Shown here: positions 1-64,000 of the stretch, one piece after another
How positions within the stretch are numbered: the stretch's first letter is position 1
Layout of the letters: each line of letters begins with the position of its first letter
NCBI RefSeq assembly: GCF_032854445.1
Contig: NC_088304.1
Location: forward strand, 11,979,704 to 12,043,703
Source of the DNA: Liolophura sinensis
Taxonomy: Eukaryota > Mollusca > Polyplacophora > Chitonida > Chitonidae
DNA length: 64,000 nucleotides
Reading direction: 5' to 3'
Position numbers and translations under genes: made by a program
Notes under the pieces: generated by a model
The model's database searches: none
The model's input: the letters and a program-made list of their open reading frames with translations, nothing else
What the model was told of the DNA's origin: nothing

Positions 1-50
1 GTGGGAGGAAACCAGGCAGATCCACGAGGGAAACCCATGACCATCTAGAG
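1..50 (-). mobile_element. SINE family A, fragment cut by window edge
   Basis: gtgggaggaaaccaggcaga followed by aacccatgaccatct. Confidence 0.7.
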
Positions 51-957
51 GTTCTTTTATTTTAGTATAAACGGTATCATAACGGCTAAGTGGTCACTGC
101 ATTATAAAGTCCATATCAAAGCCTGCTCAGTTTAATTTTGTAATTTTCTTTAGATGTGAATGTTTTGCACTCCCATCCTTGTTTTTAAACCTTGGTTGTC
201 ATTTCATTGTTTTCTATGCCAGTCGGATTTTCATTGGCTCCTGTGTGACTGTGCTGTAATACTGTTTGACGTGCATTGGGTCATGACGTCATTCCGAAGG
301 CCTAGCCCCCATAGGGTTGAAAAATATGTGTCATTGTGTTAAATTGGGTCATCCTTGTTGCTTCTCTGTGTGAGATATCATGGGGGATAAACCAGATCTG
401 TTGTGCATTTTCTTGCATCACTATAGCCTTTCATTTGACTTAATTTTTAAAACACACATATACAAGTGCCTGACCCACAGTGTAAAACCTTTGACTCATT
501 AACTCCCATGTCCATAAGCTTTATTGTGAAGGAAAGTACTGAGACTGCAGTCCTCGCCCTTGTGTTACGTAGATCTATACAGGCACGGGTAGAGCCTTCT
601 TGTTCATCTTTTCTTTTCAGCTTTAATAAGCACTTGTTAATCGTTTTTAGAATTGAGCTAATTGTTGAGATTATAATTGGTGAAATTATGGATAGTTGAA
701 GCCCTAGTGTGAGGCACAGTAAATTATACTAGTCACGTAGATTTTAATTCATTTTCAAGGATATTTAAAGTTTCACAAGAACATTATTTCCTTTTATAGA
801 GATCTTTACGTTATTGTACATTCATTGATAACAACATCTCTAGTACCGCTGTCACACTATAGCCTTTACGATTGAGAGTTAAATACAATGTTTAACGAAG
901 TATCAAATTTGGGCATTCTCACACCGCACTAAATCAGATTGAGTCTACTGTAAATAG

Positions 958-1200
958 CCCTCAGCATGAAGAGGATAGTGGAACTACTGGTTGACCCGTA
1001 TCAGTATAATGGCTCGGGTGGGGCAGCTTACCTTTGGTAAGTCACCTCACTGAAGCAGCTCTAGATAAAAGAGCGGTGCAAATCCGTCCTGCAACAAGGG
1101 GGCACATTACAAGCACTCTAAGGATTCCTTCGTCGTCATATGACTGAAAATTTTTTAAATACTATGTTCAACCCCACTCACTCGCTCACTCACTCACTTG
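958..1200 (+). mobile_element. SINE family B, 5'-truncated
   Basis: Family B contains cgtcctgcaacaaggggg, ccttcgtcgtcatatgact and a (CTCA)n tail; all are present here. Confidence 0.8.
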
Positions 1201-3054
1201 AACAAGAATCAAGTGAATACAAAAATATTTTTAACTGAAGATGTATGGTAATGTTGACCTTCAGATCAAGAAGGCAAAATATTGGTTGTTTTACTCCGGA
1301 TTCCTTGATGAGTAAATCTGACCACTATCATATTTCAGTGAAATTAAGTTCTTGAGTATGCATTGCGTTATACAACAGTCAAATGAAAAAAAATATATTT
1401 GTCAATAAAAATTTCTTGGCAGAGTTGGTAGAAACCATTATGTTTAAGTTTGAATTAAGGATTGTCAAATCCATGAATTTGCTGAGTTGGCATCTTTCCC
1501 AAAATATGTGTCAAAGGTCAGGGGTTAAACTTACCCCATGCGTTTCCTCTACCCATTCATTTATACTGACTGCCAACGTATTCGTGAAAAATTCTAAAAG
1601 GTAAGTATATAAATATATAAATAAATAAGTGAAATTCTCTGGTTGTTTATGACCGAAGTTTCAGTTCCTTGTGAGACATGTTTCTGTGGAAATGCCATTA
1701 TATTGTTTATCTCTGCAATGTACATGTAGCGTTAATTACATCTCTTAACACTCATCCATTTATTATGACACATCATTGCGACCCAGATTGCTTGCTAAGC
1801 TCTAAAGGGAGATAAACCATCATGTATCACTGCTACGGCCTAGGCGTTGATTTTTTCTCCTCTCTTGCTGCTGACAGGTGTCTGCGTCACTATTGCTGAC
1901 TGGCAATTCTGGCTGCAGAAGATCAAGAAATCATGGTTTAGACTTGACAGAGAAGTGACTGTGATAGCTGTGGCCGAGATAGCTATACCACAGAGGCATA
2001 CATGATAGGCATTTGTAGCTCATCATAGATTGATATGTCTATTAAAGGGATTGAGCTGTACACACTAATTTGAGTTTCTCTTAATGTTCTTGCTAAAAAG
2101 TCACAGAAAAATGTAAAAAGTAAGCAGATGTATTCAGCTTTCTATTTACAGCAAATTTTATGGCTTTGCATCATTAATTATGTAAATTAACTCTTGGCTT
2201 CAAAATTAGGTATAAAACCGAAACTGAAAGAATACATATATAAGCTTAGTCATAAAAAATGTTTTTTTATCTGAGACTGAACAGCTCTAGTTACCCTAAT
2301 TCTTCTATTTTTTGGGACAGATATTAGTTGTTTCTGAAATGAAAGGACCGCATCAAATTATCGGCGTTGAGATCACTCTCCCATTTAAAAGGTGCATTTT
2401 GTAGAGTAGTCTGTGGTTAGGTGGGACCTCAGTTTCGGAGTCAAAGCGAGATAAGCTAGTTAAAGACTTGCTTTTAAGACAGATTTTAGTTTTGTAAATT
2501 TAGTTGGAAATCCCAGGATAAACGTTAAGTATTCTTTATTCTATTCAGAGGTCATTTTAAAATCCTGACCCTATTTAAATACAATAAATATCTTTGCCGA
2601 TCTTTTTTAAGCCGAAAATCATGGGCTTCATTCAGAATATCTTGATATTTTACATTTTGTTGCCTAGGAAATATTTTTCTCTGTCATGACATAACCTAGG
2701 TACTCTATGTTTTAATAGGCGAAGAGGTCCCACATTTCGTAGTTTCACGCCTCAAAAAATAGTCTCGCATTACGTCATAGTTGCTGTTGGAAAATAAGCA
2801 AGGTAATTCAGAGCAGACCTCTTACGTTGCTCTCCCAGTTTTTTTGAAAAGTAAATATATGAATATGTTGTTCATTAAATTGGCTAACCATGTGGCAAAA
2901 AAGTATTAAATTTTCCTGCTACAATTACATATATACTTGCAAAAAAGAGCAGACCACGTGTTTCAAAAATTAGAAAAAATTAGGGTATAATGATAAGCAA
3001 GTTGCTCTTGTTGGTTCAGGTACATGTAGATGGAGCCAGGTTGTGTACATAAGA

Positions 3055-3316
3055 TTTGTTTATTTATTTATTTATTTGATTGGTGTTTTATGCCGTACTC
3101 AAAAATATTTCACTTATAGGACGGCGGCCAACATTATGGTGGGTGGAAAACGGGCAGAGCCCGGGGGAACCCACGACCATCCGCAGGTTGCTGGCAGACC
3201 TTCCCAGGTATGCCCGGAGAGGAAACCGGTATGAACTGGACTAGACCTCACAGCGACCGCATTGGTGAGAGGCTTCTGGGTCACTACGCTGCGCTAGCGC
3301 GGTAACCGACTAAGGG
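3055..3316 (-). mobile_element. tRNA-derived SINE, family A, near full length with target-site duplication
   Basis: Family A reads, in its own sense, tRNA-like head (tggctcagtcgg A box, gagttcaagtcc B box), then cctgcggatggtcgtgggtt, cataatgctggccg, gtataagtgaaatattcttg, cggcgtaaaacaccaatcaa and an (AAAT)n tail. This copy is reversed and flanked by gtacataaga at 3045-3054 and 3317-3326, a 10-base target-site duplication. Confidence 0.93.
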
Positions 3317-4814
3317 GTACATAAGACACCAAACCTTTATTAAAGTTCGCTATACTTGCATGAGTAAATTAAGTGATTACATGTATTAACGCATGGGCGT
3401 TCAGACACGAGAAAATTTATAATAATTTACGTATGATTTATGACAGTGAAGCTAACACACAGAAGTTGCAACTGGAAGGAGTCAAAGGTCAAGTTCCTGT
3501 ACATGGGCTCGGGTGTTTGATGGATTTTTATAATTAACAAAAATAAAGAAAATAAAAAAGCATTTATCTAACTTGTTACAGGCTATATGACTTGTATTGT
3601 GCAGTTGTGCTTGTGTTTTTTTAGTAGTGAATACAAAACCCGATTTATATTTTTTTTTTGCCATTGAAGAAGTATTATAGTGAGTTTTTTAGTGTGTGCT
3701 TCATGTATACTGGTACATCATTTTGTGACAAATACTAACCAAGCAGTTAGCTAGCTACCTTGGTTTTCTTAATTTTGTTACTCTGTGCCATGATTGACTT
3801 GATTAAAATAGGATTTTTATTTATGTATATCAGAGATATTTTGATGTAGGCCATCATTAAAGATACATTTCGTGGGCGTAACCAGACTGACCTTCTGCAC
3901 AAAGGTCAATATATTGCCACTGAATTTTTTAATTTGATCTTAATGTTAATGTCTTAAAAATGGAAGCCTTTTTCACCATCAAAATCTTCAATGTCATGTT
4001 GAGCTTTAATTCTCCACAGAAAATCTTCTTAGTTTTGTTATTTCTAGTTTTGGAGAAGACAAAATCCTAACTGACCTACTCTAAGGTTAAGATTTACATC
4101 TTCGTGGAACAAAAGATTTACATTTGATGGCCATGGCTTCCATTGACTTCTGGAACCAATTATCTTGTCAATTTATGCCCAGTGGCCAGTCCACTTTACC
4201 CACTGGTCAGGGATTCCTTCTGGAGTTTTCTCACAAGTGTCCAGTTGCGGTCAGCAGGGTCATCCCCCTGGTTTCAGGAGGTCCCAGGACAGTCTGGCCC
4301 TGACTGTCGACCATTTTCCCTGTAGAGTTTGTTTCTTTTACTTGGCCTCAAAGACTTGTCCACTGTTAGTTTTGTAAAGCAAGCACACAGAAGTCCCAGG
4401 GACACATGGGTAGCCTTTTTTTTCAATGTTGTTGTACAACAAAGTTCCCCAAGAAAGCAAATAAAAAATTGGGTTTTTTTGTGACATTGGCCATTTACAT
4501 GTGCAGATGTAACTTTTCTTCAAAGCTTATCAGAAATTTCCTTTCTTTTAAAACCTTTTTTTTTATATTGCAATCATTTGATAACACTTTGTGATGTTTA
4601 ATTAAGATTTTAATTGTGATATTAAATTTAATTTTGACATTTAATTAAGATACAAGTTGAAGTGCTGAAGTATGTACATCAACACAATATTATGTATATT
4701 AACTTAATTCAAAATTTATTTAAATGTGACATTTACTTTTTAGCAGAAGCCTGTTTGTACATATACTTTTATATTTTCTTATATGTGTATGTACAGCATG
4801 TATACTTGGGTTTT

Positions 4815-5062
4815 CATGTCGTACTTAACAATTGTTCGGTCATCTGAAGTAGAGGAGTCATTAAATATGTGATCACTTAATTGTGCCAGGGTGAGTGCCC
4901 CAAAGTGCTGCAATCTCAATCTGAAGTACCATGCCAAAGACACCAGACATGACACCCCACCCAGTGACATTATACTGACATCAGGCCATCTGGTCCTAAT
5001 TTCCTTGCTCTAACCTCTCAGTGCTGAGCACCTCACGAGGCAGCAGCAAATACCATTTTTAA
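4815..5062 (-). mobile_element. SINE family B-related copy, diverged
   Basis: gtcgtacttaacaattgttc, then accagacatgacacccca and ctctcagtgctgag. Confidence 0.65.
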
Positions 5063-5112
5063 AGTCTTTAGTATCACCCAACCCAAGTTTGTAATCATAA
5101 TAACTTAAAACT

Positions 5113-5291
5113 GCTTGGTTGCTGTGAGTTCAAGTCCAGCTCATTCTTCCGTACGTGGGATGGTCTGTCAGTTGTGGTTGTGGCTTTCCTCCTGGCTGGG
5201 CCTGGTTTTCCCCCACCATAATGCTGGCCATCGTCGTATAAGTGAAATATTCTTGAGTACAGCGTAAAACACTAATCAAATAAAATAAATG
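5113..5291 (+). mobile_element. SINE family A, partial
   Basis: Begins in the head at gctgtgagttcaagtccagc and runs to the aaataaaataaat tail. Confidence 0.85.
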
Positions 5292-5543
5292 AAGTTGCTT
5301 GGTGGAACAATATGAAGTGCAGATCCCTCATCTCCTCCATCCTTGACTGCTGTGTTATAAGTGAAGAATGATTAAATATACCTTACCTTACAAAATAATG
5401 TTTTAATACTGTTAGTAGTAAATTAAGGTAGTAATTAATTAACTTTCAGATTTTTTAGAACTTGTCTTGAAAAAAAAAATGCTTGCATATTAATGATTTT
5501 CCTTATTATTATGTGTCGATGTTTGGATTTGTTATATACAGGC

Positions 5544-5695
5544 AGTATGTGGGAAGGTCTGCCAGCTACCTGCGGATGGTCAGTGGTTTCCCCCAGGTTC
5601 TACCCGGTTTCCTCCCACCATAATGCTGGCCGTCGTCGTATAAGTGAAATATTCTTCAGTAGGCCCTACGGCGTAAAACACAAATAAATACGTAA
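5544..5695 (+). mobile_element. SINE family A, body and tail
   Basis: gtgggaaggtctgccagcta to cgtaaaacacaaataaata. Confidence 0.85.
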
Positions 5696-5929
5696 ATCTT
5701 TTTATTAGTCAACATACCAAAAAAACATTCTGTACTGACACTATTTTTTCTGAGTTTATTTGGGTTCCTGTGAACAAAGGCTGGCCTTAGATGGTGCATG
5801 CTATCTGAATTATGTATATATGCCAACATAGGAAACACCTTACAGTACTTTTGTACACAAGTGAATATATTCTTACATGGGTATTAAATTTCATGGATAT
5901 AAACAGAAAAGTTTAAATACCCCAGTATA

Positions 5930-5983
5930 CGGTAATATTCTTAAGTATGGCATAAAACACCAATCAAGTAAATAAATAAATAT
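5930..5983 (+). mobile_element. SINE family A, 3' fragment
   Basis: atggcataaaacaccaatca plus (AAAT)n. Confidence 0.7.
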
Positions 5984-6024
5984 AATTTAAGGTGAAGAGT
6001 TTGACAATAAGCTTAGAAATTTGT

Positions 6025-6163
6025 GGGTGTGCTAGCAATTACCTGCAGATGGTCGTGGACTTCCCCCGGGCTCTACCCGGTTTCGCTGGCCGTTGTCGTA
6101 TAAGTGAAATATTCTAGAGCACAGTGCAAAACTCTGATGAAATAAATAAACAAATAAAAATTT
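6025..6163 (+). mobile_element. SINE family A, body and tail
   Basis: acctgcagatggtcgtggac to (AAAT)n, internally deleted. Confidence 0.8.
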
Positions 6164-7321
6164 GTACAAATAGAGATTAAATTAAAATGATATTAAATAT
6201 GATTAAAATTTTTATATTACATGAACACGTAGGTATAAGTGCTAGCTGTCTTGTGCTCAGCAAGCAAAGGGGAAGATGATTATTTGCTCTTGTTTTTTTA
6301 ATATTTTTGAGTGCCAGATTTTGTTCAGACAAACAGATATCATTTATTGAGTCACAACTATTTTAATAACCTTAAAACATCGTATTTCTGTATTGACATA
6401 AAAAATGTTGAAGTAATTTGGGATTTCAAAGTTTTGCAATTGAGGTGAGATGCTTGTCATAAGTAATTAGAAAAAATGTAATATTTTAGATCACTTACAA
6501 CTATGATGGAAAAAATCTATAAGTTACAAATATTTGAATACTTTTTTCCCTTTACCGAATTTTAGGTGTAGGTGTACATACATTTTATACCTGTAAAGGG
6601 AGATAACCCATCCATTTCTCCATGGATATTATTTTTTTTTTTTACTAAGAGGAGCTGTCTCCCCTGAAATAGCTTTCTTTAACATTGCTCTTGATAATGG
6701 AGACGTGCCTAAACTGTGTCAAGACGAAGTTTCACTAAACTTTTACTGGATTGAAAAAAAATCTAAAAATATAAAATGCCTGTTTAAGATACTGTGACTG
6801 GTAGTCTTTCAGTGAACATTTGTCAGGTGCCACTTTCATTTTAATTTGTTTTTGCATTTAATTCAGTGTACAAAATAAATAATGAATGTTAAGAAAAAGC
6901 TTAAAATCCATAACTCCATGGAATCAGTGCGTGAAATTCTCTTTGTTTGGATGATGCATAGATTGTTTAAACATGGTCTGCTTCTTTTATTCCACATATT
7001 TTAGTTCTTATATAATTGTTGCTGGTTCAGAAACTTTATGATAAAAGTGTATGCGTGTTTGTTATTTTTTTTTCTCTAAACAATACGATGCAAATAGAGC
7101 ATGATACCATGTAAGCTCATGTTTTTTGCCAACATATATTTCGAAGGATATCATTGCGTTTTTTTAGTTGCACGTAGTTCAGCATCTACTTAATACTGAA
7201 CATACATGTAGGTTTAATATTAATAGATTATGGGGTGCACAGGCATTGAAATGAAAGATAACAAATTACCGTAAACATCCTGTAACACCTTTTCATATTT
7301 GATATTTTCATCTGTGGTCCC

Positions 7322-7481
7322 AGGTGGGAAGGTCTGCTAGCAACCTGTGAGATGGTCGTGGGTTTCCTCAGGGTCCTGCCTGGTTTCCTCACACCATAAT
7401 GCTGGCCGTTGCTGTATAAGTGAAATATTCTTGAGTCGGGCGTAAAGCACCAGTCAAATCAATAAAATAAATAAATATTTT
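7322..7481 (+). mobile_element. SINE family A, body and tail
   Basis: gtgggaaggtctgctagcaa to aataaaataaataaat. Confidence 0.85.
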
Positions 7482-7595
7482 CATTTGTAGGAAAATGATA
7501 TACATGTATAGGCCTATTATTGATGCATATTAAAAAAGGTTGGTTGGGTGGTCAGAGTTCGAAAGTAAGGGTATATACACATGCATGTAGATTTA

Positions 7596-7845
7596 TCGGT
7601 TATTTGATTGGTGTTTCACACTGTGCTCAAGAATATTTCACTTATACAGTGGTAACCAACATCATGGTGGGAGGTATTTTGGGCAAAGTCAGGGGGAAAC
7701 CCACGACCATTTGCAGGTTAGTAACAGACCATCCCACGTACAAACAGAAAGGAAACAGGCATGAGCTGGAATTGAACTCAGAGTGACTGCTCCTGGATTA
7801 CTGTGCTACACTATAGCACACTATTACCACTGGGCACAGAGCAAA
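7596..7845 (-). mobile_element. SINE family A, diverged but long
   Basis: tatttgattggtgtttcaca through catgagctggaattgaactc. Confidence 0.8.
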
Positions 7846-8159
7846 ATAATATTTTGTGAAAGGTGATCATTTGGGATATTCTAAAATAAGAAAATTCTTA
7901 AGCTTGCGAATATATTGACTTCTTTTGCCAAAAATCTCTAGAATAGTAAATAGAGGCACATTAAGATGTGTCATAAAACATTGCTTAATTTAAACTTAAA
8001 TTTAAAGTGCTACTTCAGTCGTAAGAGAAGCTAGGCAGAAATATTAAAATGATATGATAGAAACCCTAGGAACAGAGCTAACGCTACGGCTCAGAAAGAT
8101 GTATGAAGAATAACACTATTTGACCCCTATAAGTGAAGAGCTCTCAAATACAAAATCTC

Positions 8160-8320
8160 CGGTTGTATGTAGGAAGGTCTGCCAGTAACCTGCGGATGCT
8201 CGTGGGTTTCCCCCGAGCTGTGGCCAGTTTCCTCCCACCATAATACTGGCCGCCATTGCATGAGTGAAATATCCTTGAGTACGGCGTAAAACACCAATCA
8301 AATAATTAAATGACTGAATG
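8160..8320 (+). mobile_element. SINE family A, body and tail
   Basis: aaggtctgccagtaacctgc to acaccaatcaaataatta. Confidence 0.85.
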
Positions 8321-8751
8321 AAATGTACATGTACCTTTGTATGATTATTAGAACTCTCAGAATTTGTCTTAGACATAAAAATGTGGGTTAAATATGATAA
8401 TTGACGTAAAATTACAGGAATTTATTTTGGTACGATCACTACATGTGCATGTGAAAATGGTACAGTACCTTTACAGAATATATTTCACCATGTCAAAAGG
8501 CACGTCGGAAACAATTTAGAAGTGGTACAACCATTTGTCAACTTTCAGAGCAGAAAAGGTAACTCTCCACCTAGGCCCTGGAAGCTTTGGGATGTTAGAC
8601 GTCTTTAGATGCCCTGAAATCATTTTGATATGGGTTTGATGCTTAACAGAGATCTATTGTCATGTTATGTGCTTAACTGTCTACAATGCACATGTGTGTG
8701 TATGGGCTTTTATTTTGTTGGTAGCCATTAAATTGTTTCGACTTACTTTTG

Positions 8752-8782
8752 AATTTTTTTTTTTTTTTTTTTTTTTTTTTTC
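8752..8782. repeat. Poly-T tract
   Basis: About 28 consecutive T. Could be the tail of a retrotransposed element on the minus strand. Confidence 0.7.
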
Positions 8783-9479
8783 TCCACATTTGATGTTTTG
8801 ATGAAAAGTTGTATCAGCCATGGCTGTAGAGGGCATTACTGCTTTCAACGCCACTGGTCAGTTTATTAGGATGTTTACACCACAGTACTGTTGTGTGCAT
8901 GGTATGTCAACACTCAGAACTCTCACATGTTATAATATAAGTCCACACTTGTTATACAGAGCTCTATTGTTATATGTAGGTAATGCTTTTCTTATTTCAC
9001 ATGTTTTAGTGTGGCTCCTTCAAGAACCATTTCAGCAAACATCAGCCTGAGCCTTAAAGTACGGTAAACTGAGGTGATGATCTGTGGTAAGACGATGCAG
9101 CCAGAGATTATGGGCATAGTGCCTTAGAGCTGAAGAGATATCCTTTTACCCCAGCTATATACCCATGTACAGTAGGTGTACATGTAAGATGTTAAGCGTA
9201 CCCTGGGGAGATTCACAGAGACTGGGAACAACAGCCGAGTGAAGACTATATAGCACATGAAATAACCCACCTTGTTCAGATAACATAGGATCCTGTCGGC
9301 GTAAGTATGTTAATGTATTGTCCTTTTAATTGTTTAAAAAGAGTCTTACAGTACTGTATATTTATCTATTTGGTTTTCACTTAACTCCATATGTGAGAGA
9401 TTTTCATTCATTTTGTATGACGTTAAACACCTCTTTTCCCTCTTTATAATTAATGCCCTGTGTTAAATGTTTCTGTAAT

Positions 9480-10560
9480 GTGACACTCTTTGTTGATAAA
9501 AAGTTTCATTAAAGCATGCTTCTTTATAACATGCTTCAGTTTAACATCTGTCACTTTAACAAGCTTTGTTATAATTACATTTAACCAAATAAAATGCTTC
9601 ACTATAACATGCCTCTGTCACTTTATCAGGCTTCATTTTAACACCCTTCAACAACATGCACTGTGATCATTTTAGCTTGCTTCATTGTAACATGTTTCAT
9701 TTCTTACCAGGTTTGATCATAACACACTGCCTTAATTAACATGCTGCTTTATAAAACGCTTCAATATAACATATTGCCTTAACATGTCGCATTATAAAGC
9801 GCTTCATTATAACATACTGCCTAAACATGTTGCATTATAAAGTGCTTCATTATAACATACTGCCTTAACATGTTGCATTATAAAGTGCTTCATTATAACA
9901 TACTGCCTTAACATGTTGCATTACAAAATGCTTCATTATAACATACTGCCTTAACATGTTGCATTACAAAATGCTTCATTATAACATACTGCCTTAACAT
10001 GTTGCATTATAGAACACCTTATTATAAGATACTGCCTTAATTAACATGTTGCATTATAAAATGATTCATCATAACACAATGCATTAACATGTTGCATCAT
10101 AAAGTGCTTCATTATAACATACTGCCTTAACATGTTGCATTACAGAATGCTTCATTATAACATACTACTGTAACATGTTGCATTATAAAACACCTTATTA
10201 TAAGATACTGCCTTAATTAACATGTTGCAGTATAAAATGATTCATTATAACACAATGCGTTAACATGTTGCATTATTTAATGCTTCATTATAACATACTG
10301 CCTTATTTATCACGTTGCATTATGTAATGTTTCAAACGTGGGAATGGTCGTGCCAGTTTCCCTGTGCTCTGCCGAGGCCCTCCCATCATAATGCTGGCCA
10401 TGTTGTACAAATAAAACATTTTTGAGTATGGCGTAAAACACAAATCAAGTAAATAAAATGCTTCATTATAACACACTACGTTAATTAACATGTTGCATGA
10501 TAAAATGCTTCATTATAGCATATTCTGCCTTAACATGTTACATTGTTGAGTTCTTCAGCA
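9480..10560. repeat. 43-base minisatellite
   Basis: Units of the form cttcattataacatactgcc-ttaacatgttgcattataaa, about 43 bases. The array is degenerate at the left edge and interrupted by a SINE fragment at 10335-10458. Confidence 0.9.
10335..10458 (+). mobile_element. SINE family A fragment inside the 43-base array
   Basis: Body and tail only (ataatgctggccatgttgta, ggcgtaaaacacaaatcaag); minisatellite units continue on both sides. Confidence 0.8.
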
Positions 10561-10929
10561 TAAGGGTGACAGATTTCTCCCCCCCCAAATTGTCCACAAA
10601 GTTACAAGTACTCCCTGAGAGGCATAGGTGTAGCCAGTGGGGAGTCTCAGAATCTTTGAGACTCCCTATTCTGACTAAATTAACATGGGAGAGAGGCAAT
10701 ATAGGAGAAATTTTGAGAACTGAGATGGCCTGATTACAAATTCTGACCAAATCTATGCTCAGAGGAGAAGGACATGTATTTATGAAAATAGACCCCATAA
10801 TATTAATTGGCTATCAGATAGTTAACACCAAATTAATTAAGACCTGCATGGTGAGATTATTCCTATGTTAAATACCCTAAATGGCCAGAAATTTCATCTG
10901 TGACTAATTTCCCCATTTCTATTGATTAT

Positions 10930-11050
10930 AAAAAGGTGTTTTGAGGTTTTCCTTGGGACATGGGATATGATATTGTATTGGAAAACTGTAAGCTTCAGCA
11001 GCAAAAATAACATTTTGTGACATTTATTTGCCTCTAAAAATGGACTTTTG
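10930..11050 (+). repeat. Unnamed interspersed repeat (~120 bases)
   Basis: aaggtgttttgaggttttcc ...ttttgtgacatttatttgcc tctaaa. Related copies lie at 25608-25720, 36865-36985 and, inverted, 26155-26290; a further copy around 47320-47700 is split by a SINE. Confidence 0.65.
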
Positions 11051-11799
11051 TGGGTATAATTTTAGATCTTTTAGGGTATATCACAGGTTGTCAGTAGTCA
11101 CTGACCTGTATATATACGTAACCTGCTTGACTCTCAATATTTTGACAGACTTACTGCCCATCAACCGCTTTATGACAAAGGTGAAGCATAGAAATAAAAA
11201 TATATATTTTAATTTTAAAACTTACCCGTTTAAAATGTATATATATATATATATGTATGATTCGCCAGCCTGGATATGTACAAGTACAATAAGTGTTTTC
11301 CTGTACTGTAGTAGCATAACATGTTAACAAGCTTTGTCATTTCCACATGTTTGAACTGTTTGGCTGCATTCTACATTATACTCCTGCAGTTCTAGAACAG
11401 CCTGTTCTTTAACTGCGTTAACATGTGTACACGTAAATGTGGTAAAAATATCATCAAAGGAAAATAAAAATATGTTTGCAACGATACAATTGTAGGAACT
11501 CTTTAATTTGTATGTACATATGTGAAACGGGATAAATTACATTTTACTCAGACACACTTCTTTATGAACTTGGTATATATATATATATTTTAATATTTTA
11601 TATTATATATTTTGGCTGTGGTTAAATTATGAACTTCAGAGGAGAAGTTTCTACATTGATATTATTATTATTTAATATTATTATTTTTAAAAACTTCTAT
11701 TTAGTTCTTTATCCTGTATTCATTCCCAGCCTGAATTTATTTTGAATGGCTGCTGACAGTAGAAATTTAGATGAACGTGAAACCTCTCTACATTTAAGT

Positions 11800-11927
11800 G
11801 GGAAGGTCTGCCAGCAACCTGCGGATAGTCATAGATTTCCTTCCACCATAAGTGCTGGTTGATGTCGTATAAGTGAAATATTCTTGAATACGGTGTTAAA
11901 CACCAATCAGATAAATAAATCTATACA
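11800..11927 (+). mobile_element. SINE family A, body and tail
   Basis: gtgggaaggtctgccagcaa to caccaatcagataaataaat. Confidence 0.85.
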
Positions 11928-12493
11928 TTCAGTGCATACACTGGAAGATGTACATAAGGCCTACTGTATTTCACATGAATTTGACCTATAAAAATGCACT
12001 TGCCTAAACTCATAAGTGCCTTAAAACAATAATTTTCATGCCATTACACTTACTATAAGTTTTCCTGATAAGAAACTAATGAAACTTCACAGAAACTCTT
12101 AAGCGGCCTTAAAAACTGGATAAACTAAACAGAATGAAAGAAAATGTATGCAAGATCACTGAAAACACCTAAACTTTTTTAATATGTTTATGTGAAATAG
12201 AGTATAATTACATCATAATTTTGGGGTCAAATTGTCGCTCCCATTAAAACATTTCTCCCAAAATGTTCTACTTTGCATTAAATACATGGTTTTAGCTTTT
12301 TTTGCTGAATGTTAGTTTATAACATGTGTAAACCCGTTTTCTTTGCCATACACATAATTTCAGCTTGCAAACGGAGGTTTTAATAAACTGAAATTGTCTT
12401 TAAAAATTACAAGCCTGCATGGAAATAATTTTTGAAGTTGTTAAGGTAATGTTACACGTTATCTACCTGGCAGTTTTCTCCTGTACCAAAAAA

Positions 12494-12524
12494 TCCCCCC
12501 CCCCCACCCCCCACCCCCCCCTCC
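12494..12524. repeat. C-rich tract
   Basis: C runs broken by single A or T. Similar tracts occur at 13199-13222, 15205-15232 and 39697-39712. The complementary strand could form G-quadruplexes. Confidence 0.6.
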
Positions 12525-12771
12525 TGTGCGACCAACACTATATTTGCTGCAGGACATTACCCTTGTCTTGCTGCATGTATTTTCAAGCTTGGATTAAAAA
12601 GTGTACACTATTTACGGTACATAAGTAGATGTGTGAAGAGGTTATAAAACATGTAGGTGTAAGTGTTCTTTGCCATAATGTGTCAATCTGCAAATATTTA
12701 ACTACACTTCACACCTAAGCTGTCAAATCCTTAGACATTTATGTGTGTATATATTACAGATATATGGTAAA

Positions 12772-12935
12772 TCACACTTAAGCTGTAAGGGGCCAGGCGA
12801 TTAAAGTGTCTTGTGTGGCTAAGCGGTGTTTCTGAGTGTGCTATATTTCACCCTGAAGCTGTGAGGGGCCAGGGGATTAAAGTGTCGTGTGTGGCTAAGC
12901 CGTGTATCTGAGTGTGCTATATATCACACCGAAGC
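12772..12935. repeat. Two tandem copies of a ~78-base unit
   Basis: Both copies share aggggccagg.gattaaagtg and gtgtggctaag..gtgt.tctgagtgtgctatat. Confidence 0.8.
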
Positions 12936-14079
12936 TGTCATAGGTGCACGAGGATTTGAACATTTTACTGCATTTACATGTATGTTTACTCCAAAATATT
13001 AAATAATAAATAGGCCCCCTAAATATAGTTAGTTTTGAACATGTTGAATGAAGGTGGTCTTTCCACTGACTCTAAGGACTCACAAGACTCTAAAGGACTA
13101 AATCATGTCTTTTAGTACCTACAAATGTGTCTTTCTGCGCTGTTCAGCAGTGAATATAAGTTATGGGTCATAAAAAGTTCTTTTACCCACCTCCTCTCCC
13201 CCCCCCCCACTCCCCGCCCCCTCCAAAAACCTTTACAAGTAAATTACATGAAAAGAAGTTGTTGAATTTTGTTTTTTTATTTGCAATTTTTGCAAAAACC
13301 AAGGGATCTAAATGTGTGAATTTCTGTCTCATTCCATATGCTACGTGTAGCTGTGTTTCACTTTTTATGGCCTATAATTACATGTTGGTGTGAAAATGGC
13401 AGCCCGATTCTTGGAAAATTAGGATTGGTCATTGATTTCTGTTCAACTAATGAATAACTCACAAAATTTTGTGTTCAGATATATATGATATGTTTTTTTA
13501 ACTTCAACCATGCATAATTTTTGCATATTTTGAGCATTAGATTTTTTTCCAAATTATCTGGATTTACTTTTTGAACTTTGGGTCAAAAATAAATAAAATA
13601 AAAGATTTTGACCACCGCCCCTGATATTTTAACCCAATCATGTAAAGAAAATTCAACACAGCGAGCATTTAATGCTTTCCTAGCCATTTTGAAATTTATC
13701 AGAATCAAGTTGTTAAAGCATTGTTAAGTACATGTAAGTTCAAATAAATTAACTTTTTTATTGGTCAGATATTTTAAACTCAGGAAAAGCGATCATGTCA
13801 TTATTCAGAATTGGGAGATGGAATGTTGTTATTTGCAGAAATCGCTGCGATAGTATTTTCACTTTCAATTTGGGAACGTATGACTCTTTCCTCTTTAAAA
13901 GCCCTCAAACTTGTGTATATGGCTATGTAGGGTCCAAGAGGTTCTTAGTCTTTAGCGGCCACTAGTTGAGGAATGTAACACTCACATCAAGCAACACAAA
14001 GTTTTGGGGAGAGTTACAGAGAGAAACTGTTTCTAATGTGTCAGACCGACAGTAAACAACATTTACCACATCTTGACTC

Positions 14080-14575
14080 GAATATTAAAATTTCCCTAGG
14101 GTAAATCAACATCGAGGGAGTGGTCCCTATAATCAACTAACCAGTATCGAGTCTCACCGAACCACAAACGATCCATGACAACCGCAAAAATTCACAACAT
14201 AAAGACATTTTCAGACGCTACACCCACTGCAACCGTAAGCCGCCTGTCACCATTCTGATCACTTGCGAGACTGAAGCGATAAGCGCCATCTGACGTCAGG
14301 GGGAGGGAACCAGCCAGATGGGCAGCAAGTGTTACTATAATGATTGCCATAGGTATTATCTCCCTTGAACGACCGTATCGTGCCTTGTATGCATGACTGT
14401 CAACTTGAGGTGGAGGTCACAGTGGGTGTAGTGTCTGAAAGTGTATTTATTTTGTGAATTTTGCGGTTGTCACGGATCATTTTTGGTTAGGCGAGATACA
14501 GAACAGGTTACATGTAGTTGGTTATTGGGACCACTAGGTTGACTTTGATTTACGCTAGGGAAATTTTAATACGCG
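14080..14575. repeat. Long imperfect inverted repeat (hairpin/foldback element)
   Basis: The left arm (about 14080-14235) and the reverse complement of the right arm (about 14408-14575) align over about 155-165 bases at roughly 80% by eye. Shared blocks include attaaaatttccctag, atgacaaccgcaaaa and ctacacccactg. The loop of about 170 bases contains a palindromic CRE (TGACGTCA, 14291-14298). It is probably a foldback or MITE-type element about 0.7 kb upstream of CPD exon 1. Confidence 0.75.
14291..14298. promoter_or_regulatory. CRE-like palindrome TGACGTCA
   Basis: Exact CREB/ATF consensus in the loop of the inverted repeat, about 1 kb upstream of the CPD start codon. Function not shown. Confidence 0.3.
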
Positions 14576-14809
14576 AGGGAAGATGCAGTAATCTCAAATC
14601 TCAAGTCTCATAATTTTTATGTAACGTCGGTTGGTTGCAGCAAATTAACATTAGCCAAGAGCCACTTATGCCAACAGAACAAACAATGACTAGTACGATA
14701 ACAAAACAAGTGTGTAAATGACACCACAATAATATATTTTCCATATATGTATCTAAATGAAGTATATAATAAGATATTTGGCAGGAGGAGGGGGACACGT
14801 ATGTATATT

Positions 14810-14980
14810 TATTTATTTATATATTTGATTGGTGTTTTACGCCGTACTCAAGAATATTTCACTTATACGACAGCGGCCAGCATTATGGTGGGAGGAAACC
14901 GGGCACAGTCCGGGGGAAACCCACGACCATCCGCAGGTTGCCAGCATGAGCTGGACCACATTGGTGAGAGACTCCTGGGT
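14810..14980 (-). mobile_element. SINE family A, 5'-truncated, with target-site duplication
   Basis: Flanked by cgtatgtatat at 14799-14809 and 14981-14991. Lies between the hairpin element and CPD exon 1. Confidence 0.9.
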
Positions 14981-14982
14981 CG

Positions 14983-14991
<9 letters not shown>

Positions 14992-15014
<23 letters not shown>
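14992..15014. repeat. (TA)n microsatellite
   Basis: Alternating TA run directly beside the target-site duplication of the 14810-14980 SINE. Confidence 0.8.
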
Positions 15015-15270
15015 ATCATGCCGACAATTACACCTGAAAAATGTAAGTGTTGTTGTCCGTCGATCTGACACATTGGAAGCAATTTCTCTCCGTAACTCTC
15101 CAAACACTTCGTGTTGCTCCATCTGAGAGTTACATTCCGTAACTAGGCAACCCCTGACCTCATTGGTTTTGTTCACCCTACCATCCCCCAATCATCCTAC
15201 CACTCCCCCCACCACCCCCCACCCCCCACCAAGTGTTATTTGCCTCTCAAGCCTCTGATAAAAATGATTA

Positions 15271-15285
15271 CATTTTATTCTCCAG
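15271..15285 (+). promoter_or_regulatory. 3' splice site upstream of the CPD start codon
   Basis: A pyrimidine-rich run ending tccag lies 19 bases before the ATG. It suggests that the CPD 5' UTR is split and that the promoter lies further upstream. Confidence 0.5.
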
Positions 15286-15304
15286 GTGAACCAAATTAAA
15301 AAGG

Positions 15305-15491
15305 ATGAGACTGCATTGTTTTGGCAATCTGCTGCTGCTAAGGATATGGCTACTGATCTCGGACTTCCCGTCCATCCTTGGAGTAGAGTTTGTCTATCAC
15401 AACTTCACGTCTCTGGAGGAGACGCTACGCGGCTTCTCAGAGCACTACCCAGAGCTGACCAGTCTCCACAGCATCGGAAAGTCTGTGCAAG
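15305..15491 (+). CDS. CPD: CPD exon 1: signal peptide and start of catalytic domain 1
   Basis: Encodes residues 1-62 plus one base. A hydrophobic leader ([10 protein letters not shown] core) precedes the [11 protein letters not shown] start typical of the domain. The ATG at 15305 was chosen because it opens the frame with a signal peptide. A good 3' splice site (tattctccag) ends at 15285, so this exon probably begins at 15286 with 19 bases of 5' UTR and an untranslated exon lies upstream. Donor is caag|gtatga. Confidence 0.88.
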
Positions 15492-18400
15492 GTATGAATT
15501 AATGAATTATTGAAACCTTTATTCAAGCAAGGATGGTAAACTCTGTCAAATTATACATTTTGCTCAAGTTTTTCAGAGGCCCCCTATAATAATATATGTG
15601 CATGTTGAAACCTATTGAATGTTGATATACTGTTGCATATTTAAAACATGAAGAAAGCAAATAATACACTGTTGTATGTACATACATCAGATGAAATCAT
15701 AAAAAATAGATTTCTTTTTGAACATTAATTAAGGTGCCTCCATGGCTGAGGTGGTTAGCATCGGTATAATGACCCAGGAGTCTCTCACCAGTGTGGTCAC
15801 TCTCCAGGTGTACATGTGAAGGTCTGCCAGCTACCTGCCGATGATGGTGGGTTTTCTCTGGGCTTTGTCCGGTTTCCTCTCACCATAATGCTGGCTGCCC
15901 ATGTCGTATAGGTGAAACATTGTTGACTACGGTGTTAAACACCAATCAGATAAATAAAATAAATAATAATTGTGGCCGATAAGTGACCCCAGTACCATCT
16001 TGTGGTTCCTGTTCAAATAGGAAAAGTTAAATTTAATATGTAATTATTTGAATGGGTTTATGGGAAGGAAATCGGTTTTAGAATTTTGAAGTAAATGTCC
16101 AACACTGTATTCGATCAAAGTTCCGCAGTTTACCCTTTTATACTAAAAGAATCTTGCGAGACCTGTAAAGAGTAAGCAAGCTACATGTAGATAGAATTGC
16201 CGTGTTTCTAAAAACAAAAGGATGAAAGTTGTTTAATTTTTTGTATTTAACTTGACATACCGTGTAAGAACCAGATTCTTGCAAGAGTTAAGAGGTACAT
16301 ATTCTGTGTCATTGGGTATTTGTTTTCAGGTCGAGATTTATGGGTGATAACCATTGGCCAGTCTCCAAACAACCATGTTCCCATGAGACCTCATGTAAGG
16401 TTGGTTGGAAACATGCATGGGAATGAGGTGAGTTGACAAAGATAAGTATAGATCCCACAGAAGGGTAGTTCCAAGCCCGGCTTTGGACAGAGAATGTGTG
16501 TGACATTCTCTGAACACCACGTGTCTTCAGCCAAACTGATACGTACTTAAACTGTTGAAGTACATGATATTAATACATGTTACACAAGCAAACGTTTGTA
16601 TGTGTGCTTCGGATTTATCGTTGTACTTAACTATTTTTCAGTCATATGACGAGGACGAGTCATTAGGTGTGTGTACATATATTGTGTCTTCTTGTGACAC
16701 AGTGTGACGCCAGTGTGCTGCCCCCCATTGAAGTATCATGCCGAAGACACCAGACATGACACCCCACCAAGTCACATTAAACTGACACCGGGCCAGCAAG
16801 TCCGGTTTCCTTGCTCTAACAACTCAGTGCTGAGTCCCGACTTCAAGGGCTGACGTTCTAATCCACTGCAAAAGGCCATCAGTAACTTGCCAAAAGACGG
16901 TGGTTTGCTCCGGGTACTCTGGTTTCCTTTACCCGTAAAACTGTCAGCTGTTGTATACATGAAAAACTCCTGAGTATGACATTAAGCAATAATCACATAA
17001 TTCTGTTGACTGAGCATTCTTTAAAAGCTTCAAAATTTGCATGTTATTAAGCCATGACTTAATTCAGTCTTTTGAACAACAGATGAATTGCTTCATTGTT
17101 TGAAAATATGTCAGTCTGAGTGGGTCACATACTTTTATTACAGGCTGTTGGGAGAGAACTTCTTTTACACTTTGCGGATTATCTGCTCAGTAACTATGGT
17201 AATCTGGCGAATGTGTCTGAGTTTATGAACACAACATTACTTCACATCCTGCCATCGCTTAATCCAGACGGCTTTGAGGTTTCTGAGGAAGGAGATTGTT
17301 CATCTAAGCAGGGGAGGTAACCAGTGATTTTGCATCAAGATATACCTGTAGTTACTATAGACTTCTGATGTTTAATTGGTAAACTGATTGGTAAATATGA
17401 AGTTACATATACAAAAATAGAAACAAGTTCATGGTTAAAAGTACCTGGCTGAAGTTTTACCCTGCCTGGTTTTTACTTGTCGGTAAACTTTGACTGAAGG
17501 GCATTGTGTGTACACCCGGTACATGTAGATTTACAAATTTAACAAAGCAGTTAGAGGCCTGCAAAACAGGAACATTCATTTGTATGACAAAATTTGATCA
17601 AATTTAACCTTCAGTGCAGTCATATTCTAATCTTAAATCCTCTTTCTGTCGTGGCCGGACAGTCGGTGTACATGTGTGATGAATGAGCACATCGGCTGTA
17701 GATCACCATCGATATATTAAATTCAGTTATTATAAATCCATTAAATGCAGTTTCAATTTTTGACCCCTGGGTCAAAAAATAAGCATTTAAATGGAATTTC
17801 ATATTTTGACAGTCCAGACTTAAGTTGACTTAGCAGGGCTTATTTTTTTTAAATAATATTTTGTTATAGATCTTTCTGCTATTGTGTAATTAACCCGCAT
17901 GAAACAGTATGTAAAGGTATGTTTAGATTCAGCGGTCTTTCTACAGAGGGTTAATTTATTTTTACATTTTCTTTCCCTTTAATAATGTTGTATTTCAACT
18001 AAAGAGACAAATTTTTGTTTCATTCAGACTGATTAAACTGAGTTTTTTTCTGTGAAACGTGACTGATTTCTCATCAGAAAAACATATGTGTTGGCATCAG
18101 AAGTATTATTTTAAGGCTTCTACGTGCTTCAAAAGGTGTATTTTTATTGGCTAAGCTTGAGGTGAATTACAATTCATAGGTTATGAACTTGTGAAAGGTT
18201 TTTTTTTATGGATATTGCCTTTCTGCATTTGTCTGCATGACATGTAATTTGGTTTCATTGTTTCATTGTAGATATAATGCCAATGGGGAAAATTTGAACC
18301 GGAACTTTCCAGACAGAGTCGAGAATAACACGTCTGAGATCCAGCCAGAAACCCAGCATGTCATGGATTGGTTCTCCAATATCACGTTTGCGCTCTCAGC

Positions 18401-21400
18401 TAACCTACATGGAGGCGCTCTGGTGGCGAATTACCCTTATGACAACTACCCCAATGGTAAGGCCATCCAACAAACATGTTTATTAAAAAAAAAACAGATT
18501 TACCTGCAGACAGTCATGCATTCTTAGCAAACATTATAGTACTGGCCATCATGGTATAAGTGAAATATTCTTGAGTACAGTATCAAACTCAGATCAAACA
18601 AATAAATAAAAGGAAGATTTGCGTGCGGTGTAAATCACTAATCAAGTGAATCAATAAAATCTTTTTTGCACTCTTGCAACAGGCATTTTTGGATTTGTTT
18701 CAAGTTTGAACGTGTTGATTTCTGAAATGCTATCCACTGAACTGCGTTCAGTTTTTTGGAAACTATTTATGTATAGATTGACACATATCGTCATATTATT
18801 TATCAGACAGTAAATTAATTGTCTTAACTATCTCTGTCTGTTCAAATATGCTATATACTGTACAGACTGTAATTCTTCAACCTTTTCATGTGTTTGCAAA
18901 GGCGTTTATTCAAGCATATTTTGAAGCCATTATTCTGGATAAACTGCTAAAACTGTAGTTTTTGTGAAACCCTGAAATTGGCCAACCCAACCAATGTAGT
19001 TTTGTCTCCAAAATCAAATTTAAAATGAACGAGGGGGTTAGCCATGGTAGAATACCAGCACAGTGCAATAACCGAGGAACCTCCCACCGATGCAGTGGCT
19101 GTGAGTTCAGTTAATGCTGGCTTCCTCTTCGGCAGTACATGAGAAGTTCTGCCAGCAACCTGCGAATGATCGTGAGTTTCCTCCAGGTTCTGTCTGTTTT
19201 TTTTTTCCACCTTAATGCTGGCCGACGTCGTATAAGTGAAATATTCTTGAGTACGGTGTAAAACACCAATCAAATAAATGAATAAAATCAAGTTGAATCA
19301 AATGTGCTAAAAAAGTTACTCTTTCATATGTGAAAAGGTTGAGGAATTAAGGTAGTATTAATGTCAGGAGAAAAACTACATTTGTCAGCGCTAACTGATG
19401 TTTACTTATTTTTTTTTCCCCATTGATAGTAAATCAGTGATGAATAAGTACAAGGTTGTGATGGATCTCACTTTGCTCATTTGTCTTTAGTACATATACT
19501 TGTTTCAGCCAATGGATCCAAGCCTTCAATTGCCCCTGACGATGATGTATTGAGGCACATTTCATTGGCTTATTCCCTGGCACATTCCACCATGCACCTG
19601 GGCCTCCCGTGTGACAACGAAACATTCACAGATGGAATCACGAACGGAGCTGCCTGGTATCCCATAACAGGTTAGCTATAGTGTACAGTATTTCATTCAC
19701 TCATTCATTAGGCAGTTATGTTTGAGGCATCTAAGTCTCCTGAAAAGGAGAGTAAGAGAAAGGTCCCTAAATGGTTACAAAATGTGAAAATAATTTTATG
19801 CTATAATAATGACTGCATTTCACTTATAAAATTATGTACAAAAATGTGCTTTCAAAAGCACGCGAGGTGTTGAAATATTGCCTTTGATGCCAGCACTTCA
19901 GTTTTTCTGACTAGAAATTAATCTTAAATATTGGCATTTAGGAAACAAAAAAAAATGTGATATTTTTCAAACACTTCTTCAGGTGGATTACAAGACTACA
20001 GTTACAGCTTTCATGGCTGCCCTGAGTTGACACTGGAGGTTTCCTGCTGTAAATATCCCCCTGCTGAACAACTGGAGGAATTCTGGGATTCTAACCGTGA
20101 CGCTCTGCTTACATACATACAGCAGGTTTACTTGGGTAAGAGAGCATATGGTCGGGAAGGTCACCCCTCACAGATTGATACCATGTATTCTGCTTCTGAT
20201 TTTTTTTAATATTTATTTATTTGATTGTTGTTTAACGCTGTACTCAAGAATTTTTCACTTATACGATGGCTGTCAGTATTACGTGTATAAGTTGGGGAAA
20301 CCAGAGTGCCCAGAGTAAACCAACGGCCTTTGGCAAGTTACTGATGAACTTACCCACATGTACAGATATGGACACCATATTGGTAGAAGACCAGTATAGA
20401 GGCCTTCATTAACACTGCTGTGTTTGTGTTTTATGAGAGATTTCTTTTTGCGCATATATTAGTGCGAAGTACCTGAATCAAAGACAGGTTACTGTTTTTA
20501 ATGATGTTGTGTTGTTTAGGTGTGAAGGGAATGATACTTGACAAATCAGGGCGAGGAATACGCAGGGCACGGCTATCGATCCACGGGAGAGAGGAAGCCA
20601 TATTCTGGTCGTCCTCTCAGGGAGAATTCTGGAGAGTTTTATTACCTGGTCACTATAAACTACAGGTAAGTTCTGTTATCTGGTCACTATAGACTACAGG
20701 TGGTTCTGTTACAGTACCTGGTCACTATAATCTACAGATTAACAGCATTCTGTTACCTGGTCACTGAAAAGTACAGGTGAGTTCTGTTACCTGGTCACTA
20801 TAATAATAAACTACAGTTGAATTCTGTTATCAGGTCACTATTAACAACAGACAAGGTCTGTTATCTGGTCATTATAAACTACAGGTAAGTTCTGTTACCT
20901 TGTCACTGTAAACTAGAAATGAGTTCTATTACCTGGTCACAATAAACTATAGATGAGTTCTGTTACCTGGTCACTATAATGATAAACTACAGTTGAATTC
21001 CGTTATCATGTCACTATTAACAACAGACAAGGTCTGTTATCTGGTCATTATAAACTACAGGTAAGTTCTGTTACCATGTCACTGTAAACTAGAAATGTGT
21101 TCTATTACCTGGTCACAATAAACTATAGATGAGTTTTGTTATCTGGTCACTATAATGATAAACTACAGTTGAATTCCGTTATCATGTCACTATTAACAAC
21201 AGACAAGGTCTGTTATCTGGTCATTATAAACTACAGGTAAGTTCTGTTACCATGTCACTGTAAACTAGAAATGTGTTCTATTACCTGGTCACAATAAACT
21301 ATAGATGAGTTTTGTTATCTGGTCACTATAATGATAAACTACAGTTGAATTCTGTTATCAGGTCACTATTAACAACAGACAAGGTCTGTTATCTGGTCAT

Positions 21401-24400
21401 TATAAACTACAGGTAAGTTCTGTTACCATGTCACTGTGAACTAGAAATGAGTTCTGTTACCTGGTCACAATAAACTATAGATGAGTTTTGTTATCTGGTC
21501 ATTATTAACTACAGGTGAATTCTATTCACTGATCACTGTAAACTACAGGTGAGCTGTAAACTACATGTATAAGGTGTATTTGAGGTGTATTGAAGGTGTA
21601 TCTGAGTACTGCCAAATAATGATGATTAGTAGCTCAAGTACACCTATTGTACACCTCAGTGGAGGTGTACCCTGTAAAAATTAGGTCAAAAATATGACGC
21701 CTGAGGTACAGCTGAGGTACGTGCTTATGGTCATGGTGGATTTTCACTGTTTTCACTTTTGTTTTGATAGAAAACAAGTTCAAAGCACTTAAATTTTAGC
21801 TATATAAATTACAGATAAATTTAAGTCAGTGTGTAAGTGCATGCTGTTCCTTGTTTACAGTATCTGTAAATCTCACCTGACTTACAACAGCAACAGTGAT
21901 ATACGTTTACTTGAGGTTTTCTAGCCACTTAATCAAAATTTAGGGTTGCTTCTTTCCTATATCCTTTAGAACTGTTCATTTTCCCAAACATGTTACAAAT
22001 TCTGTGCCAGGAAGCACAGCCTGTGCATAATTGGGTTGTTTTCGCACAGACTGAAATATATTTGCACATGGCCACAGACCCCCCATTAGTTTTCCATAAG
22101 CGACAATGTTAATGTCTAGGGCTGTAGCTTAGCCACAAACATTCCGTGGCCAATAAGTTTGGTGCATAGCTGGTCCAGCCTGTGAGAAAGAAGCCATAAA
22201 AATCTTCACATAGGTTGACCATCAAATTCTGGATCTTTCTATGCCGGCAGCTGGGAGGAGTGCCTAGCAAGGCCAAGGGGACGTCACTCGCAGCCTGATC
22301 ACCACCTGTCTCCTTGTGTCCTCTCGCCCAGAATTTCAAACTTTCATCAGTAAAACTAATACCTGCTCAAAGCTTAGACAATTTCCATCATTTTGATACC
22401 AAGCATGCACCTGTACACTAAAAATGGCAGGCTGGCAGCAAGAAAAGACTTTACACCCTAATATACACAGAATTACATTCCTCCCTCACGAAAAACTGAA
22501 GTTCTAAGTTTGGGCTTTGTGTCCACATTGTTAAGGGCAGCCATTTTGGAGTAATCAGGGAAAAATATATCTCTGCTGTATGATTGGTCAATATTTGTGC
22601 TCTGAATGGCAAGTCAGTTTAGGATGAGACAAAGGCTTATATTTATTTAGTAAAGATTTTTTTCTTTTGCACAAAACCATGTGTAATTTTGTACTCAGGA
22701 TTTTGTCTGAAGCAAAATGTCTAAATCTAATCTCTTGTTTTACAACTTTAAAATAGTGACTTATGTGTACCTGAGGTACATGACAATTGTAAAATTTTAG
22801 TATAAAAACTCTCAAACTTTCTGATATGTACCTGAGGTACATCATTTATTTTTCTTAGTTTTCAAAGTTTCGAAGGTGCACCTCAGGTACATCTTCTAAG
22901 TGTTGATTTTTTTCCAAGTTGCTGAGGTGTATTTGAGTTAGATTATCTCATATTTAGAATCTGCTCAAAAACTCGCAAAGTTTCTGAGGTGTACCTGGGA
23001 TACATCATTCATAATTTTTAAATTTCAAAGGTTCTAAGGTGAACTTGAGTACAAGTCTTCTAAGTGTTGATTTTTTTCACAATTCCTGGGGTACATCTGA
23101 GGTATAGGTATATGACTGGGGTGTACTTGAGGTACAGTACACCTCAGGTAACATAGATGGGGTGTATACTAAGGTGTATGTGAGGCTTACACACCCCACA
23201 TACACCTCGTCTATGCGTCACACTGAGGTGAACACTTTATGCCTGTAAGGGTGGTAACTGTAAGCTACAGGCTGGTGAGTCAGTACAATCTACAGGTGAG
23301 TTCTGGTACCTGGTCAGTACAATCTACAGGTGAGTTCTGTTACTTGGTCAGTACAATCTACAGGTGAGTTCTGTTACCTGGTCATAACAGTCTACAGGTG
23401 AGCTCTGTTACCTGGTCAGGACAATCTACAGGTGAGGTCTGGTACCTGGTCAGTACAATCTAGAGGTTAGTTGTGTTGCTTGGTCAGTACAATCTACAGG
23501 TGAGTTCTATTACCTGGTCAGAACAGTCTACAGGTGAGCTCTGTTACCTGGTCGGAACAATCTACGGGTGAGTTCTGCTACCTGGTCAGAACAGTCTACA
23601 GGTGATCTCTGTTACCTGGTCAGGACAATCTACAGGTGAGTTCTGTTACCTTGTCAGGGCAATCTACAAGTGAGTTCTGATACCTCGTCAGTACAATCTA
23701 CAGGTGAGTTCTGTTACTTGGTCAGTACAATCTACAAGTGAGTTCTGTTACCTGGTCATAACAGTCTACAGGCGAGCTCTATTACCTGGTCAGTACAATC
23801 TACAAGTGAGTTCTGTTACCTGGTCATAACAGTCTACAGGCGAGCTCTGTTACCTGGTCAGGACAATCTACAGGTGAGTTCTGTTACCTGGTCAGTACAA
23901 TCTACAGGTGAGTTCTGGTACCTGGTCAGTACAATCTACAGGTTAGTTGTGTTACTTGGTCAGTACAATCTACAGGTGAGTTCTATTACCTGGTCAGAAC
24001 AGTCTACAGGTGAGCTCTGTTACCTGGTCAAGACAATCTACGGGTGAGTTCTGCTACCTGGTCAGAACAGTCTACAGGTGAGCTCTGTTACCTGGTCAGG
24101 ACAATCTACAGGTGAGTTCTGTTACCTTGTCAGGGCAATCTACAAGTGAGTTCTGGTACCTGGTCAGTACAATCTACAGGTGAGATGTGTTACCTGGTCA
24201 GTACAATCTACAGGTTATTTCTTTTACCTGGTCAGAACAGTCTACAGGTGAGCTCTGTTACCTGGTCAGTACAGTCTACAGGTGAGTTCTGTTACCTTGT
24301 CAGTACAGTGTACAGGTGAATTCTGTTACCTGGTCAGTACAATCTACAGGTGAGTCCTGCTACCTGGTCAGTACAATCTACAGGTGAGTTCTGTTACCTT

Positions 24401-27400
24401 GTCAGTACAATCTACTGGTGATTTCTGTTACCTGGTCAGTACAGTCTACAGGTGAGTCCTGCTACCTGGTCAGTACAATCTACAGGTGAGTCCTGCTGCC
24501 TGGTCAGTACAATCTACAGGTGAGTTCTGGTACCTGGTCAGTACAATCTATAGGTGATTTCTGTTACCTGGTCAGTACAGTCTACAGGTGAATTCTGTTA
24601 CCTGGTCAGTACAATCTACAGGTGAGTCCTGCTACCTGGTCAGTACAATCTACAGGTGATTTCTGTTACCTTGTCAGTACAATCTACAGGTGAGTTCTTT
24701 TAACTGGCCACTGGAGTCTTCAGGTGAGTTATGTTACCTGATCACTTCAAACTTTGAGAGAGTTCTAGATCTGTTACCTGTCACAGTAAAGTACGGTGAT
24801 TTTTGTTACCTGACCAGTGTATATTACAGGAGTGTTTTTAATCTGTTACCAATATGTAGTCACTGTAAAGTTGAGATGAGCTCTGTTACTTGGTCACTGT
24901 AAACTACAGGTTTGGAGACTTCTGGTAGATCTGTTACCAGGTCACTGTAAATTGCAATTGACTTCTAAATCTGCCTGTTATATATACCTAATATTTGTAA
25001 ACCACAGGCTGCAACTTGGAAACTACATGTTAGTTATGGTTTTTGGAGCCTCCATGGCTTGTTTAGCATGCTACCGCAGCCTGATGACCCAGGAGCCTCT
25101 CACCAATGCAGTCGCTATGAGTTCAAGTCCAATTCATGTCAAGGTCTGCCAGCAACCTGTGGATAGTTGGGGTTTCCTCCGAGTAATGCCCGTTTTCCTC
25201 CTACCATAATGCTGGCCGCCGTCATAAGAGTGAAATATTCTTGCGTATGGCGTACAACACCAATCAAATAAATAAATCAATAAATCAATTACGTTTTTAT
25301 TTCAGATATCTGCAGATGGGTACAGAAATTCTCAGGTCTTATTTACAGTAAAATCAGGGGAAGTAACTATGCTAAATGTGCATCTGGATGAGCTGTTAGC
25401 ATTCACATACCACAATTACAGTGAGCTGGGGAGGGTGATGTCATCGCTGAATCAAGGCTTTCCCCACCTAACCCATCTCTACAGTATAGGACAATCCGTA
25501 GAAGGTATCGTTTTATATTGACAACTACAAATGTGGCAAATGACCTCAAATTTGCCTAGGACTGAGTTGCAAGTTTTACCTGATTTTGATTATTCGGTTG
25601 CGATATTAAAGGTGTTTTGAGGTATGTTTGAAAGGTAGGATGATATCCTACTGAAAAAAATGCAAGTTTGAGCATCAAAAGAGATCTTTTATGATATTTA
25701 TTTTGGCTCTAAAGCTGCACAGTGCTGGGTGAAGTTTTAGATCATTTACTGTTTCATTATGAAAGCCGATATTTAAAAAAAAAAAATATCCCTGTTCAAA
25801 ATGAGATTGAAGCCTACATATTTGGCAACTGTTTCACCAGATTTGATATAGATTTGATGCATGACCAGTTCCACAAAGTCATTTTTTTTTCGTTATCAAG
25901 ATTAAAGCTTAGCAAAGTTTTATTCTACCGATGGTTGTGGGTTTACCCTGAGGTTGCTCCCACCATAATGGTGGCTACCATTGAATAACCCCTTGAGTAC
26001 ATGGATAGAAGCTTGCTTTACAGGTCATGGCCCCTTAAATTGAGAAAATTTTATAATTGTTAAAGTGATTTTTGAATCAAAGTTGTCTAATTCATTTAAA
26101 TTATTACGGTAAAATCCACATAGATCAGCGCCATAGGTCAGAGTATAAACTACCCTAAATAACCTAAAATTTCACTAATAAAAGTGCATTTTTAGAGGTA
26201 AATAAATGTGATAAAACATTATTTTAGGTGTTGACACTTACATATCACCTGTAGGATATCATCTCACCATTAAAACTAACCCTAAATCACCTTTCTGTAA
26301 CCAATAGAACTCCCAGAATCATGAAAATAGAACAAGTTAGTCCTTGAAAGAAACTGTAATGGAGATTGTGTTAGTAAATTTTTGGTTGAAGTTAGTGTTT
26401 GCGTAACAATTAGCAAGCATTGTTATGAATGGATTCAGAGAGGCCACGTGGCAAAGTTTGTTGCTAATGGACGCTTACTTTCCATTCCATTCAATACTGA
26501 TTCTATGATGTCACGGAAAGTTTACATACATACGTATATTAGTTTACGTGGTGACTCACGGAATGTTTTTACTTGTGACCAGTGTGTTAATCGTCTTGAT
26601 GACGTGGCATTATTATCACCTTATTCCGTGTGAAGGTCTGTCAGCAACCTGCGGATGGACGTGGGTTTCTCCAGGGCTGTGCTCGGTTTCCTCCTCCATA
26701 ATGCTGGCCGCCGTCGTATAAGTGAAATATTCTTGAGTACAGCATAAAACACCAATCAAATAAATAAATAAATAAATATTACCTAATTGACCTGAAAATA
26801 CTTTTATTTAAACCTACAGCAGGCGAATGTGGTGTTTGAATGCTAGGTTATAAGCCACAGTATGGATCAAATTTCTCCGGTATCGTGTCTAAACATAGTG
26901 CTTAGTTTTGTGAGGAGAATTTCTTTGTAATGGCCTTATATTGTAAAATTAAGGGAGAGGATCTCAGATTTTATAATCTGGTGTGTGAAAATAAGCATAA
27001 CTCACTCTTGCTACAGGTCGAGAATTGTGGGTAATGGCTGTCGGTCAGGCACCTCAGTCGTATGTGACACTTCGTCCTCACCTCAAGTACATTGGCAACA
27101 TCCATGGGAATGAGGTAACTGATGTTGCTGTATATGCAGATCCAGATATCACAAATGCTCTTGCGTAATTTCATTCACAGCATGATTTATCTTTCATCTT
27201 TCTTTCTCAGTCTGTGTCCATTTGTCTTTCTGTTTGTCTATCCATACATAAGTCTGTCAATCGAGCAGTCTTTGTGAACATTAGCCTGTCTCGTAATGAA
27301 GACATCAATCTGTCAGTCAATCTGTAAGATTCTTTGGTTATTTGTCTTTCTGTTTGTCAAGACATCAGTGTGTCAGGCAGTCCATCCTCAATTTCAGGGG

Positions 27401-30400
27401 CCATGTCTTGTCAAGACATCAGTGTGTCAGGCAGTCCATCCTCAATCTCTGGGGCCATGTCTTGTCAAGACATCAGTCTGTCAGGCAGTCCATCCTCAGT
27501 CTCTGTGGCCATGTCTTGTCAAGACATCAGTCTGTCAGGCAGTCCATCCTCAATCTCTGTGGCCATGTCTTGTCAAGACATCAGTCTGTCAGGCAGTCCA
27601 TCCTCAATCTCTGTGGCTATGTCTTTTCAAGACATCAGTCTGTCAGTCAGCTCATCCTCAATCTCTGTAGCCATGTCTTGTCAAGACATCAGCCTGTGGT
27701 CATTTGCCTCCTTTTGGAAATATCAGTCTTTCAGTCCCTCACTCTCTGTGTCAAAACTTTTTTTGTGCCATTTTTCTGTCCCTAGCAGTGTTAAGACATC
27801 AGTCTATCTTTCTGTCACTCTTTGTGATTATTTGTCTCTTCGGCCAGCTGCCCTGTCTGTTTGTGAAGACAGAAGCCTGTCTCTTCATCTCCCTCTGTGA
27901 CTATTTGTCTGTCTTTTTGGCCATTTTGGCCTGATTAGTGAGACTCACAGTCTGTAGAAACCTGCTCATGCATGTTTGGTTGTGGCTTTAAGTCATGTTT
28001 TTTTTCAGGCGTCTGTTAAGGGGCTGTGTGGTTCGTATAGATTATGGAACCTTAAGTTTGACATCACTGGACACCATTGAAATTAATAAATTAATAAGTA
28101 CCAGGCCCCGGTATTACAAAGCGATCTTAGCCTCAAATGCATAAGTCACGATTATAATCATTAAATTTGGTATGTTCCTTTCTGTTGTTTTAGTTGAAAT
28201 TTGTTGTACAATACCTTAACCAGAATATACGTTTTCAAGCAATATTTTAACCTGGTTACATCAGAAATAACAGTTTCAAAGTCATATTAAATTTTGTTTT
28301 AAGTATATTTAAAGAGCGCTTCATGATCCATGGGATCCTGAACTGTAAATCAATTCACTCTCAGAAATCTGTTTGTTCGAGCGAAATAATTTTTTTTGTT
28401 TGCTCTGCAGGTAGTTAGTCGGGAAACACTGCTTCATTTGATTGAGTATCTATTGGTGAATTATGGGAAAAATGACACTGTCACTTCACTGCTGAACTCG
28501 ACTGTCATCCATATCATGCCCTCAATGAACCCAGACGGGTTTGAAGCATCGAGAATGGGAGATTGCGACGGACTTGTTGGACGGTGAGATCACTATGTTA
28601 ACTCACTCATACATTACCTGTCCCATTTCTTTTAAATTTTAGGGCAGATGTTAGTAGTGTTGAAAGCAAAGAATTACATTTCTCTCCCAGTTCACGTTTT
28701 TTGTGGGGGGAAGTAAAGATATGTGTTGTTTATTAGATGGATTAAATTCAAATATTGAACAACCAATGGAAAAAATCTGCGAAAGCAACTTTTACCGAAT
28801 TGGTTGTCACAGCTAAAAAACAGATACAAATGATGCCTGATATGATTCTTGTGGAAATATCTCAAGAAATCTATAATGTTCGGTTCGCTTTTACAACACT
28901 TTTTAAATCGCTAGTTTTGTAACTTTTCAAAGGTTTTGTTTCGTTGAGCAGTGGAAATGCACACGGTGTGGATTTGAACCGCAATTTCCCGGACCATTTC
29001 GAAAACAACAACTACCCGCCAAGACAACCAGAAACTTTGGCAGTCATGGAATGGCTGAAAAACCGTACCTTCGCTCTGTCGGCAGGTTTACATGGCGGGA
29101 TTGAGCTTGTGAACTACCCTCTGGACTATTATGTGGGAGGTGAGTGGAACATTATATGGCGGGATTGAGCTGGTGAACTATCCACTGGACTATTACGTGG
29201 GAGGTGAGTGGAACATTATATGGCGAGATTGAACTGGTGAACTGCCCCCTGGACTATTACGTGGGAAGTGAGTGGAACATTATATGGCGGGATTGAGCTG
29301 GTGAAGTGCTCGCTGGACTATTACGTGGGAGGTGAGTGGAACATTATATGGCGAGATTGAACTGGTGAACTGCCCGCTGGACTATTACATGGGAGGTGAG
29401 TGGAACATTATATGGTGAGATTGAGCTGGTGAAGTGCCTGCTGGACTATTACGTGGGAGGTGAGTGGAACATTATATGGCGGGATTGAGCTGGTGAAGTG
29501 CCCGCTGGACTATTACGTGGGAGGTGAGTGGAACATTATATGGTGGGATTGAGCTGGTGAACTGCCTACTGGACTATTACGTGGGAGGTGAGTGGAACAT
29601 TATATGGTGGTATTGAGCTGGTGAACTACCTGCTGGACTATTACGTGGGAGGTGAGTGGAACATTATATGGTGGGATTGAGCTGGTGAACTGCCTACTGG
29701 ACTATTACGTGGGAGGTGAGTGGAACATTATATGGTGGGATTGAGCTGGTGAAGTGCCCGCTGGACTATTATGTGGGAGGTGCTTGGAACATTATATGGT
29801 GAGATTGAGCTGGTGAAGTGCCTGCTGGACTATTACGTGGGAGGTGAGTGGAACATTATATGGAGAGATTGAGCTGGTGAAGTGCCTGATGAACTATTAC
29901 GTGGGAGGTGAGTGGAACATTATATGGTGGGATTGAGCTGGTGAAGTGCCCGCTGGACTATTACGTGGGAGGTGAGTGGAACATTATATGGTGAGATTGA
30001 GCTGGTGAAGTGCCTGCTGGACTATTACATGGGAGGTGAGTGGAACATTATATGGAGAGATTGAGCTGGTGAAGTGCCTGCTGGACTATTACGTGGGAGG
30101 TGAGCGGAACATTATATGGAGAGATTGAGCTGGTGAAGTGCCTGCTGGACTATTACGTGGGAGGTGAGTGGAGCATTATATGGCGGGATTGAACTGGTGA
30201 AGTGCCTGCTGGACAACTACGTGGGAGGTGAATGGAACATTCCACGGAATAAGTGTTCTCTTTGGCAAGCCACCAGCTCGCCACTAAAGATCACTATTAT
30301 GGTCTTTACTTTTCCCGTGTAATGAGGTGACATGAATTCAGAATTGCATGTATTTCAAGGTCACGGTACAGCTCTTTTTTTCTGGGGTGCAATGTGGGGC

Positions 30401-33400
30401 TTTGACGGCAGATCTGCCAACAGGACAGAATTCAAGGTTGGTGAATGTAACTATTCAGAGCAGTGAATGTGGAAGCTAAGCTGGGCGTAATGACTCAAGA
30501 GCCTCTTACCAATGTGATTGCTCTTGCTCTTTCTGACGTCCTCTCTGGCCCTACATGGGAAGATTTTTAAGTGGGTTTCACCTGGGCTCTGCCCGGTTTC
30601 TTCCCACCATAATGCTGACCGGTATCATGTACATGGAATATTGTTGAATTCAGCAGTCAAACGAATAAAAAACAACATTTATCTGATACAGCAAGAATTC
30701 ACGTAAATTTCATTCAAAGTTTCCTGTAAGTGATTTTATGATGTGATATAAATGTATGAAATGCATCCTGAAGTTATTTAAAGTGAAAGACAGCACCTAA
30801 CAAATGTTTATGTTGGCTGAAAATCTACCTGTCAAAGCATCTTAAACCGGCATTAAATATTTTTTTTAGATTTCATTCAACCCAGTAAAAGTTTAGTAAA
30901 AGTTCATTTTGACTCAGCCTTATCATCTCTCCATGATCGAGAGCAAGAGGGCGTCACGTTTACTCTAGCCCTCCAGCGTTGAAGGTACTTTCTGTATAAT
31001 AGAAAAAGTAGTAGCCTATGGCAGATGAAAGTTGTGGACCTCAGTGATGAAGGCCCAAGTGATAAATATAGTTTTTATGGAAATTGAACATACTGATAGA
31101 ATCTTTCTATCACTGCTTGAACTGTTGAAAAAGTAGACCTACTATATTATTTACAAGAAATTCCCGCGACACGGTATAAATAGCCAGCTGCAGATGCACG
31201 GCCGGGGTATTCTTGGTTCAAGTCGTAGCCTACAGGAGCGTTGTGCTGCCTGGTGATTTTGACTCTATTAAATGTTTACAAATTTACAACAGGATTGTCG
31301 TACAACTAGATTCATGTTCAATTCTGAAACAAATGGAAATAAATCTAAGCACCACTGAGACTGATCTAGGCATTTGATTTTATGCTTCAATTTTGTATCA
31401 GTGGCTTGTATTAAGATGAAACTAGTGCTGACCAAGGTATCATGGACATCAGAGAAAGCACTTCGTTTTGAACATGGTGTTTCAATAATTTTACTGTTTT
31501 TTATAAAAGAAAACAGAAAAAAAAAAAACTCTTGTATGCGGGAAAGGGGAAGTTGTAGTACATTCAGAGATTTAATATCATGAATGTTTTCATTTTAAGT
31601 GATAATTTTAAATTTTAAGTATTCTAGTGAGATGTCATCCTCTCGTTCCCACAAACCTTCGGCATCCCTAATGAATTTTGCACTGACTCTGATATTTGAT
31701 ATTGAAAAACTGCTGACTAAAAGCCAAAATGAACAACAAAAAATGTATTTGGGGAGATAATGCGGTTTGGGCTGTGACAGTATGCTATTGTCCGACATAA
31801 TTTGTGATACCGTCATTGAATATTACATGATTTGTAAATCATCTGATTTTGCATATGTGATGGTCCATAAATGACAGACCTATCCAACAATGCCTCTCAG
31901 CCAATGAGAGTCGTTAAAACTGCTGCCTTGTTCGTGTAAACTCGGAACCTACGTCCAACATTCCGTTTTCCGGATCGTCAAGTGGAAAATGAACTGGTAC
32001 TGTTCACTACCTTCTGGGAAGAAGAATTCTACCAGAAATGTAGGAACTGCATTTCGGTGGCCTCTGACAGCAATTCTCCTCCTAACACAGAATACTTCAG
32101 GACTAGTTCTCAGGCAAAATGGAGTTGCCCACAGCAGATTTTGGCACTAACTTTATTTATAATTTATCAACTTGAGGTACATATTAGAATTTTTTTATGA
32201 CATGCACCTGAGAGGAAATGCATACTCCTTTCAAAGGTATTTGATTGATATTTAAATTTTCTTCTCCTTTAAAATAATAAAGTATGATACTTTTTAGATA
32301 GCTTGAGTATTGTTCTTTCAATTTAAATATGTTTTAGCCAGGTACTGTCTTCTCCTTTGTACAATAAAAGACCGGTCATATTTAAAATTTTCTTTACAGC
32401 TGCCAGTGGGGAACCGAAGTATTCAAAATCGGCTGACGACGATGTTTTTCGATACATCTCATTGGTCTACTCCAGGACACATCCCAGAATGCACCTGGGT
32501 CAGCCGTGTGTGAACCAGGTGGAGAGATTTAAGGATGGGATAACAAATGGAGCCGCCTGGTATCCTATTGTTGGTACGGTGACTTGGCCATTTTTTTATA
32601 GGTCGTGAAATGTATCATACTTCATAACATGTACACAACTTATATAGTCTGCAAGTTCTCTTTGGTTCACTAGGAAGCAAATATCAGTTATAAAATAAAA
32701 CAGAATTGTTATACCTCCCAGTAAGTTTTTTTTATTCCACTGTAACTATTTGTTTATCATTGTACAGGATTTATTTATTTCATTGATGTTTTTTGCAATA
32801 CTCAAGAATATTTCACTTGTACAACAATAGCCAGCATTATGGCGGGAGGAAACCAATCAGAGCCCAGTGAAAACCCATGACCAGCTGCAAGGTTTGCTGC
32901 CAGACCTTTCAACATACGACAGGAGAGGAAGCCAGCATGAGCTGGACTTGAACTCACAGCGACTGCATTGGTAAGAGGTTTCGAAGTCATTGTGCTGACA
33001 CGCTAACAACTCAGCAACGGAAGCCCTCCATTTATTTAAAGGAGCACGCTATTACCTCGGCCGCTGAAGCCCTCCATTTACAGGAGGATGCTAACAACTT
33101 CGCAGTGGAAGCCGTTCATTTACAGGAGGGTGCTAACAACTCAGTTGGGGAAGCCCCCCATTTATAGTTGCCTTCAGTTTGTTTGTGTGAGTGTTCAAGC
33201 AGATATTATTACTTCGGAATGCGTTACTCTAGTTATGTGCTTATCTTTGTGCTGGATGAATTCATTACTCTAGTTATGTGCTTATCTTTGTGCACGAGGA
33301 ATGTGTTACTCTAGTTATGTGTTTATCTTTGTGCTGGATGAATTCATTACTCTAGTTATGTGCTTATCTTTGTGCACGAGGAATGCGTTACTCTAGTTAT

Positions 33401-36356
33401 GTGCTTATCTTTGTGCACGAGGAATTCATTACTCTAGTTATGTGCTTATCTTTGTGCACGAGGAATGTGTTACTCTAGTTATGTGTTTATCTTTGTGCAG
33501 GAGGAATGCAGGACTACAACTATTTGTTTGAGGGCTGCATGGAAGTACTTGTGGAGATGAGTTGTTGTAAATTTCCATACGAGCAAGAACTGAAGAGACT
33601 CTGGGATGAGCACCGAGCACCACTGTTGGCATATCTACAACAGATCAATCTCCTAGGTGAGAATTCCAAACTGGGTGGGGTGTTATGTCTGGTGTCTTAG
33701 GTATGATACATGTACTCAGTGGCAGCAGCACCTGGGCAGCATGTACTGACCGTGCAAGAAGACAGCAGTTTCTGTCTACAAACCTATTGACTCCCTGTTG
33801 TCATATGACACAACATCTGAAAAAACCTGTCACAGGAGTGTTTTTGTACTTGTGTATATACATGTGTGTGTAGTTTGCTTGTGTGATGATGAGTTAATCA
33901 ATTACTGTGATTGAATTGACCACTGAGTTATTCAATTACTGTGATTGTTTTGACCACTGAGTTAATCAATTACTGTGATTGTTTTGACCACTGAGTTAAT
34001 CAATTACTGTGATTGAATTGACCAATGAGTTAGTCAATTACTGTGATTGAATTGACCAATGAGTTAGTCAATTACTGTGATTGTTTTGACCACTGAGTTA
34101 ATCAATTACTGTGATTGAATTGACCAATGAGTTAATCAATTACTGTGATTGTTTTGACCACTGAGTTAATCAATTACTGTGATTGTTTTGACCAATGAGT
34201 TAATCAATTACTGTGATTGTTTTGACAACTGAGTTAATCAATTACTGTGATTGTTTTGGCCAATGAGTTAATCAATTAATGTGATTGTCTTAACCATTGA
34301 GTTAATCAATGACTGTGATTGTCTTGACCGATGAGTTAATCAATTATTATGGTTGATTTGACACAGTTTATTGTATGCATAATTTAAGTTTATGATTTGG
34401 GCTTAATACACGATAGTTTTTGGCCAGGTGTACGTGGTGTGATCAGAAGACCAGGTGGTCAGCCAGTGGGCGGAGCTTCCTTGTCTATCGTCGGCCGGGA
34501 CGTCAAGTTCAGAACATCCAGCCAGGGAGAGTACTGGAGACTCCTTCTGCCTGGACAGTACAGCTTAAAGGTAAACTGTTGATGATTTTTTCAGTTTTAT
34601 TTTATTGATTTATTTATTTGATTAGTGTTGTATGCTGTACTAAAGAATATTTCACTTATACGACGGGGACCAGCATTATGGTGGGAGGAAACCGGACAGA
34701 GGCCAGGGTAAATGCATGACCATCTGCAGGCTGCTGGCAGACCTTCCCACATATGCGCATGGAAATAAGCCAGCATGAGAGAGATTTGAACAAACAGCAG
34801 CTGCTTTGCAAAGAGGCTCCTGGGTCATTGTGGCCCAGTTGCTAATAACTTTGTGACTTGAAGATTCACTGGTATACACGTAACCAGTTGCATTGTTATT
34901 TTGCATACGTGAGCTCTGAAGACCCAACGCAACAGTCGAGTTGGGTCTTTAGCTCTCTGGTATGCAAAGCTTTACAGTTTCTTTGCCTTCAAAGCTGTAT
35001 TGTGCCTGAAATGCACTTCCACTTGACCAGTAATGTCTGAATTCTAATTTCAGCACATCCTGGTTCTGCTGAAGCTTAAGTCAGGAAGTTTCTCACATAC
35101 TAAATGAGGTGCTGTGCCACTTCCCAGTTTCTGATAGGTTTCCTCCACCCTAAAAACAACCACGCATTTATGCATGTAAGTGAAAGTATGGTTGATGACA
35201 CCTAAAGTCCCAGTGGAATTATTCGATTAGGATTAGCATTCACATGCTGGAAATTGTTGTGCTGACTTGTGCAATTCATGAAATACATGTAGTTGATCGG
35301 ATGCTTTTAGGTGGAGCTTGTTCTTTTCCTGTTTATATCATCAGATTTAAAGAGTCGATCGATGAAATAATTCTTATGCTGTGAACATGGCTTGCACAAT
35401 ACTTGAACAAAAATTCAAACCCCTGCATTTTTCCTCTGTAAAGATGTCTGAAATTTGTCACCAATTTTATGTTCCCTATAAAGCATGATTTTTTTTTATC
35501 ACAAGTAAGAAAATTAGTTGAAGAAATTATTTCAATATCTGTTATTACACATAGATATCTTCTGTGTGTGATATGGTGAGCTTTGTGCCAACTTTATTAA
35601 GTTTTAATAAATTATAGTTAGAAAAGGTGATAGCACATTATAGTACATGTACTTTTAATGCTATCTGTTATCTTCTACTTTTAATGTTATTTGTTATCTT
35701 CTACTTTTAATGTTATTTGTTATCTTCTGTTATGTGAGCTCTGTGCCAGCTAACTTTAGAAAATTATGGTGAGAAAATGTAATAACAAATTATAGTACTT
35801 TTAAGGCTATCTGTTGTGTGCTACTTTTTAGGCTATCTGTTGTCTTCTACTTGTAATGTTATCTGTTGTCTTCTACTTGTAATGTTATCTGTTGTCTTCT
35901 ACTTTTAATGTTATGTTATCTTCTGCTCTGCCAGATTTATTAAACTTAAGAAAATTATACTTAGAAAATATGATAATAAAGTATAGAACTTTTAATGCTA
36001 TCTGTTATCTTCTACTTTTTATTATGTTATTTTCTGCTCTGAATTAAACATTAGTAAATTATGTTTAGATAATAATAATAAAATACACTTTTAATGATGC
36101 GTGTTATCTTCTGCTTTTGATGTCATCTGTTATCTTCTGCTCTGCAAGCTATGCGGCAACTTCATTAAACATTAATAGATTATAGTTAGAAAATATGATG
36201 AAAATTATGCTACTTTCAGTGTTATTTTGACCTTTGTAGGTGACAGCAGCAGGGTTTGAATCCGTCACAAAACAGTTCACTGTGAACAACAACACCGTCA
36301 CCCGGTTTGATATAACATTGGAGACAGTGAAATCCTTGTCTGATGCCCCCCTGCTG
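15305..36356 (+). CDS. CPD: Carboxypeptidase D-like protein, two catalytic domains (whole gene span, 15 coding exons)
   Basis: Metallocarboxypeptidase of family M14B, which removes C-terminal Arg/Lys from peptides in the secretory pathway. Joined exons give 784 residues. Residues 1 to about 25 are a signal peptide. Catalytic domain 1 (about 27-318) has HGNE at 92-95 (zinc His92, Glu95), NRNFPD at 162-167, third zinc His199, Tyr265 and catalytic Glu287. A transthyretin-like domain spans about 320-400. Domain 2 (about 405-696) has His464, Glu467, Asn534/Arg535, His572, Tyr642 and Glu664, followed by a second transthyretin-like domain (698-784). Both active sites look intact. Intron phases are 1,0,2,1,1,1,0 in both halves, the signature of a module duplication. 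Vertebrate CPD has three catalytic domains, the third inactive; no third one is visible here. The last exon and any transmembrane tail are uncertain. Family call is firm; CPD rather than another two-domain M14B member is inference. Confidence 0.92.
15731..15972 (+). mobile_element. SINE family A, near full length, CPD intron 1
   Basis: Starts with the tRNA-like head (tccatggctgaggtggttag) and ends in (AAAT)n; the B box is degraded. Confidence 0.88.
16330..16427 (+). CDS. CPD: CPD exon 2: zinc-binding HGNE of domain 1
   Basis: Residues 63-95. Starts G-R-D-L-W-V after tttcag and ends NMHGNE before gtgagt. It contains two of the three zinc ligands. Confidence 0.93.
16615..16990 (-). mobile_element. 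SINE family B-related copy, CPD intron 2
   Basis: gttgtacttaactatttttc and agtcatatgacgagga, then accagacatgacacccca. Confidence 0.7.
17144..17316 (+). CDS. CPD: CPD exon 3: domain 1
   Basis: Residues 96-152 plus two bases. Contains [14 protein letters not shown] and the family motif PSLNPDGFE, then C..KQGR across the junction. Confidence 0.93.
17317..18271. other. CPD intron 3
   Basis: About 0.95 kb of AT-rich sequence. I see no repeat, SINE or exon. Confidence 0.6.
18272..18456 (+). CDS. CPD: CPD exon 4: substrate-binding NRNFPD and third zinc His of domain 1
   Basis: Residues 153-214. [13 protein letters not shown] carries Asn162/Arg163, and LHGG carries zinc His199. The aspartate usual in GVDLNRN is replaced by Asn (GENLNRN); domain 2 keeps the Asp. 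Confidence 0.93.
18529..18622 (+). mobile_element. SINE family A, 3' fragment, CPD intron 4
   Basis: gtataagtgaaatattcttg plus (AAAT)n. Confidence 0.8.
19040..19290 (+). mobile_element. SINE family A, long copy, CPD intron 4
   Basis: Head remnant gctgtgagttcagttaatgc through caccaatcaaataaatgaat. Confidence 0.85.
19509..19670 (+). CDS. CPD: CPD exon 5: domain 1
   Basis: Residues 215-268. Contains [14 protein letters not shown] and ITNGAAWYP, whose Tyr265 is the expected Tyr248-type active-site residue. Flanked by tttcag and gttagc. Confidence 0.93.
19983..20135 (+). CDS. CPD: CPD exon 6: catalytic Glu of domain 1
   Basis: Residues 269-319. GGLQDYSY is followed by [14 protein letters not shown], with catalytic Glu287. 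Donor ttgg|gtaag. Confidence 0.93.
20208..20405 (-). mobile_element. SINE, family C-like, CPD intron 6
   Basis: Family A-like tail (tttatttgattgttgtttaa) joined to a different body (ggcctttggcaagttactga) shared with the 40605 and 55425 copies. Confidence 0.65.
20520..20665 (+). CDS. CPD: CPD exon 7: transthyretin-like domain 1
   Basis: Residues 320-368. [14 protein letters not shown] and [17 protein letters not shown] match the beta-sandwich domain that follows each M14B catalytic domain. The last coding bases and donor (CTACAG|GTAAGT) are the founder-like unit of a large downstream minisatellite. Confidence 0.92.
20640..21560 (+). repeat. Exon 7-donor minisatellite, part 1 (176-base higher-order repeat)
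   Basis: Begins inside CPD exon 7: ttacctggtcactataaac plus tacaggtaagttctg recurs in units of about 35 bases. Five units form a higher-order repeat: the block aacaacagacaagg starts at 20843, 21019, 21195 and 21371, an exact 176-base spacing. Many units keep the exon end and a GT donor. Confidence 0.93.
21561..23260. repeat. 1.7-kb insertion rich in GTACCTGAGGTAC-type palindromes
   Basis: Separates the two halves of the exon 7-donor minisatellite. It contains repeated near-palindromes (gtacctgaggtac, gcacctcaggtac, gaggtgtac) and no donor units. Probably a transposed or decayed DNA element. No coding capacity seen. Confidence 0.6.
23261..24960 (+). repeat. Exon 7-donor minisatellite, part 2 (34-base unit)
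   Basis: About 43 units of 34 bases, consensus ggtcagtacaatctacag plus gtgagttctgttacct, degenerate after 24720. Most units contain CAGGTGAGT, a near-perfect 5' splice site, and retain the TACCTGGTCA of exon 7. Confidence 0.93.
25043..25290 (+). mobile_element. SINE family A, full length, abutting CPD exon 8
   Basis: Head gagcctccatggcttgttta, B box gagttcaagtcc and (AAAT)n tail, ending about 15 bases before the exon 8 splice junction. Confidence 0.9.
25306..25504 (+). CDS. CPD: CPD exon 8: end of transthyretin domain 1, start of catalytic domain 2
   Basis: Residues 369-434. ISADGYRNS.. finishes the first transthyretin-like domain, and [13 protein letters not shown] begins catalytic domain 2. 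The acceptor lies only about 15 bases after the tail of a SINE. Confidence 0.9.
25608..26290. repeat. Inverted pair of the unnamed interspersed repeat, CPD intron 8
   Basis: Forward copy at 25608-25720 (aaaggtgttttgaggtatgt ... tttattttggctctaaa); reverse-orientation copy at about 26155-26290 (tagaggtaaataaatgtgat ... ctaaatcacctttctg). Together they look like a MITE-like palindromic element. Confidence 0.5.
25920..26005 (+). mobile_element. SINE family A, decayed fragment
   Basis: gatggttgtgggtttaccct and caccataatggtggc. Confidence 0.5.
26629..26780 (+). mobile_element. SINE family A, body and tail, CPD intron 8
   Basis: gtgaaggtctgtcagcaacc to acaccaatcaaataaataaa. Confidence 0.88.
27017..27114 (+). 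CDS. CPD: CPD exon 9: zinc-binding HGNE of domain 2
   Basis: Residues 435-467. Counterpart of exon 2 with the same length (98 bases) and phases. Ends NIHGNE with His464 and Glu467. Confidence 0.93.
27350..27705. repeat. 54-base minisatellite in CPD intron 9
   Basis: Units with tcaagacatcagtctgtcag and gcagtccatcctcaatctct. The period is divisible by three, which keeps all three forward frames open and produces false ORFs of up to 188 codons. No splice junction in the unit. Confidence 0.92.
28411..28583 (+). CDS. CPD: CPD exon 10: domain 2
   Basis: Residues 468-524. Counterpart of exon 3, of identical length (173 bases). Contains [19 protein letters not shown]. Confidence 0.93.
28952..29139 (+). 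CDS. CPD: CPD exon 11: NRNFPD and third zinc His of domain 2
   Basis: Residues 525-587. [10 protein letters not shown] (Asn534/Arg535), LHGG (His572), ending LDYYVG before gtgagt. The last 60 or so bases of the exon and its donor are repeated about 18 times downstream with a 64-base period. Confidence 0.93.
29078..30236 (+). repeat. Exon 11-donor minisatellite (64-base unit, ~18 copies)
   Basis: Each unit holds ctggactattacgtgggag plus gtgagtggaacattatatgg. The first copy is the real end of CPD exon 11 with its donor at 29139/29140. Later copies keep the donor almost unchanged (spacing 64, e.g. 29141 and 29205). Confidence 0.95.
30468..30672 (+). mobile_element. SINE family A, diverged, CPD intron 11
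   Basis: gcgtaatgactcaagagcct, then cggtttcttcccaccataat. Confidence 0.78.
30680..32399. other. CPD intron 11, repeat-free part
   Basis: AT-rich sequence after the SINE. No recognised exon or repeat. A 72-codon open frame at 31982-32200 has no known motif. Confidence 0.55.
32400..32573 (+). CDS. CPD: CPD exon 12: domain 2
   Basis: Residues 588-645. Counterpart of exon 5: [14 protein letters not shown], then ITNGAAWYP with Tyr642. Confidence 0.92.
32767..33025 (-). mobile_element. SINE family A, full length, CPD intron 12
   Basis: Reversed copy with head catgagctggacttgaactc ...gctaacaactcagc. Its terminal sequence seeds the repeat at 33005-33175. Confidence 0.87.
33005..33175. repeat. ~50-base tandem repeat derived from a SINE end
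   Basis: Three copies of gctaacaact...ggaagccctccatttata. The unit comes from the tRNA-like end of the SINE at 32767-33025. Confidence 0.75.
33218..33512 (+). repeat. Exon 13-acceptor minisatellite (41-base unit, 7 copies)
   Basis: Unit ttactctagttatgtgctta plus tctttgtgcacgaggaatg.. ends at the real junction ctttgtgcag|gaggaatgc (33500/33501). Upstream copies have gcac or gctg where the true copy has gcag. Confidence 0.92.
33501..33656 (+). CDS. CPD: CPD exon 13: catalytic Glu of domain 2
   Basis: Residues 646-697. GGMQDYNY is followed by [14 protein letters not shown], with catalytic Glu664. Its acceptor and first bases (TTTGTGCAG|GAGGAATGC) are the last unit of a 41-base tandem array in the preceding intron. 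Confidence 0.92.
33885..34345. repeat. 34-base minisatellite in CPD intron 13
   Basis: About 13 copies of ttgaccactgagttaatcaa plus ttactgtgattgtt. No splice junction in the unit. Confidence 0.92.
34428..34570 (+). CDS. CPD: CPD exon 14: transthyretin-like domain 2
   Basis: Residues 698-745. [17 protein letters not shown] and [17 protein letters not shown] parallel exon 7. Donor aaag|gtaaac. Confidence 0.92.
34598..34855 (-). mobile_element. SINE family A, long copy, CPD intron 14
   Basis: tttatttatttgattagtgt through aagccagcatgagagag. Confidence 0.85.
35630..36165. repeat. ~25-base minisatellite nested in a longer repeat, CPD intron 14
   Basis: Copies of cttttaatg.tatctgttat with cttcta, interleaved with an aaattatagttagaaaa block that recurs about every 140-170 bases. 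Confidence 0.8.
36240..36356 (+). CDS. CPD: CPD exon 15: end of transthyretin domain 2 (last recognised exon)
   Basis: Residues 746-784. [15 protein letters not shown].. parallels the start of exon 8. The exon ends at a possible donor ctg|gtaaca (36356). If that site is not used, the frame runs 21 more codons, mostly hydrophobic, to a TAG at 36420-36422. Which end is real cannot be decided from the sequence. Confidence 0.78.
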
Positions 36357-36864
36357 GTAACAAGCGATATCTTACATGTCTTGGTGATGATGGTAGACTT
36401 GTGTGTAGTATTTCTGATTTAGTGCTGTCGGTGTGTGTGAAAAAGTAGGAGGAATTGTGTCAGAAATTTTTTACATGCTGGCATGTACATGTGTGTGAGG
36501 GAATATTTTCTGTTGTCATGATACTGCACTTGTGCCTTGGTACATATTTACCCAGTGACAGGTAAATGAAGAGGCCACCTAAATATTGTATGCTTCATCT
36601 TAAAGGCCATTTGGTCCAAATTCTAAATGTTTTTTACAATTTTTTTTTTTTTAAATTTTATTTTTGGAGTCTATAAAATGTACTGTAAATAAAAAGTGGT
36701 TCTGCGGTGGTCATTTTGCACAATATTTTCAGCGATGTCACTAACTGTTTTTGACCACTAAACATGCGTCGATTTCTAAATTCCTACGTTCAACCCTAAA
36801 TGACCATAAATGACCATGACTAAGTTGGCCATTTTTCCTGATTCTGAGAGCTCTGTTGATTTTA

Positions 36865-36985
36865 TAAAGGTGTTTTGAGGTTTTGCAGAGAACATGGCAC
36901 GATATTTTATTGGAAAATTGTTAATTTTAGCACCCAAAAAAAATATTTTGTGACATTTATTTGCCTCTAAAACTGGACTTATGTG
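36865..36985 (+). repeat. Unnamed interspersed repeat, downstream of CPD
   Basis: aaaggtgttttgaggttttg ... ttttgtgacatttatttgcc tctaaa. Confidence 0.65.
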
Positions 36986-37504
36986 GGAGAAATTGTTGGT
37001 CTTTTTCTTTGTCTTTGAATGATCAAAAGGAATCTGACACCACCACGCATGCTTCAGCTAATTAAATATGGCCCAGAAATTCGTTGGAATCGGTTTGAAA
37101 TGGCTTTTCAGATGAGGCACGTTTCAGGTGGTTTGTAGGCTACTTTTAAATGTACTGGTATTGCAGTGTTATTTCAGTCAAGAGAGATCTGGTGAACAAT
37201 AGGAGCGTCCTATTGGTAGTCCATGTTGGGAGAATGAGCTCATGTTATTAAAAACTGGCACGTATTGTACTTAAAGCTAGAAGAAAGTGAATAGCCTCTA
37301 TTCCCGGTTTCATGAAGCCCACTTAGCTAAGCACTGAAAGCCTTTGACTATTCATCGACATGCACCATGGCAGCATATGCTCTAGAGATATGAAGTCTAC
37401 TGAACACTAAATACCAGCACTTCACAAAATCGACACCAGTTGTTATATTTTTTTTAGTGATAGGTGTTTTTGTGTTCTTCTAAGACTATCTCGTGCTATA
37501 TTAT

Positions 37505-37930
37505 GTGCAAGCAGCTCTGTGCCGATCTGGTTTCCTGCAGACTGCTCTAGCTGGTTTCCTCCACCGTGCTCTAGCTGATCTCCTGGCCCCCACAGGTGTG
37601 CCTGGTTTTCCCCAGGTTTTGTGATCAAAATCTGGTTTCTTGCAGACTGCTGTACCTGGTTTCCTCCAGCATGCTCTAGTTTTTCTCCTAACCCCTACAG
37701 GAGCACCTGGTTTCACCCAGGTTTTGTTCTGAGGATCTGGTTTCCTCCAGTGTGCTCTAGCTGGTTTCCTCCTGGCCCCCACAGGAGCACCTGCTTTCAC
37801 CCAGGTTTTGTGCTGAGAATCTGGTTTCCAGCAGACTGCTGTACCTGGTTTCCTCCAGCTTCCTCTAGCTCTTCTCCTCCTGGCCCCTACAGGAGCGCCT
37901 GGTTTCCCCCAGGTGTTGTGCTGAGTTTTT
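37505..37930. repeat. Pyrimidine-rich minisatellite (~84-110 bases) downstream of CPD
   Basis: Units with ctggtttcct, ccagcatgctctagctgg and acccaggttttgtgctgag. Stop-free for over 100 codons on both strands because of its composition. Contains repeated tttcctgcag, which resembles a 3' splice site. Confidence 0.85.
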
Positions 37931-38344
37931 GTGATTTCATACAAATGATCCTTTGAATTTCACGTATGATTTAGTGTGAAGTTGCCAATAATGCAAACTT
38001 GCGGCACTATTTTTTTGTGCATAATGTTGTTTTTGTCTTTTTATCGGCGTCTTAACGATGCAGTGCAAATTGTTAAAATTTTTTTAATGAATATAGATAA
38101 TAGTCAGAAATGTGTAAGTACAGGCCTGCAGGTAGGCATGCTAGATTTTACCCAAAGCAGACATTCCTGTATACGTTAAATTACATTAGCTGTTGAAATT
38201 GCAATAAGCATACAGAAATGTGAACCTTTTTACACAAAATAAAAATCATAAAAAAAAAACAGAACATAAAATGTCGGCATTGTGAGACACATCACTGAAT
38301 TCTGTGACAAAACTACTTTTGTGAACTACTTTTGTAAATCTCTG

Positions 38345-38475
38345 AACCTGCGGATGGCAGTGGGTTTTCCCCGGGCAATGTCTGGTTTCCTCCCACCATA
38401 ATGCTGGCCGCCGTCGTATAAGTGAAATATTTATGAGTACGCCGTAAAACACCAATCAAATAAATAAATAAATCT
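38345..38475 (+). mobile_element. SINE family A, body and tail
   Basis: cctgcggatggcagtgggtt to (AAAT)n. Confidence 0.88.
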
Positions 38476-39789
38476 TCATTCTAATGATCAGAAGCAAATG
38501 AAATCAGATACTGTAATTACATGGTGGGCTATACAGGCCAGAGAGAGAGAGGGGACATAAATTACTTGCTTGTAATTAGTGTGTTATTAATTAACATTGT
38601 TAATGTACAAATCGTTATGTTCCAGGTAAGATTTTACATTTCCGATCAGCCAGTCCTATATGTACGGCATCTATACATGTCGCAAAATATGTGTTCAAAT
38701 GAAAATATATACATGTAAATGAATAGAATACTTAATACTATGGTTTAAGACACATTGGTGACAGAATAAGAATAAGGTTGTAAGAATATAACTGAGCTCA
38801 TAATTTTGTGTCGTGTTGATCAGGGCAGGTTTGTTTATAGATGTACAGTGGTTAACACGCAGTTTTTTGCGACTACATGTGGTTAAACAAGAGAAAGGGC
38901 ATTTTCAGGTTTTGCATTAAAACTAAAGTTATAAACGTTATATATGCCATGATATGTCGTAAGCCTCCTGGGAAATAAATTAATAACTATTCACATTTTA
39001 ATCATTGTAAAAAGCATAAAAGAATCATGAAAACAGCATTTGAAATCTACATGAATCAACCTTTTAGAGGATACATACTTCATTTATAGGTGGTCACTTC
39101 TTTCAAGTCAAAATGGACTTAAACTACCAATCAAACAAATCAATACAATATACAGTGTACATGTATGCGCAACCTGTGCTGCTATATCGCAATATACATA
39201 AAGATAAATTTTCATATATGCAGATATTTATATGGTGTATTGTGAAATTACCATTATTTTTGTATCCTTGTTTAGTGTCTCGTGTATCCCCAGAGTGTTC
39301 CAGATATTTTCGTATCAGCGCGTTATATATTCAAGGCAAAATAAGACGGTCAGCCACGTCTGTTTATGCATGTTCCAGTACTTGTTAAGATAAGAGTTTT
39401 ATCGAGTGTACTAATTGTGTTTATGTTCTCAATGATGTACATGTATGTATAACGTTTTTCTCACTAGAGTACTGATTACCAGAGCATGTCAGTCTTTACT
39501 TCGGTGTTTACATCAAAGATGATAATTACGTTAGGACACCATAGCATGATTTTATCATCCTCTTGTGAAATAAGACTGATCAGGATCACTAACTCTTGGA
39601 AAAAATAAATGGAAATCTCTTGAATTGCTGTGTGTATCCATTTTTAATCCAAATAGTGCTATTCCAACCATGGAGGTGTAATTACATTTACCTTCCCCCC
39701 CCCCCCCCCCATTGTATATCTTCAATCTGGTGAGATATTATTCACACTGTTAATATATCTGCGACTGCTGGGGCAACCATTTCCCCAGT

Positions 39790-39935
39790 CTTATTTATTT
39801 GATTAGCGTTTTACACTGTACTCAAGAATATTTCACTTACATGTATACAACGGCGGCCAGCATTATGGTGGGAGGAAATTGGGCAGTGCCAGGGGAAACG
39901 CATGACCATCTGCAGGTTGAAGCCAGACTTTCCCT
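39790..39935 (-). mobile_element. SINE family A, body and tail
   Basis: gattagcgttttacactgta to acgcatgaccatctgcaggt. Confidence 0.85.
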
Positions 39936-40604
39936 AGTTTTCTCATCTTTGCAGTAACTTATGTAGTACTTGAAGAGCACGCTGATGTTTTATAACCCTG
40001 TCAGATTTGACATACTGTTCTGAATATTTATCGCTTCAGGTTTAACGCCATACTCGAAAATACTTGTTTTATTGGTGGAGGAACTCATTATTAAGTGCCC
40101 AAGTCAAACTAATGGAATTTATCAAAAACTTGTAACTGTCAAACTTCCCAACTACAGATTTATGCTAAGATTAAAACCCAAAACTGACTTCTCATATTCA
40201 ACATGGCATTTAAGGGAGGCATCACTGGGAACATACACACAAGGAGAATGTTTAGAAGAAATGAAAAACTGTTGAAAGTGGCAATGAACCCTAAGCAAGC
40301 AAACACACCACCACAATCCTAGCATGCTGAAGACCCTGTATATGACACCCTTCATGACTTTGGGCTGATCAGTGCTTTAACATGTTTTCCTCTGATGTTC
40401 TGAATGCAAAAAACAAAATTAGGAAACCACGACAAACTTTCATTTGTATATTTCTCCTGAAATGTTATTAGGTATCTGACATTTTTGGATAGAGACTGCA
40501 ATCTGCTCATTAGATATGAAAGCTCTATATCTAACAAGCTAACAGGGTCTCAAAAGATGTTAGAACAAAGTGACCTTTAGTGGTGGCTTAATTGGTTTTT
40601 TTTG

Positions 40605-40935
40605 ACTTCTTCAATGGCCATATTCAAGAATTTTTGATATATTCAGTCTTTTGAGTGGAGGGAAATAGATTGCCTGGCAGAAACTGTCAACCTTTGGCAA
40701 GTTACCAACGCACCTTTCCATGTGATGAATGTTTTTGGCGAAAAGACATGTGCTTTTCAATGACGTTAGACTGTGCAAGCAGTGAAACGAGCGAGATGAA
40801 CCCGTTATTGTCACCTTAGGCCCACAAGCAGTGAAACTAAATGCAGGAGTCTACAAATTCCCTGTCAAAGGATGGTTTTGAACCCACAATTTATGCGTCC
40901 CAGCAACTGACAGACAAGCACCTCTAACCACTAGA
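40605..40935 (-). mobile_element. SINE family C
   Basis: ccatattcaagaatttttga, aacctttggcaagttacc, and a tRNA-like end ttttgaacccacaatttatg...ctaaccactagaccagga. Confidence 0.6.
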
Positions 40936-41221
40936 CCAGGACCTGCTCCATTTGTGGTGTGACGCTGCTGCTGTCAGTCCGTGAAATTTAATGTGTGTCA
41001 ATATGTAAATGTACAATAACAGTTATTATTTAAAATTACATCAAACATCCGGATTATGTTTTCCACTGGCTTCTCAGTGTTGCACAGTTTTTGTACTCCA
41101 AAGGGTTAGCCAGATATGCATTACAGGGGCTCAAAGCATGGCCTGTAACAAGCAGCTGGGTACATAATGTCATAAACATAGGCATGGAGACTGTTATGTC
41201 ATGTAAACAAGAAAAGTTAAT

Positions 41222-41452
41222 ATTTTAGATTGGTGTTTTACGCCGTACTCAAGAATATTTCACGTATACGACGGCGGCCAGCATTATGGTGGGGGGAAAC
41301 CGAGTACAGCCCGGGGGAAACCCACGACCATCCGCAGGTTGCTGGCAGACCTTCCCAAATAAGGCCGGAGAGGAAGCCAGCATGAGCTGGACTTGAACTC
41401 ACAACGACCACATTGGTGAGAGGCTCCTGGGTCATTATGCTGCGCTAGCACA
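41222..41452 (-). mobile_element. SINE family A, full length
   Basis: gattggtgttttacgccgta through gaggctcctgggtcattatg. Confidence 0.92.
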
Positions 41453-41484
41453 AGGAGATAGACTCCTCATACGACGCATATAGT

Positions 41485-41757
41485 CTATACTATGTGCGAG
41501 TGAATGAGTGGTTGGGGTTTAACGTCATACTTAACAATTTTTCAGTCATATGACGACGAAGGAATCCTTAGAGTGCATGTCCTTGTTGCAGGACGGATTT
41601 CCACTGCTCTTTTATCTAGTGCTGCTTCACTGAGACGCCTTACTGAAGGCAAGTAAGCCAGCCAGCCAGCCAGCCAGCCAGAGCAATTATACTGATACCG
41701 GTCAACCAGTCGTTGCAAAATATCCCCTTCATGCTGAACGCCAAGCAACGAAGTTAC
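41485..41757 (-). mobile_element. SINE family B, 5'-truncated
   Basis: gtttaacgtcatacttaaca, tcagtcatatgacgacgaag and ccttcatgctgaacgccaag. Confidence 0.85.
41658..41682. repeat. (CCAG)n microsatellite
   Basis: Six or so gccagccag units inside a SINE copy. Confidence 0.85.
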
Positions 41758-42580
41758 AACTTCCTCTTTTAAGAAGCCTGTGTTGAAGTAACCCTACCGT
41801 CCCATATGACGGCCCCATGTATAACATGGTATAAGGGACATCACTATATACTACTGATCACTATCGTATGAAAAATGAACAGGACGGCTGGTCAGAATAA
41901 AATCATAAATCTCTCTTAAGTACATCTTTATGCGTAATTTTTTTCCCCAAAGACAATCATGATGATCATATGGCACAAATATGTCCCATATACTGCAAAC
42001 TCATTGAGCAAGATCATTCGAATGTAGAAAAATTATGACCACAGAAAAACAAGCTAAAGCTTAAAAAAAAAAAAAGCATATAAAATTGTAAGCTAAGTAA
42101 CAGCATTTGACTTTTTTTTTACTTGGCATTTTTTCACCAGATAAATACTTCATTTCATCTGCTTAATACTGTGAATATAAGAAATAGCTAAAAGCAAAAG
42201 ATCTGATGCCTAATGATGATATACGTGTAATGTGAAGGAATGAGTGTAAAAATGAGATGCATAAAACACGTCCTGATAAACGCCAGAGCCATGGCATCTC
42301 ATTAACACTGCCACGCAGATTTCAATTCTTAGTACCATAGTTCAGCCTACATGAAGTGTACTTACATAAGTAAAGCGTGGTCAAATATCAAACACATACT
42401 ACCTAAGAAAGATAATGAAGTCACTTATAAATACATTTGGTCAGTTTGGTAGCACTATACTAGGATTTCTGAGGCCTTCTCACAGGAGAAAGAATGTGCA
42501 TTATTAGAGGTACAAAGATTGGACAGCTGTCCACTCATCACAGTGGAGACAGGAGAGGTCCATAGGAAGGGAGGTAACTG

Positions 42581-42658
42581 TCAGAGATTGATGCTGGCTA
42601 CGTTTGCTGGCAACTCCTGAGTGCTCACTCTAAACGTTCCAATAGACTGGATGGATTC
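42581..42658 (-). CDS. DGCR8: DGCR8 exon 16: C-terminus and stop
   Basis: Residues 627-651, [11 protein letters not shown].. ending ASINL, then TGA at 42583-42581. The acceptor is tatttgtttcag. Placed by phase and the strong acceptor; this tail is not conserved. Confidence 0.8.
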   Translation of the reverse strand, partial: ESIQSIGTFRVSTQELPANVASINL

Positions 42659-45600
42659 CTGAAACAAATACATTTGTATCCATTTTATTTTTGTGAAAAT
42701 GTCAGCATTTTTCTAAATGAGTGCTTAAGGAGACTACAATGTATCTTTTTTGCATGCATGTAACTACTATGTAGCCAGATTTTCACCATAAAACCAAAAG
42801 CATGAATGACCAGGTAAAATCAGAGAATTTATACCCAATGCTATAAAATATGCTAAATTTGTGCAAGAATCTGGTTGGGTTTTGAACGTGATCTATGACA
42901 CGAATAAAAAATGATCCTTCACACAAAATTTTATCCAAGTAGAATGAAATTTGGAGGAGTTATTGCATGGAAACCTAAGCATCAAAGGACAGACAGAAAG
43001 ACCAAAATTACATACATGTACTGTATGTATTTATTTATTTATTTGATTGGTGTTTTATGCCATACTCAAAAATGTTTTACTTATACGACGGCAGCCAGCA
43101 TTATTGTGGGAGGAAACCGAGCAGAGCCCGGGGAAAACACACGACCATCTGCAGACCTTCCCACATACGGCTGCAGATGAAGCAAGCATGATCTGGACTT
43201 GAACTCACAGCAACTGCATTGGTGAGAGACTCCTGGGTCATTACGCTGCACTGGCGCGCTAACCAACTGAGCCAGTGATCAAGATTTACACAGCTTGACT
43301 AACTTTACACGCTTCCAGAGTCCACATGTCCATAGCTAAAGAAACACTAGACAGATATATTTGCCTTTTAAGGACAAACTTTTCTGTCAGCGAAATACCT
43401 TCACAATATTCGCAGCACAGTTGCAGACACACTCTGTGGATTTTCCTGTCTGTCTCTGTCAGTGATGTTTGTCATGTGAGCTAGTAGATCATGTGACACA
43501 AACAAAATGGCAACATAATTCAGCACTGTTTGATTGGTCAATCGAATGTCTCGAGCACAAAAAAAGCGCTGGAGCGGGCATACTACACAGACAGTGGAAC
43601 CACCAGGGACTATTTTTTCCCTGGTATACATATCTGACATGTTTGATACAGGTGAATTTTGCAGGTGGACAAGATTGGCTGAGCAATACGCCGTTGCTGG
43701 TGCAGACACAAATTTATGAGCCAAAAAAATCTGCCTCTTGTGTTCTCGGCTTACGACAAATACCTACCCTCTGCTGCTGTAATTTTGTCATCTCCACTTT
43801 TAACTTGTCCAGTACAGCTGTATTAGGCCGGTTAGCTTTGGCATTCACCTGTAGATGAGTGATGCTTTGTTCTTCTTGCTGCAATTACAATCAGAAATCA
43901 GTATTTCAAAACATTCCACAGTTTCAGATTACATTTATTTAGTTGGTTTGTTTCTCATACCGGAGACTTTGGAGGAAAAATACTGTCTGTCATCATACAA
44001 GTGGAAAATTTTTAAATGGGGCATTAAGGAAAATGAGCAAGAGATTTTACTGCAAGAAATCGATCCTGCACCTTGTGTGTTCCAGCGATTAAAAAGCAAT
44101 GACATTCACTCATTATTTCTTAACCCTTTATCCAAGTGCAAGTCTGAATGAAATTTTTGCTTTTACAATTCTGATGAAGGACAAAGTCCCTTTAGTATAA
44201 CCAATATAAAAACTAATATAAAAACCGGCTACAAACCTTTTTCTCCCTGATAGCATTACAACTTCCCCTGCCATAAAGCCTCAACAAAGACCCCCAGCTC
44301 TGTACATGAGGATGTAACAACTGTAACACAAGATATGGGTGACACATTTCAATGTGAACAATACACCTGACAACAAGGACCCCCAGCTCTGTACATGCGG
44401 ATGTAACAACTGTAACACAAGAGACAGGTGACACATTTCAATGTGAACAATACACCTGACAACACAGACCCCCAGCTCTGTACATGAGAATGTAACAACT
44501 GTAATACAAGATACAGGTGACACATTTCAATGCAAACAACACACCTGACAACACGGACCCCCAGCTCCGTACATGAGAATGTAACAACTGTAATACAAGA
44601 TACAGGTGACACATTTCAATGCAAACAACACACCTGACAACACGGACCCCCAGCCCCGTACATGCGGATGTAACAACTGTAATACAAGATACAGGTGACA
44701 CATTTCAATGCAAACAACACACCTGACAACACGGACCCCCAGCTCTGTACATGCGGATGTAACAACTGTAATACAAGATATGGGTGACACATTTCAATGT
44801 GAACAATACACCTGACAACACAGACCCCCAGCTCTGTACATGCGGATGTAACAACTGTAATACAAGATATGGGTGACACATTTCAATGTGAACAATACAC
44901 CTGACAACACGGACCCCCAGCTCTGTACATGTGGATGTAACAACTGTAATACAAGATACAGGTGACACATTTCAATGTGAACAATACACCTGACAACAAG
45001 GACCCCCAGCTCTGTAAGATATACATGTATGTGCACGAGTCCACAAAGCACATATATGTATTACAATAAACTTTGAACATACATGCACATGCGCTCTTGT
45101 TTATTTACCTGTGCATAAACATGCTCAAAAATCTTCAGCACGTGTAAATATGTCTTTATCACCTGGAAAGCCAGAGGCATGTTTTACATGTAATCTCTCG
45201 AAAATGACTGACAGCTTAGTTTTCCATGCAGCACTGAGTACTCACCTGTAGAATGGCCTGGGCAGCAGACTGTTTGCCTTCTCTCTTGTTCTTACATACA
45301 ACCTGCAACAACAACAACAGTTTCTCATTTAGGCCGAGTTCTTGGTCGGTGTTTTAAGTAATGTACTTCACACAGAGTTTAAGGACTGGTGAGAGAAAAT
45401 GAAAATATCATGCAGTAAATCATTTGATGTTTGTTTATTTGTTTGATTGGTGTTACCCTATTTCTTCTAAATTTTGGGACACCTGGTCTGCTCATTTTAG
45501 TCCATATGTATGTAATTTGAGCAGAAATATTGAGTTTCCCTTTTCTCAAATGGTTAGATTTAATGAACATACTCATATCTTTACTTTTCCAAGAGGCAAA

Positions 45601-48600
45601 TGAAATATTCTACTCTCAACACTCTCCCAAATTTTAGAAGAATAAAAGGGTGATAAATGTTTTGTTTCAACCTTTCCTTGTAACAGACTGCTGACATGTT
45701 CTGGCCTCACTGGATCACTATGCTAAGTGACACAGCTGCTCAGACTGGTATTATACAACGACAACATCAGTATACTGCTGGCTCACTGAACACCATGCCG
45801 CAGACACCAGACATGGTAACTAACCCATTCACACTGACACAGGTGCTCAGACTAGTATTATACGATGACAACATCAGAATACTGCTGGCTCACTGAACAC
45901 CACGCTGGTGACACCAGACATGGTAACCCACCCATTTATAGTACATTTTTTGGTATATTGACACTGGTGCTCAGGCTGGTCCAATGCAATGACTACATCA
46001 GTATAGTGCTGCAGCACTGCAACACCATGCTGAAGATACCAGACATGATATCCCACCCAGTTCTAGTCACCCAGTACTTGTGTAGGGTCTACCTTTTGCT
46101 CACATGACTACACTGAAAACAGGAAACAGCTAAAATACTTACTTTAGCTTCATGTTTTCCCACAGACATCAAGAACTCATTTCTCTGGTGTTTTAAAGGC
46201 TTCATCTCCATTTTACACTGAGTGTCCCCCATTCCATAATTTCTGAAAGAGACATTGTCACTGTTCAACACATTGTACCGTGTTATAAACTGTCACTTTA
46301 TTCCTTCTTCATTAATATTAAGCCAAAGAAAGGAAAAAATGCCACCTATTGAGACAATCAAGTAATGTTTCCAAATTTTCTGGCAAAAATCACAACCATT
46401 TTGCTTTTTGATTAAATGGATGAATGATTATGGCTTAACAACGCATCAGCAATATTGCACCCATACTGTGGATGGAAAAAGTTAAAAAAAAAAGACAGTA
46501 GATGGTTACTGATGCGATAATAAGAAAATTAAAAAGCAAACAAAATAGACTGACATTTTTTTTAAACCAGTTGAAATAAAAGAAATGTTTGGGAAAGGTA
46601 AAAAAACAATTCATGTGTTTAAAATATATGATCAAAAACAATGTTTATAGATATATAATCTAGAGAAATGTGCATAGAAATGTAGAAGAGGAATATTTCA
46701 ACAGAAGGCCTATTAACTTGAAATACTTAACAACATCGCCAGGGATGATTTGAAATATGCTAAACACAGCGTTAACTGTACAGCCCTTGCAGAACATAAG
46801 TATGTGCATGTACAATTAAAGACGCACATTATAAGAAGCAATTAAAGCCTATTAAAGCAAATTTTACCTTTTGAGACACTCTTGGAGTATCTGGTAGGGA
46901 CTTGGCTGGCCAGCCTTGGAGCATAGCTCATAAATACGAGGGTCTTCTATCTTAATTTCATCAAAAAACTGAAAAGAGAAACAACTATTCAGTATCACCA
47001 GTGTATACATACAGTGCTTTTGTTGGATAAAACATGTGCAGAAGTTCCGTGCCACTTTTTCAGGGCATATGAAAACAATGATCACACTTGTGGACAGTGT
47101 TTACATTTTAATAACCCTGTACCTGACCTTCTGGAAATACAACTCTTCTCATTGATATTTATCAACATGTCAAAAATTTCCGCGAGAAACTGAAAAGAAA
47201 GGGCATCAGACTCGCTTCTTTCATTGTAAAAATCAAAAGAAACTGGTCAGGTATTGGTCTTACATGTCTGATCTGATTACTTTATGGCAAAAGAAATTTA
47301 CACCATGAGTCTGACACCGGTGTTTTGAGGCTTGTTTGGAAAGTATAAAGATTTATTTATTTATTTGATTGGTGTTTTACGCCATACACAGGAATATTTA
47401 ACTTATACGACGGCAGCCAGCATTATGGTAGGTGGAAACCGGGCTGAGCCCGGGGGGAAACCCATGACAATCCGCAGGTTGCTAGCATACCTTCCCACGT
47501 ACGGCCGAAGAGGAAGCCAGCATGAGCTGGGTTTCAACTCATAGCAACCGCATTGGGGAAAGACTGCTGGGTCATCACGCTGCGCTAGCGCACTAACCAC
47601 CTCAGCCACGGAGGCCTCGAAGGTATAAAGATGATTTCCTCCTTAAAAGATATAAGTTTATGCATCTTGGGTAATATTTTATGAAACTCATGTGCTTCTA
47701 AAGATGCCCTTTGTTGGGCAAATGTTTTGGTCACTTACCATATTTGTCTATAATGACACCCTGAAGAATATTTCACTTCTAACACGTAGTAGTATTTTTT
47801 TTTTTTTTTTTTGGATTGGTGTTTTACGCCGTACTCAAGAATATTTCACTTATACGACGGCGGCCAGCATTATGGTGGGTGGAAACCGGGCACAGCCCGC
47901 GGAAAACCCAGAACCATCCGCAGGTTGCTGGCAGACCTTCCCACGTATGGCCGGAGAGGAAGCCATCATGAGCTGGTCTTGAACTCACAGTGACCGCATT
48001 GGTGAGAGGCTTCTGGGTCACTACGCTGCGCTAGCGCGCTAACCGATTGAGCCAAGGAGGCCCCTACGTAGTAGTAGTTAGTGGAGGACATATATTCTTG
48101 GGGTTTTACGTCTTACTTCACACTTTTTCAGTCTTGTGACGACAAGGGGGTCATATGACCGAAGTGTCATGACAGAGACACCAGACATGCCATGTCAACA
48201 AGTCACATATACTGACAGTGGCCCAATTGTCATGACAGAGACACCAGACATGACATGTCAACGAGTCACATATACTGACAGTGGCCCAAGTGTCATGACA
48301 GAGACACCAGACATGACATGTCAATGAGTCACATATACTGACAGTGGCCCAAGTGTCATGACAGAGACACCAGACATGACATGTCAACGAGTCACATATA
48401 CTGACAGTGGCCCAAGTGTCATGACAGAGACCCTTGACATGACAAGTCAACGAGTCATATATACTGACAATGGCCCAAGTGTCATGACAGAGACATCAGA
48501 CATGACATGTCAACGAGTCACATATACTGACAGTGGCCCAAGTGTCATGACAGAGACACCAGACATGACATGTCAACGAGTCCCGTATACTGACAGTGGC

Positions 48601-51600
48601 CCAACCAGTGCTGTTTTCATACATTCACAGACATAACAGTTCACAGAAAACATTAGTCTGAGTTGTACATAAATCTTTTTAAAAAATTTCTTCATTCTGT
48701 TCCACAATGTCCCTTTTTTAACTTTGGAATCAGAACACGAGTCACATATAATGACAGTGGCCAAACAAGTGCTGAGTTTTACATAAACCTTTTAAAAAAA
48801 TTTTCTGGTCCACAATGTCACTTTTTAACTCTAAAATCAGAACCTTCTACATGTATTTCTTTCCAGATATTTTCTTCTTTCCAGTATATCTTACTAGATA
48901 TGGCCATGATGGTGTGCATGTCTGCACTTCACATATGGGAAAGTATGCCTGGGAGTCAGAGATTGATGGTTTCCCACACTCACTCTGGTTTCCTACACCC
49001 GTGAAACTGCCCGACATCGTTAGAGTGCAAAATACTCGATTATGGCGCTAAAACGACAATCAAATAAATTTTTAAAAATCATAAATTAATACAAGTAACC
49101 AGGAAATGCTAGATCCCACTGACAGATCAGCAGACTTACAGACAAATCTTCTGTCTCCTTGCTGTTCTCCTGTTGAGTCACTTTTTTCATCTCAGGAATA
49201 AGAATGGCCAGGGTGGACTTGGCTGAGCAATAAAATTGTACAAGTCATGAACAGGTGATACATAAAGGCATAAAGGGTTAATATTTATTTATCTTTTACG
49301 GTGGGAGAAAACCTATGACCATCCGCATGTTGCTGGCAGACCTTCCCACATACAGCCAAAAAGAATAAATGTTAAAAATACATCCAGTACTAAATGCAAA
49401 TGGCTAGTTCAATTTTGATTCACTAAAAGTCAAAACTTGAGTTTAACACATACAGACCTTCCCACATACAGCCAGAAAGAATAAAGGTTAAAAATACATC
49501 CAGTACCAAATGCAAATGGCTAGTTCAATTTTGATTCACTAAAAGTCAAAACTTGAGTTTAACACATACAGACCTTCCCACATACAGCCAGAAAGAATAA
49601 AGGTTAAAAATACATCCAGTACCAAATGCAAATGGCTAGTTCAATTTTGATTCACTAAAAGTCAAAACTTGAGTTTAAAACATACAGACCTTCCCACATA
49701 CAGCCAGAGAGGATAAAGGTTAAAAATATATCCAGTACCAAATGCAAATGGCTGGTTCAGTTTTGATTGGTATTTTATGCCGTACTCAAGAATATTTCAT
49801 TTATAGGACTGCAGTGCCTTGAAATTTTTTTTTATTTGATTGGTTGTTTTATGCTATACTCAAGAATATTTCACTTATACACTGGCGGCCAGCGTTACAG
49901 TGGGAGAAAACCTGGCAGAGCCCGGGGGACCATCCCCCTCCCCCCTGCCCCTGACCATCCGCAGATTGCTGGCAGACCTTCCCACTTGCCTTGAAATAAG
50001 CAGCAAGACAAGCACAATGCACCTAATAGTGTTTTGACAGGGGTCAACAGTTTGGTACAGGACAAAACTCCCAAGAGAATATTGCAACTTTCTAAAGTGA
50101 GTAAAAGGAAAGTTTGCCAGAAATGTCCTGTACCAAATTAAAATTATTTCCAGGCTTGCTTTCATACTAGTATATGTATGCACACCCTTGCAAACCCTCT
50201 CTTAACACTTTGGCCACTTTCACAAAACTCTGTAAACCAGTTATTTGTAACTTTTCTTGAAAATAACATCGCCTTATAATACTATAACCTAGACGTCTTT
50301 TCCGAAAAAAGTTATGAGAAATATGACTTATGAAGCTTTGTGAAAGTGGCCCCTAAATCTTTCCCCAAGACAGCAGGGGAGTACAGGCAAAATCAGAAGC
50401 GCTGTTCTTCTCACCTGCATCCATTTTGGCTGCCTTCTTACTGCTGGCGTATCCAGTTGCATACTCCACATCATTAATAACCACTGTCGCACTGTATGGG
50501 GTCTGGGCATTCTCTGAAAGCAGCAGGTAAACATAAAATTGACAGAACCGGTACATATTCACAGAACCGGTATATATTCACGGAACAGTATATATTCACA
50601 GAACAGTATATATTCACAGAACCGGTATATATTCACAGAACCGGTATATATTCACAGAACCGTATATATTCACAGAACCGCTATATATTCACACAACCAG
50701 TATATATTCACAGAACCGGTACATATTCACAGAACTGGTATATATTCACAGAACAGTATATATTCACAGAACCGGTATATATTCACAGAACAGTATATAT
50801 TCACAGAACCGGTAAATATTCACATGCACATACTGTAAAGGTGAAAAAAAATGTCATTATATACCATAATTCTTCAGCCTTTTCAACGGCCTCTGCAACC
50901 AATATTTTGAAACATTCTGAGAGAACTATGACATGTATAGAGAGTAGAAAAATAGTTTGCATGGTCTGATTAAGCTGGCATCTTTAATGACACAAACAAC
51001 TCATTTTGAGGGTTATTTTCATCATAATTTTATGCATAAATTCCACTGGTTAAAAGTGCTTTAGTAGTTGAAAAGGTTGAAAAGTAATTTACAGAAATTA
51101 CTATTGATCCTATTTTCATCCTATATTCCTAATAAACCATAGAACGCCTTTTTCTGATTAATGCAACTCTCAGAATTTGGCCAAATGTGCATCTTAATCA
51201 TGGGTGACATTTTAGGCTGCTTTTAATACCATACCTCATATGAAGGTTCTTAGTGGAAAAAAAAAGACATATAAAGCCGAAACTGTTGCACTATTGTAAA
51301 TAGTATTGTATACTTACCGTGAACATAAAGTCAGCCACTAAAGCTCAATTATTTCATAAAGTAGTATTCCAGATATGTTATAAAAATATTTTAAAAATTC
51401 TACACCGCTTATCAACAAAATAAATAGAGAACAATCGTTAGCAGCTAGCCACTCATTTGGTGACACCATTTTGCCATGTCATCGCTATCTAGAGTGATAT
51501 CACTAAACCTAGGAGCTCTCTTGTACCATCGGTATTAAAAAATGTGACAATGAGAAAATACCAGAACGCCTGATATCCAACCAAAGAGTATGAGCTCTGT

Positions 51601-54600
51601 TCTGAGTTTAAAGGGACGACATTTCTTTTAGGAGGGCACTCTGTCAGGGCGATGTTTATGGGACACAAGCGTCGTGGTTTAGCGATCTTGCTCGTCCTCG
51701 GCCTGCATGGGTGTAAGCATTTGGCCTAGATGGCTGGACCAGCTTCAGGCAATTTACCCAACAAAACAGGAACTTCTCATTCATAACAGACTCTTTCATT
51801 CAGATTGTGGGAAAATATTTTCATAAAACAACTGACTTTGCTAAGGAAAAATAATGCAAAGTCACAATATTTTTCTTCAAGCAATGACTCCCCTGAGGCT
51901 GTTTTCTTGCCAGCTAACTCTGACTAATCACTGCAGTATTCTGCCCAACATGTACGCATTGTAACATGGGCAGCTGTTCTCAGTTCCCTGCTCATAAATG
52001 TATGGTTCAAAATGCATCAGTTCAACACTTAAACTAACCGCAAAAGCCAATTTATTGCATCGATATTTGTCTCTCCACTATAAGAAACCACGCTGACAAT
52101 CGACAGCTAGTAGGTTTCTTGACGTGACAGCCAATTATCACATGACGCTTTCAGCGCTATAGTGATAGGCCAAGTCCATAAAGGTCTCTCTTATTCGGAG
52201 TGAATAATGTCTGCCAGTGCCATATCCCCAATGCTGAACTTCATCTTCTCAGCTTTCAAAACTTTACAGAATGTTTTACATATTTTTCTGTGATAACTGT
52301 GTCCAATATTAGTTTTTCTATGTACTGTATATACACTGGCAGACTTTATGATCACTTTAATTGTGAATTTGAGCAATTGTACATTTATGTACCCTAATTC
52401 TTCAATCGCCTCTGAAAGCAATATTTGGAAACATTCTGAGAAAAAACTAAGGGGTGTAGAGAAAAACTTTCAGTTTTATGAAACTTCAAATCATTTTTAA
52501 CGTCATTTTCGTAATAATTATAAGCATAAATTCCATGGATTGGTTAATCTGTTTCTGACAGATGTAATGACTCCAGTTGGTTGTGTACTCTATATAAGTT
52601 ACTCAAAGCTCAAAGTGTGTGTGTCCTCAATTTCATGTCTTAAAAGAAAAGGCAACACAAGATCAAATGTATATATGCATCAATATACCCACATGATGTT
52701 TAAAAAGCATACCATTTAATTATTGTGATTTTGCATAACCAAGATATCACATATAAGTAAGCAAAATCACAGGCACTGAGAAAATCGAAAACAAGGCCAT
52801 GTTATCAATTTTAACCAATCAGGTGCAATTATTTTCTAAGGTGGATTTTTAATGTCATACTTTCTATTTATTTATTTATTTGATTGGTGTTTTACGCTGT
52901 GCTCAATGTTTTCCTTATACGACGGCAGACAACATTATGGTGGGCGGAAACCGGCCGCAGCCCAGGGGAAACCCACAGCCTTCTGCAGGTTGCTGGCAGA
53001 CCAAGATCATATTTTCCAAAGTTTTTTCACATTATTTTGAGAGCCAAAAATTCATTAAAATTTAGAATGATCCTAAGGAAGTTCATCAGAAAATTGCAGA
53101 AAATAACTATTTTCAAAACATTATGTAGAAACACAAGGCAAACTTCTCATGAAGAAAGTACATGTAATGAGACATCATGTCAGTATTTATTTTGTTCATT
53201 TGATTGATGTCTTGCGGGCCATACTCAAGAATATTTCACTTATTTTTTTTTAATTTTCTTATTTTCAACCAGCATGAGCTGGACTTGAACTCACAGCAAC
53301 TGCATGGATGAGGCTCCTGGGTCACTGTGCAGTGCTGGAGTGTTAACCACCTCGGCCACAGAGGCCTCAGAAAAGGACACCCCGCAGATCGTTATGTTCA
53401 CTGTCAGTGTTTTGCTCACCTAGTTCTTTGAAGATGTACTTAGGTTGAACCCTCATAGCATGTTGTACATACTCGTGCAATATACACACAAAAGACTTTC
53501 CACTAGGGTTCAGGGCAAACTCTGAAAAACAAAAACCAATTGTAAAAAAAACTACCTTCTTCTTTCGCACAAGAAAAATTTTGATTTTTAAAACAAATCT
53601 ACAGCGTTTGAGTTGCAATTGGTCAATTTCAGCCGCTAACAAAAAATATAAATTTATCAGTCTACACAGACTAATGCCCTCAGAATATGCCTGAATAAAT
53701 GTACCGGCAATTGCAAGTATGTGAGAAAGTTGACGAATTACACTACCTGTATTTTTTTACGTGTTCTATGATATTTTTGAAATACAACATTATTAAAAAA
53801 ATAGCCTACAATGGCAGGCAGGTCTTTGAGTGGAAAAAAACAAGCGTGACCCAGGAAAACAAGAGTGCTCCGAGGAAGAAAAAGGAATTAACTTGATCAA
53901 ACCAGAGTGCCCCAAGAAAATGAGTTTTCCGCAGAAGCAAGAGTCCCAGTCAGGACCCTGACGAAGCTCCTGACGTAAGCTAGTATCTGATCAGCAAGAA
54001 CTGGATTTTAACATGTGACATGATCTGTCGAGGGCCAATCCACGAGAGATCTAAATGGAACTAGCTGCGTATAGTATTAATACTCAGATAAGTCAGGATT
54101 TCCTTCGTTGATATAACTGATATTTCACAGAGTTAGATAAAACCGTTGTTATTACGTTTTGATATTTTACTCTCAGACGCTATGACGATAAAAACACAAA
54201 CATCTGATTTCACAGCTTTCTAATCTGAGACAGTTCAGTGTGATCAGCAGGGTCAACCTTAACATCCTTACATCACTCGAGGATTATACAACATACAGGA
54301 CACCATGTACTGTGTCACGCTATACACATATCTGTGACAACCCACACTAAAAACAGTAAACATGCACAAAAATGCACAAATCACCATATCGTCAAAATAC
54401 AAATAATACACAGAATAATGGACCATGAAAGTTGAAAGCCATAAACATTTTAAAGGTGGAAATTAGTAATAACCCCTACTACCGCTTCACATCACTGTTA
54501 CTGGACAGGAGCTGTGTTCATCCATGAGTGACACACATACTCTACCTTTCTTTTTGTCATCTCCCCTCTCGGAGGGTATAGGGCAGGTAATTAGTCTTGT

Positions 54601-57600
54601 GTTGTCCGGCTGGAACAAAGTAACGATTCACAATTAATTGGAAAGGATACCATAGATTCATCTTACCTTGTTCCACAGCTCTGCAGCATAGCATCAGTGT
54701 CTGTAAGTCGCTACATCAAATTTACATAATATCCTTAATTATCAAAGTTAACCAAGTCAGTTTCAAATTAAGCTGTATTTCCTTCACTCACAAAACAATA
54801 TACAGAAACAAAGTAACATGTTCTTAAGAGCATTACATTACACATATATGAAAACATATTTACATTTCTTCTTATTTATTTCGATTGGCGTTTTACGCCG
54901 TATTCAAGAACATTTCACTTATACGACAACAGTCAGCATTACGGTGGGGGGAAATCGGGCAGAGCCCGAGGGAAACACACGACCATCCGCAGGTTGCTGA
55001 AAGACCTTCCCACTTACGGCTGCAGAGGAAGCCAGCATGTACATTTCTTAATACTCTATATCATCAGGTAATTACTCTAAATATCTTCAACTTTTTCACA
55101 TGTTAACCTGGTGTTGTTTGAAGCCTATTCTGAGGACAATTCTCCATCTAGACTAAAACCTAATATTTTTCTGTGAAGCCCTCATGTCAGCCAACCCACC
55201 AAAACATAAATCCTCACCATTATCAAAACATTAAGGTGGATAAATCGCATTAAAAGTTGCCCTCAAACATGTGAAAAGGTTGAAAAAATTGGGTAATGGA
55301 ATTACACAGTGAGCATAACAATGTAGAGAAAGACAAAGGACAAATATGACTGCTTAGTCCGCAACTGTCCCAACCAGCAAAGTGAGACAGTGTAGCCCAG
55401 CACCAGCCCATAACTGACCCCTTACCTCCATATTTATTCACTTTGTATGACTGCAGTCAGTTTTACAGGTGGAGGAAACCGAAGTGCCTACTGTCAACCA
55501 CTGACGAACTTTCCCATGTGTAATGTACACATATGCACATCATACTGATGGAGTGAGTGAGTGAGTGCTTGGGGTTTAACGTCGTACTTAACAATTTTTC
55601 ACTCCTATAACGACGAAGGAGTCCTTAGAGCGTATGTAATGTGCCCCCTTGTTGCAGGACGGATTTCCACCGTTCTTTTATCTAGTGCTGCTTCACTGAG
55701 ATGCTAAGCAGCCCCGCACGAGCCATTATACTGATTCAGGTCAACCAGTCGTTGCACTATCCCCTTCATGCTGAACGCCAAGCGAGGTCAGGTCTTAGGT
55801 TTGGTCTTAGGTGTGACTCGACCCAGGACTGACACTGGATCTACCGCTCCCGAAGCGGACACTCAACCAACTGTGCTATCGCTGCCGGTCATATTGATGG
55901 AAGGTAAGAGATCTTCAATGAACATCAGACTGTACAAAGGGCCACACAAGCATCGCCAAATGACACCTACATGTAGGATTCACAAGCACTGAAAGCGGAG
56001 GAATCTACAAAATCCCTGACCAGGGACTGAACCTTCCCCTGTCCTCAGGATTGAAAGACAAGAACCTTTAACCACTCAACCATGGCCCACATTAAAAAAC
56101 AAAAATTGCAATACTTTAACAAATAAACATGATTACCAGTCCAGGGCGATTCTGTCTCTTCATCAAAGTATGATGGCGTCGTCTATCCTTCCATGTTCTG
56201 CAAACCAATGAATCAACCAATTACATGTATCATAAAGTGTCTATAGCTGAAAACAAACTGTGAGTTTTGAACTAGCAAACAATGTGTTGCATATTAAACA
56301 AGTTTTTTTAGGAATGACATAGCTATATACTTCATTTTTATGTTCTTACGGCTAACTTTTTATGAGAACTAAGATGACTATGGGCAATGTTATATGTGTA
56401 CCATTCAACCATGCACATAAGCTGTTGTCACACGGCTGGATAAGTGAAATATTCTTGAGTACGGCGTAAACCACCAATCAAATAAATAAATAAATAAATA
56501 ACTGTTAGCTATGCTCTGAAGGATGCAAATTTGGTGATACTAAACAAGTCTGTGTGTACCATGTGTGTACCATGACTAATGGCTGCAGTGGATATGAGGG
56601 GAAGGAGACACTTTCCGATGAAAAGTACGGTAACAATTCAGGAATGTCATATCCTAATCCTGATAAAAAAGCCATACAAAGATAAAACATGCGTTTTTTT
56701 AACAAAAGCTATTTTTAATGTGATATGTGGAGGCTGTGTGTGAATTTGTATCCCTTGAAGCATAGTACCCACTGTCATATGGCAAGGTGGCAGCAACCCA
56801 ACCGCTTTTGTATAGGGTTACTTTCAGATGCTACTGACTATCGTCATCCAAAAACCATCTTAGCGTCTTATTCAGTAGATGTACAACTGGCTTGAGGACA
56901 AACGATGACGTATTGCTACATCGTATATATTATCGCAGTTTTGAGATGCGACGTTACAACAACAGAGTGACGTCTTTTTGTGACTTGTTATCGACATTGT
57001 CAATCTGCAAATTTTAAGAAGGAATGTGCTAGAATATAGAAAGCCAAAAGCACAGGATTAGCCTTGTCTTTTGACTTATATTCTTGGGTGAGTTCGGGGC
57101 CAGGTTACCAATATTCAACAGTGTGACCAAAATATGTGTAAAAACATATGCAAGTAGCCCTACCATGCTGTAAGGCAGCAATGTCATTTGTACCTGAATG
57201 TCATTTTGTTGTTGTATAAATGATATACATGCAAATTCACAAATGTGCACTGTGAGGCCACAACCCACATCCTAACACAGTGAGCTGTTTCTAGATTACT
57301 GCCAAATCGTCTCTGCGCTATGGCTTCATCTCCTTGGATTAGACGCCAATAGTATTAAAGAGCGATCTAACACTTTTTTCGCCAAGTTAAGATAACTGGT
57401 TGGGTATGAGAAAAAATAGACCTTATTAACCCTTAAACCATGAAAGGAGAATTCGCCTAAAGCTACTGAATTATAAACACCACATAAATACAACTAGTCA
57501 ACATTGAAGACAGTATCAAAGCAAAACACTCACTTAAATTTCTTCACAGTGATAACTCGGAATTCAAACAGGTTTTTGCAGTAATTGCGCAACTCCATGG

Positions 57601-60600
57601 GACCTGCAATGCAAATAGGAAAAGTGTATGGTCAAAACTCTGTTGCTCCATTGAACAAAAACACATGTAAGCAACTTTTGAATCAGTTCATTTATGTGTT
57701 TGTTGCTTAATGCCCTCCACAACCTCAAGAATTTTTTACTTACCTCTGTATACATGTATGTACCTGTGTACATGACTCCGGTGCAGAAAATTGGAGTGCA
57801 GGTGCAGATGTGTTTTCTACACTTGTTTAGAGATGAAAAGGTTTGGGAAATCTCCAACCCCTGTCTGTTCCACATCATGATATTTGTGTCATGTTACATG
57901 AAGAACATGAGCTTGACTGAACCCTCCAAACACTGCAACCCAGTGCTTCCAAGAAAATTTAATATTCTAATGATACAGAAATAACAATGATCGCATTATT
58001 GTTTGGATGTGTCACAAAAATGTTTTGAAGGTTTGAAAAAATCTGATTTGCCTTGCATTACAGATTTAATTCAAGTTCAGAGCTTACTTTTAAAAAAAGA
58101 ATTAAATCTGTCATTATACACACCGAGGGATGTGATTTTCTTCCTCTCTTCGGCATATTCGATCTTCACGGGTACAGCAGCTGAGCCAGCTTCACTCGTC
58201 CCCCCAGGATCCTCAGTGGCACCATCTGCTGGAGGTGGAGGTGCTGAAGGACCATTGGTTAAGGACTCATTAACAGGTATACTAGGGCTGGTGTCTGAAA
58301 CAAACAAATATGCATATTCAACAAATATATTATTTCATGTTGTTTAAGATCATTCTGATTCTCTGTGGATCTATTGGCGTGGCCCATTATAGAGGCATGA
58401 AAAAATGTGAAGAAACTGCTGGAAGTAGTTCCACCCAAGAACAACGTGTCAGTGCGGTTAACGAAATAGACCACGTGTTATGGTCAAATATTACCTTCCT
58501 TTCGTGATATTACTGGTTATTACTGGTATCAGGGTGGAACTGCAGAAAGGGTAAATACATCTGCCAGCAAGATATACAAAGACTTTTCTGTGACAGCGCA
58601 AACCTCAAAGAAAACGTTTCCGGTATACACTGCTCTGTTTTGTCATTCGCGAAGACATGAAGTACCGCGGTCACCTATCATAGGTAACAAAGCAATGGAT
58701 TATTGGTTACAGTACCAGTATTTACCAAGCGACTGAGGGGAATCTGTGAAAAAGCAAGCGAGTCTGCGTCTCTAACTGCACATGGTCTTGAGGTACGTAT
58801 ATGAAGAAGCACAGGTGTCTGTCAAAGCACTCGCCGCAGGGATGATTCTCCCAACATATCGAGCATTTTTGCAACATTTCGATACAAGACTGGCATCTTG
58901 CGCTCACTCTGTTCACATCCCGCGTGCACCCTTTATATTATTGCTGTAGAGTACCATCAAAGCCCCCAGTACATCAACATTTTGGGAAATTAGAAATTCT
59001 CTGTCCTAAGCCAATGTTGAACCCTTTGTAAACTTTCAAAAATTCTTCAACAATCTGAAAAAGTATTTTGCTTATTGCTTATTTTTCACACACTACCTGA
59101 TGGTTTTGTAGATTCTGGTAGCTCTCCATTGGTTGTATGCTGTCCATTGGACTGTCGTTCTCCTACACTGTCTGTCTCATTACCCTGCATGTCTCCACCC
59201 GCATCATTCGCCACGCCCATTTCCTCTGCCTCCACACCCTTCTCTTTTTCCAGTTCTTTTCGGTAGTGCAAACAAGGGACAGCACTTACTGGAATTTCGT
59301 GTTTCTGAAATGAGAGTTAAAACAGTCTGGTAATTAACTGAGCATACTGTGCTGACATTTTCATTTTAAAAATGAAAACATGTATATCAGTGGTAATATT
59401 TTGTTTTCAGGGTAGACAGAAAAACTGCAACATTGTTCAGGTTGCTAAATTCAGAGTTACAACATTCTAGGAGTTCTAGTAGCTTAAATCACGACACATT
59501 ATATGCTTAGCAAGGTTGGGCACTGCTACTGAACAAGACTTTGATAACACATTGTGAATTTAAAAAAAAAAAAAAAAATTAAGGCCATAATAAATTAATT
59601 AAATGTTTGGAAAAAATGGGCAGGCAGGCATTTTGTTTTGTTTTGTTTCTTGTGCCACAATAACAGTGCAGTTATTTCATTTAATTTTACGTTTTATTGC
59701 AGACTAAATAATTAATACACAATCTATTTTAATAACTTTCTTCAATAGGTTCTAAAAATATTTCTCCTTGCATCTGTACTGTACAACTCAAACTCCAACG
59801 AATTTCATGAATAGGCCAATCTGTGACGAATTCACTTTGACAAATGCAAACGAGGAAAGAATCTCTTTGTTTCATTCATTCAAGAGCACTTGATTTCTTT
59901 AATTTTTACACGTAAGTACATACAGATAAAATGTCGAGAAGTCGAGCAAAGGGTGAAACAATAGGGCGACAGTGCCCAAGAAAAAATTAACTTTTTAAAG
60001 CCTAAAATGATCAGAATTTCCTTTTCTCACTTTCAGGAGAGAAGTGTAAATCTGAACAGTATGACGAAGTATATTTGTTTATCCGCAGTAGAAAAATGAC
60101 TTGAGAAGAGTTTACCAGTTTACCAGTAGCTGTGTAACCGCACTCTTATTATCCAAGATTAGCAGGAAAAGTTGCTGGGACAATCCACATTTCCCACGGT
60201 TAGATATATTTCATATTTATTTTCATTTTCATATCCTCCTCTGATATTGAAAAAAAAAAGCTTTATTCTGTCCGTAAAACAAAAATTTAAATGGCTTTGA
60301 TCAAACAGAAACACAGAAAATTTTCCCTTTCATTTCCTGTAAGGCCTACAGACAAATAGGCCATAAGGTTTTATTTATTTATTTATTTATTTGATTGGTG
60401 TTTTACGCCATGCTCCAGAATATTTTACTTATACGACGGCAACCAGCATTATGGTTGGAGGAAACCGGGCGGAGCCCAGAGGAAACCCACGACCATCCTC
60501 AGGTTGTTGGCAGGCCTTCCAACGTATCGCCGGAGAGGAAGCCAGCATGAGATGGACTTGAACTCATATCGACCCCACTGCTGAGAGGCTTCAGGGTCAT

Positions 60601-62216
60601 TACACTGCGCTAGCATGCTAACCAGCTGAGTCATTGAGGCCCCACTTCATAACGTTTTAAGTACATGCGGTACAACTAGTTGTCTACAAATGTTATTATT
60701 TTATTATGGCAGATGTCTATTCAAAGGAATATACAATTTGATCTTCATAGTGGAGGGTATCCCAGTTCGCCTGTTTGAAATTAAACATATACTTTGACAA
60801 AAGTTGGATCATTTTACAACAGAGTCTCCTTGTAGCAGGATATCTACCCTGGAGTAGCTTTTTAGCCAAAACTGAAGTGGCTAATGTTTTATTACTGCGT
60901 GACGATCTCAAATTAGATGAAGTATCAAAGCTGCCATTTTTACGGCTTAGCGATGACCTGACACGGGACTGATCCCATCGTCTCAAGATTTGCAAAAATG
61001 ACGAATGTCTTACTCGAGCACTCCCGGGTCCTAAGAAGTAAGGCTTGGATAATGTACAGACTCGACTTCGCTTGTGTAAGTAGACTGGCATGCCACTGTT
61101 GTGAGTCACTGTCACCCAACCTTCTGGCAGGAATTCAAATGGGTCATGGCCTCTCTCTGAAAAATACAACCAGCCAATGACAAGATCACACATACTGTTT
61201 TTACTTGTTACAAATATCTACTAGTTTTGTAGCTTATTATGCAGTTCCACTTCAAACATAATGCAATGTGCTTTTCAGAGTCTTGAAAACCTTTCGGCAC
61301 ATTTAAAGCACTTTCAAGGATTTCAAGGACCAATGGGAAGTGAAGTTATCTCCCTTTATTGTGAAACAGATATCAAATTTTATACTGACCCATTAACACA
61401 TGATTTGATGTCCTGTGTGAAAAAACACTCAAGAGACTACAGACACTGTACAGTTATTTAGAGTTACTTAGAATCTGAAGATTTGTTCCACTTCCGAAGA
61501 TAATATTTAATCGTGCACCATATCAGGCATGAGTATTAGCTCACAAAAACTATGCAAATACATGTCATTGTGTGATCAGCCAAAGGTACAATGCAACAAT
61601 ATAGAGGGTTTGAAAATAAGACTGTGTGTGTACATATGAGCTGGCACTTTAACCCAGTCCTCCAATAACAAAAAATTTCAGGTGTCTCATTTCTCATGTC
61701 TCATGGGTTATCATTTCCACGTTTCACTCGAAAATACTTTTGGTATTCAACCTTCATTTTGCCAATATGTAGATAAAAACGGCAGCCATTACCCTTCAGT
61801 ACCACCTTGTCCCTTCTGATCGGGGCACCGGTTGCCTCCCCTTTGTTCTCTCCTTCTGATTGAGACTTCTTCCCGAGTTCAATCCCCTCCTCCAACCATG
61901 CATGAATTTCATCATCATCCAAATCGCATTCACTCCCTTCAGAATCCTCATCAAAATCCTCAACTCCATCCTGATCACCTGCCAACTCATCGATGATTTC
62001 TAAATCTCGTGTCTGGAGGACGCCAGCCGAGTCGCTATCGCAGTAACTGAGCGCCACCATATTATTAGATGTCGAAGGGCAATCGCTGTCTAGAGCGTCA
62101 GAGTTTTCCACGGTCTCAAGTCTGGGGCGCTTAGCGGCAGATTCCGTGTCCTCCATTAATGTACCTTGCGGAATTGGACCACCACCATCACTGTCAAAGT
62201 CCAACCCTTCAGCCAT
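42581..62216 (-). CDS. DGCR8: DGCR8/Pasha, Microprocessor RNA-binding subunit (whole gene span, 16 coding exons)
   Basis: Nuclear partner of Drosha that binds primary microRNA hairpins. The 16 exons join in frame to 651 residues, close to Drosophila Pasha and shorter than the human protein (about 773). In order: acidic N-terminus with KRPR at 29-32 (possible NLS); WW-like region at about 151-185 (LPEGW...NSGMPVYLH...PYFLGPGS); PCLHYRK with the Pro199-Cys200 heme-ligand pair; acidic linker; conserved [15 protein letters not shown] before the dsRBDs; dsRBD1 about 381-462; dsRBD2 about 485-570 ([18 protein letters not shown]); C-terminal helix [17 protein letters not shown], matching the Drosha-binding tail. 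The identification rests on continuous similarity to animal DGCR8 recalled from knowledge. All splice sites are GT-AG. The start is the first ATG of the open frame at 62216; upstream untranslated exons are possible. Confidence 0.96.
43018..43276 (-). mobile_element. SINE family A, full length, DGCR8 intron 15 side
   Basis: (TTTA)n, gattggtgttttatgccata through gctaaccaactgagccagtg. Confidence 0.92.
43768..43878 (-). CDS. DGCR8: DGCR8 exon 15: C-terminal Drosha-binding helix
   Basis: Residues 590-626. [20 protein letters not shown] then [12 protein letters not shown] parallels [20 protein letters not shown] and LQEEMKRLAEER. Donor cagagg|gtaggt. Confidence 0.93.
44237..44320 (-). CDS. DGCR8: DGCR8 exon 14: end of dsRBD2
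   Basis: Residues 562-589. [19 protein letters not shown] matches LLHPHVKNWGSLLRMYGRE. Its acceptor plus first 40 or so coding bases are repeated upstream with an 89-base period. Only the lowest-coordinate copy continues into the real exon. Confidence 0.94.
44285..45016 (-). repeat. Exon 14-acceptor minisatellite of DGCR8 (89-base unit, 8 copies)
   Basis: On the minus strand each unit reads ..cttgtattacag|ttgttacatccgcatgtaca plus gagctgggggtcc, i.e. 3' splice site plus the [11 protein letters not shown] codons of exon 14. The true junction is the last copy (44320/44321). Copies are 89 bases apart up to about 44943. Confidence 0.95.
45246..45302 (-). CDS. DGCR8: DGCR8 exon 13: dsRBD2 helix 2
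   Basis: Residues 543-561. [19 protein letters not shown] corresponds to CKNKRVGKQLASQKILQ. A 57-base exon with consensus flanks (ttgcag / gtgagt). Confidence 0.95.
45695..46065. repeat. Three ~125-base tandem copies derived from a SINE core
   Basis: Copies share gctggctcactgaacaccat and gacaccagacatggtaac. The accagacatg motif is typical of the second SINE family in this window. Confidence 0.75.
46143..46242 (-). CDS. DGCR8: DGCR8 exon 12: dsRBD2 beta strands
   Basis: Residues 509-542. [19 protein letters not shown] then [11 protein letters not shown], matching NHGMGDTSIKFEV and YVMACGKHTVR. Confidence 0.94.
46868..46968 (-). CDS. DGCR8: DGCR8 exon 11: inter-dsRBD region and dsRBD2 helix 1
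   Basis: Residues 476-508. [20 protein letters not shown] and [12 protein letters not shown] are close to the vertebrate [20 protein letters not shown] and SPYQILHECLKR. Confidence 0.96.
47351..47617 (-). mobile_element. SINE family A, full length, DGCR8 intron 10
   Basis: Complete to cagccacggaggcc; flanked by aagtataaag and aaggtataaag, a near-exact target-site duplication. Confidence 0.93.
47795..48065 (-). mobile_element. SINE family A, full length with target-site duplication, DGCR8 intron 10
   Basis: Flanked by acgtagtagta at 47784-47794 and 48066-48076. T-rich tail complement at 47795-47812. Confidence 0.94.
48090..48165 (-). mobile_element. SINE family B, 3' part, expanded internally
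   Basis: gggttttacgtcttacttca with tcagtcttgtgacgacaag; continues into the 63-base array. Confidence 0.7.
48166..48606. repeat. 63-base minisatellite inside a SINE
   Basis: Seven copies of gtcatgacagagacaccaga plus catgacatgtcaacgagtca and catatactgacagtgg. Starts at 48166 and 48229 confirm the 63-base period. The unit is the internal part of the SINE whose end (ttacgtcttacttcacac) lies at 48105-48122. Confidence 0.92.
49140..49222 (-). CDS. DGCR8: DGCR8 exon 10: end of dsRBD1 and linker
   Basis: Residues 448-475. [19 protein letters not shown] parallels ARATLEILIPDFVKQTSEE. Confidence 0.93.
49286..49760. repeat. 116-base tandem repeat carrying a SINE fragment
   Basis: ccttcccaca occurs at 49341, 49457, 49573 and 49689, an exact 116-base spacing. 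The first copy begins with a longer SINE piece (gaccatccgcatgttgctgg); the later ones keep only its end plus unique flank. Confidence 0.92.
49762..49814 (-). mobile_element. SINE family A, fragment interrupted by a younger copy
   Basis: gattggtattttatgccgta to atttcatttatagg. Confidence 0.78.
49826..49986 (-). mobile_element. SINE family A with target-site duplication, nested
   Basis: Flanked by tgccttgaaat at 49815-49825 and 49987-49997; 5'-truncated. Confidence 0.9.
50415..50513 (-). CDS. DGCR8: DGCR8 exon 9: dsRBD1 beta sheet and helix 2
   Basis: Residues 415-447. [22 protein letters not shown], with the Ser-Lys-Lys-x-Ala-Lys motif that contacts RNA in dsRBDs. A 19-base minisatellite lies just upstream of its acceptor. 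Confidence 0.95.
50540..50828. repeat. 18-20-base minisatellite next to DGCR8 exon 9
   Basis: About 15 copies of tatattcacagaaccggta. It lies on the acceptor side of exon 9, ending about 27 bases from the splice site. It produces a false 157-codon ORF. Confidence 0.92.
50830..52858. other. DGCR8 intron 8, unique part
   Basis: About 2 kb without recognised exon or repeat. Confidence 0.55.
52860..53005 (-). mobile_element. SINE family A, body and tail, DGCR8 intron 8
   Basis: (TTTA)n, gattggtgttttacgctgtg through gcaggttgctggcagacc. Confidence 0.88.
53190..53370 (-). mobile_element. SINE family A with internal deletion, DGCR8 intron 8
   Basis: Tail side catactcaagaatatttcac is followed by a T-rich patch and the intact head catgagctggacttgaactc ...cggccacagaggcc. 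Confidence 0.85.
53420..53521 (-). CDS. DGCR8: DGCR8 exon 8: dsRBD1 start
   Basis: Residues 381-414. [19 protein letters not shown] matches FVINPNGKSEVCILHEYMQ, helix 1 of dsRBD1. Confidence 0.95.
53522..54545. other. DGCR8 intron 7
   Basis: About 1 kb of AT-rich sequence. Nothing recognised. Confidence 0.55.
54546..54609 (-). CDS. DGCR8: DGCR8 exon 7: pre-dsRBD linker
   Basis: Residues 360-380. [21 protein letters not shown] corresponds to the LPANQKLITLSV...TKK stretch. Donor aaag|gtagag. Confidence 0.87.
54871..55039 (-). mobile_element. SINE family A, 5'-truncated, with target-site duplication
   Basis: Flanked by tacatttctt at 54861-54870 and 55040-55049. In DGCR8 intron 6. Confidence 0.92.
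55425..56095 (-). mobile_element. SINE family C, split by a family B insertion
   Basis: Left part ccactgacgaactttcccat; right part tacaaaatccctgaccaggg ...ctttaaccactcaaccatgg (tRNA-like head). Interrupted at 55541-55900. Confidence 0.7.
55552..55889 (-). mobile_element. SINE family B, full length with target-site duplication
   Basis: tRNA-like head on the minus strand (tagcacagttggttgag A box, gggtcgagtc B box), (GAGT)n tail. Flanked by catactgatgg (55541-55551) and catattgatgg (55890-55900). Confidence 0.92.
56137..56197 (-). CDS. DGCR8: DGCR8 exon 6: basic helix
   Basis: Residues 339-359. [20 protein letters not shown] continues the conserved KFRTW..R..N..MKRKQ segment. 61 bases, found by splice sites and phase. 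Confidence 0.88.
56435..56505 (+). mobile_element. SINE family A, 3' fragment, DGCR8 intron 5
   Basis: gataagtgaaatattcttga, cggcgtaaaccaccaatcaa and (AAAT)n. Confidence 0.82.
56506..57533. other. DGCR8 intron 5, unique part
   Basis: About 1 kb. Nothing recognised. Confidence 0.55.
57534..57603 (-). CDS. DGCR8: DGCR8 exon 5: [13 protein letters not shown]
   Basis: Residues 316-338. A 70-base exon, [20 protein letters not shown], matching the [20 protein letters not shown]-type segment of vertebrate DGCR8. Flanked by tgcag and gtgagt. Confidence 0.9.
58124..58294 (-). CDS. DGCR8: DGCR8 exon 4: variable linker
   Basis: Residues 259-315. Pro/Ala/Gly-rich ([16 protein letters not shown]) then [17 protein letters not shown]. 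Poorly conserved; placed by phase continuity and position. Confidence 0.82.
59097..59304 (-). CDS. DGCR8: DGCR8 exon 3: heme-ligand Pro-Cys and acidic linker
   Basis: Residues 190-258. [16 protein letters not shown] carries Pro199-Cys200, equivalent to the IPCLHYKK heme site of the human protein. It is followed by a Glu/Gly/Ser-rich linker. Confidence 0.94.
59305..60369. other. DGCR8 intron 2, unique part
   Basis: AT-rich with an A-run near 59562-59577. Nothing else recognised before the SINE. Confidence 0.55.
60374..60647 (-). mobile_element. SINE family A, full length, DGCR8 intron 2
   Basis: Flanked by cataaggtttta and cataacgtttta (60362-60373, 60648-60659), a likely 12-base duplication with one mismatch. 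Confidence 0.92.
61014..61156 (-). CDS. DGCR8: DGCR8 exon 2: WW-like dimerisation motif
   Basis: Residues 142-189. Contains [19 protein letters not shown] and [12 protein letters not shown]. The first WW tryptophan is Trp155. The position where I recall the second Trp in vertebrates is Leu177 (VCTLSKPY). Confidence 0.95.
61793..62216 (-). CDS. DGCR8: DGCR8 exon 1: acidic N-terminus
   Basis: Residues 1-141. Low-complexity acidic sequence ([18 protein letters not shown]), a possible NLS KRPR, then [13 protein letters not shown], comparable to the LLEEG..KK segment before the WW region of vertebrate DGCR8. Donor aagg|gtaatg; the frame reads on 30 codons to a stop at 61701 if unspliced. Confidence 0.9.
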
Positions 62217-64000
62217 TTGATTGGACGTTTGCGCTGATGCTGGTGGATTTTAACAGACCAGTAGCAAACTTAGATACCGTATCTAGCCCTGTACTGAGCT
62301 TTTCTTAAGCCAACAACTGACTCTACAGTTTAGTTTTTCTTTTTTATGTTTCTTGAAACCCCTGACACACATCGGTACAACATCTGACAACAGACCAGGA
62401 CCGCCGTCAATCAAAAGCACATAACTGCTATTTGCCAACAGAATCACATTCAATTTTGACAATCAAAGGCCCGCCTGCTGCACACTGGAAAAAAGCATCC
62501 GCCCAAAATTCTGATAATGCTGAGTTTTGGAGTTATCTGTCGAGAAAGGTGCGTTGCTTAGTGCACTAGCAAAGAAAAAGGCCAATACAACCACTTTTTC
62601 TCCACTAGTACAGGTCACAATGCACACAGCACAGCAGACAATGGTTTGGGTGTTGACACAAGAACTTTCTCACATTTCATCTGAAAAGGGCCAGTGGAAT
62701 TGTAGGATACCATTAAATCTACAAAAAGCTAAAACAAAGAAAAAAGAATTGAAAATCAGGAAAAGCTAGAATAATTAACACAGATTTAGTTATAACAGCA
62801 GCTGTGCATGGTGCATGTTATTCTCAAGTATATGGTTTAAGATTTGATACACATTAGGTGGATTAACATCTCTTGTTATGAGCACCATTTAAATGCAAAG
62901 AAGCTAATTATGAATAATACAACTTTAAGGCAGACAATTTCATAACTGAAGTCTAACAGCTCTGGTAGCTGTTCTTTCACGGTAAACTATGAAAGTTCTG
63001 AGATCTCCTTACCAGTATTTACCTACAGTGTTAAAATAAATGTTTTGCTTGCTTCATAAATAAGACTTACTTAAGAATATCTCACTTATACTTTGAATGA
63101 GGGGATGAGGTAGGAGATTAAATTTGCACCATGATTTTTGCGAGATATGGATGCCCTCAGAGTGTCAGAATTTTAAAATAGCACACCGAAACCATTAAGA
63201 AGGACCAATTAGTTACATGCGTTTCTACCGGTTCTGATGCAGTACCACTTTAGGGAGTTTTTAAGATGAGGTTGCTGCCACAATGGACATTACAGCTCAG
63301 CATTGTAGCGCCGTTAAAGTTCTGAACACATAGTATACTATACTTTGTACCAAAGCTAAATCACAAGGGCAAAAGTCACTGGTTAACATTGTCATCTGCC
63401 AAATTCATGTCATGATTTATTATCATTGTAGCAGTTGCAAAGACAAGGCTGATGGCCTTGTTGGTTACTTTACAAAGTCACTTACTGACCCACTTTTCAG
63501 ATATTCATTTTCAAATTTTAAAACAGCTAAATTTGTCAACAAACTGACGACACTTTTGACGACATCAACTTCACAGATCCCATGGTTCTTTCTAATTTGC
63601 ATATTTATTGTGTATTTTTAGTTTAGTTGCTGTGTAAAGGTTATGACTTGTGAAGTTATGTTACCTGAAGATAAAAAAGGTAACAACAACAACAACATAT
63701 CGCATAAAGCCGGTGCAGACTTGAGACTCGCCTTTTTGATCTATATAAATTAGCTTTACCTTCACATTTCTAAAACTTATAAAGTCCTTGATGTCACTTG
63801 GTTTTCTCAATAAGGCTCACAGGTAATACCGACTATTTTTCCGTGAAAATTACAGCACCTGTACAAATTATTTCTGAATTTCATTATCCAGCGGAGCAAT
63901 TTACCATTGAGCAGCCGCGACAGCGTATTATGAAACCGACCCAGATTATGCAATTTCGTTCATTTTTAAATGAGTTTATGTTAGTATTGGGTTTAAAATA
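62217..64000. other. Upstream side of DGCR8
   Basis: Should contain the DGCR8 5' UTR and promoter. No TATA box, exon or SINE is convincing. An acttaagaatatctcactta fragment at about 63068 resembles a decayed SINE end. Short open frames have no known motif. Confidence 0.5.
63681..63699. repeat. (AAC)n microsatellite
   Basis: Short aacaacaac run. Confidence 0.8.

Follow-up and report, generated by a model that had tools for sequence, protein, structure and literature searches.

Minisatellites copying exon-intron junctions have been named "mirages" in amphioxus, where the available text of two reports describes them in the Adh3, globin (BflGb6 and BflGb9), TnC and PGBD5 genes (PMC3087553, PMC3902484). 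One of them is noted to have been misassembled in a draft genome (PMC3087553). The preliminary description of the present DNA, a 64-kb stretch of a mollusc genome hereafter called the window, knew of no name for similar arrays in two genes; the amphioxus reports do provide one (PMC3087553, PMC3902484). A mollusc-directed search of the open-access literature returned no earlier case of junction-copying arrays, and the accessible text of a Conus intron paper mentions only simple repeats in introns (PMC3862624). The present analysis extends this little-studied lancelet oddity to a mollusc. The host was assigned by eight consecutive matches to a haemocyanin family that is molluscan and by a mollusc-like myosin. 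Amphioxus, which the literature had made a candidate host, was rejected on these grounds; a search for the GFP family gave no match either, a weak sign since the control genomes gave none.

Junction arrays in CPD and DGCR8

Tandem Repeats Finder and direct reading confirmed all four junction arrays in the window, with units made of an exon-edge piece and the adjoining intron, two at 5' splice sites (CPD introns 7 and 11) and two at 3' splice sites (CPD intron 12 and DGCR8), as had been claimed. The gene names are supported by the best PDB matches, carboxypeptidase D (464 bits) and DGCR8 (157 bits), the latter alignment running across the junction of the DGCR8 array. The intron numbers 7, 11 and 12 agree with a partial CPD model of 15 exons; the DGCR8 model comprises 9 exons.

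Array A (34-bp unit; 20634..21553, plus strand), delimited by Tandem Repeats Finder, reading and the exon model, lies at the 5' splice site of CPD exon 7 (20520..20665, plus strand; this and the following exons were placed by exon models and PDB match). Its modelled junction, at 20665/20666, reads ...CTACAG/GTAAGT, and the array takes in 32 nt of exon. A second block of CPD intron 7, array B (23279..24744, plus strand), belongs by sequence to the same 34-bp family (CTACAG/GTGAGT...) and touches no exon; it has probably been displaced from array A. The 64-bp unit of array C (29088..30241, plus strand) combines the last 52 nt of CPD exon 11 (28952..29139, plus strand) and the first 12 nt of intron 11, with the modelled 5' splice site at 29139/29140. 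Array E (41-bp unit; 33216..33509, plus strand) covers the 3' splice site of CPD exon 13 (33501..33656, plus strand), where the exon model places the junction TTGTGCAG/GAGGAATGC at 33500/33501. Array D (89-bp unit; 44282..45016, minus strand) covers a DGCR8 3' splice site, TTACAG/TTGTTACATCC, modelled at 44320 on the minus strand, at the edge of the exon 44237..44320 (minus strand). The proposal that repeats begin exactly at exon edges does not hold: the outer ends of arrays A, C, E and D sit 32, 52, 9 and 39 nt within the exon, respectively.

All four modelled junctions fall in the exon-proximal terminal copy, in keeping with the preliminary description. This arrangement recurs in independent samples of three gene families (myosin, dynein and kinesin) picked without regard to repeats: in 19/19 edge-spanning arrays (15 independent and the four of the window) the repetition runs into the intron and takes in less than one period of exon, so that the modelled junction falls in the outermost copy. 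As first modelled this held for 14 of the 15 independent arrays, the acceptor of C9_4626100 having been placed one unit off; after correction this acceptor remains inside the array, which then includes 6 nt of exon. When CPD is spliced at its terminal copies, the result is a 744-aa frame without stops, which is kept open by none of the alternative donors tested in arrays C (0/17), A (0/8) and B (0/25), those of A and B being restricted to matches to ACAGGT and ACAGGTGAG. Together with protein conservation, this frame suggests that the spliceosome uses the exon-proximal copy.

Founder placement and the excess at exon edges

The junction arrays are probably mirage-type minisatellites that arose by random tandem duplication and are tolerated since their outermost copy preserves the junction. 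Random tandem duplication of short segments would be followed by expansion through slippage or unequal exchange. A founder straddling an exon edge would be tolerated only if the exon end and splice site stayed intact in the outermost copy, as all that lies beyond that copy would leave with the intron on splicing, and the inner copies would drift as intron, their decoy splice sites being kept in some and lost in others. Retention through tolerance, one of the explanations initially put forward, is supported by the position of the junction in all 19 edge-spanning arrays. Arrays make up 43.6 of the 284.5 kb (15%) of the window, myosin and dynein samples, where those at junctions have longer units (median 66 vs 34 bp) and are longer overall (median 525 vs 332 bp) than those elsewhere; both differences are as expected if longer units straddle an edge more easily. 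One array among those studied reaches about 42 copies. A period never multiple of three was considered and abandoned, the initial count of 1/17 (P=0.018) having become 3/19 (P=0.14) with the third sample.

A junction-directed process, in which duplication begins preferentially at exon-intron junctions, for instance through transcription- or splicing-linked DNA damage or template switching, appears unlikely, and the case for it lies in the number of arrays at exon edges. The independent samples comprise 287 kb, 546 modelled exon edges and 79 arrays, 15 of which span an edge, against 5.5 expected under random founder placement (P=0.0002). A stricter null based on pre-expansion intron length predicts 6.6 against 12/68 observed (P=0.019), as no modelled intron could be assigned to 11 of the 79 arrays, three of them edge-spanning. 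The enrichment of arrays at exon edges anticipated from the window is thus present in the gene-family samples at a modest level, 1.8- to 2.7-fold across nulls, and about 37-55% of the edge-spanning cases are expected by chance (5.5/15 and 6.6/12). Since junction arrays exceed the prediction under both nulls, the simple random model does not fit fully. Under the stricter null the excess of 1.8-fold comes mainly from myosin (7 vs 4.0 expected), with 3 vs 1.5 in dynein and 2 vs 1.1 in kinesin; the dynein sample by itself shows no significant junction excess (P=0.17), and myosin and dynein together, before kinesin and with the window left out, gave 10/52 vs 5.74 (P=0.039). The window alone, chosen for its arrays, has 4 of 17 arrays spanning an edge vs 0.59 expected under the simple null (P=0.002). 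The judgement that its arrays are hard to explain as chance therefore holds against that null, but it is weakened by this selection and by the smaller excess in the independent samples.

These figures depend on how the samples and models were built. Regions were selected by closeness of matches under a length limit, before any look at repeats, and contain 65/81 myosin, 86/90 dynein and 58/132 kinesin matches. Matches with E >= 0.5 were excluded and 13 HMM matches were removed before modelling (12 exon repeat copies inside an array and one weak match). Among the 225 modelled introns, 164 join a phase-consistent exon pair, the remainder being placed by splice-site scores only, and five edges of the window were taken out or corrected by hand. 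The dynein test left out first acceptors and last donors, with one dynein donor later added by hand; the unified three-family count includes first acceptors and last donors for all genes. The 15 independent arrays are spread over 12 regions, and independence between arrays is assumed in the P-values.

Other observations argue against a process directed at junctions. Relative to the junction, the founders cannot be told from a uniform placement by KS test (P=0.97, n=15; P=0.82, n=19), in a comparison of low power, both 5' and 3' splice sites are affected (12 and 7 of the 19 edge-spanning arrays), and the 54 non-junction arrays of the window, myosin and dynein display no strand-specific donor-motif bias, the scores being raised on both the sense (z 1.9) and the antisense (z 2.1) strand. 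The founder placement and the equally raised donor scores leave slippage or template switching at splice-site motifs, as initially suggested, unsupported. For acceptor motifs, the sense strand of the non-junction arrays shows, if anything, a depletion (z -3.2). If the junction excess is true, it would indicate that some mutational process is linked to exon edges; the broader version, a transcription- or splicing-linked duplication arising independently in the minisatellite-rich genomes of lancelets and molluscs, whose spliceosome must ignore growing decoy arrays, seems doubtful to us. Random duplication followed by tolerance is the better account, and for the most part the junction arrays seem to be a by-product that a minisatellite-rich genome tolerates.

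Fate of the copied splice sites

Among the intronic copies found, GT is present in 17/17 of array C and 6/20 of array A, and AG in 7/7 of array D and 0/6 of array E. The description of the unit as carrying its splice site consequently stands for arrays C and D, but the site is mostly lost in A and entirely in E. Over 17 arrays of the window, myosin and dynein, the dinucleotide is present in every copy found in 12 and lost in one or two copies in three. In the 12 of these 17 arrays that were usable, splice dinucleotides were altered at the rate of random pairs (12 changes vs 12.2 expected), and no systematic silencing of decoy sites was found. The same figures show no effect of the kind expected if extra copies aided splicing, by U1 or U2AF recruitment or stepwise intron removal, and were kept by selection. 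The 10 arrays whose consensus keeps GT/AG do have 2 changes vs 8.8 expected, a weak result (P=0.09) for arrays chosen by outcome; with the losses in arrays A and E, such a function is improbable.

That repeats were collapsed or wrongly expanded in the assembly is a very unlikely origin for the arrays. They are known here from one assembly, and exact copy numbers may be wrong; however, the copies are not identical (mean identity of 92% for the intronic copies of array C), the same anatomy recurs across unrelated genes, and a BflGb6 mirage is described in two haplotypes in the available text of its report (PMC3087553). Genome searches with the array A unit matched only arrays A and B, with repeat counts that are lower bounds, and matches to the other units, obtained with a sensitivity limited for repeats, were confined to their home loci (at least 18 for C, 8 for D and 4 for E). 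A dispersed, introner-like mobile sequence inserted and then amplified, as the splice sites in the units and the common unit of arrays A and B in CPD intron 7 might suggest, can hardly be credited, since the four window units match only their home loci, whereas introner elements have near-identical copies at many unrelated loci, and since the units contain the gene's own exon sequence.

Comparison with mirages and related systems

The sampled genes have 15 of 546 modelled exon edges in edge-spanning arrays, a rate at which a gene of 15-20 exons could carry about one junction array on average. Some form rows of equally strong decoy sites, such as the 17 intact donors of CPD intron 11, which offer a natural test of spliceosome choice among identical sites and are also relevant to gene annotation and to ideas on intron lengthening.

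Compared with ordinary intronic minisatellites, the unit lengths overlap with those of the non-junction arrays of the same genes, whereas here the terminal unit holds conserved coding sequence and a working splice site. In the AGGT model of intron gain by tandem duplication, as given in the available text, the duplication likewise crosses the intron-exon boundary, splicing signals included (PMC4974935). Here, in contrast, the copies belong to an intron already present, with neither a new intron nor a new exon inferred; splicing at the terminal copies keeps the CPD frame, which none of the 50 alternative donors tested does.

The closest resemblance is to the amphioxus mirages, as far as the available text of their reports describes them. 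In the globin paper, homogenisation spared the copies at cluster boundaries; among the 10 arrays with enough copies here (from the window, myosin and dynein), only 4 have an authentic copy that diverges from the others more than they do among themselves, and a boundary copy spared homogenisation is not supported. Length instability and undisturbed splicing are reported in amphioxus; bearing on splicing here is the open CPD frame at the terminal copies. The repeat unit spans the exon-intron boundary in both (4/17 arrays in the window and 15/79 in the independent samples), both 5' and 3' boundaries are hit (here 12 and 7 of 19), and many but not all copies keep AG/GT (here over the 17 arrays of the window, myosin and dynein). 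The reported hosts are cephalochordates and the present one is a mollusc, a difference that concerns host range and not structure.

Junction-copying arrays in CPD and DGCR8

The window lies on contig C10 of a 609-Mb genome, and Tandem Repeats Finder combined with in-register direct reading recovered the four arrays of the preliminary description: A (34-bp unit, 20634-21553), C (64 bp, 29088-30241) and E (41 bp, 33216-33509) in CPD introns 7, 11 and 12, and D (89 bp, 44282-45016, minus strand) in DGCR8. The same approaches revealed a fifth block, array B (23279-24744), belonging to the 34-bp family of array A and located in the same CPD intron. Exon models with splice sites place the real junction inside the exon-proximal terminal copy of all four arrays, and agree with the earlier count of two copied donors (20665/20666 in A, 29139/29140 in C) and two copied acceptors (33500/33501 in E; 44320, minus strand, in D). 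Contrary to what had been claimed, the repeats do not begin exactly at exon edges; their outer ends lie instead 32, 52, 9 and 39 nt into the exon in A, C, E and D, respectively, which places the founding segment across the junction.

When the modelled CPD exons (15 in all) are joined through the terminal copies of A, C and E, they form a single stop-free frame of 744 aa; among solved structures, carboxypeptidase D is its closest match (464 bits). No alternative donor preserved this frame among the candidates of array C (0/17), array A (0/8, limited to ACAGGT matches) and array B (0/25, limited to ACAGGTGAG matches), and AG is absent from the upstream register positions of array E (0/7). A solved DGCR8 chain aligns without a break across the exon junction formed with array D's terminal acceptor. 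Read in the required frame, the three copies that follow run into stops. Among the intronic copies found, the splice dinucleotide is retained in 17/17 for array C, 7/7 for D, 6/20 for A and 0/6 for E.

About half of CPD intron 7 (20666-25305, 4.6 kb) is covered by A, B and degenerate copies past B, which suggests that it grew largely from one junction repeat, interrupted later. In CPD intron 12, a 42-bp array just upstream of E (33002-33164) holds TTTACAG/GAGGATGC, resembling the real acceptor CAG/GAGGAATGC, and is possibly an older, decayed copy of the same junction repeat. The window also contains, on both strands, many copies of a SINE-like repeat with a shared translation (e.g. 41229-41393 and 60367-60558, plus strand; 8119-8421, minus strand), presumably similar to one known in molluscs.

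Recurrence in other genes and excess over chance

Three samples of the same genome were picked by protein family, repeats not being looked at during the choice: myosin head (154,415 bp), dynein AAA_6 (66,116 bp) and kinesin motor (66,913 bp). A single pipeline modelled 284 exons with 546 edges and detected 79 arrays, 15 of which crossed an exon edge with at least 5 nt on either side (myosin 9/52, dynein 4/11, kinesin 2/16), spread over 12 regions; two are marginal, with an exon part of only 6 nt. One array on contig C11 repeats an 82-bp unit with the donor ...GGGGATCACAAG/GTGAGT in 12 intronic copies found, another (C1_67511300) has a 95-bp unit with TGTTTTCAG/CCAACCCCTTGC, and a single gene (C12_3985100) carries both an acceptor array (92 bp) and a donor array (83 bp). 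Since such arrays recur in independent gene samples, the window is no oddity.

When founder units were placed uniformly on non-exonic and tolerated edge-spanning positions, the coincidence of arrays with edges exceeded random placement (15/79 against 5.51 expected, P=0.00019). A stricter null, placing units in the pre-expansion intron for each array-holding intron, gave 12 against 6.56 among 68 placed arrays (P=0.019); of these, 7 came from myosin (4.02 expected), 3 from dynein (1.47) and 2 from kinesin (1.06). The evidence rests largely on myosin, because dynein alone, run separately under the first null, was non-significant (3 against 1.49, P=0.17). That chance is hard to credit for the four window arrays is borne out numerically under the first null (4 against 0.59, P=0.002), but the window was chosen for them, and the excess is therefore taken from the independent samples as 1.8- to 2.7-fold. 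About 37-55% of edge-spanning arrays are thus expected from minisatellite density, arrays occupying 43.6 of the 284.5 kb of the window, myosin and dynein samples; a modest excess at junctions is left over.

The muscle myosin head scored highest against PDB entries 3i5f (735 bits) and 1dfk/1b7t (697), which we take to be squid and scallop myosin, followed by vertebrate Myosin-7 (~673) and 3jbh (619), presumably an arthropod myosin. This gene (C1:26636800-26650800) repeats exons, with three matches to the QANPVLEAYGNAKT exon and two to the SGESGAGKTENTKK exon, an arrangement familiar from genes whose exons are mutually exclusive. Elsewhere, eight successive haemocyanin-family matches, with open frames of 429-529 aa apiece, occupy C8:37880506-37891931; when one unit was compared with the PDB, it matched haemocyanins, keyhole limpet KLH1 among them. 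This family is, to our knowledge, confined to molluscs, and the myosin and haemocyanin matches together point to a mollusc, as opposed to a lancelet, as host.

Probable origin and tolerance of the arrays

The most likely source of the arrays is random tandem duplication combined with tolerance: duplications would arise at random and be tolerated where the outermost copy keeps the junction intact. Retention through tolerance, already proposed in the preliminary description, fits the exon parts (6 to 115 nt), which are shorter than one period in 19/19 edge-spanning arrays (the 15 independent ones and the four of the window), as expected if only intron-ward growth survives. Arrays add to intron length, median introns measuring 1277 bp with an edge-spanning array, 1400 bp with interior arrays only, which are equally long, and 475 bp with none (window, myosin and dynein). 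Splice dinucleotides changed 12 times against 12.2 for random pairs in the 12/17 arrays with at least three alignable copies, so there is no purging, and no clear retention, of decoys. Among the 10 arrays that still have the dinucleotide, 2 changes hit it against 8.8 expected (P=0.09), but selecting arrays by their outcome makes this no more than suggestive.

Slippage anchored at a splice motif, the other process initially envisaged, is not supported: founder positions relative to the junction are, in these small samples, compatible with a uniform distribution (KS P=0.97, n=15; 0.82, n=19), which argues against it. The 19 arrays hit 5' splice sites 12 times and 3' sites 7 times. In the 54 non-edge arrays, donor scores rose slightly and to a similar extent in both orientations (z 1.9 sense, 2.1 antisense), and acceptor scores fell in the sense orientation (z -3.2), a pattern that resembles an effect of base composition rather than of splice motifs. 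A dispersed element as the source of the window units is rejected, whole-genome searches with the four units matching only their home loci (at least 27 matches for A/B, 18 for C, 8 for D and 4 for E, these counts being lower bounds for repeats).

Comparison with mirages and intron gain

The structure is real, recurrent and already named, the present occurrence being in a mollusc. The preliminary description knew of no name, but two amphioxus papers (PMC3087553, PMC3902484) call such minisatellites mirages and indicate that regular splicing seems undisturbed by them. No mollusc report was found in the open-access library searched, including with mollusc and gastropod queries, most subscription papers falling outside it. 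The amphioxus globin paper (PMC3087553) further describes mirage array length as unstable and proposes that new introns may stem from mirages. In potato, a duplication across an intron-exon boundary is reported to have created a new intron by a comparable route (PMC4974935).
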